Shown here piece by piece: positions 1 through 64,000 of a stretch of DNA of 64,000 nt. Each line of letters begins with the position of its first letter. The first letter of the stretch is position 1. The notes under the pieces were generated by a model, which was given only the letters and a program-made list of their open reading frames with translations, did not search any database and had not been told where the DNA came from. A program made the translations under genes and the position numbers. This DNA is from Rapana venosa (lineage: Eukaryota; Mollusca; Gastropoda; Neogastropoda; Muricidae). The stretch spans positions 20,044,412-20,108,411 of the forward strand of contig CM054167.1 of assembly GCA_028751875.1 (NCBI GenBank). The letters run 5' to 3'.

Positions 1-1735
1 AGAGCAAGTCAGAGTGTACTGTAGGTCAAGGTCACAGAAATACTCTATGTAATATGCCTAAAAATGAACCTTTGGTTAAAGAAAATCAAGGTCACAGGTA
101 TCCGAGAAGGCAGAGAAAACCCCCTAACCACTTGAAAGATTATGAAACGCAGTTTGATGATGATGATGATCAGTATGACAAACATGGATTATTGTTAATA
201 GATGTCCTCGTTTCAAAAAGTTATCAGGAAGCAGTGGGCTCGAGGATTTCAATTGCTGGAAACAGGCAATGGATGATGAAATTAACTCTTTGAAGGAAAA
301 TAACACTTACACTCTGATGGCTTCGGAGGGTAGGCAAACAGTGGGGGGAAAATGGGTTTACCACAATCAAAGAGATGCGACTGGTTCAAAGTCTACAAAG
401 CTAGATATGTCGCAAAAGGTTTCAGTCAGAAAGAAGGTGTTGATTATACCGATACTTTTGCACCTACTGCTAATATGACTTCAGTACGTACTCTGATGCA
501 AATTGCGGCTGAAAACGATTGATTTTACATCAGATGGATGTCAAAACTGCTTACCTCAATGCTGACATTGATTGTGAAATTTACATGGAATCAACCTGAA
601 GGTTATGAAATCAAAGGTCAAAAAGGTGAAAAACTTGTGTACAAATTAAAAAAATCCTTGTACGGGTTAAAGCAATCAGGTAGGAATTGGAACCAGTTGC
701 TGCACAATTTTCTGGCTGAAAATGAGTTCATTCAAAGTCCCTCTGATAATTGTGTGTACACAAAACAGACGATGGCATGACTGTCATTCTTGTGTGGGTT
801 GATGATATTATTGTTGGTGCAAACAATAATGACCTCTTGTGCAAAAACGAAGAAAATGTCTCTGATAGGTTCAAAATGAAAGACATGGGAAAGTTGTCGT
901 ATTTCCTAGGCATTGATTTTGAGCAAAAGGATGGATGTGTTAGGATGCACCAAAGGCGTTACATTCAAAAAACTGCTTGAAAGATATGAATGTCTGAATG
1001 TAAACCTAGGGGTACCCCATCAGAACAGAAGATGGAGTACGAAAACACTGAACCTGTTGATCACCGCAAATATCGTGAAATTGTAGGGTGCCTGATCTAT
1101 GTCATGATTACAACAAGGCCAGATATCTGCTGGGTGATTACCATGTTATCTCAGCATCTCTCTAATCCACTTCAAGGTCACTGGGTCGCAGCCAAGCATG
1201 TGTGCGATATCTCAAAGGCACAATAGACTATGAGTTGTGTTACAAGAAAAGTACCACAGGATTAAAACTCATAGGATATAGTGATGCGGATTGGGCGTCT
1301 AATGTGATGATAGGCGCAGTACTCAGGTATTGTTTCTCCCTGAATGAAAACGGTCCACCGATTTCTTGGAAATCGAAGAAGCAACCTGTTGTTGCATTGT
1401 CTATTGCGAAGCTGAATATATTGCTTTAGCATTAGCAGTACAAGAAAGTTTGTACCTGAATCAGTTTTGAAGGACATGGGTATTAACCAAGGTCAAGGTC
1501 AAGGGTCTTTGATCATGAAGACAACCAAGGAGCCATTGTTCTTGCACACAACCCAGCGAATAGGCAAAGATCGAAGCACATATGACAATAAATACCATTT
1601 CATCAGAAATGAGGTCAAGCGTGGCAAAGTCGTTCTCAAGTATGTCCAACTAAAAACATGATTGCTGATATAATGACCAAACCATCATTGAAAACTCAGT
1701 TGTTGAAATTCAGATCTTTTCTGTTTGGTTAATAA
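1..1735 (+). pseudogene. Ty1/copia-type retrotransposon polyprotein, 3' half, decayed
   Basis: The plus strand carries the end of a copia-type pol gene split over several frames. From 54 to about 160 there is an Arg/Lys/Pro-rich segment (YPRRQRKPPNHL) like the linker between integrase and reverse transcriptase. Reverse transcriptase follows at about 265-980, with LKKSLYGLKQSGRNW near 650-690 and the catalytic-type motif VWVDDIIV near 793-816, then GKLSYFLGIDF. RNase H lies at about 1270-1670 (GYSDADWASN). Stops and frameshifts at roughly 290, 480-540, 770, 980, 1200 and 1430 break the frame, so this copy is dead. The element runs off the left edge, so gag, protease and most of integrase are not seen. 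Family placement rests on these motifs; the clade within copia is not resolved. Confidence 0.88.
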
Positions 1736-1855
1736 AGACAATGATTGGATAGGGTGTGACATGACTATGCCTTATTAATTGCTGAAACTATGCATGAACT
1801 AAATGTTGATAGTGTAGACATATTAGGACTTTAAGTTGTATCGATTAAGTGGGGG

Positions 1856-2068
1856 TGTTGAATGTAATCGAACAGCTTATGTCAGATTAATGTATACGTC
1901 ATAGTTTTGATTATTTATTTATGACGTATATATGGTGTGCACTTAGTGATAGCCAAGTCGTCTTGACAGTAACTGCTGTTTTTTGTTTTTGTTTTTCTTC
2001 TTCCTCTTGTGTTCTGCATAAATGGATTATCTACTGTTATTGTGACTGAATAAATTAATCTAGTGACA
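1856..2068 (+). repeat. 3' LTR of the copia element
   Basis: A purine tract (AAGTGGGGG) ends at 1855 and is followed by TGTTGAATG, the usual TG start of an LTR directly after a polypurine tract. The proposed end is TAGTGACA at 2061-2068. A polyadenylation-like AATAAA (GACTGAATAAATT) lies near 2046-2056. The 5' LTR is outside the window, so the end is a best guess and target-site duplications cannot be checked. Confidence 0.6.
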
Positions 2069-2089
2069 AAAGTGGACTCTTGTCGTTCG

Positions 2090-2735
2090 TTATGGCTGGA
2101 ATTCTAACAAGAGTCCCCATTTGGCCTTCTTATAGTTCCATCTTGGTTGAGGTCTGTGCCCTGTTTCTGCTTCTCCACTGATTGTGAGGATGACGGGGCG
2201 GTGGTCACTTCCCCCGAGCTGATCTTGGACTGTTCTCCCGATCCTCTGGTGGATGTCATCAGTGCAGAGAGCCAGGTCCGGGGTGGTGGTGGTCTTCCAG
2301 CGGCGCGAGTAGAAGGTAGGAGGGTCGGTGGGGTCGTTGACGAGGATTAGGCGGTGTTCATCCTGCCATGCCTCTACTTCTCTCTCGCTTGTCAAGGTGG
2401 TTGTAATCCCCAACTCTGGGACCTGCTGTTGAAGTCGCCAGTGATGAGGAAGTTGTTGTCTGGGACCTGGATGGTATCTAGGGCTAGATTCTTATCATCA
2501 GGGCAGTAGTAGTGACGACAGTGAAGCTACTGTCCTTGGTGGTGATCTTCACTGTCTGGTACTCTGCTTCCTCCATGTACGTCTTTGTTTCACTAGCGTT
2601 CAGGTTGTTCCTCACTAGTGTCAGTACTCCACCTTTTCTTCTACCCTGTCGATCACTGCGAAACACCTGATAGCCGCGGATCTTTAGTGGCTTCCCCTCT
2701 TGCAGGTGTGTCTCTTGCATACAACACACGTGGAT
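2090..2735 (-). pseudogene. LINE endonuclease domain fragment
   Basis: Read on the minus strand, this piece has the start of an apurinic-type LINE endonuclease (CCMQETHLQEGKPLKIRGYQ, about 2735-2670) and its end (DQLGGSDHRPVILTI, about 2205-2160). The QETH and SDHRP motifs are typical of CR1/Jockey/I-type elements. A frame change near 2415-2485 separates the halves. It sits directly downstream, in the same frame, of a reverse transcriptase piece from another part of a LINE, so the order is scrambled. It abuts the copia LTR. Confidence 0.75.
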
Positions 2736-3388
2736 GTTGTTAGCGTGTAGGAAGTGGACTATGTGTTTATTCATATGTTTTTCCAAGGGTTTTGAAAGGT
2801 AAGATAAAATAGAGATTGGCCTATAATTTGAGGGATCAGAAGTGTCTCCAGACTTGTGGATCGGAATCACCTTAGCAGTTTTGAAGGCGTTGGGGAAATA
2901 GTTCTTATGAAGACAAAGGTTATAGATATGTGTCAGAGTGTCTGTAATAACTGGAGCTGAGAGTTTCAGTATTCTGCCATCTATTCCATCAAGACCACGC
3001 GTACTTGATTGTTTGAGGTGAGTCAGGTAATTGTAGACCTCAGAAACAGATATGAATGGTATGTGGAGTTTTGATGGAATACGCTTTTCTTGGCAGAATT
3101 GTTTTAGTTCATTGAGATCATTGGACTTCGATTTATCATTGTTAATTATGTTAGAAGAAATATTAATGAAGTGATTGTTTAGTTTTTCAGCAGAAATATC
3201 TTTAATTACGTTAGATTTGGAAGACAATTGATTATTTGTTATTTGATTGATTGCCTTCCATACAGTCTTTGAATTTTGTTTGGATGAAAGTAGATCTTGG
3301 AAATATATCCTTTTCTCTCGCCGTTTTTGTGAGTTTATGGCATTTCTTAATTTTTTTGCCTCCTCATAGTTATGTTCTTTTAAGAAAT
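2736..3388 (-). pseudogene. LINE reverse transcriptase N-terminal fragment (CR1/Jockey-like)
   Basis: An open stretch on the minus strand codes for the region before and at the start of the polymerase domain: STRGLDGIDGRILKLSAPVI, then FKTAKVIPIHKSGDTSDPSN and NYRPISILSYLSKPLEK. These are the standard first RT motifs of CR1/Jockey-type elements. The catalytic FADD box is absent because the piece ends near 2736, where it fuses in frame to an endonuclease fragment. The upstream side fuses in frame to an RTE-like fragment near 3389. The result is a 323-residue chimeric open frame (2484-3455) that is unlikely to be a real protein. Confidence 0.75.
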
Positions 3389-4480
3389 CTCCAGCTCCAG
3401 CTCTGTTCTCAAGTCTGGTCGTAAGATCTTGCAGCTCTGTGTTACTTCCGCCCATGAGGTCAATGTCATCGGCAAACCGGCAAACCGTAAGTTGTTGAGG
3501 GGTCTGCCGCCAATGGAGATGGTAGGGTGGAAGTCATGGAGGGTCTCTCTCATGATGTTTTCCAAGAACAGATTGAACAGGACTGGAGATAACAGGCATC
3601 CTTGTCGGACCCCAACTGTGGTTTTGAAGTAGTCTCCCCCTGACGTTTCAAAAGGGACGCATGCTTCAGTTTGTATGTGCTTGAATGGTTTGCACTAGCC
3701 CTTTCTTCAATCCCAAAACATTCTGGGGGACCTCCCAAGGGCCTTTCGTGCCATACCTGTCAAAAGCCTTCAAAGTCGATGAAGTTGGGGAAACAGTCTC
3801 TCTGATGTTAAGATTTTTTCCATCATGAGGGGCATTTAAAAAATCTTCTTGTGCCCCTTTGCCTGCCCAAAACCCAGCTTTTTCCCTCAAGGTGTTCTTC
3901 TGCCTCCTTCTTATCGTTCAAATAACTTTAGCTGATTTTGCTGGCGGCTGAGGGGCTGATTGTTCTATAGTTTTTGGCATTCGTAAATTCCCCTTCTTGG
4001 GCAGGGAAAAGTGATTGTTCCATCGTTGGCCACTTTTTTTGTCCCCCAAATTTCTGACATAAGCTGTAACATATGTGATACTTTTTTCCCACCATGTTTG
4101 GCACTCTGCTGGTAATTGTTCTCCTGGGGACTTCCTACGGGTAACTCGGATGGCTTTTTCCCACTCTTCCCTCAGATAAAAATTGGCAGGGTGCTCTTGA
4201 TGTCGCTGCTTTCTTTTTCATTATGCCTTTCAGTTGTATTGGGAGTTGTACAGTTCTTGAAAAAATTTTTCAGACCACCTTTTTAAACACTGACTTTCTC
4301 GAGGTTTCCCCGGAGCGTTTTAAATGACTGTGATTTGGTTGAATTTTTTTTGGATTTTTCTTCGGGGTTCGTACCCTTTTTACTGTTCCCACTTTCATTT
4401 TTTTCGATCTCATCCATGATCCTGATCCACTTCTCTCTGGCCTTTAACATTGACTTTTTCACACGTTCCCGACTCACTTA
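3389..4480 (-). pseudogene. RTE-like LINE endonuclease/RT fragment, heavily broken
   Basis: Minus-strand pieces in several frames match the order of an RTE-like reverse transcriptase. They are REKWIRIMDEI near 4440-4410, a degenerate KSPGEQLPAE near 4135-4110, KAFDRYGTKGPWEV near 3770-3730, and ISIGGRPLNNLRFAG near 3525-3480. The catalytic box after LRFA is frameshifted. Many disruptions are one-base changes in homopolymers, which may be sequencing error as well as decay. Confidence 0.65.
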
Positions 4481-5969
4481 GTTTAAGATACCGTTTTTTT
4501 GGGGCTTTTGGGGATTTTTTTCGCAAATTTTATATCCTGGAATGGAAATGTCATGTTGTTAGTTTCTGAAGTTTTGACTGGGAAAGACCTAGTATAAAAA
4601 TGGTTTCCTTTGGGTTTGTGATGAGTCTTGTTATATCTTCGATTTTTTTAGCAGGGTTTATATTTAGGTGGCAAATTTCGAAAGCCACCCTTGGGGCCAT
4701 GAATTGTGTCGTGAATAATCTATTAAAGTTATTTTGTGAGGAATGTATTAAGTGAAATAGAAGGGTGAAGATAAGGGAAGAAAAGAGAGACAATAAATAA
4801 AAAAAAATAGGAGGGGGGGAATCTTGTTAGGGGATAGGGGGGGGTGAAAAAGGAGTAAAATAAATTACCACTCGTAGCACACAAGTGTATAAAACTCAAC
4901 ACCCCACATATCTGCGAGAAAAAAAAAAATTCAAACAGGTGGCGGGGTTGGTTACCCAGAGAAAGGGGTAAAAAAATTTTTTAAAAGACAAAAAAAAAAC
5001 CAAAGAGCAACCAAATACCCTCAACAACGAGGCGAGACAAACATAAACACCTGAAAATAAAAGATGCCAAATATAAAAATAAGCACAACTACAATCACAC
5101 AGTTCCGGGAAAATATGATTTTAAAGAGTTTTTTAAAAAATTAAAACAAAACAAAACGAAGAAAAAATAAAAATTAAAAAAAAAAAGAGAAAAGAAAGTG
5201 ATGAGCACAACACACTGTTCCTAAAAGCTTGGCCCCGGTAAGGGATTGACAGGGGTTTGTCTGTCCTGTTGCTTCACATGCAGCACTGGGTGGGCGTTCC
5301 GACACAAAAAGAGATTTATGTATAAAATTAAACTTCACCAAACTGAATTTCAAGCCGGTACAGAACACAGGATAATCCTTTTTAAGATGTTACGCAACTT
5401 CTAACTAATGTTGGGTTTAAAGGGGAATTTTTCATACACATGCAGAGTATGAACAAACATACAGATCCTTTCACACACAAGTGCACAAAAGGGGTGTACC
5501 TCATACCCACCCACACCCACCCACCCCCACACAAAACCCAAATGTGAAACATTGGTAGGTGAAAAATTTGTACCCAATTTTCGTGAAACCCCTAACAAAA
5601 AAGTTGGAGCGGGTGAAGATGGGGGGGAAACTCGGGTAGGGTGGGGCTGGCGGGGGAGGAGGTAGGTCGTACATATCGTAGCGGGGGAGAGTTTTCTGTT
5701 GGCCCAGACACCGTCTTTCAGGGGTTGAGGGTAGTTGGCGCCTGTATCCGCGATAAAAAAAAGGGTATCCAGGGACATATACCCTTTTTGAAGCGGGGTA
5801 AGGGTTGCCCCTTTTTTACGTCAGGGGGGCCGTGTATTGGGGTCGTCGGGGAGGGGCTGTTTTTTGGTGTGGGGGGTGGGCGTATTTGGGGTGACGCTAA
5901 CCGGGAGAAAAGAAAAAGAGAAGAAGAGAAGGGGAGAGGAGAGAGAGAGAGAGAGAGAGAGAAAAATGA
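4481..5969. other. Stretch without recognised genes
   Basis: AT-rich sequence with many A and T runs, then from about 5400 a C/G-homopolymer-rich part. I see no exon, RNA gene or conserved motif. Base quality looks poor in this section (see findings). Confidence 0.5.
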
Positions 5970-6665
5970 AATGATCATCATCACATAAATCCCTTTTGTC
6001 CCTTTTTGGGCCACGTGGGGCACAACAAAGTTCTCCCTCCTGTCTGTCCGGGGCCATTTTCCGGAGGTTTCCCCCAGGTATTTGGGGAAGGTCTTCAGCT
6101 CTGTTTCGCACCCCGACCCCAAGTGTTCTTGGGCGTCCCGTTTGCGTTTTCCCTCTGGTGTCCAGTGGGGGGGCTTTCGGCGATGTTTCCCTATTCCCGA
6201 CGGCAGATATGCCCTATCCACCCCATCCCTATGCTATGTTGTTGTCCATGCTTCTTGGTTGCAACGGACAAAAAGTTATTGGTTGGAGAGGTCTCAGGCC
6301 AAAGATGCGCAGATTTTTCTGATTTTTTCGTGGGGAATGGGGATAGTTTGTCGAGGTCACTCTCAGTCATCCTCCAGCACTCCGAGCCGGCAAAAGGGGT
6401 GGAAAGACAAGCTCGGATAGTCTTATTTTGGGTTCTGGTGCTGTACTGGACGATTTCCAACATTTTTTTCGATTTCTAAAGTTTTTGCTAATGTTTTTAT
6501 GTCGCTGCCTGCCCGCCGTCATGCCTAACATGCCCCCGGGGTACATGAACTCTTCAGTTGGTAATTTTTTTTCTCCATTCCGTGCCAGTGGGGGGTTCTG
6601 AACGTTCAGTGTCATCACCTCTGTCTTCTTCTGACTGATTTTCAGGAGATGAAATGAAAGCAAGG
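5970..6665 (-). pseudogene. LINE reverse transcriptase C-terminal fragment
   Basis: Broken minus-strand frames contain, in order, KISQKKTEVMTLNVQNPP (about 6645-6590), GSECWRMTESDLDKL (about 6390-6345), a degenerate IGMGWIGHICRRE (about 6230-6190) and HWTPEGKRKRDAQEH (about 6170-6130). These follow the C-terminal connection region common to mollusc endonuclease/reverse-transcriptase LINEs. At least three frameshifts are needed to read it through. Confidence 0.7.
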
Positions 6666-7830
6666 TTTATTCAGTATAGACCATAACCCAGAGACAGACA
6701 GACAGACAGACACAGACAGAGAGACACACAAAATCACGTAACAACTTTAATAAACCATCTCTCTAAAAACATTGGCAACAGGAGAAAAAAATTACATTAA
6801 ATATATGGCAAAAAATACAAATTTTTGGTAACAATTTTTTTAAACACGGTAAATTATTTCCCCTACATTCCGACACCAGCACTGCTGCGAGTAAGTGAGA
6901 CCTCTTTCCACTCGCCCCAACGGGATTCAGAAAAAAAGAGAGAGCACAGCATCGTATTCTAAACTAAAAAGGTTTCCCTTCCCCCCCCCACCCCTTGATC
7001 TTAGGGGACAGTTGGGGTGCAGGGCACAAATCCACTCCACTCACAAGGTTCCGGGGGGCCAAGCTAACTTTAGTGTGCCCCTTCCTTTTACCCATTCCCG
7101 TCCCGGTCTTTTTCTGCTTTTAAATTAGCACCAGCTGGGGGGAAAGGGGATACAAGCTGAGGGGAGCTGAAGGGTAAGGGAAACTGACATTGGGGAGGGG
7201 GGGGGGGGGCGGGGGGGGTGGGAAATTTATACGTTTTTCTGATAAAAGAAGTGGGAAAAACCCTCACACGGGTGGGGGCAAAGGCTTCCCCCGCCCCCCC
7301 CCCCCCCCCCCCACTGTACCATACTCACACTGTCATGCGATAATCTTGCTACTCTGACAGCTCCCCAAAGAGGCCCGGCAGTCAAGTCCACCCGGCATCA
7401 CGTCACACCCGGGGCATCAAGTCACCCCCGGGCTCAAGTCACACCCGGGCAGTCAAGTCCCCCCGGGCTCAAGTCACACCCGGGCAGTCAAGTCACACCC
7501 GATGGTGCTAAAGCCACCTGCTACCCTCAAGTTCCAGACCCTCTCTCACTCCCTCACCGTGTGCCGTTGAGCAATCCAGAACCGACTGACGACAACCTTT
7601 CAACAAAGGTCATCTTGCAAGGCACCCACCCCCCGGGGGAGGTAGATGATATAGATGATGAAGGATGATGATGATAAAGGCAAGGGGATTTGAGTGGGCG
7701 CTACGAATGAAACTAACGATACCACCAAACCAAAACAAAGAGTTGGCCAAGGTCAGTTTCTGGGGCACAAATGCCACAAACGAACGGAGCCAGCGTTTTT
7801 GTCACGACGCTGCCCCCCAGGCTATGACCC
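6666..7830. other. Stretch without genes; ACAG microsatellite and short CCCGGG tandem repeat
   Basis: Contains a short (ACAG)n run near 6689-6715, poly-G near 7197-7220 and poly-C near 7290-7312. From about 7372 to 7512 there is a tandem repeat with a core like AAGTCACACCCGGGC. No coding signal is recognised. Confidence 0.5.
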
Positions 7831-7839
7831 CCTTGATTA

Positions 7840-8850
7840 ATAAAGGGAAGGGGGGTGGGGGAGGGGGGGGTGGGGGTTTGAGGAGTGGAGTGGGGTGGGG
7901 TGTTGAGGGGGGAGGTGGGGTGTTTTAGAGTGGTTTGTAGGTGGATGTTTAGGAGTGGGGGGTTTTAGGGGGTGAGGGGGTGTTGAGGGGGGGGTAGGTG
8001 GGGGGTTGAGGGGGGGGGGGGGGGTGGAGTGTTGAGGGGGGGGGTAGTGGGGCGTTGAGGCGGGGGGGAGTGTTGAGGCGGGGGGGAGTGTTTAGGGGTG
8101 GTGGAGTGTTGAGGGTGGGGTGGGGGGGGTGTTTGAGGGGGAGGCGGGGTGGAGTGTTGAGGGGTGGTGTGAGGTGGGGTGTTGAGAGGTGGGGTGAGTG
8201 TTGGGGTGGGGTGTTTTTAAAGTGGGGTGAGGTGGGGGTTGAGCGGGGGAGTGTTGAGGGGGGGTGGAGTGTTGATGGGGCGTTAGGGGGGGGTGAGGGA
8301 GATGTTGAGGGGGGGGGTGTTAGGATGAAGGGGCTGGGGGGGTTGAGGATGGGGGGGAGAGTGTTTAGGAATGCGTGGGGGAGTGTTGAGGAGTGAAGTG
8401 GGGTGGGTGTTGGGAGTGAAGTGGGGGGGAAGATTTTAGAGGAAGTGGGGGTGGAGAGTTAATGAAGTGGGTGGGGTGTTGAGGGGTGAAGTGGGGGTGG
8501 GGTGTTTTTAGGAGGAAGGGGGGTGGAGTTTGAGGAGTGAAGTGGGGGGGGAGTTTGAGGGGTGAAGTGGGTGGGAGGGAATGGGGTGAGGTTTAGGAGT
8601 GCCTGGGGGGGGGTGTTGAGAGTGCGGGGTGGGGTGTTAGGGTGAAGTGGGTGGGGGGTTTTAGATGAAGTGGGGGGGAATGTTGAGGGGTGCCGGGGGG
8701 GGGGTTTGAGGAGTGCCGTGGGGGGGGGTTGAGGAGTGAAGTGTTGGAATGAAGGGGGGGTGATTTGGGGGTGATGTTGGAAGGGGGGGATGGGTGAAAA
8801 AGGGGGGGAAATGGATAGGTAAGTAGAGTGGGTGAGCAAAAGGGGGGGGG
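7840..8850 (+). repeat. G-rich minisatellite (GGGGTG/TGTTGAGG type)
   Basis: About 1 kb of irregular tandem units with cores like GTGTTGAGGGGTGAAGTGGG. The plus strand is nearly all G, T and A. Runs of four to twelve G recur every 5-20 bases, so the strand has high G-quadruplex potential. Long open frames on either strand here (for example 8459-9052, Pro/Thr/His-rich) come from composition and are not genes. Confidence 0.75.
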
Positions 8851-10139
8851 TTAGAGTGGATATCATCATTGTAGTACTGTGGTCGGAGGGGATAAGGGGA
8901 TCAAGTATTAAAAAATGAAAACCATGTTTGCGGGGGGGGTTGGGGGGATGTTGTTTGATTTCAGCAGACAACTCCCAGGGCAAAAAGTGACTGGAAAAAA
9001 CCCCCCCCACCATGAACTTCACATCTTTTACCTTACCCAAATCCGAGTCCAAAAAAGGCCAGGGGAACCCCCAAAAAAAATTACAACTGCAACATCAACA
9101 CATTCAAGACTTTAAAACAAGTTCCGAAAAAAACCCCCGGGATAAACTTTCAAAACACAAGAAGCTGGTGGTGGTTGTTTTTTTTCTAAACTCATGTCAT
9201 AATAAGGAAACTAACTAAGATATAGAAACAGCTGAACAGAAATACTTTTTGAAAAAAAAAAAAAAAAAATATATAATATATATATATGACCGGGGTCACC
9301 ACAGCACACTTATCTTGTTTTGGAAAAGCAAAACCATTACAGCTTTGGGTCAAAAAAAATCAGTTTTTCCAACTCTCTAGTAAACTGTCCCTTATTATGC
9401 TTAGGAAATATTTATATTCCTATATTACAAATATTTTATTTTTCCAATATTCGATGTAACTAATTTTTAAAAGTTTGCATTTTTTCTACTTTTTCATGTT
9501 TTTTTTTTAAAGTTGTCTAAATGAAATGCTTAAATGCTTTTTGTCATTCAATAGTACGGGCCCCATTTTCCCTAAATTGGCGTTGGCCTGACTAGGAAAG
9601 AAAAACAAAATAAAACTTTTTTCATTTTTTAGTTTGCTCAAATTTATGGATATATTGTTGAAATACAAAAAAACAACCCACTATCCCCAATTCATAGAAA
9701 GAGTGCTTCAGCAAAACTTGAATGATTTTATTGATAATACAAACAAAATACCCCCAAAAAGGATGACAGATTTTTTTTTTCATTCAAGAGCACCACAAAA
9801 TAAGGGATTCCCCCCCCAGTAATGCTCTAGGGGAGATTTTTGTAGTGACCGGGTTTGGGGTTTGGGGGGTTTTTTTGTCTTTACCATAGGACCACATTTT
9901 GCTTTGGGGGTAAAAAATAGAATGAAATGTAAAAATGCTGTTTGAACATTTTTGTTTCAATCATAAGGGGAAAAATTTTGGGGAAAGGGGGGGGGTCCCC
10001 CCTAGTGTTTCTACTTACAGCTCACAGATTTTCAAACAAAATGTTTGCACATTCTTGATCACCATAAAAACTTAAATTTACACAGTTTGACAACACTGTG
10101 GGAGTGGAAAAAGCCAGGGTTTGGCACTGAACTTGTGAT
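8851..10139. other. Stretch without recognised features
   Basis: AT-rich with frequent homopolymers and a short (AT)n near 9270-9288. I see no gene. Confidence 0.5.
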
Positions 10140-10462
10140 CTATCTGGGGGGCGGGATGCCATGGTCAAAAATTGCGTTCCAAACTGACAACCCGGGTTCG
10201 ATTCCCGTCAAGGGGATATTTTTCCCCTGAGTTAACATCAGTGCAGACTCCACTCTCCCCAAAAGTCCTTCGGATGAGACATAAAATGAGGCCCCGTGGC
10301 AAAGCACCAGAACATCTTTCGCACACATTAAATCCTTTTCCCTGTTTGTAAAAGTAGGCCCCTTGTGTGCCATGGGAACAGAGACAAATTTACAAAACCG
10401 TACGACAGGGCGGAAGAAAAAAAAAAACAAGAGTGCTTATTCCCTTATCCTCGATAAAAAAG
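10140..10462 (+). repeat. SINE family A copy, degenerate
   Basis: The tRNA-like head has a recognisable box B (GGGTTCGATTCCC, about 10193-10205). The body follows: CTGAGTTAACATCAGTG, CCCCAAAAGTCCTTCGGATG, then the tail motif GAGTGCTTATTCCCTTATCC. Compared with other copies in the window it shows many single-base losses and homopolymer changes. Confidence 0.8.
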
Positions 10463-12769
10463 AAATTTAAAAAAATAAATGACAAATTTAAAAAACTAAA
10501 CACCAGGGTTTTATTTCGACCTCCCCAAAGCAGAATGCGTTACCTTTAATGGGGAAGGGATAATCGGTGCAGGACGCAAACTCGCCCTTGGGGAAACCTT
10601 GGAGCTCTAGCGAGGAAAACAAAAAAACACCACCACCACCACCACCACCAATGCTGGACTTTTCTTCATACCCAGCCCCACCCGTTTTCGTCCATGCACA
10701 AACTTTTAAACAAACTTGCCTGTAAATTTCATCATTTTTAAGGTGTTCAGTTTTTAATGAGTCTGAATTTTGTGGGGGGGCGGGGGGGGGGGGGGGGGTT
10801 GTTTTGGTCCCTTCATTCAGGTGAATTCCCTCAGAAAGCATGTGCAAAGCAGTACAAAAAGTTTGTTCCGTAGCTTGATATGAATTTTAGACACATACCA
10901 CTGTTTCAATTACCTAGATTTTTTAAGAGAAAAACAAAGGATTAGAGTAAGTTTTCTTAAGATCTTCATTACAAACCAAACCAAAGCAACAAACAACAAC
11001 CAAAAACAACAAAAAACTAGTCACAAAAAATTTCCAAACCCATAGGCTAACTTTAAAAACACACCCCAAAATCAAAGAAAATATCCAAAAAATTTTTTTG
11101 CTTTCCTGAAAGCACATAATCAAGAAAACAACCACACTAGGGGAAATTTTTCAGCCACAAACAAGTACATTCAAAAATACTGAAAAGTGAGTGTTGCAGA
11201 AATACCCCCCTACTTACACTCCTCTTTCAAAACAGCCCTTTCGTTTAAACTAAAAAAAACTTGCCGATCACGCATTCCAACAAATACTACATTTCTGAAC
11301 ACCAAAGCACCGTTAGGAACAACTTTTTCAAAGACCTGCAAAAAGAAAGTTTTTTGGTTTTTTTTTATATAACTTTTTCTAAACTATGATACAAAATACT
11401 TACCGATGATGCTTCTCTTGGGATACATACGCTATAGGTACCCAAAAATGTAGCGCTGATCAAAGGGTGCTGTGAAACTACACCAAAGGGTAATTTTATT
11501 CAAATCACCTCAGAGTGCATATGTACCCTCAGGCGGCTGTGCAAGCCTTTGTTTTTATCAAATGGCTTAGAGAATGAATGGACTGGTTTGTCTCTTTTCT
11601 CGCCAACAAGATGGCGTCTGCTGTGGCCATGCCTCATTTATTGTGGGCCCACTGAAATTTTAATTTGGGCACAGCCAAAAAAAAAACCCCTGTGCATCAG
11701 TTTGTCTTCCCCTATTCTACAATCAAAATACTGCATAAATAATCAACATTTTTGAATTTTTTTTTATTATTATGCACACACATTTGGTAAAATTTCAAAA
11801 TGTTTAAAAAAAAAAAACATTCAAAAAAACAAAAAGTGCCTGATTTTGCTTTTGCAGCCCTTTTTATCCTACACCAACCTCTAAAATTTTACATTTTTAC
11901 GTACTTGCATTCTTTTTTCCCCCCAAAAATTTATTGAAATCTGTACAAATGGCCAGATAGAGCCATAGAGAAAAAGCAACACCCGTATAGAAATGATTTT
12001 AAAAACGAATGGTATAACACTTCTCCATTACAAGACTGATTCTCACTGCATCATGAGTATAATACCCCCCCCCGCAAAAAACCATCACACTGCACCTGAC
12101 CCACTTTTCCCCTAGAAGGGGTTTTAGGCAGGGGAAATCAAAACTCACAAAAAGTCCCCTTTACACAAAAACAAACAAAAACACTGAGAAAAAGAAAAAT
12201 CAAACAAGGACCCACTTTGAGCCAAAACTAAGGAAAGAAAAAATAACGTATACCGAAGCATTTCCCCACATAAATCAAAGACGCTTCAAAAAAAACCCCA
12301 GAATGTACTCAACCAACCATTTTTACCAAAGGCCATCGAGTTCGATTTTTAAAAAATTTTTACCCCGGGGTAATGTTTTTACACCACTGGGACAAGTTTT
12401 CCCTTTTTTGATACATCGTCAGGACAAGCTCTTTCCATCGATATTTTTTGTCTTGATTCAAGAATGTGTGCCAGCCGTAGCAAGTCTGCTTGCCTTCAGA
12501 TTGATTCACAGATATATACACTCACTCACACTGACATTTCAGCAACTATGATACACAGATCTTATGCCTGCTCCAGTCTTCAGGAGCGATGGTTCTCACA
12601 CAAAACGTTAAGACAAAAAGACAAAGACAAAACAGTGCATGATTCTAAAGTCAAGCTGTATATTAAACTATGAGGATACTTTTTAATCCCCCCCAAAAAA
12701 AATTAGACACACAGATATATATATATATATATGCACCCCCACACATTCATATGCCAGTGTGAATGAGTG

Positions 12770-12803
<34 letters not shown>

Positions 12804-13395
12804 TGACAACTTTTCAGTCCCATTTAATCTTGTTTAAGATTTTTAAATCAAAATTCAGGAAACAAATAAATAAACGACAAATACATTCTACAAAGAGGCA
12901 AATCTAACTCAAATAAAGACCAAACCAAAATCAGATCAATGACCAAAACAAGCACAGCTGCAAACAAAACCTCTCCATAAAACTGTAAAACACCAGAAAC
13001 GTCACAACAACAATTTGCAGACTGACAAATAAAACGTTCCAAGTCTTAAAAAAAAAATTTTTTAAGTCTTTACTGTACAACTAAAAACAAATGATAAAAC
13101 TACAAGCAAAAGTTAAAACAACTGACAAGAAACCACACACATTCCCAATTCTAGACACAAACACCACACGAAGAAGACACTCGGAACACACCATACAAAT
13201 GATAACACAAGAGATACATATTATTTCAAAAAAGTATCAAAACCTAGACACACATATGTGAGGACCAGCCACAACGAGAATGAAAACACAGTAGGTTGCA
13301 GCTGTGGTGACGAAGAAGAAGAAGATGGCAGCAGCAGCGGTGGCGGTGGCGGCGGCGATGGTGATTATACTGACCAAGGGAGCTCACCCCAGCCC
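10463..13395. other. Downstream flank of the SLC44A gene; no further genes seen
   Basis: AT-rich, homopolymer-rich sequence including poly-G near 10775-10798, (AT)n at 12716-12731 and (AC)n near 12772-12801. It must include the SLC44A 3' untranslated region next to 13395. A GC-rich trinucleotide stretch (GCAGCAGCAGCGGTGGC) lies at about 13328-13358 in that region. The poly(A) site was not determined. Confidence 0.5.
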
Positions 13396-13493
13396 TCAGG
13401 CCTGTTTGTTGCCCTTGCGCAGCAGCTTCTGCAGACCTCGGGTCATGTAGTAGGGTTTGTCAGGACTGCCGTCATTACGCTCCAGGTCCTCCA
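13396..13493 (-). CDS. SLC44A (CTL2-like): SLC44A exon W22 (last exon, with stop)
   Basis: Codes [20 protein letters not shown] then [12 protein letters not shown] and TGA at 13396-13398. LEDLERNDG is the family's C-terminal signature, followed by a short basic cytoplasmic tail. Acceptor TGCCAACAG|TG. Confidence 0.98.
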
Positions 13494-16400
13494 CTGTTGG
13501 CATGCACGCACGCACACACAGCGCTGTGAGAGCCGTCTAATATCACTTAAAAGTGGAAAGACGTTAAAGCGAAGAACATACACATAAGACACAGAGCATA
13601 CCACACCATTCTCTAGTCTGGGCGAATTCATTGGTTAGAAGGTATAGTGCCTGGTCTTCTCCTCCTGCGCTTGTAACTCTGCAGGAGGTCCGTTCGCTGG
13701 CCTCAGCCCACACTTTCCAACTTCAGGGCGACTCATTAATTAAGGAGTTCATAAGAAGAAGAAGAAGAAAAAAAAAAGATGTGCTTGAAAAAAGGGCAGA
13801 AAATGGGGTGGGCAGGCAGGGGGGGAAAAAAAGGCAAAAGAGAGAGTGGGGGGATAGGGAAAAGGCAGAAACAAAGGGAGTGATAGAAAAGGGAACATTT
13901 CTACCACAGAATTTCCAGAAAGTGGGGATGCTGTTTATATGGAAAAAGCCCCAGGGCGGGGAGACTCTGGTCTAGGACTGTAGGGAAAGCGTTGCATTGT
14001 TTTCCACTTCCAGTCCTGGGGATAGCGTGTTGCCACCACAGCAATGCCACCCCCTTTTTCTGTCTATTTTTTTCTGTCTGCAAGTGTGTTTGTTTCCCTA
14101 CCAGAGTGGCCTTTTCCCAGGGGCAGCTTCCTTGTTGCTGTCAGTTATTTTACATACAAGCAAAAAAGGATTACAAACAAAGTGAACTGCAGAACAAAAA
14201 ACAACAACAACAGAAATTTGTCCATAAAATATTGTGAATGCAGCATAAATGAGAGATGTTTGGTGTAAGAAATTGTATCGCCAAAAAAGCGTAAAATTTA
14301 GCAAAATGTAACAAATGATTTTTGTTTGGGGGGGGAAAAAGCTTATTTTTTAACACTGCTATTTAGGTAGAGGTTTTGGAATGAAAAAATGAAAGTTAGA
14401 AACTTACTCAGCTTTAAAAGAGAGTAGTTTTTAAGCAGTACCAATATATTATAAAGGTTTTGATAGAGGGAACAGAATTTTTCATCACTTACGAATTAAT
14501 CAACTTTTCAAAATACATACCAAGTGACATCGATTGAAGAAGGCATAAAGAAATAAAAAGCTTGTCATGAGTTTATGGCACAGACATGCTGAAATGAGAT
14601 GATGAAAAAAAACTTATCTTACATAGTGAACTAAAAGAGAACTAGAAGACACTTGTTCATACTCACAGAAACAGAGGAAGAGGGTATCAACCGCCATGTC
14701 GTACACGTTAAAGAAACAGCTGGTCACCAGGTATGTCCCCAAAATTAGAATCTGTTAGGGATGAACATTATCATTATTATTGTCATCATCACTATCGTCA
14801 TTAACATTATCATCATTAGTAGTAGTATTATCATCATTATTATAATTACTGCTTCTACTATTATCATTACCATCATCATCATTCTTATCATCATCATTAC
14901 TATTATAATCATATTACTGTGATCATTATTACCAAAATGAAGTCAGCATCATCAATGTCATTATGAAGCTATTACTATTACCATATTGTCAAAGTTGGCT
15001 AGTGTCACAGGCAATATTGAAAATATCACAAAATGCCAACAAACAAAAAAAACAAAATGCACAGAACAGAAGAAAAAAATCAACACAAAAAAATTCCCAA
15101 ATAATAATAACTAAAAATAATGACACATTTAAGACAAAAAAAAGAGACTGGCCAAAATAGCCAATTCAATAGCAACAACATCGAAACAACAACAACAGAA
15201 AAGTTTCAATATTGAATCTTCATTTCTAACATATTGACAGAACCTTATCCTTACTGTGACAAGCACCAAGACAGAAGTTCAATAAATCAGTTACATTTCA
15301 CAAACAACACTTACACACACACGCACACACACACACACACACACAGATAACACAGAAGAGCTATAAAGTAATACACAGCACAACAGACGTACAATGATGG
15401 ATACGAACCATACAGACATGAATAAAGCGAAAACATTACACAACAATCACAGATACGAGCAATACAGAATCAATGACAACCAGAACTGATCTTTACACTC
15501 ACAGATATGCTACAGAAAAGTAGCAAAACCAAAAATAAGACAATATGCATACAGTCACAGCCACCAAACAGAAGTGCAATACTGCAGTTCCATTGATATT
15601 TGTTGTTGTTGTGCGTTCCCCAGCTTTACACCCTGGGGGTCACCCAGAACATGCACTCTGCCTCACTCATCCCACCTGGGAATCTCTGTGAGATAGGAAG
15701 TACACACCGGATGAGAAGTTTGCGTGTATGACTCTTTTTCAAGCACCTCGCCATATAGGCAGCCATACTCCGACTTCAATGTGTGGGCTGAGGCCAGCAG
15801 GCAGACCCCCTGCAGAGTTACAAGCACAGGAGGAGAAGACCAGGCGCTACACACCCCACCCAGTAAGGGAATACAGAGAGAGAAAGAGAAAGAGATTTAA
15901 ACAACAACAGTGCAGACGTACAGAAACAGGCACCATACAAAAGTGTAATAAATCTTTTATATACATACATACACACAAATGCACAAACTAACAACAGAGC
16001 AGACTTGCAATGACAAGGGCCATAATTATATAAAAGCGCGCTAGATCTTTACAGCAAAGAACAAACAGACAAACAAACGGACAGACAAAACCAACAACAG
16101 AGCAGACTCGCAATGACAAGGGCCATAATTATATAAAAGCGCGCTAGATCTTATACGCAAAGAACAAACGGATGGACAGACAAAACCAACAACAGAGCAG
16201 ACTTGCAATGACATGGGGCCATATGTAAAGGTAAAGGAGTCCCATAACCTATAAGGTCGTAGGGGAGCGAGGCGTCAGAGACCTCACTTCTCTAGGGCCA
16301 GCATATTGAGGGCGGCGCCCATCTCCTCTCCCTCGCTGCTTTACCTTCCCTGACCCTAAAGAGGGCAGGTACCCATTTACAGCTGGGGGAACTGTACTGA

Positions 16401-17295
16401 AGCCAAGGCGCACAAACGGTCACCCATCCAACTGGTAACCACGCTCGACGCTGCTTAACTTGGCTGGGGGAAAGCGAGTGCTCCGACCACTGAGCTATCC
16501 CGGCCCCTATATATAAGAGCCATATATAAGAGCGCTAAATCTTGACAGCAAAGAACAAACGGATGGACAGACACCCCCCCCCCCCCCCCCCCCCCCAGAC
16601 TTACAATGACAGGCACCAAACGGAAGTGGAGGTCAGGGATGTAGTCTTCCAGCACCGGAATGCGTCGCTCAAACCAGTAGTAGGACGCCACCGCTGTTGT
16701 CACATAGCACACGCTGCTCTCTGCTTGCTTGCTTGTTACTGTTTTCTTCTCTGACTCTCTGTGTCTGTGTGTGTGTAGGTGTGTGTGTGTCTGTGTGTGT
16801 GTGTGTGTGTCTGGGTTGGGTGGGTGTGTGTTGTGGTGTGTCTGTGTGTGTGTGTGTCTGTGTCTCTGTCTGTGTGTGTAGGTGTGTTTTGTGTGTAGGT
16901 CTGTGTGTGTGTAGGTGTGTGTGTATGCGTGTGTATGTGATGTTGTTGTGTGTGGGGAGAGGGTGTGAGTGTGTGTGTGTCTGTGTGTGTGGTGTGTATG
17001 TTGATGTTTTTTGTGTGTGGGGAGAGAGAGTGTGAGTGTGTGTGCCTATGTCTGTGTGTGTGTCTGGTGTGTGTGTGCGTGTGTATGTTGATGTTGTTGT
17101 GTGTGTGGGGAGAGAGAGTGTGAGTGAGTGTGTGGTGTTTTGTGTGTGTTTTGTGTGTGTGGCGCGTGTATGTTGATGTTGTGTGGGGAGAGAGAAATGG
17201 GGTGTGTCTGTGTGTGTGTGTGCGTGTGTATGTTGATTGTTGTTGTGTGTGGGGAGAGTGAGTGTGTGTGTGTCTGTCTGGTGTGTGTGTCTGTC

Positions 17296-17326
<31 letters not shown>

Positions 17327-18008
17327 CTGTGTGTGTGTGTTTCTGTGTGTGTGCGTGTGTATGTTGATGTTGTTGTGTGTGGGGGGAGAGAGTGTGAGTG
17401 TGTGTGCCTGTGTCTGTGTGTGTGTGTCTGTGTGTGTGTTTTGTTGATGTTGTTGTGTTGGGGAGAGAGAGTGTGAGTGTGTGTGTCTGTGTGTGTGTGT
17501 GCGTGGTATGTTGATGTTGTTGTTGTGTGTGGGGAGAGAGAGTGTGAGTGGTGGGGTGTGTCTGTGTGTGTGTGTGCGCGTGTGTATGTTGATGTTTGTG
17601 TGGGGAGAGAGAGTGTGAGTGTGTGTGTGTGGGCTTCAATTTTACGTCTGTTCACTTAAAGTGATATTTACGTCTGTTCACTTAAAGTGTGTGTGTGTGC
17701 GTGTGTATGTTGATGTTGTTGTGTGTGGGGAGAGAGAGTGTGTGTGTGTCTCTGTGTGTGTGTGTGTGTGTCTGTGTGTGTGTGTGTGTGTGTGTGCGTG
17801 TGTATGTTGATGTTGGTGTGTGGGGAGAGAGAGTGTGTGTGTGTCTGTGTGTGTGTGCGTGTGTTATGTTGATGTTGTTGTTGTGTGTGGGGAGAGAGAG
17901 AGAGAGTGTGTGTGTGTGTGTGTCTGTGTGTGCGTGTGTATGTTGATGTTGTTGTTGTGTGTGGGGAGAGAGAGTGTGTGGTTGCTGTTGATGTGTGTGG
18001 GGAGAGAG

Positions 18009-18044
<36 letters not shown>

Positions 18045-19103
18045 GCTGCTGTTGTTGTTGTGTGGGGAGAGAGAGAGAGACAGTGTGTGTGGTGTGTGTG
18101 TGTGTGTGTGTGTGCGTGCATGCATGCATGCATTTGTGTGTGTGCATGTGTGTGTGTATGTGTGTGTGCAGGTGAAGGTCAGGTTGTCAATGTTTGCGGT
18201 TTCAATTGATTTGAAGACTAAAAGCTTTCTGTTACCTTGTAATTAAGTACTGGGGAGTCATTTTGTTTTCTTCTGCTTTGAAAATTCCTTTTAAAAACAC
18301 CCCCAGCCCTCATCATGACCACCACCTATTACCACGCAAAATTGTGTCAGTTTGTTGCTTCCTAGAGTTTAGCATTTCACTTTGTAATAACTTTTCACAG
18401 GATTGCCCGATTTTGAATCTTGGTTGGGTTTTGGGGGTTTAAAAAAAAAAAAAATTATTGAATAGTTTTTATTGTAGATTAAGAACATGTTACCGATTAA
18501 AAATTGATCTCCAGTGCAAAGTGACCTGTTCATTGTCACTCAGTAGTTCAGTAATGCAAAATTCTTTTTATCAATCAGTGTGTATAGATACGTTGACGTT
18601 CCTGTCCCCAAACACTACCAACTTCCCCTCCTTTTTTTTTCTCTTTTCAGTCTAATATCAAAATTTGTGAAGAGACAAATGAATTTGAACATATACTCCT
18701 CCCCCCCCCCTACCTCCCTCAGACACAGATACGCACGCGCGCACACACACACACTATCATACACAAACACACACACACACCACACACACAATCTCATACA
18801 CACACACACACACACCACTCTCACACACAAACACACACACACCACTCTCACACACAAACACACGCACACCACACTCTCATACACAAACACACACATACAC
18901 ACCACACACACTCTCATATCATACACAAACACACACTCATACACAAACACACACAGAGCCCCTGAGTGGATCGGTAGTCTAGAGGTAACGCGCCTGTCTA
19001 GAAAGCGAAAAGTCCGGGTCGGAAGTGTGCGGTGGTTCGTATCCCGTCTGGGCCCGAAACTTTTCCCCCATCCATTAGACCATGAATGGTGGTCTGGGTG
19101 CTA

Positions 19104-19134
<31 letters not shown>

Positions 19135-22100
19135 CGTGTGTTACAGAAAATTATGCAGCGCACGTAAAAGAACTCACGGCACCAAGAGAGTTGTCCCTGG
19201 CAAAATTCTTAGAAAAAAGCCACTCTGATAGGGAAAGAAAATACAGTTGCAGACCAAAAAAAAAAAGAAAGAAGGGTGGCGCTGCTCTTGTGGCGACGTG
19301 CTCTCCCCGGGGAGAGCAGCCCGAATTTCACGCAGAGAAAGCTTGTGACTTAAAGTGGTATAAATAAATAAATAACATCACAAAATGTGAATAGATGTTA
19401 AAGATATCTCTCTCACACACACACACTTACCCACAGCCCCTGTAACCATCAGTTTGCTCACAAACATGATGAAATCCGACACTTTGTCCAACACAAACGT
19501 CCTGGAAACATAGAACATATGTATACAAAAAATGTACACACTCACGCACAAAAACACATACACAAGCATGCTTACGGAGAATGGCTAGCCTTGTAGAGAT
19601 TCACAAGTGGAATATAGTTTGAATCATATTCCGGTGAAAAAAACATTTTTCCACACTAAAAAAAAATATCAAACAAACAAACAAAAACAACTGACCGCTT
19701 CCTTTTTATTTTATTTTTATTGTTCGTCAGCCAGGGCTCTGAAGCTCACCAATGGTGAGATTGTTTATTGGCGGCCATTTTCCGGCCATTAATGTAGCCA
19801 CAGTGCTGTCAGCGCCTGGGCTTTATCACAGTTCTTGATTAAACCATTGACGCTGGGGGCAACAGCAAAGTGAAAGGCTGTATGATCAGTGGCTTTCCCA
19901 TTCATGGAATTCCACTTTACAGCTTAGTCTTTAGTGATCGACTATGACTCTCTCACTAGGAGGCTTGACTCGCACAGTCCTTATGTGCTGCAGCCCTGGG
20001 GGCTGGTTGGCCTTTGGAGAACATCTCCAACACTGACTGTCCGTATGCCCACTTGGCCAAGAGAGTGGGGATGTACTTCGGGCAAGGCATCTCCACTCTA
20101 ATCAAATTTCTGCCCAGTTTCCAAAACAGCAGCTGCCTCCTCTGCTGTTTTGGAGGTCATGGTCAAACACGACAGACAAACGTACAATGCAGCCACATTC
20201 CAACTTCAGGGATGATGTCTAAACATGACACCAGTGTGCATGCATTTTAAAAAAAAGTTTTGTCTTCTGTCCACACTGGCACACATTGGCCAACTCTACC
20301 CAAAAGTAGAACAGGTTTTACCAGGTGCGCAAGTTGTTCTGCATGTATTTGTACACAGGACCTCAGTTTATCGTCTCACATTAATGACTTTTAGGGGAGT
20401 GGGGTCAGCACTGATGTTAACTCCAGGGGGGGAAAAAAAGGCTTTAAACGAGTGTCTCAATAGTGGCTCAAACCCGCACTGTCAGATCGTGAGCTCAACG
20501 CTATAACCGCTAGGCTATCCCGCTCCCCCTCTGATGGGACGGGATAGCTTAGTGGTCATAACATTGCGCTCGCAATCTGACGACCCGGTTTCGAATCCCG
20601 TTCAATGGGATTTTTCCTCTGGAGTTAACATCAGTGCCGACTCCACTCTCCCCAAAAGTCCTGTGGATGAGACTGTAAACCGAGGCCCCGTGTGCAAACA
20701 CAGGCAGAACATTTTGCACACACGTTAAATCCTGTTCCACTTTTTGAAAGAGTATGCCATTGTGTGCCGGTGGGAACAGATGACAAAATTTACAAAACTG
20801 CATACACACGAGGACTGGATGTAAAAAAAAGCACGAGTGCTTATTCCATTATCCTTGATATAAAAGAATGAATAAATAAATAAAATGGTTTGCATGTGTT
20901 TTTGTGTAGGTTGTTTTGTTGTGGGGGGGGGGGGGGGGGAGCTAGTTTTTGGCTGACATAACAAAATGTAGTTCAATCAAGACAGACCGCCAGTGGTAGA
21001 TCAACAACTTTCACTTTCACTATCGCATATCCCAAAATGCAATTTCAACAGGAGAGTCTTCAAGACAGGAAGTCCTTGGACGCTATTTTGAATTTTGTTG
21101 CAAGAGATTTGGTTCAGTGGTTTGGCTGCAGTTGAATTTTCAAAAAAAAAGGGGGGTTTTGGGGGTGGGGTTTTTTTATAACTTTTTGTGCGTGTGGGAA
21201 CATCAGTGCATGGTGAACCTTTACAACTTCTAGAATTTATTTTCAGACATAATATTGGCGGTCAGAGTGTTTTGGAGGTTTAAACTGGTGAAGACATTTT
21301 GAAGTGAGACAAGTCTGAAGTCGGTCGTGCCCTAGTTATGAGCAATGACCTAGTTGTGAACAATGATCCTCTGCTCGCTGACTTTGATCGTTTTCCCTCC
21401 TGTATCAGTTAATACATATGAAAAAAACCAATGACTGTTTTGGGTGTAGTGACGTCTTTGGAACTTTTTCTGCATTTTTGGCGAGGGAAAAAAAAAAAAA
21501 AAGAAGGAAATTTGTTATCGATGTATGTTTGTAGTGGGTATGTCTGTGTTGCAGATTTACTTCCCTTGACATGGTATTTTCATAATTGTACTCACGAGGT
21601 CTTATAAGGTCAGCAAACGGTTAAAATCATGTACCAGCTTTTCACTTTTTTTTCCCCCGCCATGGGACGTGGTACAGAACTTCTCAAAAACTGATGAGTG
21701 CCCTCTTGCCCTTTTTCAGCTAGAGCTTCGAGATTCCCAGATGGCGAGATTTGGTGTATGCGACTGGTTTTGCCCACCATTGAGGCATCCGCATTCCGAC
21801 TTCAGGGACGGTGCTCCCTTTCAGTCATGTAGCGGACAGTGCGTGCATGACGTCGACGACATTTTTCACACAACCCTTGTCTTTTCACTTTCCGAAAAGA
21901 TACGTTCTAAAATAAAGAAAACAATAAATCTCTCAAACTGAGCGCTCTCTTCCGCTTCATCTTTCTTACCTCAGCACATTGCGCATAATCAGCAGGAAAG
22001 CGTCTTTGGTAGCCGCACAGAAACTGCGTCCGTATATTGCAATCTGCAACACAGTTAGTTAGTTACAGAAACACGGACCGCCAAAGAGAAGACTATACAC

Positions 22101-22732
22101 TCGATACAAGATAAAAAAAAAAACCAATGCTCTTGTCCACAAGCTGGCGAGCAGTTTTGCCTGCATGCGACCAATGCAGACTAGCACAGCTTGAAGATCA
22201 AACGGCGCTCAGTCAAGAGAGCTAAATTCAGCGCGCCCCTTCCTTGTACTAAAACCGCGTACACACGGGGACTGGATGTAAAAAAGCACATGAGTGCTTA
22301 TTCCATTATCCTCGATATATAAAAAAAAAAGTCATCTGAGCGCTTTGATTTGTCGCTTTACAAGATTCAGCGCTATATAAATTCCATACATTATTATTAT
22401 TACTAAGTCAAAGTGCGGTCAGTTCCTGCTATAGTTAGCGCCACCTGGGCTAGGATGGAATGGAGAGAAGCTGAGAGCGAAGCTGAAGGTGGGGAAAACT
22501 GACAGCTGCGGACTATGAGCTGAACCGAAATACTTCAATTCAAATGTCTGAAGAAACGCAAACGCAATTTTATTTCACGAGGGTAATAGATTAAGTAACA
22601 AGACTTTTTTTCATCCAGCCCTCAAAATGAAAAGAAAAGAAAAAGCTGCAAGAAAAACAAAAGCATAATTATGATACATATGAAAGTACACACACATTGA
22701 TATCAACAAATACACGAGAGAGAGAGACAGAG

Positions 22733-22766
<34 letters not shown>

Positions 22767-25700
22767 AGGCAGGCAGGCAGACAGATAGACAGACAGACAG
22801 AACAGAGGGACAGATAGACAGTCTGAGATAGAGACAGAGATAGCGAGACAGAGAGAGGAACAAGAAGTATGGAAAGCGGAAATAAGTGTTGTATTAATAC
22901 ATCTTGGGAAGGAGATATGTTGTATCACATTGTTTCATCAAAAGATCTTGATACATTGTTTTAAATTTTTTCAGATTAGTTTCATTATTTAGTTGGTAGG
23001 GAAGCCTATTCCACAGCCAGCCCCCAGAATATGCTAGACTTGATTTGAATAGTATTATCTTAGGTAGAGGTAGATTAATCAAATGAGTGTCTAAAATCAT
23101 TTACTGTGAAGATGCTTTGTAATAAAGATGGGGCATTTCCATGCAAGATCTTATGCATCAAAACTCCTTTATTGAAAAGAAGCTTGGACTTAAGGGGAAG
23201 AATATTAATATCTGAATGGTCAGCAACTGTTAAAGATGATGATTTATTTAGGATAAGCTTGAAAATGTAATGTATCTTTCTGCTGTTGATGATCCGGTAG
23301 TCATTTCTTTTACTTTGTGTAAACTTTTTTTGTGTTTTAAAAAAAAAAATTTTTTTAAATGTTCTTGCTTCCTTGAGTTAGAGCTGCAAGGTTCACCGAG
23401 GGTGAGATGTTGGGTAGGCACCCCTTTATCGCCACCACTAAGGTAGGTAAGGTAGGTAGCTAGCCACAGTCCAGCTTCTTTTGTGAAGTGAAGTCCTTCT
23501 TCAGTGTTCACAGTCCTCCTCACCCATTGCTCGCCTTCCTAACTATTCCCTCCATTCTCCCCATGCCATCAACATTTCTGTTTCCAGTCCCCTACCTCCC
23601 GGTTGATCCACACACACACACACACCGCAGCTCTAACACACACACACACAGGCTTCACACGTGTACGTAGTAGCTAGCGTTGCCACGTCCTCCGTACGCA
23701 AACACACACGTTTTATAATATATGCATTCCCGATTTATTATACATACCCACATATGCATGTGCATACACACACACATGTGTACATGTACATGCACACACA
23801 CACACAGAACATCTTGTGCACAGGTTAAATCCTGTTCTGCTTTTCGTAAGAGTAGGCCATTGTGTGCCGGTGGGAACAGATGACAATTTACAAAACCGCA
23901 AACACACGGGGACTGGATGTAAAAAAGCACATAAGTGCTTATTCCATTATCCTCGATATAAAAGAATAAAATAAAATAAAACAAATAAACAAACATTCAC
24001 AATACTTACACACACGAGAACACACACACTAAATACTGATACACACACACACACCATGATGTAGGCATTCTTGTTGATGAACTTGAGCAGTTTCTCCAGA
24101 CACCAGAAACAGCACTTCAGACATCTGAAATCATAGCAACAGCACTTAGTTTGCTTTTGTGTGTGTCTGTCTGTCTGTCTGTTAGTAACTTTAAGGATAG
24201 ACACGGGTATGAAAGGGGCCAAAATCATGTTTTTTTTAAGAATAAAAAATTGCTAGATGCAAATATGGAGAACTCTTTGCATTAATTTAAAGAATTTAGG
24301 TTGTAAAACATGTCTAAAGATACAGGTTTCTTGTACCTGTTATAGAGAAAAAGGCTTAGGAGTTTGAAACATCTAGTTTGTGCAGCCATTTGGAGTGTTT
24401 CCATGGCAACAGTGCATAAAAAATGAGTAATTTATAGATTTTTAGGCTTTACAAGTGATGCCCTTTCAATATATGGTACAATTTCTAACATGAGTTTGTG
24501 AACAAAATTCCATCAGTTTTGACCCCCGTGTCCCACCTTAACTATTTCTTTAGTACACATGTTCTTTTACTGTTCAATTTGATAACACGCGCATGCATGA
24601 ACATATTTGCCAATAAGTATGTATACATGTGCCTTTTTTTTTTTTTTTAAATAAAGAGCAAAATGTTACTGCTTTTCCAAAAGCAAGTGTTGATATTTTT
24701 CAACACCAGAGGAATAAACAACAACAACAACAAAACTTAAAAGAATATACCATGGCTCAACGCTCACCCCCTGTCAAGAGTCATGAAACCGTGTTGTGGA
24801 ATAAAATCGTTTCAAACACATACATGTATCACCACACGACTTACAACTACCTACTATCCCCTTCTTCTTCCTTCCTCTTCTCCCAGACCTGCACCCCTGT
24901 CCTGCCAACACACACACACGCACGTAAATGCACATATGCATGCACACACATGCATGCACGCGCGCACACATACATGCACACACACACACAGAGGCACGCA
25001 CATGTACGTACGCACATATGCATGCACACACATGCATGCGCGCACACATACATGCACACACACACACACACAGAGGCGCGCATATGTACGTACGCACATA
25101 TGCATGCACACACACAGGAAAGTACACAGGCATGCACACACACACATGTGCGCACGCATGCATCTTCCTTTTCTCTCAGAGGTCAGCCAGAGGATGAACT
25201 TTGCCACTTCACACACACACAACACACATACAACATACACACACACAACACACATACAACATACACACCCACACATACAACACACACACATCACACACAC
25301 GCAGCACACACACACACATCTTCCTTTTTCTCTCAGCCATCAGAAGACATACTTTAGGATGAACTTTGCCACTTTATTCTCCGAGCTCTTCAACTTGCGG
25401 TCCAGATACTCCAGGAAGGATCGAACCAACTGCACCAAGGCGATGATCAGGGAGCCAAACGCCAGAGACCCCATGTGGTACCTGACACACACACACACAC
25501 ATCGCTACAGTACAGTCCCAGTATTTTCAGATATATCACATGACATAAACAAACGTTTACACATCTTACAAAGCAAACTAAATGCCAACATTTCCATGTG
25601 GTACCTCACACATACACACACACACACACATCGCTACAGTACAGTCCCAGTATTTTCAGATATATCACATGACATAAACAAACGTTTACACGTCTTACAA

Positions 25701-28700
25701 AGCAAACTAAATGCCAACATTTCCATGTGGTACCTCACACATACATACACACACACACACACATCGCTACAGTACAGTCCCAGTAGTTTCAGATATATCA
25801 CATGACATAAACAAACGTTTACACGTCTTACAAAGCAAACTAAATGCCAACATTTCCATGTGGTACCTCACACATACACACACACACACATCGCTACAGT
25901 ACAGTCCCAGTATTTTCAGATATATCACATGACATAAACAAACGTTTACACGTCTTACAAAGCAAACTAAATGCCAACATTTCCATGTGGTACCTCACAC
26001 ATACACACACACACACATCGCTACAGTACAGTCCCAGTATTTTCAGATATATCACATGACATAAAAAACGTTTACACGTCTTACAAAGCAAACTAAATGC
26101 CAACATTTCCATGTGGTACCTCACACATACACACATCGCTACAGTACAGTCCCAGTAGTTTCAGATATATCTACATAAACAAACGTTTACACGTCTTACA
26201 AAGCAAACTAAATGCCAACATTTCCATGTGGTACCTCACACATACATACACACACACACACATCGCTACAGTACAGTCCCAGTATTTTCAGATATATCAC
26301 ATTACATAAACAAACGTTTACACGTCTTACAAAGCAAACTAAATGCCAACATTTCCATGTGGTACCTCACACATACACACACACAGCTACAATGCAGCTC
26401 CAGTATTTTCAGCTGTATCACATTACATAACTAAAAATTTACATGTCTTACAAAGCAAACTAAATGCCAACAGTTCCAAGAGGTTCTTAACAAAGACAAC
26501 TATGAGAGAAATGCATACATGAATATGAAACAAAGGCTTTTATGAATTTTAAAAAAAAAAGGTAAACAAAATCTCTTAATCAAAAATTTGTATTCTTTGA
26601 TCAGCCAGGAAACATCACTAATACTTTTTTTCCCCTGGGGAGGGAGGGGGGGAATTTACTCCCCTAAACGTTTTATCACATGAAACTATGAACTGCGATG
26701 TCACCTGCAAACGCTGGCAGAACATCTTGTGCACATGTTAAAACCTCAGTCACCTTTGCAACAATGAATATGCCAGCTACGGCCGGTGACAAGGACGACC
26801 AGAACATGCTCAGCATGCACCAGGCTAAGGATGGGCTCCACCAAGTTCAACTGAGAGACACTGCACTACCTGAAAAACTCTGCTCAGTGCTGTCTGCTTA
26901 ACAAGACAGACCCCTAAGTCAGAGGGTGTTACATCCAGCTTACATGCTGGATCAGAACAGGTAGCCTTCTGCCGAACATCACCACAGTGACCTAGCACAG
27001 ACGCATGGCCTCTTTAGACTGGTGACCTCACGGCAGCCTGATTCTGAGAGCTCCCTGACTGTACATTTCTGGTTGTGAAAGTGTAACAAACTCAAGGTGG
27101 GTGTGGCTGACTGCTGTAACAGCTGATCACCGACATACCACAAGAGGAGGCAGCACACGGAAAAGGTCTCTCTTCTGCTGTTAACAGAGGGGTTTGTCCA
27201 TGATATCTTTCTTGCACCTGCCTAAGAGTGATCAATGGTCTTTGGTGGGCACAGTGTCCCAACCAGGACTTTTCCATCCCATTTGCGCACCTTGTAGTGG
27301 TCAGAGTACTAGGCTTTCAGATGAGACGATAAACTGGTAAGAGTGTCTTTCTCGGAAACGGCTGCAGAAATTTCACATCGAGAGATCTGATGCACTAAAT
27401 ATGTTACACTTTGCTACATTGTATTGCACAACACTATGCTACACTATGACTACACTACACTATACTATACAACACTATAGTACACTACACTTCACTACAC
27501 TACACACTACACTACACTACTCTACACTACACTACTCTACTCTACACTACACTACACTACTCTGCACTGCAATGCACTACTCTACATTACTCTACACTAC
27601 ACTACACTTCACTTCACTAGACTACATTAGACTACTCTACACTGCACTGCACTATACTACTCTACACTACACTACTCTACACTGCACAGCACTATTCTAC
27701 ACAACACTACCCTACTCTACATTCCACTACACTACACTACACTGCACTGCACTACACTACTCTACACTACATTACTCTACACTGCACTGCACTACTCTAC
27801 ACTACACTACACTACTATACATTCCACTACACTACTCTACTCTACACTACTCTATACTGCACTGCACTACTCTACACTACTCTGCACTGCACTACTCTAC
27901 ACAACACTACAATAAAGAACAAAACAATGCAATACAGTACAAATCAATACAATACAAAACAACACAATACTGCGCGAATCAGTACAACCCAATACAAGAA
28001 ATCAGCAAGTCTTTGCATAATATTGTTGACAGCTTTTTGGCTTGCTTTCAAAACTCTACATAGATCAGACTCTATGAGAATATAACAGAACATACCTGGA
28101 TAATGACTGAGTACGATCAAAAAGAATGATATTAGAAGAACAGGAAATGAGGATGGAGACAAGAAAGAGAGAGGGAAAGAGATAGCTAAGATACATGCAG
28201 ACAGACAGACAAACAGGCACACACACACACGCTACAAGATATCAGTTATTCCTCGAATGATGATGTATAACCTTTTCTTATCTTTTGATAATATCAAATG
28301 CCGTAATTCACATGAACACAGAAATGTTGCATCTCTTATCTACACGTTTAAGCTCAATGCTTTTAGATCTGAATTTTCAACAAATATTAACATGTATATG
28401 AGGTGAAAACATCACCAATTCTCACATTCCTCAACAATGTAGAGATCTAAAAAAAACCAAACCATTTTACCTATCTTGCCAGTCTGTTGCTGAAAGCACA
28501 TTCTTAAAGACACTCCACTGACGACAGAAAGTGTACTTTCATGAACTGGTGGCCCTATTATAAGATACCCATAGTATAATGATGGTTACTAGTTATATGA
28601 ATTATAATGTTGGCGTTTAATAAGCTGTTATTGCTAAATTCTTATTTATGCTTCTTTTTTAAAAAAAACTTATTGACAATTGTTTATTGTGGATGATTAA

Positions 28701-29451
28701 CTATGTGGCCACTCCCCCCCCCCCCCCCCCCCACTTCCCTTTAAACATACACACATGCCTTCTTGTAGTCTGATATCACTACTTAGTGAAAGGATGTTAA
28801 ACTGAAGAGCATACACACACAACCTCATACAACACACACACACACTCACTAACACACACACACACCACACACAACACACACCACTAACACACTATACACA
28901 CACACACACTCTAACACAACCACACTAAACACACACACACTAACACACACCACTACACTACACACACACACTAACTAACACACACACACACACACACTAA
29001 CTCTACACACACTCACAACACACACACACTAACACACACTAACCAACACACACTCAACACACAACACACACTAACAACACACTACACTAACACACACTCA
29101 CACACACAACAAACCACTAACTACAACACACTAACACAACTCACACACACTCACACACTACACACACACACACTCTAACACACACTAACTCTACACACAC
29201 ACACACACACTAACGCACACACACACACTAACTCTAACACACACACACATACAAACCCAAGCAGCGACACACCTCAAAGACCTTCCCAGAGAGGAGAGGA
29301 CAGGGAGGGAGGGCATGTCCTTGTCCTTGTCGAAGGCCCAGTAGTAGGAGGCAAAGGCACCAGCCAGCGTCATCTGACCCAGCGCCACCACAAAGTTCAT
29401 CAGCCAGAAGAACATGAACAGCATGTACACCTGCATCGCCACCGTGAACCT

Positions 29452-29486
<35 letters not shown>

Positions 29487-30240
29487 GAAAACACACACAG
29501 AGAAACACACAACACACACACACACACACAGAAAACACACACACAGAGAATGCACAAGTGCGCGCACACATATACACACACATGCAGGCACACTCACACA
29601 CACACAGAGAAAACACACACACTCACACACACAGAGAAAACACACATGCACACGTGCGCGCACACGCACACACACACATGCAGGCGCACACACACACACA
29701 CAGAGAAAACACACATCACAGCACACAGCACACATGCAGGCACAGAGAGAGAGAGAGAGAAAACACACATGCACACATGCAGGCACACACACACACATAC
29801 ACAGAAAACACACATGCACACGTGCGCACACACACACATGCAGGCACACACACACACACACACACACACAGAAAACACACATGCACACGTGCCGCACACC
29901 ACACACACAGGCGCACACACACACAGAATGTACACGCACACACACACACACACACAGAAAACACACATGCACACATGCGCGCACACGCACACACACACAA
30001 GATTCAAGATTACATTAGCCTTTGATCCCTCTTGGGGCATGGAGACAGGTCTATGCATGTGCAAGGTACTCGTACTCTCAGAGTCATGGTCCTTTCAGAC
30101 TTAAATAATAATAATAATAATAATAAATGGAATTTATATTGCGCTGTATCTTGCACAGACAAATCAAAGCACTTGCACTCAACTCATTCTTACACAGTCA
30201 TACAACCAACAGCAAGTAAGAGTTCCAACAAGTCCAAATG

Positions 30241-30271
<31 letters not shown>

Positions 30272-33200
30272 GCCACACACCCTGGCGGGGTGATGGAGTT
30301 TTTGGCTGTTGAAAAGCAGGGAGAGCTATGAAATGAAACAGGAGAGGAAAATCTTAGGTTTGAAACAAATATGTCTTGAGGCCGGATTTAAAAGTGTCAC
30401 AAGAAGGCCTTTGGCGAAGAGAGATTGGGAGGCCATTCCAAATCGATGGACCAGAAACAGAGAAAGAGCGACGGCCCACGGTGGACTGGCTGAATCTAGG
30501 TATTCGAAAGCACAAGGAATCTGCAGCAGAGCGAAGGGAACGAGAAGGAGTGTACAGGTGCGTACTTGAGCGTTTACCAGGCAGGAATGGCAGTCTGCTG
30601 CTGCTGCTGCTTCTTGTATTAGTGAGCCACGGTACAGTATGCGTGATAAAAAATAATTGTAACGTATAGAATTTGCATAAAAATAACATTTACAACCCTG
30701 CATGTGACAGAAATAGAAATGTAGTCAACCTTTTCATCAATGTCATGCAACTTTACTCTGGATTAATGCATTTGCTCAGTTTTCACAATATCGTTTTTGT
30801 CAGAAGATATCACATTACAACAAGCGAGCATAGATCTTGGATACAGATACTCCATGAGGTAGGACATTCTTCCAAAGCTCAGACAACTTTGGACCTTCCA
30901 TTATTGAGTGAAACTCATTGCCTATATAGTATTCATGTTACATTGTTTACAAAGACGATTTTTCACAGCATATGCTTTCCGCAGCAATCTTTCTAATTGT
31001 GTTTTTTGTTTGTTTGTTGTTTTGAATATTATTGGGGGGGGGGGGGGGGGGGGGGGGGGTGACGGGCTAGTCCAGTGGTCAGAGCATTGTGCTTGCGATG
31101 TGACAGCCCAGGTTTGAGCCACCACTGAGACACCAGTTCAAGACGATTTTATCCCCTGGATTTAGCATCAGTACCGACTCCACACTCCCCCCCAAATCTT
31201 ATGGATAAGACTATAAATCAAGGTCCTGTGTGCAAATGCACACAGAACATCTTGTGCACATGTTAAACCCTTCCACCTTTGGGAAGAGTAGGCCATTTGT
31301 GCTGGTGGGAACGGATGACAAAATTGACCAAACTGCATGTTACACTGCTGTTTTTTATAACTGTTTTTAAACATCATCCCTAAAGTCAGAATGCAGTTAC
31401 CATAAGTTATCCCTGTGTGTGTGTGTGTGCATGTGTGCATGTATGTATGTATAAATGTATGGATGGATGCATGCTTGTACACATACATCTATGGTCTTCT
31501 TTGCATACATTTTCTTACTTTTACTCATTGCATTTTGATGTGTGTACTTGTATGGCAGCAGCAATAACAAAAGGAAATTGATTAAAGAATAGCAACTCGC
31601 ACAACTTACTGTGTTCCGCCATACTAGACAAACTCACACAACTTACTGTGTTCCCCCATACTTGACACACTCACACAACTTACTGTGTTCCCCCATTCAC
31701 ACAACTTACTGTGTTCCCCCATACTTGACACACTCACACAACTTACTGTGTTCCCCATACTTGACACACTCACACAACTTACTGTGTTCCCCCATACTTG
31801 ACACAACTTACTGTGTTCCCTCATACTTGACACACTCACACAACTTACTGGGTTCCCTCATACTTGACACATTCACACAACTTACTGTGTTCCCCCACAC
31901 TCACACAACTTTTCCCCCACACTTGACACTCACACAACTTACTGTGTTCCCCCATACTTGACACACTCACACAACTTACTGTGTTCCCCCATACTTGACA
32001 CACTCACACAACTTACTGTGTTCCCCCACACTCACACAACTTTTCCCCCACACTTGACACTCACACAACTTACTGTGTTCCCCCACACTTGACACACTCA
32101 CACAACTTACTGTGTTCCCCCATACTTGACACACTCACACAACTTACTGTGTTCCCCCACACTTGACACACTCACACAACTTACTGTGTTCCCCCACACT
32201 TGACACACTCACACAACTTACTGTGTTCCCCCATACTTGACACACTTACACAACTTTTCCCCCACACTTGACACTCACACAACTTACTGTGTTCCCCCAC
32301 ACTTGACACACTCACACAACTTACTGTGTTCCCCCATACTTGACACACTCACACAACTTACTGTGTTCCCCCACACTTGACACACTCACACAACTTACTG
32401 TGTTCCCCCACACTTGACACACTCACACAACTTACTGTGTTCCCCCATACTTGACACACACAACTTTTCCCCCACACTTGACACTCACACAACTTACTGT
32501 GTTCCCCCACACTTGACACACTCACACAACTTACTGTGTTCCCCCATACTTGACACACTCACACAACTTACTGTGTTCCCCCATACTTGACATCACACAA
32601 CTTGTTCCCCAACTTGACACACTCACACAACTTACTGTGTTCCCCCAACTTGACACACTCACACAACTTACTGTGTTCCCCATACTTGACACACTCACAC
32701 AACTACTGTGTTCCCCACACTTGACACACCACAACTTACTGTGTTCCCCCATACTTGACACACTCACACACTAACTGGGTTTACTGTGCACACAAAAAAC
32801 TTCACCACACTTAAAACAAACTTACTGAGTTCCCCACATCACTTACACACTCACACAACTTATGTGTTCACCTAACATATGTTGTCCTGAAAACACACAG
32901 AAGACATTGTCTGCACATGAGATCACACATTAACGAGGGAAAGAACCTTAGCACTGAGATGTTTATGCACTCAGCTCTCACACACACACACTATTTATAT
33001 ATATGTGTATATACATATGTATAGATAGATACTAACACACAGAGACATATTCGTCTAATGTCACATTGAGGAAACAGACATAAAACCGAAGTAACAACAA
33101 CAATTACAACACACACGCGCGTGTTACATATGCTCATGCATACTCAAAGATATTGACAACACACACACAAACCCATTGCAAGCACAGTCACACACACACA

Positions 33201-36200
33201 CCAACAACACACACACAACACAACCACATCATATCACATTCAGGTACCTTGAAAAAGAGAAAGAAGAAAGGGAAAAAGAAAGAAAGACTCAACTGAAAAT
33301 TTTAAAAATCGTAGATATTACTCTAAGATCCAGAAGCAAATCGACAAAAAACATGTCTTGATATACACTAAAAGAATACAAACAACTTCATCCTTAAAAA
33401 GAAAGAGAGAGAAAAAAGAGACTCTGATCAGCTCTATCATTGACCGTCCTGCCACACAATCCACTCCTCTTGAAGCTAACACCACCAGCTCTATCATTGA
33501 CCGTCCCGCCACACAATCCACTCCTCTGTAATCTAACACCACCAGCTCTATCACTGACCGTCCCGCCACACAATCCACTCCTCTGTAATCTAACACCACC
33601 AGCTCTATCATTGACCGTCCGCCCACATACTCTTGTATCAACACCACCAGCTCTATCATGACCGTCCGCCACACAATCATCCTTGTATAAACACACCAGC
33701 TCTATCATTGACCGTCCTGCCACACAATCCACTCCTCTGTAATCTAACACCACCAGCTCTATCATTGACCGTCCTGCCACACAATCTAACACCACCAGCT
33801 CTATCATTGACCGTCCTGCCACACAATCTAACACCACCAGCTCTATCACTGACCGTCCTGCCACACAATCCACTCCTCTGTAATCTAACACCACCAGCTC
33901 TATCATTGACCGTCCTGCCACACAATCTAACACCACCAGCTCTATCATTGACCGTCCTGCCACACAATCTAACACCACCAGCTCTATCATTGACCATCCT
34001 GCCACACAACCTAACACCACCAGCTCTATCATTGACCGTCCTGCCACACAATCCACTCCTCTTTAACCTCACACCACTGCTCACCGGTTCACAGGGAACT
34101 CTGCTGAGTAGAGCGTTCACATCTCCCGTGGCAATGACATCTTTAATGTCACTGCAACATTGTTCACAACGTTTCAGTTTATGTCACTGCAAAAAATTGT
34201 TCACAACATTTCAGTTTATGTCACTGCAAAAAATTGTTCACATTTCAGTTTATGTCACTGCAAAAATTGTTCACAACGTTTCAGTTTATGTCCCTGCAAA
34301 AATTGTTCACAACATTTCAGTTTATGTCCCTGCAAAAATTGTTCACAGCATTTCACTTTATGTCACTGCCAATTTTTTTTTTAATTTTTAAAATTTTCAT
34401 TTTGCATTTACAAAAAAATTACAAATGTTTCTAAACAAAACAAAATAAATGAAGAGAAAGTACAAATACAATTCTTTTCATAAACAAGTGATACCAACTG
34501 CCTTTCAAGTACTTAATCAACCAAAAACAAACACACACACACACACGTTTTTGATGCTACATAAGTTAACATGAATGCATCATGTCAAACATGGAAAAAA
34601 AACAATATTTGTAGGCCTCTGTCAATCTATGCCACTGCACTCGTTTCATCCATGAGGAAGATCACAATGTGTCAGTGTCAGTGTAACTGCCCAGTGTGTC
34701 ACAGCACGGCCTTGGAGAGTAAAAACAATGCATGCACAATTCCATCTTTTCTGTTATCACATGGTTGCTATTCAGCAAAAGCACATGGCCAGACACATGT
34801 CTCAATTACATAAATCTAATCTGTACAGTCAAGCAATGGTCTATAGTGACTCCATTCAAAAGTGAACTTACTCAGGTTGTTTGCAATTGTTGAGCTGTAT
34901 TTTTCAATTTGAAACCTGTACTTCAACTGTTTTAGAAAAACTTTCCATACTGGTAAATGATTTTCAATTCTACATCTGTAAATATACCATTTGGCAAGAA
35001 GGATAATGAAATCGAAAATAGCATCAGTTTTCATGCAATCATCCACTCCAAAAAGCACAATCTTACGTGAAATACTCACACTCGATATGTATTCACAATG
35101 GTCATTAATACTTTTTTCTAAATTTGTCCAAACAGTTCTTGCATGGTTACAATCCCCAAAATCCCAATACTGCAAAATTGTTCACATTTCATTTTAATTT
35201 ATGTCACTGCAAAATCAGTTACATCCTTTCAGGTACATCAGTTATTGTCACAGTAACACTGTCACATTTCACTTATTTGCCACAGTAACTGTCACAGCAG
35301 AAACAATGCATAAGATGTAACATCCTTACCCCACACCGATTTGTTATTCACATCGCCTCACTTGTTACACTGCAAGAAAACTGATAAAATATCTACTTTG
35401 GTTCGATTCTAATGGAGTCCCAGCGGAGCTGTCTGGTTTAGGGACTGTGTCGTCGTCACATTTATCGTCACATTTATATCGAGGACAATGCAACACGTAC
35501 TTAGGCGGTGTTTGTTGTTGTGACACTTACTTAGGCGGTGTTTGTTGTTGTGGCACTTACTTAGGCGGTGTTTGCTGTTGTGACACTTAGGCGGTGTTTG
35601 CTGTTGTGACACTTACTTAGGCGGTGTTTGATGTTGTTGTGGCACTTACTTAGGCGGTGTTTGCTGTTGTGACACTTACTTAGGCGGTGTTTGATGTTGT
35701 GACACTTACTTAGGCGGAGTTTGTTGTTGTGACACTTACTTAGGCGGTGTTTGATGTTTCGACACTTACTTAGGCAGTGTTTGTTGTTGTGACACTTACT
35801 CAAGTGGTGTTTGTTGTTGTGACACTTACTTAGGTGGTGGTTCTTGTTGTGACTTACTTAGGCAGTGTTTGTTGTTGTGAAACTTACTTTGACACTTGCC
35901 TAGGTGGTGTTTGTTGTGACACTTACTTTGACACATGCCTAGGTGGTGTTTGTTGTTGTGACACTTACTTAGGTGGTGTTTGTTATTGTGGCACTTACTA
36001 GGCGATGTTTGTTGTTGTGATTCGGCACTTACTTGGGCGGTGTTTGTTGTTGTTGTGACACTTACTTAGGCGGTGTTTGATGTTGTTGTGACACTTACTT
36101 AGGCGGTGTTTGATGTTGTGACACTTACTTAGGCGGTGTTTGATGTTGTTGTGACACTTGCTTAGGCGGTGTTTGCTGTTGTTGTGACACTTACCTGTAA

Positions 36201-36573
36201 TTTCCTCTGTAGTACTCTTTCTGCCCCATGGAGCCAATGTAGCTGGTGATCAGTCAGGGAACAATGCACTTCTTCCTTCTCTGTTTCACCTTCTCTAACT
36301 CCAAGGACATCACACAGTGAGTGACTCCTTGTGAGATATCTCTCATTTGTATACTACGCGTGCACTGCATCAGAAATACTTATTTATATTTTATTTATCT
36401 GTTTTATTTTATTCATACCAACTTAAGTCACGGCAGATTTCTCTGCGTGAAATTTCGAGCTGCTCTCCCCCCCCGAGGAGAGCGCGTCAACGCCACAAGA
36501 GCAGCGCCAACCACCCCCCACGCCCTTCCACCACCACAACCAAAGTCCTTCAGACCAGACTATAAATTGAGGC

Positions 36574-36640
<67 letters not shown>

Positions 36641-39600
36641 AAATGCACGCTCAACATCTTGCGCACAAGTTAAAAACATGATCCGCCTTTCTGAATAGTA
36701 GGCCACTTTAAGCCAGTAGGAATGTATGACAATAAAAAACAACAACAATCAACCACATGAATACGGTGTTGGGTTTAGACACTGTCCCCCAATTCAGAAT
36801 GCAGCTGCCTTAATGGGGTAAAAACAGTCGCATATATTGACAAAATCCCATCTGTGGAGAGCCTCAGAACTAGTCAATGAACAGAAGAAGAAAAAAAAAA
36901 AAAACCCACATAAAAAAGGCCATACCCAGCATGCAACCTACACAATGAAATGAACCGCTCTGGCCGGAATGTGTCAGCTGAGGCCAGCGGGTAGACTTCT
37001 TGCAGAGATACAAGCTCAAGAGAAGACCCAGGCACTACCGCAGCCCACCCATTAAGGAGAAAGACAAAGAAGAGAAGAAAAAGAAACGAAAAGAAACGAA
37101 ACTTCTCAGCAGGGGGACGGATAAGTAAGGGGGGCCAAAATGGCCGGAACGTGTGAGGATACAGGGCAGAGGTGACCCAGTAGGTGACGACAATCAGCTG
37201 CAGGATGAAGGGAAACAGGGGCCAGAACAACACCAGTGTCATCTGGATGATGGCCCTGCAACAGGCACAAACACAGCGTGATGCTGCTTTTGTCAACAGA
37301 GTGATGGATGGCCCTGTAACGTGGATATACACATGTGGAAGTATAATCAAACTGATGACTTGTGATATTTGCAACATTTTTCAGCGGTCCCGCCCCAATT
37401 ATCTACTAGACTACGGGATAGGTGAGGCGAGGTGAGGGGGATATTTGTAAAACATACATGGTTCTGTGACATGGGCAAACAAGATACCCTGAACTTTGAA
37501 TAGACAGATCCCCAGGCTTTCTTCCTCCCTCTCCTCAAAGTCTGCATGATCTTGTAGTGGTGACAGTCTGTTCAAAAAGAAGGAGAAATCACAGTACTGA
37601 GGGTACCCTGCATTCACAACAGGATTCAAAATGCCTTAGACTTCAGGTTTCTGGTAATATATGTCAAATATATTAGGTTGCTGAAAGATAGCCTTTCAAA
37701 ATGTTTGTTACACCAAATATTGCACTCACTCTCACAGACACATGCACACTCACACACACACATACACACTCACACACACACACAATCTAACTTGCAGGGG
37801 GGAAAAAAAAGGATCAAGACAGGCTACTGACTTGCTCGCTTCCTTGATGAGTTCAATGGCAATGCAGATCCGCTTGGCCAGCACAATAACAATCACCAGA
37901 AACAGCAGCAGCAGGGTGGCTGACGTACATCCTGAACAACAACAACATAATGATGATGATGATAATAATAATAATAATAAATAATAATAATAATAATAGA
38001 TTTTATAAAGCATTGAATCTTGTAAAGCAGCAAAACAAAGCGCTTACATTCAAATCATTTACACGCAAGCAATTGCTCATGAATAAAATGAACAGATATC
38101 AAATTTATGCACACACACACACACACACATACATGCGTGTGCACACACACACACACACAGCACGCTCAGGCAGGGTGATGGAGATGGGGGTTAACTGCTG
38201 AGGAGTATGGACAGATTACGAGGGGGTAGACTTCTATCTATCTGTCCCGTAGTCTGACGACCGTGGGGGCACCCTCAAAGACTCAGCAACCAATTCCCTC
38301 CATTCTTCTCTCTGTTCTGCCTTTCTCAGGGTTTTGTTGAGTTCTAGGCCTGTCCATTCACTGATGTTATCCTCCCAGCTCTTCCTTGGTCTGCCTCTTC
38401 TTCTTCCTCCTTGGACAGTGCCTTGCAAAACTGTCTTTGTAATTCCTTGGGATCTTGTGACATGCCCATACCACTTAAGTTTACGCTTTTTCACGATCGT
38501 TAGAAGGTTCTCATAGGGTCCAATGGTTTGCTGGATTCTGTTATGCACGCTTTCGTTGCTTATGTGGTCTTTGTAGGAGATGCCAAGGAGTCTCCGAAAG
38601 CATCTCATCTCCACTGCCTGTACTCTTCTCTCCAAATCTGCAGTCAGGGTCCATGATTCACAGGCATACAGAAATATGGATATGACAAGGGAGCGCATTA
38701 GTCTGATCTTGGAGATAAGTGAGATATTCTTGTCTCTCCAGATGGTGTTTAGTTTTGACAAAGCTGTTATTGTCTGTGCAGTCCTGCATACTACTTCTGG
38801 CTTGGATCCCTGGTCGGATACAATGGCTCCCAGGTACTTGAAGCTTTGAACTGTTTCCAGCCTCTGGTCATTAACCCTGATATCAGTGCTAATGCCGTTG
38901 GTGTTATTAGTCATCAGTTTGGTCTTCTCTGCACTGATTTCCATGCCGTATGTTTTGGAGGCCTTATCCAAGTGTTCTGTTAGGCTGGCAAGCTCTTTTT
39001 CTGATCCTGCTATTCCATCAATGTCATCTGCGAAGCGGAGGTTTGTGATCGTTCTGCCACCAATGCTGACTGATCCTTCATGATGTTCCAGTGCATCAGC
39101 CATGATTCTCTCAAGGAAGATGTTGAAAAGAGTGGGTGAGAGTAGACAGCCCTGCCTTACTCCAACTGTTGTTCGAAACCATTCTCCAATGTTGTTGTTG
39201 TAGTACACTGCACTGGTGGCCTCGCTGTACAGTTGTTTGATGACTCTGATCAGGTTTGCATTGATGCTGTACAAATTCATGGTTGCCCACAAAGCTGCAT
39301 GCCACACCCTGTCAAATGCCTTCTTAAAATCGATAAATACGTGGTAAAGGTCTTGTTGATGTTGAAGGTACCGCTCACATAGTATTCTGAGGTTGAATAT
39401 CTGTTCTGTTGTGCTGCGCCCTGCTCTGAAACCTGCTTGTTCCTCAGCAATGATGGTCTCTGCTTGTGGCTTCAGTCTATTCAATATTATCTGCAGCATG
39501 ACCTTGCTTGGGTGACATATGAGGCTGATTGTGCGGTAATTATGGCATTGTTGTAGATTTCCTTTCTTGGGAGGGTGATGATGAGTGACTGCGTCCATGG

Positions 39601-42600
39601 TGTTGGCCATTTTCCTGTCTGCCAGATCTTGTTGCAGATTCTTAGTAGGGCGCTGATCATGGCTTCCCCTCCAGCTTGGACCAACTCAGCTGGAATGTTG
39701 TCAGCCCCTGCTGACTTCCCCTTTTTCAGCGATCTGACTGCTGTTTCCACTTCTTCTCGGAGGATAGGGTGACTGTCTGTGTCTTTGCTTTTGGGTACAT
39801 TAAGGACTTCTGGATCTCCTGCGGTTCTATAGTTATACAGGTCGGAGCAGTATTCTGTCCATCTGTTCAGAATATCCTGGTCGTCAGTGAGACACTTCCC
39901 ATTTTTGTCTTGGATTGTTAAACCTTTTCTCTGTTTCATGCTAGTCAGGTCTTTCACCAGCTGATATGCTTTCTTGCTATTGTTTTTCTTGATGTTCTCT
40001 TCAATGTCTTGGCACTGTTCACCGATCCAATTCTCTTTTGCCTCCGTCATGGACTTCCTGATTCTTTTGTTGACTGCCCTATATTGTTCTGCTCTTTCTT
40101 TTGTTTCATTTTTCTTTTTCTTCAGCTCTCTACGCTTGTCGCATAGTTGTAGGATGTTAGGTGTGACCCATGGTTTTTTGACTGGTCGGCGTTTGCCAAG
40201 AAGCTCGTTTGCTGTTTCAGTCACCGCTGTATTGAAACTATTCGTCAGTGTATCTATGTCTGAGTCTATCACAGTGAGTGCTGCAAACTTTCCACCTATC
40301 CTTGCTTGAAAAATTTCTAATACCTCTGGGTCCTTCAGCTTCTCGAGGTCAAATTTGATCCTGATGTTGTTCCGCTTGTGGATTTTCTTTAGACGTAGTC
40401 GGAAAGTCATCATCACAAGATCATGATCACTCCCTATGTCTGCTCCTGGAAAACTTCGTGTCTGTGCGATGTTAACGCTAGACTGAAACCGTCTTTTCAC
40501 CATGATGTAATCTATTTGGTTGTGGTGTTCTCCATTTGGGCTATGCCATGTCCATTTTCTGGATTTCTTGTGTGGGCCAAGTGTATTCACTAGCTGGAGG
40601 TGGCTGCAGAGTTCTGTCTGCAGTGAAGGGAGTGGATGGCTGCAGAGATTTGTCTGCATTGAAGGGAGTGGGTGGCTGCAGAGATTTGTCTGCATTGAAG
40701 GGAGTGGATGGCTGCAGAGTTTTGTCTGCATTGAAGGGAGTGGATGGCTACAGAGTCTGCAGAGTTTTGTCTGCATTGAAGGGAGTGGATGGCTGCAGAG
40801 ATTTGTCTGCATTGAAGGGAGTGGGTGGCTGCAGAGATTTGTCTGCATTGAAGGGAGTGGATGGCTGCAGAGTCTGCAGAGTTTTGTCTGCATTGAAGGG
40901 AGTGGATGGCTGCAGAGTCTGCAGAGTTTTGTCTGCATTGAAGGGAGTGGATGGCTGCAGAGTTTTGTCTGCATTGAAGGGAGTGGGTGGCTGCAGAGTT
41001 TTGTCTGCATTGAAGGGAGTGGGTGGCTGCAGAGATTTGTCTGCATTGAAGGGAGTGGATGGCTGCAGAGTCTGCAGAGTTTTGTCTGCATTGAAGGGAG
41101 TGGATGGCTGCAGAGTCTGCAGAGTTTTGTCTGCATTGAAGGGAGTGGATGGCTGCAGAGTTTTGTCTGCATTGAAGGGAGTGGGTGGCTGCAGAGTTCT
41201 GTCTGCAGTGAAGGGAGTGGATGGCTGCAGAGTCTGCAGAGATTTGTCTGCATTGAAGGGAGTGGATGGCTGCAGAGTTTTTCTGCAGTGAAGGGAGTGG
41301 ATGGCTGCAGAGATTTGTCTGCATTGAAGGGAGTGGATGGCTGCAGAGTTCTGTCTGCATTGAAGGGAGTGGATGGCCAATGCTGGCAGACCAGCCAAAA
41401 CAGAGTGACTGTTGTACTGCGACAACATCAGCACACAACTTACACCCTGGTCAGGAGATCCCAGGGGAAGGAAGAGGTTGACGTGACGGTCAGCTGCTGG
41501 GCCTGTGATTTGACCCTTAACTGAGCCATGGGTTCATTATCAAGCTCTAAACACATGCGCACACATGTACCCACATACACAAGCGCACACACACACACAC
41601 ACACACACATGCATGCACACTCACACAAGCTCGTCTCTAATATCACTATGAGTGAAGAGACATTAAAGTGAAAGAAAAAAATTCACACACACACACACAC
41701 ACACTGGGGGAGGGGGGAGATGGGATAGCCTGGTGATTAGAGTGATGCGCTCATGATCTGCTGACCTGGGTTCAAATCTCATTCAAGAGAATTTTTCCTC
41801 TGGAGTTAACATCAGCGTCAACTCCACTCTCCCCAAAAAGTCCGTTGGATGAGACTATAAACTGAGGTCCTGTGTGCCAACACATGCAGAACATCTTGCG
41901 CACACATTAAAACCCGTTCCGCTTTTCAGAAGAATAGGCCATTGTGTGCCAGTGGGAACGGATGACACAATTTACAAAACTGTATACACACAGGGACTGG
42001 ATTTTTTTAAAAGCACATGAGTGCTTATTCCATCATCCTTGAAATAAAAGATTGGGTTTTTTTTATGTTAATAAAAGAAATGTTAAAACTTTAAATCTAG
42101 CAGTATGCCTTTATCAACACCAAAACAACAACAAAAACCTCAAATTTGACCCCAAACCCACCCCCCACCCCACAGTGCAAAACTCACCAAAAGCCAGCCA
42201 TGTCTGTTTGAGGGTGAGGTAGTACTCAAAGTTGAGCACAAAGGCCTGAGACAGGCCAAACTCGCCGGTGATGTTCTGCGACTTCAGCTCATAATACCGA
42301 CTGTAGCTGTAGTAGCTGCCTGCACACACAGCAGGGGGGGGAAAGAAAAAAAAAGAAAGAAAGAACAAAGGAAAGTCAACGGAATAGTTTGTATTTGTTT
42401 ATAGAGTTGAAAACATTAACTCATTGAGGTTGTGCCGAAGCTACTTTTTTCCTTCACTGTGACGTGCCGAAGCTTAAGAATCGGCAGACTTACGAATTTT
42501 TAAAAAAACACAAAAATGATGGTTAACTCAAGGGAAAGTACTCTGGCCTGTAGAGCAATCATTTTTCTAACCAGTTGCTTTCCTTGACCATAAGTTTTCC

Positions 42601-45600
42601 TAGTTTTTGTCTTTTGGCCAATTTTGTTTGACATGTCAACAAGTGATATCTTTGGGATTTCAGGCACTCCAGTGTTATGGTTCTTTAAAAAAAATAATCT
42701 GTTGTACAAAAAGTGACATCAGATGGATTCAGCCAGCTTCAGGGAACTTTACTTTGGTGAAAAATCATCACATTGCTTCAAGGGGACTAGTTGATGAATA
42801 GTTCAAGCCATTTAAGATACCAGCCCTAATTTTCAAAACTTTTTATTTTTCAGCATTCAGCGACATATTTTGAAAATGTGTTTAAAAAAAATACAGTCAT
42901 CTATTAAAAAACTGTGAAACAGTCTCAAAAGAAGACATTATAAACTTTTCAATGATGTATAATGTGTATGTCATTATTATGTTGGGTAAGTCTGCTGAAT
43001 TTGTCAAATATAGCCAAAATCATGCGTCACCACAAAATGGTGGGATCCATTTCACTGCGACTCCAATGAGTTAACCTTTAGCCTGCCACGTTTGCTGTTC
43101 TGGAACGGCAGAGAAACTACGCCCCTCACGCTGCCATGAGCGCTGTTCTGCAACGTCGGTCACATGTCCCGACTTTGCGAAAGTACTTTCTTTGTATAGG
43201 TCATAAGTTTTTCTTAAATCATGATAAACCTTTTTTCTTTTTTTTCATCTACAGTGTTCATTCATTTTTCTTTTAAGAAAATATATACTTTAACCTAAGA
43301 TTAGTTCATAATTTAATTCACAAGATTTTTTTTTTTTTTTCAACAGTCACCCATTCTGGGGGAGGAAATTCCCTGGCAAATGGGGTTTTCCTATTCGCCC
43401 AAATCCTTCGCAGGCTAAGGGTTAGATATTAGTACATAAATGTAGGTGACCAACATGCTCTTATCTGTTGTTGGAAATAAGTGGCTGGATATGTACTGAA
43501 AGAGTTCGTGCTAAAACTCTGCATCTTGAACTGAATTGAACTGAAATGAATACTGCTTTCTCTGGGTGAAATCCAGACCGCTCTCCCTGGGGAGAACGTG
43601 TCACTACAAGAACAGCACCACTGTTCATTTGTTACAGAATGTCACAGTAAGTAATCTGGAGAGCAGTTTTCAATATACACCTGTCAGTATATATACCTGT
43701 CAAAGCAAAATTGTAGAGCTTTTGGCTTTGAGGACAGTTTAAATACATACCCAAAACTTCCAACATTTTTCAAACTGTTCAATAGTCACATTTCATATCA
43801 CTTTTGAGTGAACAGACATTAAATCAAACCAACAACATTTCCATACTAATAACCTTTCTTGAAAGCAGTCATGAATTCTTTTCAATGATATACAGCTGTC
43901 TTTAAAATAATGACGATGCAGTGTATCCCTAGTGCATATCGTTGAAACAATGTCATTTGGGCTGATTAAAAAAATATCGGAATGAGCCGAGTTTCATTCA
44001 ACACTTCCAGTTGTCATACTTGGCACCCTTCATGTAGCCTACCCTTGCTGCTGTTTTGTGAACTAGACTTGACACAAGGTAGTCACTGTGACTGTGTGAC
44101 ATGAGGACTAAACTCTCTGATATGACACAAGTGGGTCACTGTGACATGTGGACTAGACTCTCTGATGTGACACAAGTGGGTCACTGTGACATGTGAACTA
44201 GACTCTCTGATGTGACACAAGTGAGTCACTGTGACTGTGTGACATGAGGACTAAACTCTCTGACGTGACACAAGTGAGTCACTGTGACTGTGTGACATGA
44301 GGACTAAACTCTCTGATGTGACACAAGTAAGTCACTGTGTGACATGTGAATAAGACTGATGTGACACAAGAGTCACTGTGACTGTGTGACATGAGGACTA
44401 AACTCTCTGACGTGACACAAGTGAGTCACTGTGACTGTGTGACATGAGGACTAAACTCTCTGACGTGACACAAGTAAGTCACTGTGTGACATGTGAACAA
44501 GACTGATGTGACACAAGAGTCACTGTGACTGTGTGACATGAGGACTAGACTCTCTGATATGACACAAGTGAGTCACTGTGACTGTGTGACATGAGGACTA
44601 AACTCTGATATGACACAAGTGAGTCACTGTGACTGTGTGACATGAAGACTAAACTCTCTGATGACACAAGTGAGTCACTGTGACTGTGTGACATGTGGAC
44701 TAAACTCTCTGATGTGACACAAGTCAGTCACTGTGACTGTGTGACATGAGGACTAAACTCTCTGATGTGACACAAGTAAGTCACTGTGTGACATGTGAAC
44801 AAGACTGATGTGACATAAGAGTCACTGTGACTGTGTGACATGAGGACTAAACTCTCTGATGTGACACAAGTGGGTCACTGTGACATGTGATGTATGTAGG
44901 ACATAATAACTCTCTGACGTGACACAAGAACTGTCACTGTTGTTGACTAATTGTGAACATAGACTGTGATGTGACACAAGAGTCACTGTGACTGTGTGAC
45001 ATGAGGACTAAACTCTCTGACGTGACACAAGTGAGTCACTGTGACTGTGTGATATGAGGACTAAACTCTCTGACGTGACACAAGTAAGTCACTGTGTGAC
45101 ATGTGAACAAGACTGATGTGACACAAGAGTTACTGTGACTGTGTGACATGAGGACTAAACTCTCTGACGTGACACAAGTGAGTCACTGTGACTGTGTGAC
45201 ATGTGAACTAGGCTCTCTATTGTGACACACATGGGTCACTGTGTGACATGAGGACTAAACTCTCTGACGTGACACAAATGAGTCACTGTGTGACATGTGA
45301 ACAAGACTCTGATGTGACACAGGGTGGTCACTGTGGCTGTGTGACATGAGGAGGACTCACTGAAGACAAAGAGCCCGGCGAAGAGAATGAGGGTGAGCCA
45401 GACCATCACTCCCACCAGCCATCGCAGCAATACGATCCACAGCAGCGATATCAGCATGGCAATCAGCAGGCCCCTGTCACATCAACATCATCATCTATAG
45501 CAACAATAGCAACACCATCAACAATACAATCCACATCATCATCTATAGTAGCAACAACAACAACACCATCAACAACAATAACACAATCCACAGCAGCGAT

Positions 45601-47522
45601 ATCAGCATGGCAATCAGCAGGCCCCTGTAACAACAACATTATCATCTATAGCAACAACAACAACACCATCAACAACAATAACCCAATCCACAGCAGCGAT
45701 ATCAGCATGGCAATCAGCAGGCCCCTGTCACATCAACATCATCATCTATAGCAACAACAACAACAACACCATCAACAATACAATCCACATCATCATCTAT
45801 AGCAACAACAATAGCAACACCATCAACAATACAATCCACATCATCATCTATAGCAACAACAACCACAACACCATCAACAACAATAACCCAATCCACAGCA
45901 GCGATATCAGCGTGGCAATCAGCAGGCCCCTGTAACAACAACATTATCATCTATAGCAACAACAACAACAACAACACCATCAACAACAATAACACAACCC
46001 ACAGCAGCGATATCAGCATGGCAATCAGCAAGCCCCTGTCACATAACATTATCATCTATAGCAACAACAACATCATCAACAATACAATCCACAACAGCCA
46101 TATCATCATGGCTATCAACAAGCCCCTGACAGAACAACATCAACTGTAACATCAAAACCATCTATAGCAACAACAAAATCATTATCACCAACAGTAACAA
46201 CAACATACATTTACAGCATCAATATCACCACGATTAGCAGCAAGTTTCTTTCTCATCATCTTTAACATCAACAACAACTACAACACAATTAACAGCTGTT
46301 ATATCACTATGGCCCACAAGAGGCCTCTTGTCACATCAACAACAAAATATCACTTAAATATACAATAATAGTTTAGCTTCATCCCCTTTTGATATAGATG
46401 AAGCCGTTTTCATTTAGTTCTCTCTTTCTATTTATCGATTATCTGGAGATCTTTTGATCATTTTCATGTTTTTTTATGTGTGTTCTGGAAGGTAGTTGTG
46501 ATAAAATAGAATGTGTGCGTATGTATGTGTGTGCGTGTGTGTGCGTGCGTATGTGTGCTTCATGTTTTCACTCTTTGAAAATGCTATGCACCAACAGAAA
46601 GAAGAATAGCATACAAAACTAATCCCAGTCTAGTTTGATGTTTTAAAAATTTCTATGGGAAAAAAGCAGTCTTTGTAGGTAAAGCTGGTTTATCACTACC
46701 TGTGGAATTATCCTAATGCATTCATTTTATAGGGGACGAGATAACTCAGTGGTCAGGGCATTCACTTTCCCCCAGCCAATGTTAAGCAGCATCGAGTGTG
46801 GTTACCAATTGGATGGGTGACTTTGTGCACCTTGGCTTCAGTACAGTCCCCCAGTTCACCCATCTGTAGGGTACCTGCCCTCTTTAGGGTCAGGGAAGGC
46901 AAAGCAGCGAGGGAGAGGAGATGGCCGCTGCTTTCAATATGCTGGCCCCTTGGAGAAGTGAGGTCTCTGATGCCTCACTCCCCTACGACCACATAGGTTA
47001 TGGGACACCGTTACCCTTTACCTTATACATTTTATCACCACCACAAAGTCATGCACAATGAGACATAGTATATGAACGTGGATGGAAGCACAGTGATGGA
47101 CAAGTGGACTTACACCAAAATATGAGGCCAGGACTCGGAGAGATCATTGAAGACCACCTCAGCATACCCCTTCAGTTTGTAGAACTGGGCCAGATAGCTG
47201 TGTGAACACGATACATGTACGTACATAGTCAGCAGTTTTTCTCTTGTATTACATGAGTCTACATAGCAACAACAACAAAAATCTGCACACAAGAATGTGT
47301 GTGTATGTGTGTGCATGTGTGTGCGTATTGCACACACAATATAATACATAGGCTATGATTGATGTGTCATGTTTGGATTTTTTTGTTTTGCAAAGAAGAA
47401 GAAATCACTGACTTTAATTCACTTCTTATGTTTCCCTGTTTGTAACTGTGATGATAGTATATCAAAAGAGATAATCAGGTTTAAATATTCTCCTTTTTGT
47501 GATCATTCCGGCAAACAAATAA

Positions 47523-47560
<38 letters not shown>

Positions 47561-49851
47561 GTGCACAAACACACACACCCCTGCATTCCTACTTTTAATC
47601 AGCCCCCCCCGACTCCTAATTCTCTCTCTCTCTGTCATTATTTGTCTATTTTTTTTCTTCGGTTTTTTTTTTCCATCTGGTATCACTTTAAGTAGAAAGA
47701 CATGAAATTAAAGACTACTATACATGCACTTATGGGAATACATGAGCGCGTGCGCACGCACAAACACACACACAGAAGCATGAAGGATGCACACACTCAC
47801 ACACATACGCTCTCACACACACACACACATCCATGCACGCACATGAAATCGATCCCAAGCAGGCATCAAGCCAGAAGGCAAAACCATACTTGGTTCCATT
47901 CTCCAGCTTGGAGCCTGTGATTTTGTCCCCAAAGACGTTTTCAATGGTGTAGTTTCCTGCCGTCTTCAGCTCCTCTCCCAGACTGAAGATCTTGTTGAAC
48001 ACCGACGGTATGCACCGATTGATCACTGCAACACCAAAGCTTCCGGATGATCGTAAAGTCTACTACACATGATCTTCCAGATGTAGTGTGCGTGTGTGTG
48101 TGTGTGCGTTCGTGAGTGTGTATACATTTGAATTTGTAAAAACTATTAAATATAACATGATGCATGTGTGTAAGAGTAGGATGAATGCAAGCGCTTTGAT
48201 TTGTTTTTGCAAGATATAGCGCTATAGAAATTCCATTTATTATTATCATTATCTTCTTCTTCTTCATCGTCCAATGCTCAAACAGCAGCTATTGTTGTCT
48301 GTCATATGAGCGAAAATACGTCACGCTGCCGTTAAGCGCCTGACAAGTCAAGCCCAGCGCATCTGACTTTGGCATCGGAGAGAAATTGTTATCTTTTAGG
48401 TTTTTTCTGGAAAAAAGGGCAGGAGGATGGACCAAGAAGATAGAAAATAGACAAGAAAAAAGTGACAGGAAGTCATGGAACAAGGCAGAAGCAAAGAGAG
48501 AGATAGAAAAGGGGGAATTCCTAGCACAGAATTTCCAGAAGGTGGGGATGCCGTTTTATACTGACAGGGCCCTGGCACGCCCACAGGGGAGTGTTGGTGA
48601 TCTTAGGGCGGTAGTTGTAGTGGTGGAAGTGACAACAGTTCACATGCCTAGACCCATGGTGGGCTCGAGGTAACACGTCAATCAACAAAGCAAAAAGCTG
48701 ACCTTGTCAGGTGGCATCGGTGCTAGTCTTCAAGATGAGATCATACACTGCGATGAAGTGGTGGGGATGGCTTCTGTCCACACACACACACTGTACTGGT
48801 TTGCCTTCCACGTGATGTGACAAAGCACTTTAACTCTGACAGCAAGGGGAGAGGGCGCTGTGCTTATTCATCCAGCATCCAACATCCCTGAAGTTGGAAT
48901 GTGGCTACCTTCATGGTGGGCAAACATCGTTGCATACGCAAAAATCTCACCATGGATGAACCTCACGAGTTCCAGCTGAAGAACAAACAAAAACAACAAC
49001 AACAACACAACCAGCAGTATAGGACACACTCTCTTTTCACTAGAAATAACAGCAATATATCCGTGTCTGTTCTCTGCAATACTTATAATAAAAGGTAAAG
49101 GTGTCCCATAACCTATAAGGTCGTGGAGGAGTGAGGTGTCAGAGACTTCACTTCTCTAGGGGGCCAGCATATTGAGGGTGGCACCTATCTCCTCTCCCTC
49201 GCTGCTTTACCTTCCCTGACCCTAAAGAGGGCAGATACTCATTTACAGCTGGGTGAACTGGGGGACTGTACTGAAGCCAAGGTGCGCAAACGGTCACCCA
49301 TCCAAGTGGTAACCAAATACTGATACTAAAGTGTCATCAGTGATGCGTTGTTTTGTTGTTGTTGTTGGGGTGTGTTTTTTTTTGGGGGGTGTCTTTTTTC
49401 CTTTTTGTTTGTTTTATTCTTGGCTAGAACTCTCAAGGATCACCAATGGTCAGATTTTTGCATATGTGACCATTCGCCCCCCCCCTCCCCCCCCCCTCCC
49501 TCAATAAGGCAGCTGCATTCTGACTTCAGGGACAGGCTTCCGAATCGGAGAGTAGAAACTGACAACAAGGTCAGCCAGCACAAGTGACATAAGGCAAAAC
49601 AAAGCCAGCGATGAGCATGTTTACAGCCTCAGCATGTCACAGTCCAATCCAATCCACTCCAACCTTGTTGTTGTTTATTGAGAGCCTGGCTGACCACACA
49701 GGCCACATCGGGGCTGTCGCCTCGTAAAATTGTAACACCTCAGAATACAACTGTGCAGCAGCAGCAGCATCAGCAGCAGCATCAGCAGCAGCAGGATCAT
49801 CAGCAGCATCAGCAGCAGCAGCAGCAGCATCAGCAGCAGCATCAGCATCAG

Positions 49852-49905
<54 letters not shown>

Positions 49906-50936
49906 CTCACATCAGACAATAGGTCAAAAGACATTGTCAAGTAAAAGTATCATGTCTGTTGCCGTGCTGAAGAACTAGGTGATCACAAACTGTACCTGAC
50001 TTGGAGCTCACGTAGTACGCTGCGCACTGCTCCGTCTTGACCAGGTCTGTGATGGATTGCTGGGAATAGACGGATGTCTTTATAAGTGTGTAAAGGTGTG
50101 TGTGTGTGTAAAGGTGTGTGTGTGTGTGTGTGTGGTGATTTTTTTAAAATTTCTTTTATTTTGAGGATAATGGAATAAGCACTCATGTGCTTTTTTTTTT
50201 ACATCCAGTCCCCGTGTGTATGCAATTTTGTAAATTTTTGTTTTATTTTTATTTTATTTTTTTTTATATCGAGGATAATAGAATAAGCACTTATGTGCTT
50301 TTTTACATCCAGTCCCTGTGTGTATGCGGTTTTGTAAATGTTGTCATCTGTTCCCACCAGCACACAATGGCCTACTCTTACAAAAAGCAGAACAGGATTT
50401 ACCATGTACGCAAGATGTTCTGCGTGTGTTCGCACATGGGGCCTCGGTTTATAGTCTCATCCGAAGGACTTTTGGGGAGAGTGGAGTCAGCACTGATGTT
50501 AACTCCAGGGGAAAAAATCCCCTTGAACGGGAATCGAACCCAGGTTGTCAGATTGCGAGCGCAATGTCCTAACCACTAGGCTATCCCGTCCTGTATCACG
50601 GTGTCATTGCGTGTGCGTGTGCGTGTGTGTGTGTGTGTACTTTCTTTCTTTAATATTCACATTACATGATATTAGATGATATTATTATGTATGTGTGTGT
50701 CGTTGTATGTTGTGTTGTGTCGACTGTGTCGTATTGTGTGTGTGTGCAGGGTGGGGAGGAGTATTATATTCTCACTGACAGATAATTTGTTTCAGTCACA
50801 GGCACATGCATCCACTCACACACACTCTGTCTAACACCAGTGTGTGTGTTTGTGTGTGTCTGTGTGTGTGTGTAACTACTATACTTTCAATAAGAGATCA
50901 TTTGTTTCAAATAAACATACACAAACACACACACAT

Positions 50937-50986
<50 letters not shown>

Positions 50987-51932
50987 CGTGCTTGTCTTGA
51001 TTGATATGTTCATTATTAATAATATTCATTATGGATCAAATTACACATAACAGTAGTTTGGGGACACAATAGTCAGCTTCAGATGTTACTCATCCCTTTG
51101 TTTCGCAGCTATTACTTTTAAATTCACTGTGCTCTGATTCTCCCTCAAACCCCCAGTATTGGGGCCCTAGGCTGATGAATATTAAGTTTGCTCAGTGTTT
51201 TCTCTCTCTCACACTCACATACACGAACACACACAACACACACTCTCTCACTCCCTCACACACACACACACACAACACACTCTCTCGCTCCCTCACACAC
51301 ACACTTTTTCTCTCCCTCTCTCTTTCTCTCTCCTCTCACCACACACACACACACTCTCTCTCTCTCTCTCTCTCACACACACATTCTCCTTAAATGACCA
51401 AGTTGTTCTGGTTTTGTTCATTGACTAAAAAGAGAGATATAATCTTACAAATAGATGCTTAGTAATTGTAAAGTGACCTTCAATGTTAAGAGTCTGTAAA
51501 CATATTTTGATCAAGCTAAAGGAAGAAACGTATTTAAAATTACCTTTTTATGTACATAATTGATAATCTGTTTCACTGTGATATGTTCTACACAGGATTG
51601 TTACTGAAAATGTCAGACATTGTTTTCTTGCAAGTTATATTACATTATCACAAATGGCTTGGGGTGAATGAATGAGTTTATTCTGCTGCACTTTTGATGA
51701 CTAGCTTTCGGGTACAAAAAACTTAACGAGTCTCCTGTGATGAAAAGTATACTGTTCTTTTTCCCTGTTGTATTGTATTGTGGCCCAATGGCCAATGTAC
51801 ATTAAACAAGTTCCGAGTTCTCTCACACACACACACTCACACACACACACTCTCTCTCTCTCCTCACACACACACTCACACACACTCTCTCTCTCCACAC
51901 ACACATACACACACACTCTCTCTCTCTCTCAC

Positions 51933-51969
<37 letters not shown>

Positions 51970-54900
51970 TCACTCACACACACACTCACACACACACACA
52001 CACACACAGAGGACAGGCACCCGAATCAAAGCTGAGAACACAAGACTGATTGTTGCAACCCAAGAGGGTCGACAAAACTGCCCTTCCCACTCACTCACTT
52101 TGGAGTCCACAGGGTTGACGTTCATTTTGCAGACGAGTTTCTTCCTGGCCTGCTCTCTGTTGCCCGCGCCCTCCATCGCCTCACTCTCCAGGTACACAAA
52201 GTTCTCCTTAGGACACTCCGACACACACACCTGCAGACGATAACAACCATGATGATATGTTTGTCCGTCGTGTCCGACGATGACCTCCAAAACAGCAGAG
52301 GAGGCAGCTGCTGTTTTGGAAACTGGGCAGAAATTGGATTATAGTGGAGATGCCTTGCCCACAGCACATACCCACTCTCTCGGCCAAGTGGGCATAAGGA
52401 CAGTCAGCGTTGGAGATGCTCTCCAAAGGCCAACCAGCCCCCAGGACTACAGCACTAGCGAGTCAAGCCTCCTAGTCAGAGAGTCATAGTCGATCGCTAA
52501 AGACTAAGCTGTAAAGTGGAATTCCATGAGTGGGAAAGCCACTGGTCATACAGCCTCTCACCTTGCTGTTGCCCCCAGCGTCAATGGCTTAATCAAGAAC
52601 TGTGATAAAGCCCAGGCCCTGACGGCAGCCATAATGATATATGGAATTGGCATAGTGCTGAATCTTGTAAAGCAAACAAATCAAAGCGCTCGCATTCAAA
52701 ACCATTCACACGCATACAACCATTCACAAAAGATGAACAGATGTTAAATTTACACACTCACAAGCACACACACACACGCGCGCGCGCATGCACACACACA
52801 CACAACATCTTGCGCACACGTTAAAACCTGTTCCACTTTTCGGAAGAGTAGGTCATTGTGTGCCGGTGGGAACGGATGACAAAATTTACAAAACTGCATA
52901 CACATGGGAACTGGATGAAAAAAAAGCACATGAGTGCTTATTCCATTATCCTCGAAATAAAAAAAAAAAATAAAACACACACACACAGACACAAATGCTT
53001 AGGCAGGGTGACGGCAATGTCAGCTGAAAGTAGGAGCAGATAAGGGGGAGTAACTACAGGGGGAGATCATAAGCCTGAAGTAAGTGTGTCTTGAGGCTGG
53101 ATTTGAAAGTTATCAAATGTACACTTTGGGTGAAATGAGAGAGGGAGGTCATTCCAGGTGGACGGACCAGAAATGAGGATGAAGGTTCACCGACTCAATA
53201 GCTGCCATAAAAAAAAATGGATCGCATCTTTCATCTCTGACCAACTAATTGGTCACAGCTTAAAGATTTTGATTGACAAAATGTAAAAAAAAAAAAATAA
53301 ACAAATAAATAAAACAAATGACACATTACAAAGAACATGATAATAACAGTGATGATGACAAAGTAATATATGACAGTTCAGATCCATTTCAATGGCAGTG
53401 TAAGGAAATTCAAGTAGCAACACTCCCCTGTGGGGATACCGTCAGTATGAATAGCATCCCAACCTTCTGGAAATTCCGTGCTAGGCATTCCCTCTTTTCT
53501 ATCCCTCTCTTTGTTTCTGCCTTGTTCCTTTTCTTCCCGTCACCTCCTTTCTTGTCTAATTTTTCTGCCTCCTTGGTCCATTCTCTTGCCCTTTTTTTTT
53601 CTTTCTTCCAAAAGGCTTAAAAGATAACAATTCTCTCTTATGCCGGAGTCAGATGCACTGGGCCTCTCGTGTCAGGCGCCTAACGACAGTGCAACGCTTT
53701 TTCGCTCACAAGACAAGACTGACAACAACAGTTGCTGTCTGAGCGTTGGAAGAAGAAGTAGAAGCGCAGGATCCAGGCTGGCACACAGTGGTTAGTTAGG
53801 GTGTGTGATCTTGGATACAAGGACAAAGGGCCACGCAGTCCATTCTCACTGTCTGTCGGGCTGGAGGAGTCTTTCTCTCCATTTTTTTATATTTTTTCCC
53901 GTCTGTGCTCCGTGGTTAGAACATCAAAGGTGTTCACCAAGCTTCATCATTGAGAAAGACTGTACTGCTGTTTGCACACACCATGAAGGTTGCCACTTAC
54001 CAGCTTCAGGGGATAAAAAAATAATAATAAAGTCAAACCATTGACATCCGTGTGCTTGTGGTTTTATTGGGGTCCTCCGTTCCTACCAGTGTGGACGTGA
54101 ATGAGTTAATGACTTAAAGGTAAAAATCTCAGAAACTGGAGGTTATGGAAGAGGGGGAGGAGGATGATGAGCAGAAGGAGGAGGAGGGATCTGGTTGAAG
54201 GAGAAGGAAGAGGCGGAGAAGAAGGAGGAGTCAGAAAAGGGGTATAACTGAAGGAGATGGAAGAGGAGAAAAATAAGAGAAGAAGAAGAAGACAGAAAAG
54301 GGGTCTAACTAAAGGAGATGGAAGAGGAGGAGGAGGAGTCAGAAAAGGGGTCCAACTGAAGGAGATGGAAGAGGAGGATGAGGAGGAGGAGGAGGATGAG
54401 TAGTCAGAAAAGGGGTCTAACTGAAGGAGATGGAAGAGGAGGAGAAGAGGGAGGAGGAGTCAGAAAAGGGGTCTAACTGAAGGAGATGGAAGAGGATGAG
54501 GAGGATCAGAAGGAGGAGGAGGAGAAACTGGAAGGAGAAGGGGGGTCTAACTGAAGGAAAAGAAAGAGGAGGATGAGAAAGAGGATGAGGAGAAGGAGGA
54601 GAGAGAAAAATAGGGTCTAACTGAAGGAGATGGAAGAGGAGGAGGAGGAGAAGGAGGAGGAGAAAGAAAGGGGGTCTAACTGAAGGAGATGGAAGAGGAG
54701 GAGGATGAGAAGGGGGGAGGAGAAACTGGAGAAGGAAGAGGAGAAGGAAAGGGGTCTAACTGAAGGAAGAGGAGGATGAGAAGGAGGATGAGGAGAAGGA
54801 GGAGAGAGAAAATAGGGTCTAACTGAAGGAGATGGAAGAGGAGGAGGAGAAGGGAAAGAAGGAGGAGAGAGAAAAGGGGTCTAACTGAAGGAGAGAGAAG

Positions 54901-55866
54901 AGGAGGAAGATGAGGAGGAGAAAGGAGGAGGAGGCAGAAAAAGGGTCTAACTGAAGGAGAAGGAAGAAGAGGAGGAGGAGAAGGAGGAGGAGGAGGCAGA
55001 AAAGGGTCTGACTGAAGGAGAAGGAAGAAGAGGAGGAGAAGGAGGAGGAGGAGGCAGAAAAGGGTCTAACTGAAGGAGAAGGAAGAAGAGGAGGAGGAGG
55101 CAGAAAAGGGTCTAACTGAAGGAGAAGGAAGAAGAGGAGGAGAAGGAGGCAGAAATAGGGTCTGACTGAAGGAGAAGGAAGAAGAGGAGGAGAAAGAGGA
55201 GGAGGCAGAAATAGGGTCTAACTGAAGGAGAAGGAAGAAGAGGAGAAGGAGGAGGCAGAAAAAGGGTCTGACTGAAGGAGAAGGAAGAAGAGGAGGAGAA
55301 GGAGGAGAGGCAGAAAAAGGGTCTAACTGAAGGAGAAGGAAGAAGAGAGAGGAGGAGGAGGCAGAAAAGAGGGTCTGACTGAAGGAGAAGGAAGAAGAGG
55401 AGGAGGAGGAGGCAGAAATAGGGTCTGACTGAAGGAGAAGGAAGAAGAAGAGGAGGAGGAGGAGAGAGAGGAGGCAGAAAAAGGGTCTAACTGAAGGAGA
55501 AGGAAGAAGAGAGGAGGAGGAGGAGAGAGAGGAGGAGGAGAGAGAGGAGGCAGAAAAGGGGTCTAACTGAAGGAGAAGGAAGAAGAGGAGGAGGAGGAGG
55601 CAGAAAAATGGTCTGACTGAAGGAGAAGGAAGAAGGAGGAGGAGAAGGAGGAGGCAGAAAAGGGGTCTAACTGAAGGAGAAGGAACAGGAGGAGGAGGAG
55701 GAGAGGAGGAGGAGGAGAGAGAGGAGGGGTCTGACCTGAGGGGTAGGGCAGCCCAGCACTACACTGGGCCCCATCCTGGCACACTGCAGAAGGTCGAAGA
55801 AAAACAGGTACGGCTTGTCCCTGCCAACACATCAATATTTTCAAACCAGGGTTTTTTTTAAAAAAA

Positions 55867-55914
<48 letters not shown>

Positions 55915-55936
55915 GTGTGTGTTGTGTGTGTGTGTG

Positions 55937-56015
<79 letters not shown>

Positions 56016-58251
56016 AAAGAGTGACAGGCAGTAGTTTGCCGTCTGAGCTTTCTGATGATGAAGAAACCATAATAACTACTGACTACTTTCCTTGTTTATG
56101 CAATACAATTGGTGGTTCAAGGACCTATATTAGAAGTGAGCAAAAATCTTTCAAAACCAATTTTTAACCACTAGACTGCCCCACCCCGGAAATTTTCCGG
56201 GGCTAAATGTGCACTCTATACACCTGCAACCCGGAAAATTTCCAGGGTTTCGAACCAAGGAAACAAGCCAGCTTTTTTTGACTACAGTTAAAGGGAAAGA
56301 ACTCCAAAACTAGCGGAGATCACTCTCCTGTTGCTTGGCAACATCCAGCAGCAAAAATCGTGGCAAAACAATCGTTTTTTAGCTCGTATTTTGTGTTATT
56401 ATGCATGACTGCTTGGGCAATTCTTGTTAAAAATGGCTGACACTTCTCGTTGAAGGTATCAATAACTTTACACAGCTGAAAAAGGGGCAAATAAAACTTT
56501 AGATTTACCTGACAGTGATGAAAATGATCGTGTATGATTCAGGAGATAGTGCTTTTTTTTTTTAAATGAATGAGATTTTGCCTGGACTTATGTTTGACGT
56601 TATTGAGATTGGGGGGGGGGGGGGTACTCAGAATGACAGTGGTGATGAAGAAAGTGTATTTTTGGTCGATTTTTTACATTTTAAATGTATTTTCGTAGTG
56701 AAATATCATGCTAACTAATTTGAGCTTACCTCAAAGCACTCTACGATATATATTGGCCAAACTATCAGGATTATTCATGTAGTAATTTCTGAGTAAGAGG
56801 GACATGAACTAGCAAGTGGTACATAGGCTTTTATTCCCCGGCATATAGGGTGCACCTGCACTCGGCAGTTAAGAGGTTAAAATAAAATAAAATAAATGCA
56901 CTATTACATTTTGTTTTTAAAGTATGCAGTTTAGCACACAGCAAAGCACGCATTTAAGAAAGCAAACCACAAAATCAGCTGGTATATAATTATAGCTAGC
57001 TACTCACTGTAACTGCCCTTGCCCGCAGAATCGACCTGCGGAGTCTGTGGGGTAGACCAGTCGCTGTGGGTCCCCTCGTGCATAGCCTGTCACGCCGCCA
57101 AGATATTGTTATTGTTATTATTATTATTATTATTTTGTTGATGGTATAGAAAGAGGGGAGCAGAAGGAGCAGATAACAGTAAAAAAAATTTTTAAACCCA
57201 AAGGAACATTTGAAATCTTTTTTTGACAAAGTTTACAAAACTGTATACACACAGGGACTGAGTGATGTATTTGTGATCTGCTGACCCGGGTTTGAATATT
57301 GTTTAAGAGGATGTTTCCTCTGGAGTTGACATCACTGCTGACTCCACTCTCCCCAAAAGTCCTTCGGATGAGACTATAAACCAAGGTCTCGTGCAGAACA
57401 TCTTGCGCACATGTTAAAACCCGTTCTGCTTTTCGGAAGAGTAGACCATCGTGTGTCGGTGGGAACGGATGACAAAATGTACAAAACTGCATACACTCGG
57501 GGACTGGATGCAAAAAAGCACACGAGTGCTTATTCCATTATCCTCGAAATAACAGAATTTATTTGGTTGAATTTTTTTAATCCTCAAAATAAAAATAAAA
57601 ACATGGGAGAGCAGCAGGCAAGTAAAGAACACAGTTCCAGAGTAAGGGGAGGGGGGGGGGGTTCTATTTTTTTTTAAAAGAATTTAAGCTCAAGGCTGGC
57701 TGTCCTTTTCAAACCAAAACAAAGAAAAAAAACACACAAAATTTCAAATCATGTTTCTTTGGGTTGGGTTTTTTTTGGGGGGGGTTTTGTGCTTATTCTC
57801 TTTAAATGGTTTGAGCTCCAGTTCAAGTGAGGATAGGAGTCAGTTTCACACATCACTGCTGATTCAAGCTGTCTACATGCAAATAGGACCTTCAACATGC
57901 TACTGTCTTCATCACAAAGACTAAGCTGCCCTTCTGGGGGGAAAAAATTGCAAAAGAAAGAAAAAAGGCTAAGCCTTTCTCTTCAGATCACTTTTTAACG
58001 CATTTACTTCAGATTAAGTTGCATGTAAATTGCCTGTAAAACATATGGAGCGCACACATCACCACACGCTCATGGTCTTCTAGAGGAAGTAGATAAACAG
58101 TCCATTCCATTCCATTTCATATCGTTTATAGCCCAACTAATCACGAAAGCCAAGATAAGCAGTCTGAAACTCATACAAGTTGAAAACTAAAAAGTGAAAG
58201 ATAACTCAGATGCATGAAGACCTTGTGATATCATACATACATATATACATG

Positions 58252-58290
<39 letters not shown>

Positions 58291-59382
58291 AGCAGGAAAC
58301 TTTAATTTATAGCAAATCTGCTTCACAACCTTTTTGCTAATGACAGGTTTGATGGGGTGCCTTGCCCGGGGCAATCAGCAGGCATAGAATAAAACTTCTA
58401 TTCATTTTTTTCCCCCTGGGCATTGTGTAGGCCCTATTCATTAGTAATTGGAAGTTTTTAAAAAAACGGTACACTCATGCTTACACTTCTGCCCAAAAGT
58501 TTCGTACACAATTATCTTAACTGTAAATTAACGCCTAACATGCATCTGATTTTGGGTGATGTTGAGCTGAGTTGAGTCGAGATGATGTTGAGTTGAGTTG
58601 AGATGCATTTTTATTATTTTAATCTTTTATTCTAAGGATAATGGAATAAGCACTCATGTGCTTTTTTACATCCACTGATCCGGTCCCCGTGTGTATGCTG
58701 CTTCGTAAATTTTGTCATCCGCTCCCACCATCACACGATGGCCTACTCTTCCCAAAAGCAGAACAGGTTTTAATGTGTGTGCAAGATGTTCTGCGTGCAT
58801 TTGCACACAGGACCTCGGTTTATAGTCTCATCCAAAGGACTTTTGAGGAGAGTGGAGTCGGCAATGATGTTAACTCCAGAGGAAAAATCCTCTTGAACAA
58901 GATTCGAACCTGGGTCAGCAGATCAGAAGTGCAACGTGCACAGGTCCAACCAACCAGCCATCCCATCCTCCCTGGCCCCACTTTGTGTGATGTAGAGTTG
59001 AGTTGAGTTGAGTTGAGATGTATCTGATTGTGTGAGATGTTGAGTTGAGTCGAGATGCATCTGATTTTGCAAGATGATGTGTTGAGCTGATTTGAGATGC
59101 ATCTGATTTTGTGAGATGTTGTGTTGAGCTGATTTGAGATGCATCTGATTTTGTATGATGTAGAGTTTTTTTGTTGTTAATTAAACCAGACACATTTATA
59201 TCCAGAAGCTTGCCATATTCCTTTTTTTTTTTTAAAAAAGCTTGCCTGTTTGTACATGTGTACCAGTGCTACAATACTATAATCAAAATGTCTGCATACG
59301 AAACTTACCAACGATGGAGCAGGCAGCAGCTCCCAGAATGCACAGCACGAACAGGATGCAACAAATGACATCGGTGCATGAT
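13396..59382 (-). CDS. SLC44A (CTL2-like): Choline transporter-like protein (SLC44A family), at least 21 exons, N-terminus missing
   Basis: Multi-exon gene on the minus strand coding a polytopic membrane transporter of the CTL/SLC44A family. Known members move choline, and in some cases ethanolamine, at the plasma or mitochondrial membrane. In order the parts are: first membrane helix ([11 protein letters not shown]), long extracellular loop with [24 protein letters not shown] and RCIPSV; a helix bundle ([40 protein letters not shown]); a second loop; the family signatures [20 protein letters not shown] and [12 protein letters not shown]; a cysteine cluster [21 protein letters not shown] and a short Lys-rich tail before TGA. 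Listed exons total 2,011 nt (about 670 codons) against roughly 700 in vertebrate CTL2. Every exon border has GT/AG and phases agree throughout. It resembles CTL2/4/5 more than CTL1, but the paralogue is not settled. Confidence 0.95.
13530..13590 (+). repeat. Short dispersed element with TCTAATATCACTT core (family H)
   Basis: The motif CGTCTAATATCACTTAAAAG followed by GGAAAGACGTTAAAGCGAAG recurs with small changes at 17638-17690 (minus), 28765-28815, 41633-41680, 43795-43830 and 47675-47715. It is nearly always next to CA/TG microsatellite. Confidence 0.6.
13631..13760 (-). repeat. Dispersed repeat family G copy
   Basis: Matches, on the opposite strand, 15668-15872 and 36945-37060. The shared core is GTGTGGGCTGAGGCCAGC with CTGCAGAGTTACAAGC. 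Nature unknown; non-coding. Confidence 0.55.
13775..13960 (+). repeat. Dispersed repeat family E copy (partial)
   Basis: Shares AGAATTTCCAGAAAGTGGGG, AGGCAGAAACAAAGGGAGTG and the GATAGAAAAGGG order with 48285-48600, 63285-63575 and (minus strand) 53425-53755. Confidence 0.6.
13961..14666. other. SLC44A intron sequence without recognised features
   Basis: AT-rich intron between W21 and W22. Nothing beyond the repeats already listed. Confidence 0.5.
14667..14751 (-). CDS. SLC44A (CTL2-like): SLC44A exon W21
   Basis: Codes [20 protein letters not shown] then VDTLFLCF. The [15 protein letters not shown] motif is conserved across CTL proteins. Acceptor CCCTAACAG|ATT, donor TTTCT|GTGAGT. Confidence 0.97.
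14764..14935. repeat. Imperfect ATT/ATC trinucleotide repeat
   Basis: About 170 bp of CATTATCATTATTATT-type repeats in the W20-W21 intron. Confidence 0.8.
15230..16222 (-). repeat. Diverged tandem copies of the SLC44A W20 donor region
   Basis: The true junction reads on the plus strand CAGACTTACAATGACAGGCA (16596-16615). Related strings recur at about 15250 (CTTACTGTGACAAGCACCAA), 15550, 15912 (CAGACGTACAGAAACAGGCA), 16003 (CAGACTTGCAATGACAAGGG), 16105 (CAGACTCGCAATGACAAGGG) and 16200 (CAGACTTGCAATGACATGGG). The copies near 16.0-16.2 kb form a clear tandem of about 100 bp with an AGCGCGCTAGATCTT block. The others are older and weaker. Confidence 0.6.
15668..15872 (+). repeat. Dispersed repeat family G copy
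   Basis: Contains AATGTGTGGGCTGAGGCCAG and CTGCAGAGTTACAAGCACAG; see 13631-13760 and 36945-37060. Confidence 0.55.
16224..16507 (-). repeat. SINE family B copy: tRNA-like plus 5S-rRNA-like head
   Basis: On the minus strand it opens with CCGGGATAGCTCAGTGGTCG, a tRNA-type box A. From about 16465 to 16416 it continues GTTAAGCAGCGTCGAGCGTG and then TTGGATGGGTGACCG, which resembles the internal control region of 5S rRNA. The body includes CCTGCCCTCTTTAGGGTCAG and it ends TTTACCTTTAC. A near-full copy. Confidence 0.8.
16566..16597. repeat. Poly-C tract next to the W20 donor
   Basis: About 24 C in a row on the plus strand, immediately inside the intron from the W20 donor. Length is likely unreliable. 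Confidence 0.7.
16605..16693 (-). CDS. SLC44A (CTL2-like): SLC44A exon W20
   Basis: Codes [20 protein letters not shown], then LHFRLVPVI, a helix-loop-helix part near the C-terminus. Acceptor GTGACAACAG|CG, donor GTCATT|GTAAGT, followed by a long poly-G on the minus strand. Diverged copies of the donor region recur at 15.2-16.2 kb. Confidence 0.94.
16755..18170. repeat. TG-rich minisatellite in the W19-W20 intron
   Basis: About 1.4 kb of (TG)n blocks separated by a recurring module, TGTATGTTGATGTTGTTG then GTGTGGGGAGAGAGAG. Roughly 18 modules. Long His/Thr or Cys/Val open frames here result from the repeat. A family H motif is duplicated at 17638-17690. Confidence 0.85.
18171..18734. other. 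SLC44A intron sequence without recognised features
   Basis: AT-rich intron. A weak family H-like segment is possible at 18650-18700. Confidence 0.4.
18735..18955. repeat. CA-rich minisatellite
   Basis: Repeats of CACACACCACTCTCACACAC and related units. Confidence 0.8.
18958..19340 (+). repeat. SINE family C copy
   Basis: A second tRNA-headed SINE. Box A-like GGTAGTCTAGAGGTAACGCG and box B GGTTCGTATCCCG (19034-19046) are followed by an unrelated body, an A-rich run near 19255, and a tail with GTGGCGCTGCTCTTGTGGCG and CCCCGGGGAGAGCAGC. The same tail occurs on the minus strand at 36425-36510 and 43553-43625. Confidence 0.75.
19431..19501 (-). CDS. SLC44A (CTL2-like): SLC44A exon W19
   Basis: Codes [20 protein letters not shown] then GAV; the VLDKV motif and following helix are conserved. 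Acceptor TGTTTCCAG|G, donor TGTGG|GTAAGT. Confidence 0.96.
19725..19795 (+). repeat. Dispersed repeat family F fragment
   Basis: Core GCTCACCAATGGTGAGATTG. Related copies at 21705-21815, 23370-23470, 49410-49600 and 62735-62890. Confidence 0.55.
19796..20215 (+). repeat. Dispersed repeat family D copy
   Basis: About 420 bp that matches 52236-52640 in opposite orientation across its whole length. Landmarks are CATTGACGCTGGGGGCAACA, ATCGACTATGACTCTCTCAC and CCAAAACAGCAGCTGCCTCC. It contains a conserved short open frame (see findings). No known family recognised. Confidence 0.75.
20260..20530 (-). repeat. SINE family A copy
   Basis: Minus-strand copy. The tRNA-like head is at 20530-20470 (GGGATAGCCTAGCGGTTATA when read on the minus strand). 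Body landmarks are AGTTAACATCAGTGCTGAC and the GTTAAAACC-type region. It lies head to head with the next copy. Confidence 0.85.
20537..20866 (+). repeat. SINE family A copy, near full length
   Basis: GACGGGATAGCTTAGTGGTC (box A region) and GGTTTCGAATCCCG (box B) head a body with GGAGTTAACATCAGTGCCGA, CCCCAAAAGTCCTGTGGATG and TGTGTGCCGGTGGGAACAGA. It ends GAGTGCTTATTCCATTATCC followed by A-rich tail. About 330 bp. Confidence 0.92.
20867..21704. other. SLC44A intron sequence without recognised genes
   Basis: Includes a poly-G run near 20922-20939 and otherwise unique AT-rich sequence. Confidence 0.5.
21705..21815 (+). repeat. Dispersed repeat family F copy
   Basis: CAGCTAGAGCTTCGAGATTC followed by GCATTCCGACTTCAGGGACG, shared with the other family F copies. 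Confidence 0.55.
21970..22043 (-). CDS. SLC44A (CTL2-like): SLC44A exon W18
   Basis: Codes [20 protein letters not shown] then RNVL, matching the conserved IAIYG and F-L-L-x-R-N motifs. Acceptor GTGTTGCAG|ATT, donor CTGAG|GTAAGA. Confidence 0.96.
22256..22400 (+). repeat. SINE family A tail fused to an L2-like LINE tail
   Basis: GGGGACTGGATGTAAAAAAG to TTATCCTCGATAT is the SINE A 3' end. It is followed by GCGCTTTGATTTGTCGCTTT and AGCGCTATATAAATTCCATA with (ATT)n, the tail also seen at LINE ends at 30107 and 37965. Confidence 0.65.
22735..22830. repeat. (ACAG)n microsatellite
   Basis: Imperfect ACAG repeats flanked by GAGA-rich sequence. The Cys/Leu/Ser-rich minus-strand frame here is a repeat artefact. 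Confidence 0.85.
22890..23330 (-). pseudogene. CR1-like LINE reverse transcriptase C-terminal tail
   Basis: Minus-strand reading gives [20 protein letters not shown] then [20 protein letters not shown]. The pattern of a small residue, then W-N-x-L-P, then a Lys-rich end is typical of the last 40 residues of CR1/L2/Jockey ORF2 proteins. An upstream part (about 23280-23100) encodes a degraded preceding segment. 5'-truncated. Confidence 0.75.
23370..23470 (+). repeat. Dispersed repeat family F fragment
   Basis: GTTAGAGCTGCAAGGTTCAC with GGGTGAGATGTT; related to the other F copies. Confidence 0.5.
23806..23965 (+). repeat. SINE family A copy, 5'-truncated
   Basis: Body and tail only: AGAACATCTTGTGCACAGGT, TGTGTGCCGGTGGGAACAGA and CATTATCCTCGATATAAAAG. 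Confidence 0.88.
24055..24124 (-). CDS. SLC44A (CTL2-like): SLC44A exon W17
   Basis: Codes [20 protein letters not shown] and then YIM: the cysteine cluster and NKNAYIM segment conserved in the family. Acceptor TGATTTCAG|A, donor ATCATG|GTGTGT, phase 0 at the end. Confidence 0.97.
24125..24907. other. SLC44A intron sequence without recognised features
   Basis: Unique AT-rich intron between W16 and W17. Confidence 0.5.
24908..25320. repeat. CA/ATGCACA-rich repeat next to W16
   Basis: Repeats of GCACACACATGCATGC type. At 25187-25207 the string GAGGATGAACTTTGCCACTT duplicates the W16 donor border (25355-25375), so the array includes one copy of that junction. Confidence 0.75.
25365..25481 (-). 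CDS. SLC44A (CTL2-like): SLC44A exon W16
   Basis: Codes [20 protein letters not shown], then [17 protein letters not shown]. The YHxGSLAFG motif is a family hallmark. Acceptor GTGTGTCAG|GTAC, donor GCAAA|GTTCAT (weak). The array at 25.5-26.5 kb repeats its acceptor and first 11 bases. Confidence 0.97.
25482..26470 (-). repeat. Acceptor-seeded minisatellite of W16 (about 120-130 bp units)
   Basis: Seven clear units plus a degenerate eighth. Each contains CATGTGGTACCTCACACA, a copy of the W16 border CATGTGGTACCTGACACA. On the minus strand each unit therefore has an AG followed by the first 11 bases of W16 (GTACCACATGG), then unrelated intron sequence (TACAGTCCCAGTATTTTCAG). The units differ by few substitutions and by CA-run length. 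Confidence 0.93.
26471..27400. other. SLC44A intron sequence without recognised genes
   Basis: Contains a possible SINE A scrap near 26718-26750 (CAGAACATCTTGTGCACATG). Otherwise nothing is recognised. Confidence 0.45.
27421..27912. repeat. (CTACA)n-type pentanucleotide satellite
   Basis: About 490 bp of CTACACTACACTACTCTACA and TGCACTGCACT variants. The 220-residue Thr/Tyr/Leu-rich plus-strand frame is a repeat artefact. Confidence 0.9.
28200..28764. other. SLC44A intron sequence without recognised features
   Basis: AT-rich, with a poly-C run of more than 20 near 28714-28733. Confidence 0.5.
28765..28815 (+). repeat. Family H element next to CA repeat
   Basis: GTCTGATATCACTACTTAGT then AAAGGATGTTAAACTGAAGA, followed directly by CA-rich repeat. 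Confidence 0.55.
28816..29265. repeat. ACACTAAC-type tandem repeat abutting the W15 donor
   Basis: About 450 bp of CACACACTAACACACAC variants reaching to within 10 bp of the W15 donor. Confidence 0.8.
29273..29449 (-). CDS. SLC44A (CTL2-like): SLC44A exon W15
   Basis: The most diagnostic exon: [20 protein letters not shown], then [20 protein letters not shown], a family signature. It ends SSLGRSLR. Acceptor GTGTGTCAG|G, donor TTTGAG|GTGTGT. 177 nt. CA-rich repeats lie on both sides. Confidence 0.98.
29451..30000. repeat. CA-rich minisatellite abutting the W15 acceptor
   Basis: Units of about 55-60 bp with GAAAACACACATGCACAC and ATGCAGGC. It starts at the W15 acceptor. Confidence 0.85.
30107..30620 (-). 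pseudogene. L2-like LINE 3' end (RT tail, 3' UTR and ATT repeat)
   Basis: Minus-strand frame gives [20 protein letters not shown], then [20 protein letters not shown] and [15 protein letters not shown], the usual C-terminus of CR1/L2-type ORF2. Below it lie a non-coding part and a tail with GCGCAATATAAATTCCATTT and (ATT)n. The 5' part is missing. A CA repeat at 30240-30268 interrupts the 3' UTR. Confidence 0.8.
31035..31060. repeat. Poly-G tract
   Basis: About 25 G before the SINE head at 31061. Confidence 0.8.
31061..31345 (+). repeat. SINE family A copy, diverged
   Basis: GACGGGCTAGTCCAGTGGTC head with degraded box B (GGTTTGAGCC) and body landmarks CATCAGTACCGACTCCACAC and AGAACATCTTGTGCACATGT. 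It lacks the usual 3' tail. Confidence 0.8.
31600..32780 (-). repeat. 37-bp minisatellite carrying a splice donor and the W14 segment
   Basis: About 30 units, CTTGACACACTCACACAACT then TACTGTGTTCCCCCATA on the plus strand. On the minus strand each full unit contains ACACA|GTAAGTTG, a strong donor sequence, preceded by the 23-nt candidate micro-exon. Some units near 31.9, 32.04, 32.25 and 32.46 kb have lost the donor (ACAACTTTTCCCCC form). Order and length variants suggest recent amplification. Confidence 0.92.
32740..32762 (-). CDS. SLC44A (CTL2-like): Proposed SLC44A micro-exon W14 (23 nt) inside a 37-bp tandem array
   Basis: W13 ends in phase 0 and W15 needs two bases before it. The 23-nt segment between a unit's AG and its GTAAGT supplies exactly that and reads CVKYGGT plus CA, which becomes Gln with W15. 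A Cys and a Tyr-Gly pair are expected just before the next helix in this family. About 30 units across 31.6-32.8 kb carry the same segment, so the copy used cannot be chosen from sequence. The coordinates give the intact unit nearest the upstream exon. The acceptor lacks a good pyrimidine tract, so the true exon could be longer. Confidence 0.4.
32781..33425. other. SLC44A intron sequence without clear features
   Basis: Degraded ends of the 37-bp array to about 32860, then CA- and AT-rich sequence including a short (TA)n near 32995-33025. Confidence 0.5.
33430..34075 (-). repeat. 57/42-bp minisatellite abutting the W13 donor
   Basis: Units contain CACCACCAGCTCTATCATTG, ACCGTCCTGCCACACAATC and, in the long form, CACTCCTCTGTAATCTAA. 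The first unit starts inside the W13 donor: the intron reads GTGAGCAGTGGTGTGAGG and array units read TAGAGCTGGTGGTGTTAG at the same position. About 12 units. Both unit sizes are multiples of three, which explains the long open frames here. Confidence 0.9.
34085..34151 (-). CDS. SLC44A (CTL2-like): SLC44A exon W13 (67 nt)
   Basis: Codes [20 protein letters not shown] then EP, in the second extracellular loop. Acceptor GTTGCAG|TGACAT, donor GAACCG|GTGAGC. It enters in the frame left by W12 and ends in phase 0. Sequence in this loop is poorly conserved across the family, so support is mainly splice sites, phase and position. Tandem arrays built from its acceptor and its donor side flank it. Confidence 0.8.
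34152..34375 (-). repeat. 39-bp minisatellite made from the W13 acceptor
   Basis: Units of TTCAGTTTATGTCACTGCAA and AAATTGTTCACAACA. On the minus strand each holds TTTTTGCAG|TGACATAAA, matching the true acceptor GTTGCAG|TGACATTAAA. About five or six units, then a LINE insertion; the array resumes at 35165-35290. Confidence 0.9.
34376..35165 (-). pseudogene. LINE reverse transcriptase C-terminal fragment inserted in the W13 acceptor array
   Basis: Minus-strand open frame of 119 residues: [60 protein letters not shown] and [16 protein letters not shown]. The LFG...ILLAKxxIxRC pattern is typical of the C-terminal region of non-LTR ORF2 proteins, perhaps Tx1/L1-like. A T-rich stretch at 34372-34390 is the expected poly(A) end. 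Array sequence ACTGCMAA is found on both sides, consistent with a target-site duplication. Confidence 0.7.
35166..35460. other. Resumed W13 acceptor array and unique intron
   Basis: Starts with TGCAAAATTGTTCACATTTC and TATGTCACTGCAAAATCAGT, degenerate units of the 39-bp array. It then becomes unique. Confidence 0.6.
35461..36194 (-). repeat. 30-bp minisatellite seeded by the W12 donor
   Basis: About 22 units of ACACTTACTTAGGCGGTGTT plus TGTTGTTGTG. On the minus strand nearly all carry AAGTAAGTGTCACAACAAC, a copy of the W12 donor and first intron bases (CAG|GTAAGTGTCACAACAAC). The array begins exactly at the exon border at 36194. Confidence 0.95.
36195..36242 (-). CDS. SLC44A (CTL2-like): SLC44A exon W12 (48 nt)
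   Basis: Small exon coding [15 protein letters not shown], which continues VTSAL into the second extracellular loop. Acceptor GATCACCAG|CTA, donor TTACAG|GTAAGTG. Its length (1+45+2 nt) fits both neighbours. The 30-bp minisatellite at 35.5-36.2 kb begins at this donor. Confidence 0.88.
36425..36510 (-). repeat. SINE family C tail fragment
   Basis: TTTCTCTGCGTGAAATTTCG and CAACGCCACAAGAGCAGCGC, the reverse complement of the 19270-19345 tail. Confidence 0.65.
36541..36732 (+). repeat. SINE family A fragment with internal (GT)n expansion
   Basis: SINE body AAGTCCTTCAGACCAGACTA, then a (GT) run of about 32 units at 36576-36639 exactly where other copies read CCCGTGTGTGCAAA, then CAACATCTTGCGCACAAGTT. 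The microsatellite grew inside the SINE. Confidence 0.85.
36945..37060 (+). repeat. Dispersed repeat family G copy
   Basis: GAATGTGTCAGCTGAGGCCA and CTTGCAGAGATACAAGCTC, lying 100 bp from exon W11. Confidence 0.55.
37163..37255 (-). CDS. SLC44A (CTL2-like): SLC44A exon W11
   Basis: Membrane helix [20 protein letters not shown] ending at VTSAL. Acceptor CCTGTTGCAG|GG. The donor CTGCCCT|GTATCC is weak but is the only one that keeps the frame into W12. Confidence 0.92.
37832..37931 (-). CDS. SLC44A (CTL2-like): SLC44A exon W10
   Basis: A Leu/Val-rich helix followed by [16 protein letters not shown], one of the best conserved segments of the family. Acceptor GTTGTTCAG|GA, donor AGCAA|GTCAGT. 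100 nt. Confidence 0.96.
37950..38200 (-). repeat. L2-like LINE 3' UTR and tail
   Basis: (ATT)n tail on the minus strand preceded by ATTCAATGCTTTATAAAATC and GTAAGCGCTTTGTTTTGCTG, matching 30107-30240 and 52630-52760. A CA repeat is inside. Confidence 0.65.
38234..40592 (-). pseudogene. RTE-like LINE, endonuclease end plus reverse transcriptase
   Basis: The largest mobile-element gene piece in the window. The minus strand reads: end of the endonuclease ([20 protein letters not shown] and [14 protein letters not shown]), linker, RT start ([20 protein letters not shown]), [40 protein letters not shown], the catalytic box [13 protein letters not shown] (about 39050-39010), [12 protein letters not shown] and the C-terminal [20 protein letters not shown] with [20 protein letters not shown]. 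One frameshift lies near 39550-39570, just before the RT fingers. The 5' endonuclease part is replaced by a 36-bp minisatellite. The rest of the frame is intact, so the copy is fairly young. Confidence 0.9.
40598..41395 (-). repeat. 36-bp minisatellite at the 5' end of the RTE-like LINE
   Basis: About 20 units of GGCTGCAGAGTTTTGTCTGC and ATTGAAGGGAGTGGAT. Some have an extra nine-base AGTCTGCAG module. Because unit lengths are multiples of three, several frames on both strands stay open. On the minus strand the array is in frame with the endonuclease fragment, giving a 588-codon open frame with [11 protein letters not shown] repeats. Confidence 0.92.
41396..41632. other. Intron sequence and CA repeat
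   Basis: About 120 bp of unassigned sequence with a short minus-strand open frame ([19 protein letters not shown]), possibly LINE-derived, then a CA repeat at 41548-41612. Confidence 0.4.
41633..41680 (+). repeat. Family H element between CA repeats
   Basis: TCTAATATCACTATGAGTGA then AGACATTAAAGTGAAAGAAA, with CA microsatellite on both sides. Confidence 0.6.
41715..42050 (+). repeat. SINE family A copy, near full length
   Basis: GATGGGATAGCCTGGTGATT head, box B GGGTTCAAATCTC, body GGAGTTAACATCAGCGTCAA and tail GAGTGCTTATTCCATCATCC. Confidence 0.9.
42188..42319 (-). CDS. SLC44A (CTL2-like): SLC44A exon W9
   Basis: Codes [20 protein letters not shown], later [11 protein letters not shown]. 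The TWLAF motif opens the next helix and NIT is a potential sequon. Acceptor TGTGTGCAG|GC, donor TTTTG|GTGAGT; phase 1 on both sides. Confidence 0.95.
42320..43552. other. SLC44A intron sequence without recognised genes
   Basis: Mostly unique AT-rich sequence in the W8-W9 intron. Confidence 0.5.
43553..43625 (-). repeat. SINE family C tail fragment
   Basis: CTTTCTCTGGGTGAAATCCA and AGAACAGCACCACTG; same tail as 36425-36510. Confidence 0.6.
43795..43830 (+). repeat. Family H element fragment
   Basis: CATATCACTTTTGAGTGAAC then AGACATTAAATCAAAC. Not next to CA repeat here. Confidence 0.45.
44050..45360 (-). repeat. 53-bp minisatellite seeded by the W8 donor
   Basis: About 25 units of GACATGAGGACTAAACTCTC, TGATGTGACACAAGTGAGTC and ACTGTGACTGTGT, with a shorter 44-bp form. 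The last unit (45330-45360) runs into the W8 donor, GACATGAGGAGGACTCAC, so array position and donor coincide. Most units have lost the exact GTGAGT but keep GAGAGTTTAGTCCTCATGTC on the minus strand. Confidence 0.9.
45361..45473 (-). CDS. SLC44A (CTL2-like): SLC44A exon W8
   Basis: Membrane exon: [20 protein letters not shown], then [17 protein letters not shown], covering two helices and the conserved R-x-L-x-G-x-M-V-W junction. Acceptor GTGACAG|GGG, donor TTCA|GTGAGT. Tandem arrays made from the exon borders flank it on both sides. Confidence 0.96.
45474..46350 (-). repeat. About 100-bp minisatellite seeded by the W8 acceptor and exon start
   Basis: The string CAGCAGCGATATCAGCATGG, which is the first third of exon W8 read on the plus strand (45440-45459), recurs at about 45592, 45690, 45895 and 46004, and in weaker form at 46092. 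Each copy continues CAATCAGCAGGCCCCTGT, reproducing the exon start and the AG acceptor. Between copies lies ACATCATCATCTATAGCAAC with (CAA)n. A degenerate copy is at 46285-46330. Confidence 0.93.
46732..47026 (+). repeat. SINE family B copy: tRNA-like plus 5S-rRNA-like head
   Basis: GGGACGAGATAACTCAGTGG (tRNA-type box A), then GTTAAGCAGCATCGAGTGTG and ATTGGATGGGTGACTT at 46780-46823 (5S-like), body TACCTGCCCTCTTTAGGGTC and end GGTTATGGGACACCGTTACC. Full-length. Confidence 0.8.
47114..47197 (-). CDS. SLC44A (CTL2-like): SLC44A exon W7
   Basis: Codes [20 protein letters not shown] and then ESWPHIL, the end of the first loop and the start of the second helix. Acceptor TTCACACAG|C, donor TTGGT|GTAAGT. 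Confidence 0.94.
47518..47572. repeat. CT/CA microsatellite
   Basis: (CT)n passing into (CA)n upstream of W7. Confidence 0.8.
47675..47715 (+). repeat. Family H element
   Basis: TCTGGTATCACTTTAAGTAG then AAGACATGAAATTAAAGACT. Confidence 0.5.
47890..48025 (-). CDS. SLC44A (CTL2-like): SLC44A exon W6
   Basis: Begins with [10 protein letters not shown], the conserved RCxP motif of the first loop. Two possible N-glycosylation sequons are present, NYT within the exon and NGT at its end, the latter completed by the next exon. Acceptor GGTGTTGCAG|TG, donor ACCAA|GTATGG. 136 nt, phase 1 to phase 2. Confidence 0.94.
48140..48260 (+). repeat. L2-like LINE tail fragment
   Basis: GCAAGCGCTTTGATTTGTTT and AGCGCTATAGAAATTCCATT with an ATT/ATC repeat, same tail as 22335-22400. 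Confidence 0.6.
48285..48600 (+). repeat. Dispersed repeat family E copy, near full length
   Basis: From GTTGTCTGTCATATGAGCGA through GCGCCTGACAAGTCAAGCCC to GCACGCCCACAGGGGAGTG. Same order as 63285-63575 and the reverse complement of 53425-53755. About 310 bp; no tRNA-like head seen. Confidence 0.7.
49092..49316 (-). repeat. SINE family B copy, head truncated
   Basis: Body identical in layout to 16224-16507 and ending in the 5S-like part (CGGTCACCCATCCAAGTGGT on the plus strand). The tRNA-like segment is missing. Confidence 0.8.
49410..49600 (+). repeat. Dispersed repeat family F copy
   Basis: TGGCTAGAACTCTCAAGGAT, CACCAATGGTCAGA and GCTGCATTCTGACTTCAGGG, with a C-rich run in the middle. 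Confidence 0.6.
49756..49903. repeat. CAG/CAT trinucleotide repeat
   Basis: About 150 bp of CAGCAGCAGCATCAGCAGCA type, ending in a pure run of 15 CAG (49860-49904). It lies in the W5-W6 side of the gene, about 90 bp beyond the W5 donor. The Gln/His plus-strand frame is not a gene. Confidence 0.9.
49996..50059 (-). CDS. SLC44A (CTL2-like): SLC44A exon W5
   Basis: Codes [19 protein letters not shown], matching the conserved Cys-x-x-Tyr-Tyr-x-x-SK part of the loop. Acceptor CTATTCCCAG|CAA, donor TCAG|GTACAG. Leaves in phase 1. Confidence 0.93.
50151..50592 (-). repeat. SINE family A copy with a second, tandem tail fragment
   Basis: A full copy at 50592-50268 (minus) with head GGGATAGCCTAGTGGTTAGG, box B GGTTCGATTCCCG (minus) and tail AAAAGCACATAAGTGCTTAT. 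Immediately beyond its A-rich end is a second tail fragment (50235-50151) of another copy in the same direction. Confidence 0.92.
50942..50983. repeat. (CT)n microsatellite
   Basis: About 20 CT units. TG/CA repeats lie nearby at 50840-50872. Confidence 0.9.
51195..51392. repeat. CT/CA mixed microsatellite
   Basis: Blocks of CTCTCTC and CACACACA; the open frames are artefacts. Confidence 0.85.
51822..52010. repeat. CA/CT mixed microsatellite upstream of the W4 donor
   Basis: About 190 bp of ACACACTCACACACAC type with CTCTCTC inserts. Confidence 0.85.
52099..52230 (-). CDS. SLC44A (CTL2-like): SLC44A exon W4
   Basis: Extracellular loop exon: [20 protein letters not shown], later [15 protein letters not shown]. 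Exactly 44 codons, phase 0 at both ends. Acceptor ATCGTCTGCAG|GTG, donor TCCAAA|GTGAGT. A dispersed repeat (family D) starts a few bases upstream of the acceptor. Confidence 0.95.
52236..52640 (-). repeat. Dispersed repeat family D copy
   Basis: Reverse complement of 19796-20215. Starts within 10 bases of the W4 acceptor (52231-52232), so it lies over the likely branch-point region. Confidence 0.75.
52641..53200 (-). repeat. L2-like LINE 3' end, with a SINE A inserted
   Basis: The outer parts (52641-52760 and 52995-53200) match the LINE end at 30107-30450: GTGTCTTGAGGCTGGATTTG, GAGGTCATTCCAGGTGGACG and AATCAAAGCGCTCGCATTCA. A family A SINE (52803-52967) and CA repeats sit inside. Confidence 0.7.
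52803..52967 (+). repeat. SINE family A copy, 5'-truncated, nested in a LINE end
   Basis: AACATCTTGCGCACACGTTA, TGCCGGTGGGAACGGATGAC and TTATTCCATTATCCTCGAAA. Confidence 0.88.
53425..53755 (-). repeat. Dispersed repeat family E copy
   Basis: Reverse complement of 48285-48600: CTTCTGGAAATTCCGTGCTA, CTTGGTCCATTCTCTTGCCC and GTGTCAGGCGCCTAACGACA. Confidence 0.7.
54120..55735 (-). repeat. GA-rich minisatellite seeded by the W3 donor
   Basis: About 30 units, 40-60 bp, of GGGTCTAACTGAAGGAGA followed by variable GGAAGAAGAGGAGGAGG. On the minus strand each unit carries CCTTCAGTTAGACCC or CCTTCAGTCAGACCC. The true junction is CCCTCAG|GTCAGACCCC at 55726-55742, so units are copies of the donor with the last exonic G lost. 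Units nearer the exon more often keep the TCAGACC form. Strongly purine-biased over 1.6 kb. Confidence 0.93.
55736..55820 (-). CDS. SLC44A (CTL2-like): SLC44A exon W3
   Basis: Codes [15 protein letters not shown] and ends at GCPTPQ, both conserved loop motifs. Acceptor TGTTGGCAG|G, donor CCTCAG|GTCAGA, leaving in phase 0. A 1.6-kb minisatellite starts directly at this donor and repeats it. Confidence 0.95.
55870..56012. repeat. (TG)n microsatellite
   Basis: About 143 bp of nearly pure TG, 50 bp upstream of the W3 acceptor. Confidence 0.93.
56013..57000. other. SLC44A intron sequence without recognised features
   Basis: Unique AT-rich sequence with a poly-G near 56611-56624. Confidence 0.5.
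57008..57086 (-). CDS. SLC44A (CTL2-like): SLC44A exon W2
   Basis: Start of the large extracellular loop: [20 protein letters not shown]. The GDP, YPTDS and FCGQ motifs are conserved in the family. Acceptor GCGTGACAG|GC, donor TTACA|GTGAGT; enters in phase 1 and leaves in phase 2. Confidence 0.95.
57222..57551 (+). repeat. SINE family A copy with tail fragment fused at its head
   Basis: 57222-57262 is a SINE tail scrap (ACAAAACTGTATACACACAG). It joins a mostly complete copy: box B GGGTTTGAATATT, GGAGTTGACATCACTGCTGA and TTATTCCATTATCCTCGAAA. Confidence 0.85.
57552..58615. other. SLC44A intron sequence; (TA)n at 58256-58286
   Basis: Otherwise no feature recognised in the W1-W2 intron. Confidence 0.5.
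58620..58968 (-). repeat. SINE family A copy
   Basis: Minus-strand copy with tail GAGTGCTTATTCCATTATCC (minus), body and degraded head near 58968 (GGGATGGCTGGTTGGTTGGA). Confidence 0.88.
58985..59165. repeat. TTGAG / GATGCATCTGATTTTG tandem repeat
   Basis: Four or five units of GAGATGCATCTGATTTTG with TGTTGAGCTGATTT, an AT-rich minisatellite between a SINE and exon W1. A related short stretch is at 58545-58605. Confidence 0.75.
59309..59382 (-). CDS. SLC44A (CTL2-like): SLC44A exon W1 (first recognised exon)
   Basis: Codes [19 protein letters not shown] and continues to SIV: the family hallmark at the first transmembrane helix. Acceptor TTTGCTTCAG|ATC, donor GTTG|GTAAGT. It begins with one base of a split codon, so at least one upstream exon exists. 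No convincing N-terminal exon was found between 59.4 and 64 kb. Confidence 0.95.
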
Positions 59383-59985
59383 CTGAAGCAAAGGACACAG
59401 ACACTGTCAGCTTCTGGGTGTTTGCCACAATGCTACTATAGTACAGAAAGAATCAAAGGAGAGAGCTCAGGGACACAAACAAGATAGACAGACATTTAAT
59501 GATAGCAACAAGCAGACAAGACAGGGAGAGAACTCCTCAAACTCAAAAATTTTAATGAGGGTAATTGGATAAGCCAGAGGCTTCTTTACGCCAGGCCCTC
59601 ACAGGGAAAAAGTAAAACAAACATGACTAAATCAATGAATTAATAATAACAAGATAATATCAAATAGCAATGAAATGAATCACTCAAATTCCAATTCAAT
59701 TATTGAAAAACCAAGAAATTGAAAAATACAATAAATAAATAAGACCAATTAAACAAGAAAAAAACTCACCTTCCCAACACCCCTTTCCCTAAACAAACAA
59801 CTCTACCACCCCCCCCCCCCCCCCAAAAAAAAAAACCCACCTCCAACCTCTCGCCCAAAAGTCCAAGCAAAATGCAAAATACAGAGTCCAGAGAGAGAGA
59901 CAGAGAGAGAGACAGAGAGAGTCCAGAGAGAGACAGAAACAGAGACAGAGTGAGAGATATTTTTTATTTATTTTTTATTTTATTC
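59383..59985. other. Upstream of W1; no further exon recognised
   Basis: I looked for an N-terminal CTL exon (Lys-Tyr-Asp-Pro and Gly-Pro-Ile type motifs ending with a phase-2 donor) from here to 64,000 and did not find one. Contains GA-rich sequence at 59880-59955. Confidence 0.5.
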
Positions 59986-59989
59986 TTTT

Positions 59990-60170
59990 ATATCGAGGAT
60001 AATGGATGTGCTTATGTGCTTTTTAAAATCCAGTCCCTATGTGTATGCGGCTTTGTAAATTCTGTCATCTGTTCCCACCGGCACACAATGGCCTACTCTT
60101 CCGAAAAGTGGAAAAGGATTTAACGTGTGCGCAAGCTGTTCTGCGTGCGTTCGCACACGGGTCTCGGTTA
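59990..60170 (-). repeat. SINE family A copy, head missing
   Basis: TATCGAGGATAATGGATGTG, GTTCCCACCGGCACACAATG and AAAGTGGAAAAGGATTTAAC. Confidence 0.85.
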
Positions 60171-61039
60171 TGGTCTTGAGTTAATAGTTCTCAAGGACAG
60201 AGAAGCAGAAGATAGAGAAGAGTGAGCAAGAAGACGGTTGCTATGAGTTAAGGTATTGGAGATGAAAGCTTTTAGAGACGAAAAGGTGCAAAGTAGTGTG
60301 TGGAATATAGATGAGTCGTAGTGGATGTGGGTGTTATGGGCTGTGTGTGTGTGAGTGTGTTTGTGTTTGTTGTGATGTGTGTGTGTGTGTGTGTGTGTGC
60401 ATGCCCATGTCTTTCAAGTGTTTTGGGAGTGTCTGTGATTTCAAATGTATACTGTAAGCATACTATAAACATATATAATCAAAATGTTTTTAAAAAAACA
60501 GAGATGTATTTGTGGACAGCAAGGGCGGGGGGCAAAAGACAAACCAGACGACATGAAGAAAGAAAGAAACAAAAAACAAAAACAAAAATGCTGCTGAAGT
60601 CAATAACAGCACACACACACAAAAACCCAAGTTACCATAGCAACCAGGTGTACAAGCCGATTAACATGATATGTCTAGTTGCGATGCCACCAGTCATTTC
60701 AGCCTCCCCTCCCACCCCTACACGTCTGCCCATGATATCAGGGATGCTAACGCAACACACCTGCCGACTGTCCTCACGACTCTGACGACGATTATAATGT
60801 ATGACAAAACAGTATATTGTGAGCTGGACAATACAATACAATGTCATACAATAGTCAATACAATACGGTACAGTACAATAATTATATGCCTGAGCACAGA
60901 CATCTGGGGTCAGTTTACCTTACCGCCCACTTCAAGGTCCTTTAGTAATATATTATACTGATAGTGCTCAGCAAACTGCAGTGCTAACTAGTGACAAACA
61001 CTGTTGTGAAGGTGTGGTAGTTTTTGTCTTGATTTATAC

Positions 61040-61049
61040 ATTTATATAC

Positions 61050-61092
<43 letters not shown>

Positions 61093-61097
61093 TATAT
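61040..61097. repeat. (TA)n microsatellite
   Basis: Nearly pure TA run. Confidence 0.9.
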
Positions 61098-61135
61098 GTT
61101 GTTGTTGTTCTGGAGGCTTGTATGCGTCACTCTGT

Positions 61136-61189
61136 GTGTGCGTGTGGTGTGTGTGTGTGTGTGTGTGTGTGTCATTGTGTGTGTGTGTC

Positions 61190-61262
<73 letters not shown>
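61136..61262. repeat. (GT)n microsatellite
   Basis: About 125 bp, imperfect at first then pure. Confidence 0.92.
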
Positions 61263-61265
<3 letters not shown>

Positions 61266-61452
61266 TGTGTGGTGTGTGTACAATAAGTTAATAACATAGG
61301 AAAGTATATCTCACAGGCATTTTCAGGTAAGCACTATATTCATATGCATGCACACACGGACACACCCGCACAAACATGCACACACACGCACACAAAGCAT
61401 GCAACATTTTTTACCCTCAATCATGTGAATGCATTCACTCATCAAAGGCAGT

Positions 61453-61454
<2 letters not shown>

Positions 61455-61551
<97 letters not shown>
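61455..61551. repeat. (TA)n followed by (GATA)n microsatellite
   Basis: About 60 bp of TA, then about nine ATAG units. Confidence 0.92.
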
Positions 61552-62246
61552 TAAAACAGTATACTTGCAAAATATTAACATAAGAGTTAAAAGATATAAA
61601 ACCGTGGTAGGCAGCTACACATCACCAAACATGTAGAATTAAGAAAGTTCCATGTATAATAATTTCTATCTGTCTACAAAATAAATCACCACACTTCACA
61701 GTTTTCAGTCAAAAGAGCGCAAGCAAGGAGGGGGGTGCTGGGGGATGGAACACCGCAATAAAAGTCTCCACACCAAATCATCCACAAAATAACACTGCGC
61801 TGTCCAAATAAACAAATACACCAAAGAACGTCCAGATGTTTTTTTACCTGTAGATGGATAACGAATCTAATTTCTATACAGTTTATCATTTTATTCTTCA
61901 GCCTTTCAAGCATAAACCACGACTAACACTGAAAAAGAAATCAAGGAAAATAGGAGCAGAAAACAGGAACGGAAATCTCGGCAAAACTGTCATCCACACG
62001 TCTGTCGTCATCTTCCCATCGAGCTCCAAGCAGCTTTGCCGGTTTCACACAACAGACGGTGCAAGCAAAGGAAGCAACAGACACAGTCAGATAAAAATGT
62101 CACAGTTTACAACAGTCTGGAAACACCTAGACCCTCCCACATTTCTCTGTTAACAAAATAACAATTGCTGTACATAATGTATGGCTGCTAGCTTTGACAG
62201 AAAGTTTCTGTCTCAACTGCCCCACGGTGCTGTGTTGGTCGCATGG
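61552..62246. other. No recognised feature
   Basis: Unique AT-rich sequence, possibly intron or upstream flank of the SLC44A gene. Confidence 0.4.
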
Positions 62247-62585
62247 GGACGGGATAGTCTGGTGGTTAGGGTGATGTATTCGTGATCTGCTGACCCAGGT
62301 TCGAATCTCGTTCAAGAGCATTTTTCCTTTTGAGTTAACATCAGTGCTGACTCCACTCCCCTCAAAGTCCTTCGGGTGAGACTATAAACCAATGTCCCGT
62401 GTGTGAACGCACGCAGAACACCTTGCGCACACGTTAAAACCCGTTCCGCTTTTCGGAAGAGTAGGCCATTGAGTGCCAGTGGGGACAGATGACAAAATGT
62501 ACAAAACTGCACACACACTGGGACTGGATGGGGGGGAAAAAGAAAAGCACATGAATACTTATAGATTCCATTATTCTCGAAATAA
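62247..62585 (+). repeat. SINE family A copy, near full length
   Basis: GACGGGATAGTCTGGTGGTT head, box B GGTTCGAATCTCG, body GAGTTAACATCAGTGCTGAC, CCGCTTTTCGGAAGAGTAGG and tail ending CGAAATAAAAG. Confidence 0.93.
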
Positions 62586-62734
62586 AAGAAATAAAAAATA
62601 ATAATTTAAAAAGTTATGAACCATGTCTCCAGCTGAAAAGCTTGATTGTTTTGGGGGTTTGGGGGGTTTGGGGGTTTATTTGTTTTTCGTTAAGGCATTA
62701 CTAGAATTCTATAGGGACAGTTGGTGGATATTTG

Positions 62735-62890
62735 TTGTTAGTCTTCAGCTAGAGCTCTGGGGTTCACCAATGGTGAGACTGTATGTGTACGACTTGTTTG
62801 ACACACGCCATGATTAGGTAGCTGCATTCCGACTTCGGGGATGAAGTCTAAACATGAAAGCCGTGTACATGGGTATTTTGTTGTAAATGG
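62735..62890 (+). repeat. Dispersed repeat family F copy
   Basis: CAGCTAGAGCTCTGGGGTTC, ACCAATGGTGAGACTG and GCATTCCGACTTCGGGGATG. The longest copy. Confidence 0.65.
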
Positions 62891-62904
62891 GTGCATATTT
62901 TTTT

Positions 62905-63050
62905 AGGGGGGGGGGGGGGGGGGGGGGGGTGAGATGGAGGAGGGCTGAGGGAGTTGTCTTCTTTTTTCTTTTTTTAAATTGGGGTGCAGGTGGGAGAGTT
63001 GGAAATCGAGCTGTTTGGTGATGTTTGGCGGATTTTTTCTGTTTCTCTGC

Positions 63051-63083
<33 letters not shown>
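62905..63083. repeat. Two long poly-G tracts
   Basis: About 22 G at 62907-62929 and about 30 G at 63053-63082. Lengths in assemblies are usually unreliable. Confidence 0.8.
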
Positions 63084-63284
63084 TGTTGGTTGTCCTGGGA
63101 GAATGGGGAATAAAGGGAATCATTTGTGCTTGATTGGAGGTATCTTTTTTCTTATTATCAGGTTGTTTTGTAAAAAAAAAAAAATATATGTACTTAATAG
63201 TCACTGCTTTCATTTATGTTGTTCCTGTTCCTGCTGTTGTGGGCCACTTTTGATCATTGATGTCTGAACTCCTTATAGGTCCAT

Positions 63285-63575
63285 GGCAACTACTGATGTC
63301 TGTCGTATGAGTGAAAATGCGGTGCGCTGCCGCTAAGCGCCTGACAAGTCAGGCCCAGCACATTGGACTTTGGAGAGGGAAAGAATTGTAATCTTTTAAG
63401 TCTTTCTGGAAAAAAGGCAGGAGAATGGACCAAGAAGGCAGAAAGTGGACGAGGTGACAGGAAGAAAAGGAACAAGGCAGAAACAAAGAGAGGGATAGAA
63501 AAGAGGGAATGCCTAGCACAGAATTTAGGGGATGCTGTTTTATACTGACATGCCCCTGGCATCCCCACAGGGTAG
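63285..63575 (+). repeat. Dispersed repeat family E copy
   Basis: TGTCTGTCGTATGAGTGAAA, GCGCCTGACAAGTCAGGCCC and AGGCAGAAACAAAGAGAGGG; slightly shortened relative to 48285-48600. Confidence 0.7.
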
Positions 63576-64000
63576 GAAAATAACTAATAGTAATACAGCA
63601 ATTTCCTACAGAGAACTACTAATACGGCAATTTCCTACAGAGAACTACAACTATCAACATTTATAATGAAAAAGAGAATTGCAATCAAAACAAAAAAAGT
63701 AAGTAATACAAAAAGGAGGCAACTGTCTTTTGTTTTTGTTTTAGATGTGCATGCCAGTTCTTGTTACAACCCATTAGGAACAAATCAGAAACAAGAACTG
63801 AACGTCATCAAAACATGCGACAGTGTGCGACAAGGATGATCACTAGTATAGCGCACAGCCTGGCAAAAGTGGAAATCAAATCTCACATTGCTTAAAGCAA
63901 TAAATATAAAAATTTTAAAAGTGAAAAAAGTGAACACATTAATGACATAAATTCTAAAAGCATCAATCTTTACTGTCAAAGCGCAAACCGAATCACAGCA
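63576..64000. other. No recognised feature
   Basis: AT-rich. A 30-bp direct duplication (CGGCAATTTCCTACAGAGAA form) lies at 63594-63650. Confidence 0.5.

What the first reader, a model, noticed from the sequence alone, without database searches (positions are those of the whole stretch)
15230..55742. Splice-site-seeded minisatellites: many intronic arrays of this gene are amplified copies of its own exon borders
Nine tandem arrays in one SLC44A gene begin at a splice junction, and the junction (donor, acceptor or a piece of exon) is inside the repeat unit. They are W3 donor, W8 donor, W8 acceptor, W12 donor, W13 donor, W13 acceptor, the W14 donor array, W16 acceptor and, in diverged form, W20 donor. 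Random intronic minisatellites should rarely start at the exact exon border. A process tied to splice junctions, or selection that tolerates or favours decoy sites, would be new. Inference: replication or repair slippage may initiate at junctions, or arrays elsewhere may be lost while those overlapping constrained borders are kept in register.
Basis: partly seen in the sequence, partly recalled or inferred. Interest (0 to 1): 0.9.

Follow-up and report, generated by a model that had tools for sequence, protein, structure and literature searches.

The report
Minisatellites grown from exon borders
In a choline-transporter gene that is likely from a sea snail, seven of the sixteen longer tandem-repeat arrays in the introns reach to within eight bases of an exon border or across it, and five of the sixteen carry copies of the exon's own sequence, likely because they began as small duplications across splice junctions, a phenomenon described before in lancelets but, in the papers we searched, not in molluscs.

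Summary
The observation largely holds. The gene is a 22-exon SLC44 gene on the minus strand, likely from a caenogastropod snail (best hit 87%, Babylonia areolata); 21 GT-AG introns, open frame. Of 16 intronic minisatellites, 7 reach within 8 nt of a splice junction or cross it (0.17 expected, P = 1.3e-10). Randomly placed seeds would overlap a junction in 0.83 arrays; five do (P = 8e-4). A Nucella lapillus paralogue has extra X8-border copies in its annotated protein. The kind is known: border-spanning repeats are the 'mirages' of amphioxus (PMC3087553, PMC3902484). New here are the phylum, the density in one gene and recurrence at one junction. Whether junctions attract duplications or only preserve them stayed untested: genome search was unanswered 12 times.

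The parts
13396..59382 (-). SLC44 (choline-transporter-like) gene, coding exons X1-X22; the exon with the start codon was not found
   Evidence: 22 exons, 2035 nt, 21 GT-AG introns, frame open to the stop; PF04515 E 7.5e-106; 87% identity to a Babylonia areolata choline transporter-like protein 2
45474..46335 (-). X8 acceptor array: about 100-nt unit with acceptor and 44 nt or more of exon 8 (TRF array 45481-46142); diverged copies out to 46335
44066..45352 (-). X8 donor array, 53-nt unit, edge 8 nt inside the intron; donor not recognisable in the unit
35493..36194 (-). X12 donor array, 30-nt unit beginning exactly at the donor; 18 of 20 copies keep GTAAGT
34146..34369 (-). X13 acceptor array, 36-nt unit with the acceptor AG and 9 nt of exon 13
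33429..34077 (-). X13 donor array, 42/57-nt units, edge 7 nt inside the intron
31595..32781 (-). X14 donor array, 37-nt unit, 33 copies; the unit holds 31 nt of exon 14 and its donor; many copies encode LCECVKYGGT or a near form
32740..32774 (-). exon 14 as modelled (35 nt; uncertain)
   Evidence: keeps the frame but lacks six residues of relatives
32826..32886 (-). possible original exon 14 copy, frame-broken in this assembly, behind a good acceptor; starts with codons for D-N as in relatives
   Evidence: homology read by eye
25487..26478 (-). X16 acceptor array, 127-nt unit with 11 nt of exon 16; four of seven copies show GAG where the true acceptor reads CAG
15250..16228 (-). diverged X20 donor array: three near copies with GC for GT, three farther exon-bearing copies with GT
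16230..16510 (+). interspersed repeat between X20 and its array (three copies in the window)
54196..55709 (-). X3 donor array, GA-rich 50-nt unit (three TRF pieces merged); weak evidence of a junction seed
37301..37320 (-). second copy of the X11 acceptor border about 58 nt upstream of the true one
25191..25209 (-). exact 19-nt copy of the end of exon 16 (positions -22 to -3) inside intron 16
40599..41377 (-). internal comparison: large 36-nt array 810 nt from a junction without notable similarity to any exon (best score 11)

Best explanation
These arrays are 'mirages', minisatellites whose units at five junctions carry the exon border itself, and each likely began as a short tandem duplication across a splice junction. 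The duplication then likely grew and shrank on the intron side by slippage and unequal exchange, while selection held the exon copy in place. The exon copy cannot be lost, so a collapsed array would keep an intact seed and could re-expand; that would explain why arrays accumulate at junctions and recur at the same junction in a related gene. Shown: position, unit content, two-copy and many-copy stages, and that most arrays have no age gradient. Inferred: the duplication step, the exchange process and the re-seeding.
For: Array edges at junctions: 7 of 16 within 8 nt or across, P = 1.3e-10. Exon sequence in units at five junctions against 0.83 expected for random seeds, P = 8e-4 (unit lengths and flags entered by hand). 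X8 acceptor units 110/115 identical across the border. Many X14 copies encode the conserved exon peptide. Graded stages: two copies (X11a), diverged (X20d), 33 copies (X14d). X8a copies become less like the exon with distance, rho -0.92, P = 0.003, n = 7, while X12d, X14d and X16a are flat, as expected for an old array and recently homogenised ones. Nucella lapillus paralogue P0003 has a 72-residue insert at the X8 acceptor holding one in-frame copy of the border with that species' own residues and a stretch that I read as a frame-shifted copy. Mirages of the same anatomy are published for amphioxus Adh3, TnC, globins and PGBD5 (passages).
Against: X8d and X13d arrays contain no recognisable junction. 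One large array (40599-41377) and several smaller ones are far from junctions. X3d may be ordinary GA-rich DNA. Exon-only matching is just 5 of 42 junctions against 1.9 expected (P = 0.04), since the short exon parts of X13a and X16a cannot reach significance that way. With whole-unit references X8a itself showed no significant gradient (rho -0.6, n = 4) and X13d ran the other way (rho 0.69, P = 0.04). One gene only; the Nucella evidence is a protein annotation of a paralogue; no reads to exclude assembly error.
Confidence: 0.78

Rival explanations
1. Random seeding plus clipping: duplications start anywhere, and those that happen to overlap an exon are tolerated only on the intron side, so array edges coincide with exon borders without any junction-tied process.
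For: Needs no new process; 9 of 16 arrays lie 23 nt or more from a junction.
Against: 0.83 junction-overlapping arrays expected, five seen, P = 8e-4. Exon share of the unit is skewed low rather than uniform (KS P = 0.02, n = 8, three values set to 0 by hand).
Confidence: 0.2
2. A mutation process tied to splice junctions (replication or transcription trouble at the exon-intron step, or slippage between donor-like motifs) starts duplications there.
For: Edges at 0, 5, 7, 7 and 8 nt, at donors and acceptors; low exon share of units; lancelet parallels.
Against: No shared breakpoint motif seen by eye at seven array far edges; 31 of 42 junctions are not above controls.
Confidence: 0.3
3. The copies act as decoy or redundant splice sites and are kept by selection.
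For: X8a (4 of 4), X13a (4 of 4), X14d (27 of 33) and X12d (18 of 20) copies keep the GT or AG signal.
Against: X16a shows GAG for CAG in four of seven copies (one shows AG only, two do not align there), the three nearest X20d copies have GC for GT (three farther keep GT), X8d and X13d lack the site. Use of X14 decoys would run into an in-frame stop.
Confidence: 0.05
4. Assembly artefact in repeat-rich DNA.
For: Exon 14 is frame-broken or truncated inside its array; no reads available.
Against: The other exons join in an open frame, 2035 nt in all; copies differ by substitutions and the X20 array carries an inserted repeat; an independent genome's annotation has X8 copies.
Confidence: 0.07

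Closest known systems
Amphioxus 'mirages' (Adh3, troponin C, globins BflGb6/BflGb9, PGBD5)
   Same: Minisatellite-like tandem duplications spanning exon-intron borders, at 5' and 3' borders, with splice signals in many copies and regular splicing suggested (passages of PMC3087553 and PMC3902484)
   Different: Different phylum (by protein similarity); here five clear junctions of one gene, up to ten counting weak and two-copy cases, up to 33 copies; no RNA evidence here; recurrence at the X8 acceptor in a paralogue of another snail
Intron gain by tandem duplication of AGGT-containing or intron-exon segments (Rogers model; ATP2A1; potato RdRp)
   Same: Tandem duplication of sequence containing splice signals (passages of PMC4974935)
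   Different: Here existing introns carry the copies; no new intron shown
Ordinary intronic minisatellites
   Same: Unit lengths of about 30-150 nt, similar copies
   Different: Seven of 16 here reach exon borders and five contain exon sequence

Membership tests
mirage (border-spanning minisatellite) | tandem repeat unit includes an exon-intron boundary with exon sequence | tested here: met
   five junctions: X8a, X13a, X14d, X16a, X20d
mirage (border-spanning minisatellite) | the same feature at the other four named arrays (X3d, X8d, X12d, X13d) | tested here: not met
   X8d and X13d fail the junction-core test; X12d starts at GT without exon; X3d only marginal
mirage (border-spanning minisatellite) | correct splicing despite the copies | not testable with these tools
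   no RNA; the coding frame across the modelled junctions is open
mirage (border-spanning minisatellite) | copy-number polymorphism or somatic instability | not testable with these tools
   one sequence, no reads
intron gain by tandem duplication | a novel intron absent from relatives | not tested
   no genomic DNA of relatives was fetched
SLC44 choline-transporter-like family | PF04515 domain and similarity to solved CTL structures | tested here: met
   E 7.5e-106; CTL1 chain 7wwb_A E 1.9e-62

The most novel reading that the evidence does not exclude
In neogastropods, splice junctions are permanent birthplaces of minisatellites: exon borders keep re-seeding arrays, copies of older generations lie farther out as a fossil series, and the arrays feed back into the exon, so that exon 14 of this gene has been shortened and rewritten to an array unit.
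Probability: 0.25. Interest if true: 0.8.

Novelty: new member of a known kind. Interest (0 to 1): 0.5.

Why it matters
It extends border-seeded minisatellites from lancelets to, most likely, molluscs, and gives one gene with many cases at different stages, so the questions 'do splice junctions attract tandem duplication?' and 'can such arrays rewrite an exon or make an intron?' become testable. It also warns annotators: array copies look like exons, and such copies appear in a Nucella protein model.

Tried and rejected

Conveyor-belt model (newest copies next to the exon) as a general rule: rejected. X8a shows a gradient with a border query (rho -0.92, n = 7) but not with whole units (rho -0.6, n = 4); X13a -0.8 (n = 4, P 0.2); X12d, X14d, X16a near 0; X8d 0.32; X13d 0.69. 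X20d has no outward decline over its border.

Rolling-circle copying of lariats or spliced RNA: rejected, because acceptor units contain unspliced intron-exon DNA.

Rfam: no match at gathering score in the window. Shared breakpoint motif at seven array far edges: none seen by eye. Amphioxus as source organism: rejected, the best hits are molluscan. Pairing of donors to U1 was counted and not used. Passages only were seen of the Conus intron paper, the abalone calmodulin paper and the C. elegans minisatellite paper; none of those passages reports border-spanning repeats. Searches for prior cases: of which only named molluscs. The original amphioxus Adh paper turned up in none of these listings and I did not ask for it by identifier; I know it only as cited.

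Full report
What the gene is. Motif hits placed an SLC44 gene on the minus strand. Exons were set by hand from open frames and checked by script: 22 exons, X1 59382-59309 to X22 13493-13396, 2035 nt, all 21 introns GT-AG, one frame open from X1 to the stop. Pfam gives PF04515, E 7.5e-106; the nearest solved structure is CTL1 (7wwb_A, E 1.9e-62). The closest of 2284 protein hits (120 listed; 7996 candidates scored) is a Babylonia areolata choline transporter-like protein 2, 87%, so the source is likely a caenogastropod snail, probably a neogastropod. The exon with the start codon was not found.

Where the arrays lie. TRF with period at least 20 and score at least 150 gives 21 arrays, 18 of them in introns, 16 after merging three X3 pieces. 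Distances to the nearest junction are 0, 0, 0, 5, 7, 7, 8, 23, 26 and then 141 or more; X14d and X13a overlap their exons. Seven within 8 nt against 0.17 expected by random placement inside each intron gives P = 1.3e-10. If exon 14 is the alternative copy at 32886-32826, it is six of 16, P = 1e-8. The three arrays outside the gene were not used.

What is in the units. Aligning each junction to its array: X8 acceptor 110/115 identical from -60 to +55; X14 donor 90/91 from -31 to +60; X16 acceptor 70/71 from -60 to +11; X13 acceptor 65/68 from -60 to +9; X12 donor 57/60 starting at +0; X13 donor starting at +7; X8 donor mostly from +8 (two of six alignments reach -11 with gaps); X3 donor in part from -7 but GA-rich. 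X20 donor copies are diverged and separated from the exon by a 281-bp interspersed repeat. As a scan of all 42 junctions, the 24-nt core was scored against its own intron, the 20 other introns and the reverse complement of its own: 11 of 42 beat all 21 controls (1.9 expected, P = 2e-6). They are X3d, X4d, X5d, X8a, X11a, X12d, X13a, X14d, X16a, X19d and X20d; X3d, X4d, X5d and X19d are weak. X8d and X13d are not among them. X11a is a two-copy case. With 45 nt of exon alone, 5 of 42 beat all controls (X8a, X14d, X16d, X20d and a marginal X6 acceptor, 14 against 12; 1.9 expected, P = 0.04).

The right null. Random seeds that overlap an exon would also end at the border, so I computed that separately: expected 0.83 of 16 arrays, five with exon sequence, P = 8e-4. 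The excess is real in this gene but rests on five arrays and on my assignment of them.

History of the arrays. X8 acceptor copies score 47, 47, 43, 45, 35, 16.5, 20.5 going away from the exon (rho -0.92, P = 0.003; control maximum 16), so the farthest are likely old. X12d, X14d and X16a are flat. In X14d, 22 matches to the codon's context were found, including the model exon (32770) and the possible original copy (32857): 21 have TGT, and only the far-edge copy at 31640 has TTT, the phenylalanine codon that five relatives' proteins imply. The model exon also lacks six residues of relatives, DNTTLG in several. This suggests that the array has rewritten the exon, but an assembly error in a 1.2-kb array, or another spliced copy, would look the same.

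Another snail. Nucella lapillus P0003 has 72 extra residues one residue after the X8 border. They begin with a copy of the border, GMLVAMVVLLLWIVLLRWLV, carrying Nucella's own residues, and include GPAGSHGG, which I read as the same border in another frame, before the true GLLVAMVVSLLW. The tree of 21 rows puts P0003 with Babylonia copy b (100/97) and the window with Babylonia copy a (87/92, below the starred level), so this is a paralogue. Among the 120 listed proteins, screened for inserts of 12 residues or more, no other has one at X8; annotation may remove such copies, so absence says little.

Splice signals in copies. Kept: X8a 4 of 4, X13a 4 of 4, X14d GTAAGT in 27 of 33, X12d GTAAGT in 18 of 20 but without the exon's CAG. 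Weakened: X16a GAG for CAG in four of seven copies (one AG only, two unaligned there); the three nearest X20d copies GC for GT, the three farther keep GT. No consistent direction, so I do not support selection for decoys.

Known work. Passages of PMC3087553 describe 'mirages' in amphioxus globins and Adh3, with length instability, regular splicing suggested and a proposal that they create introns; passages of PMC3902484 add TnC and PGBD5, where a repeat abuts a splice site. That is this phenomenon. I found no report in molluscs; the library leaves out most subscription journals.

Noticed in passing
32826-32886 and 31595-32781, minus strand: Exon 14 looks shortened (six residues of relatives missing) and carries an array-type codon; a frame-broken possible original copy sits just upstream.
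   Followed up: partly
38237-39685, minus strand: Reverse transcriptase open frame (RVT_1, E 1.8e-41) in intron 9, by its look a non-LTR element; the 36-nt array 40599-41377 lies in the upstream open frame 41427-39490.
   Followed up: partly
2490-3533, minus strand: Reverse transcriptase and endonuclease matches in one frame, both under Pfam's cut-offs (26 against 29.6, 20.5 against 24.5 bits), possibly joined retroelement pieces.
   Followed up: no
41775-42067 and 16 other matches within 10218-62589: An interspersed repeat of about 290 bp, whole or partial copies at 74-95% identity, unidentified.
   Followed up: partly
16230-16510, 46729-47015, 49094-49315: A second interspersed repeat, the other two copies at 86% and 89%; its look of a tRNA/5S-type short element is recalled, and Rfam gave no hit at gathering score.
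   Followed up: partly
P0053 (Capitella teleta) and P0104 (Dimorphilus gyrociliatus): Annelid choline transporter-like proteins with extra in-frame copies of the cysteine segment near exon 4-5, a coding-level repeat.
   Followed up: no
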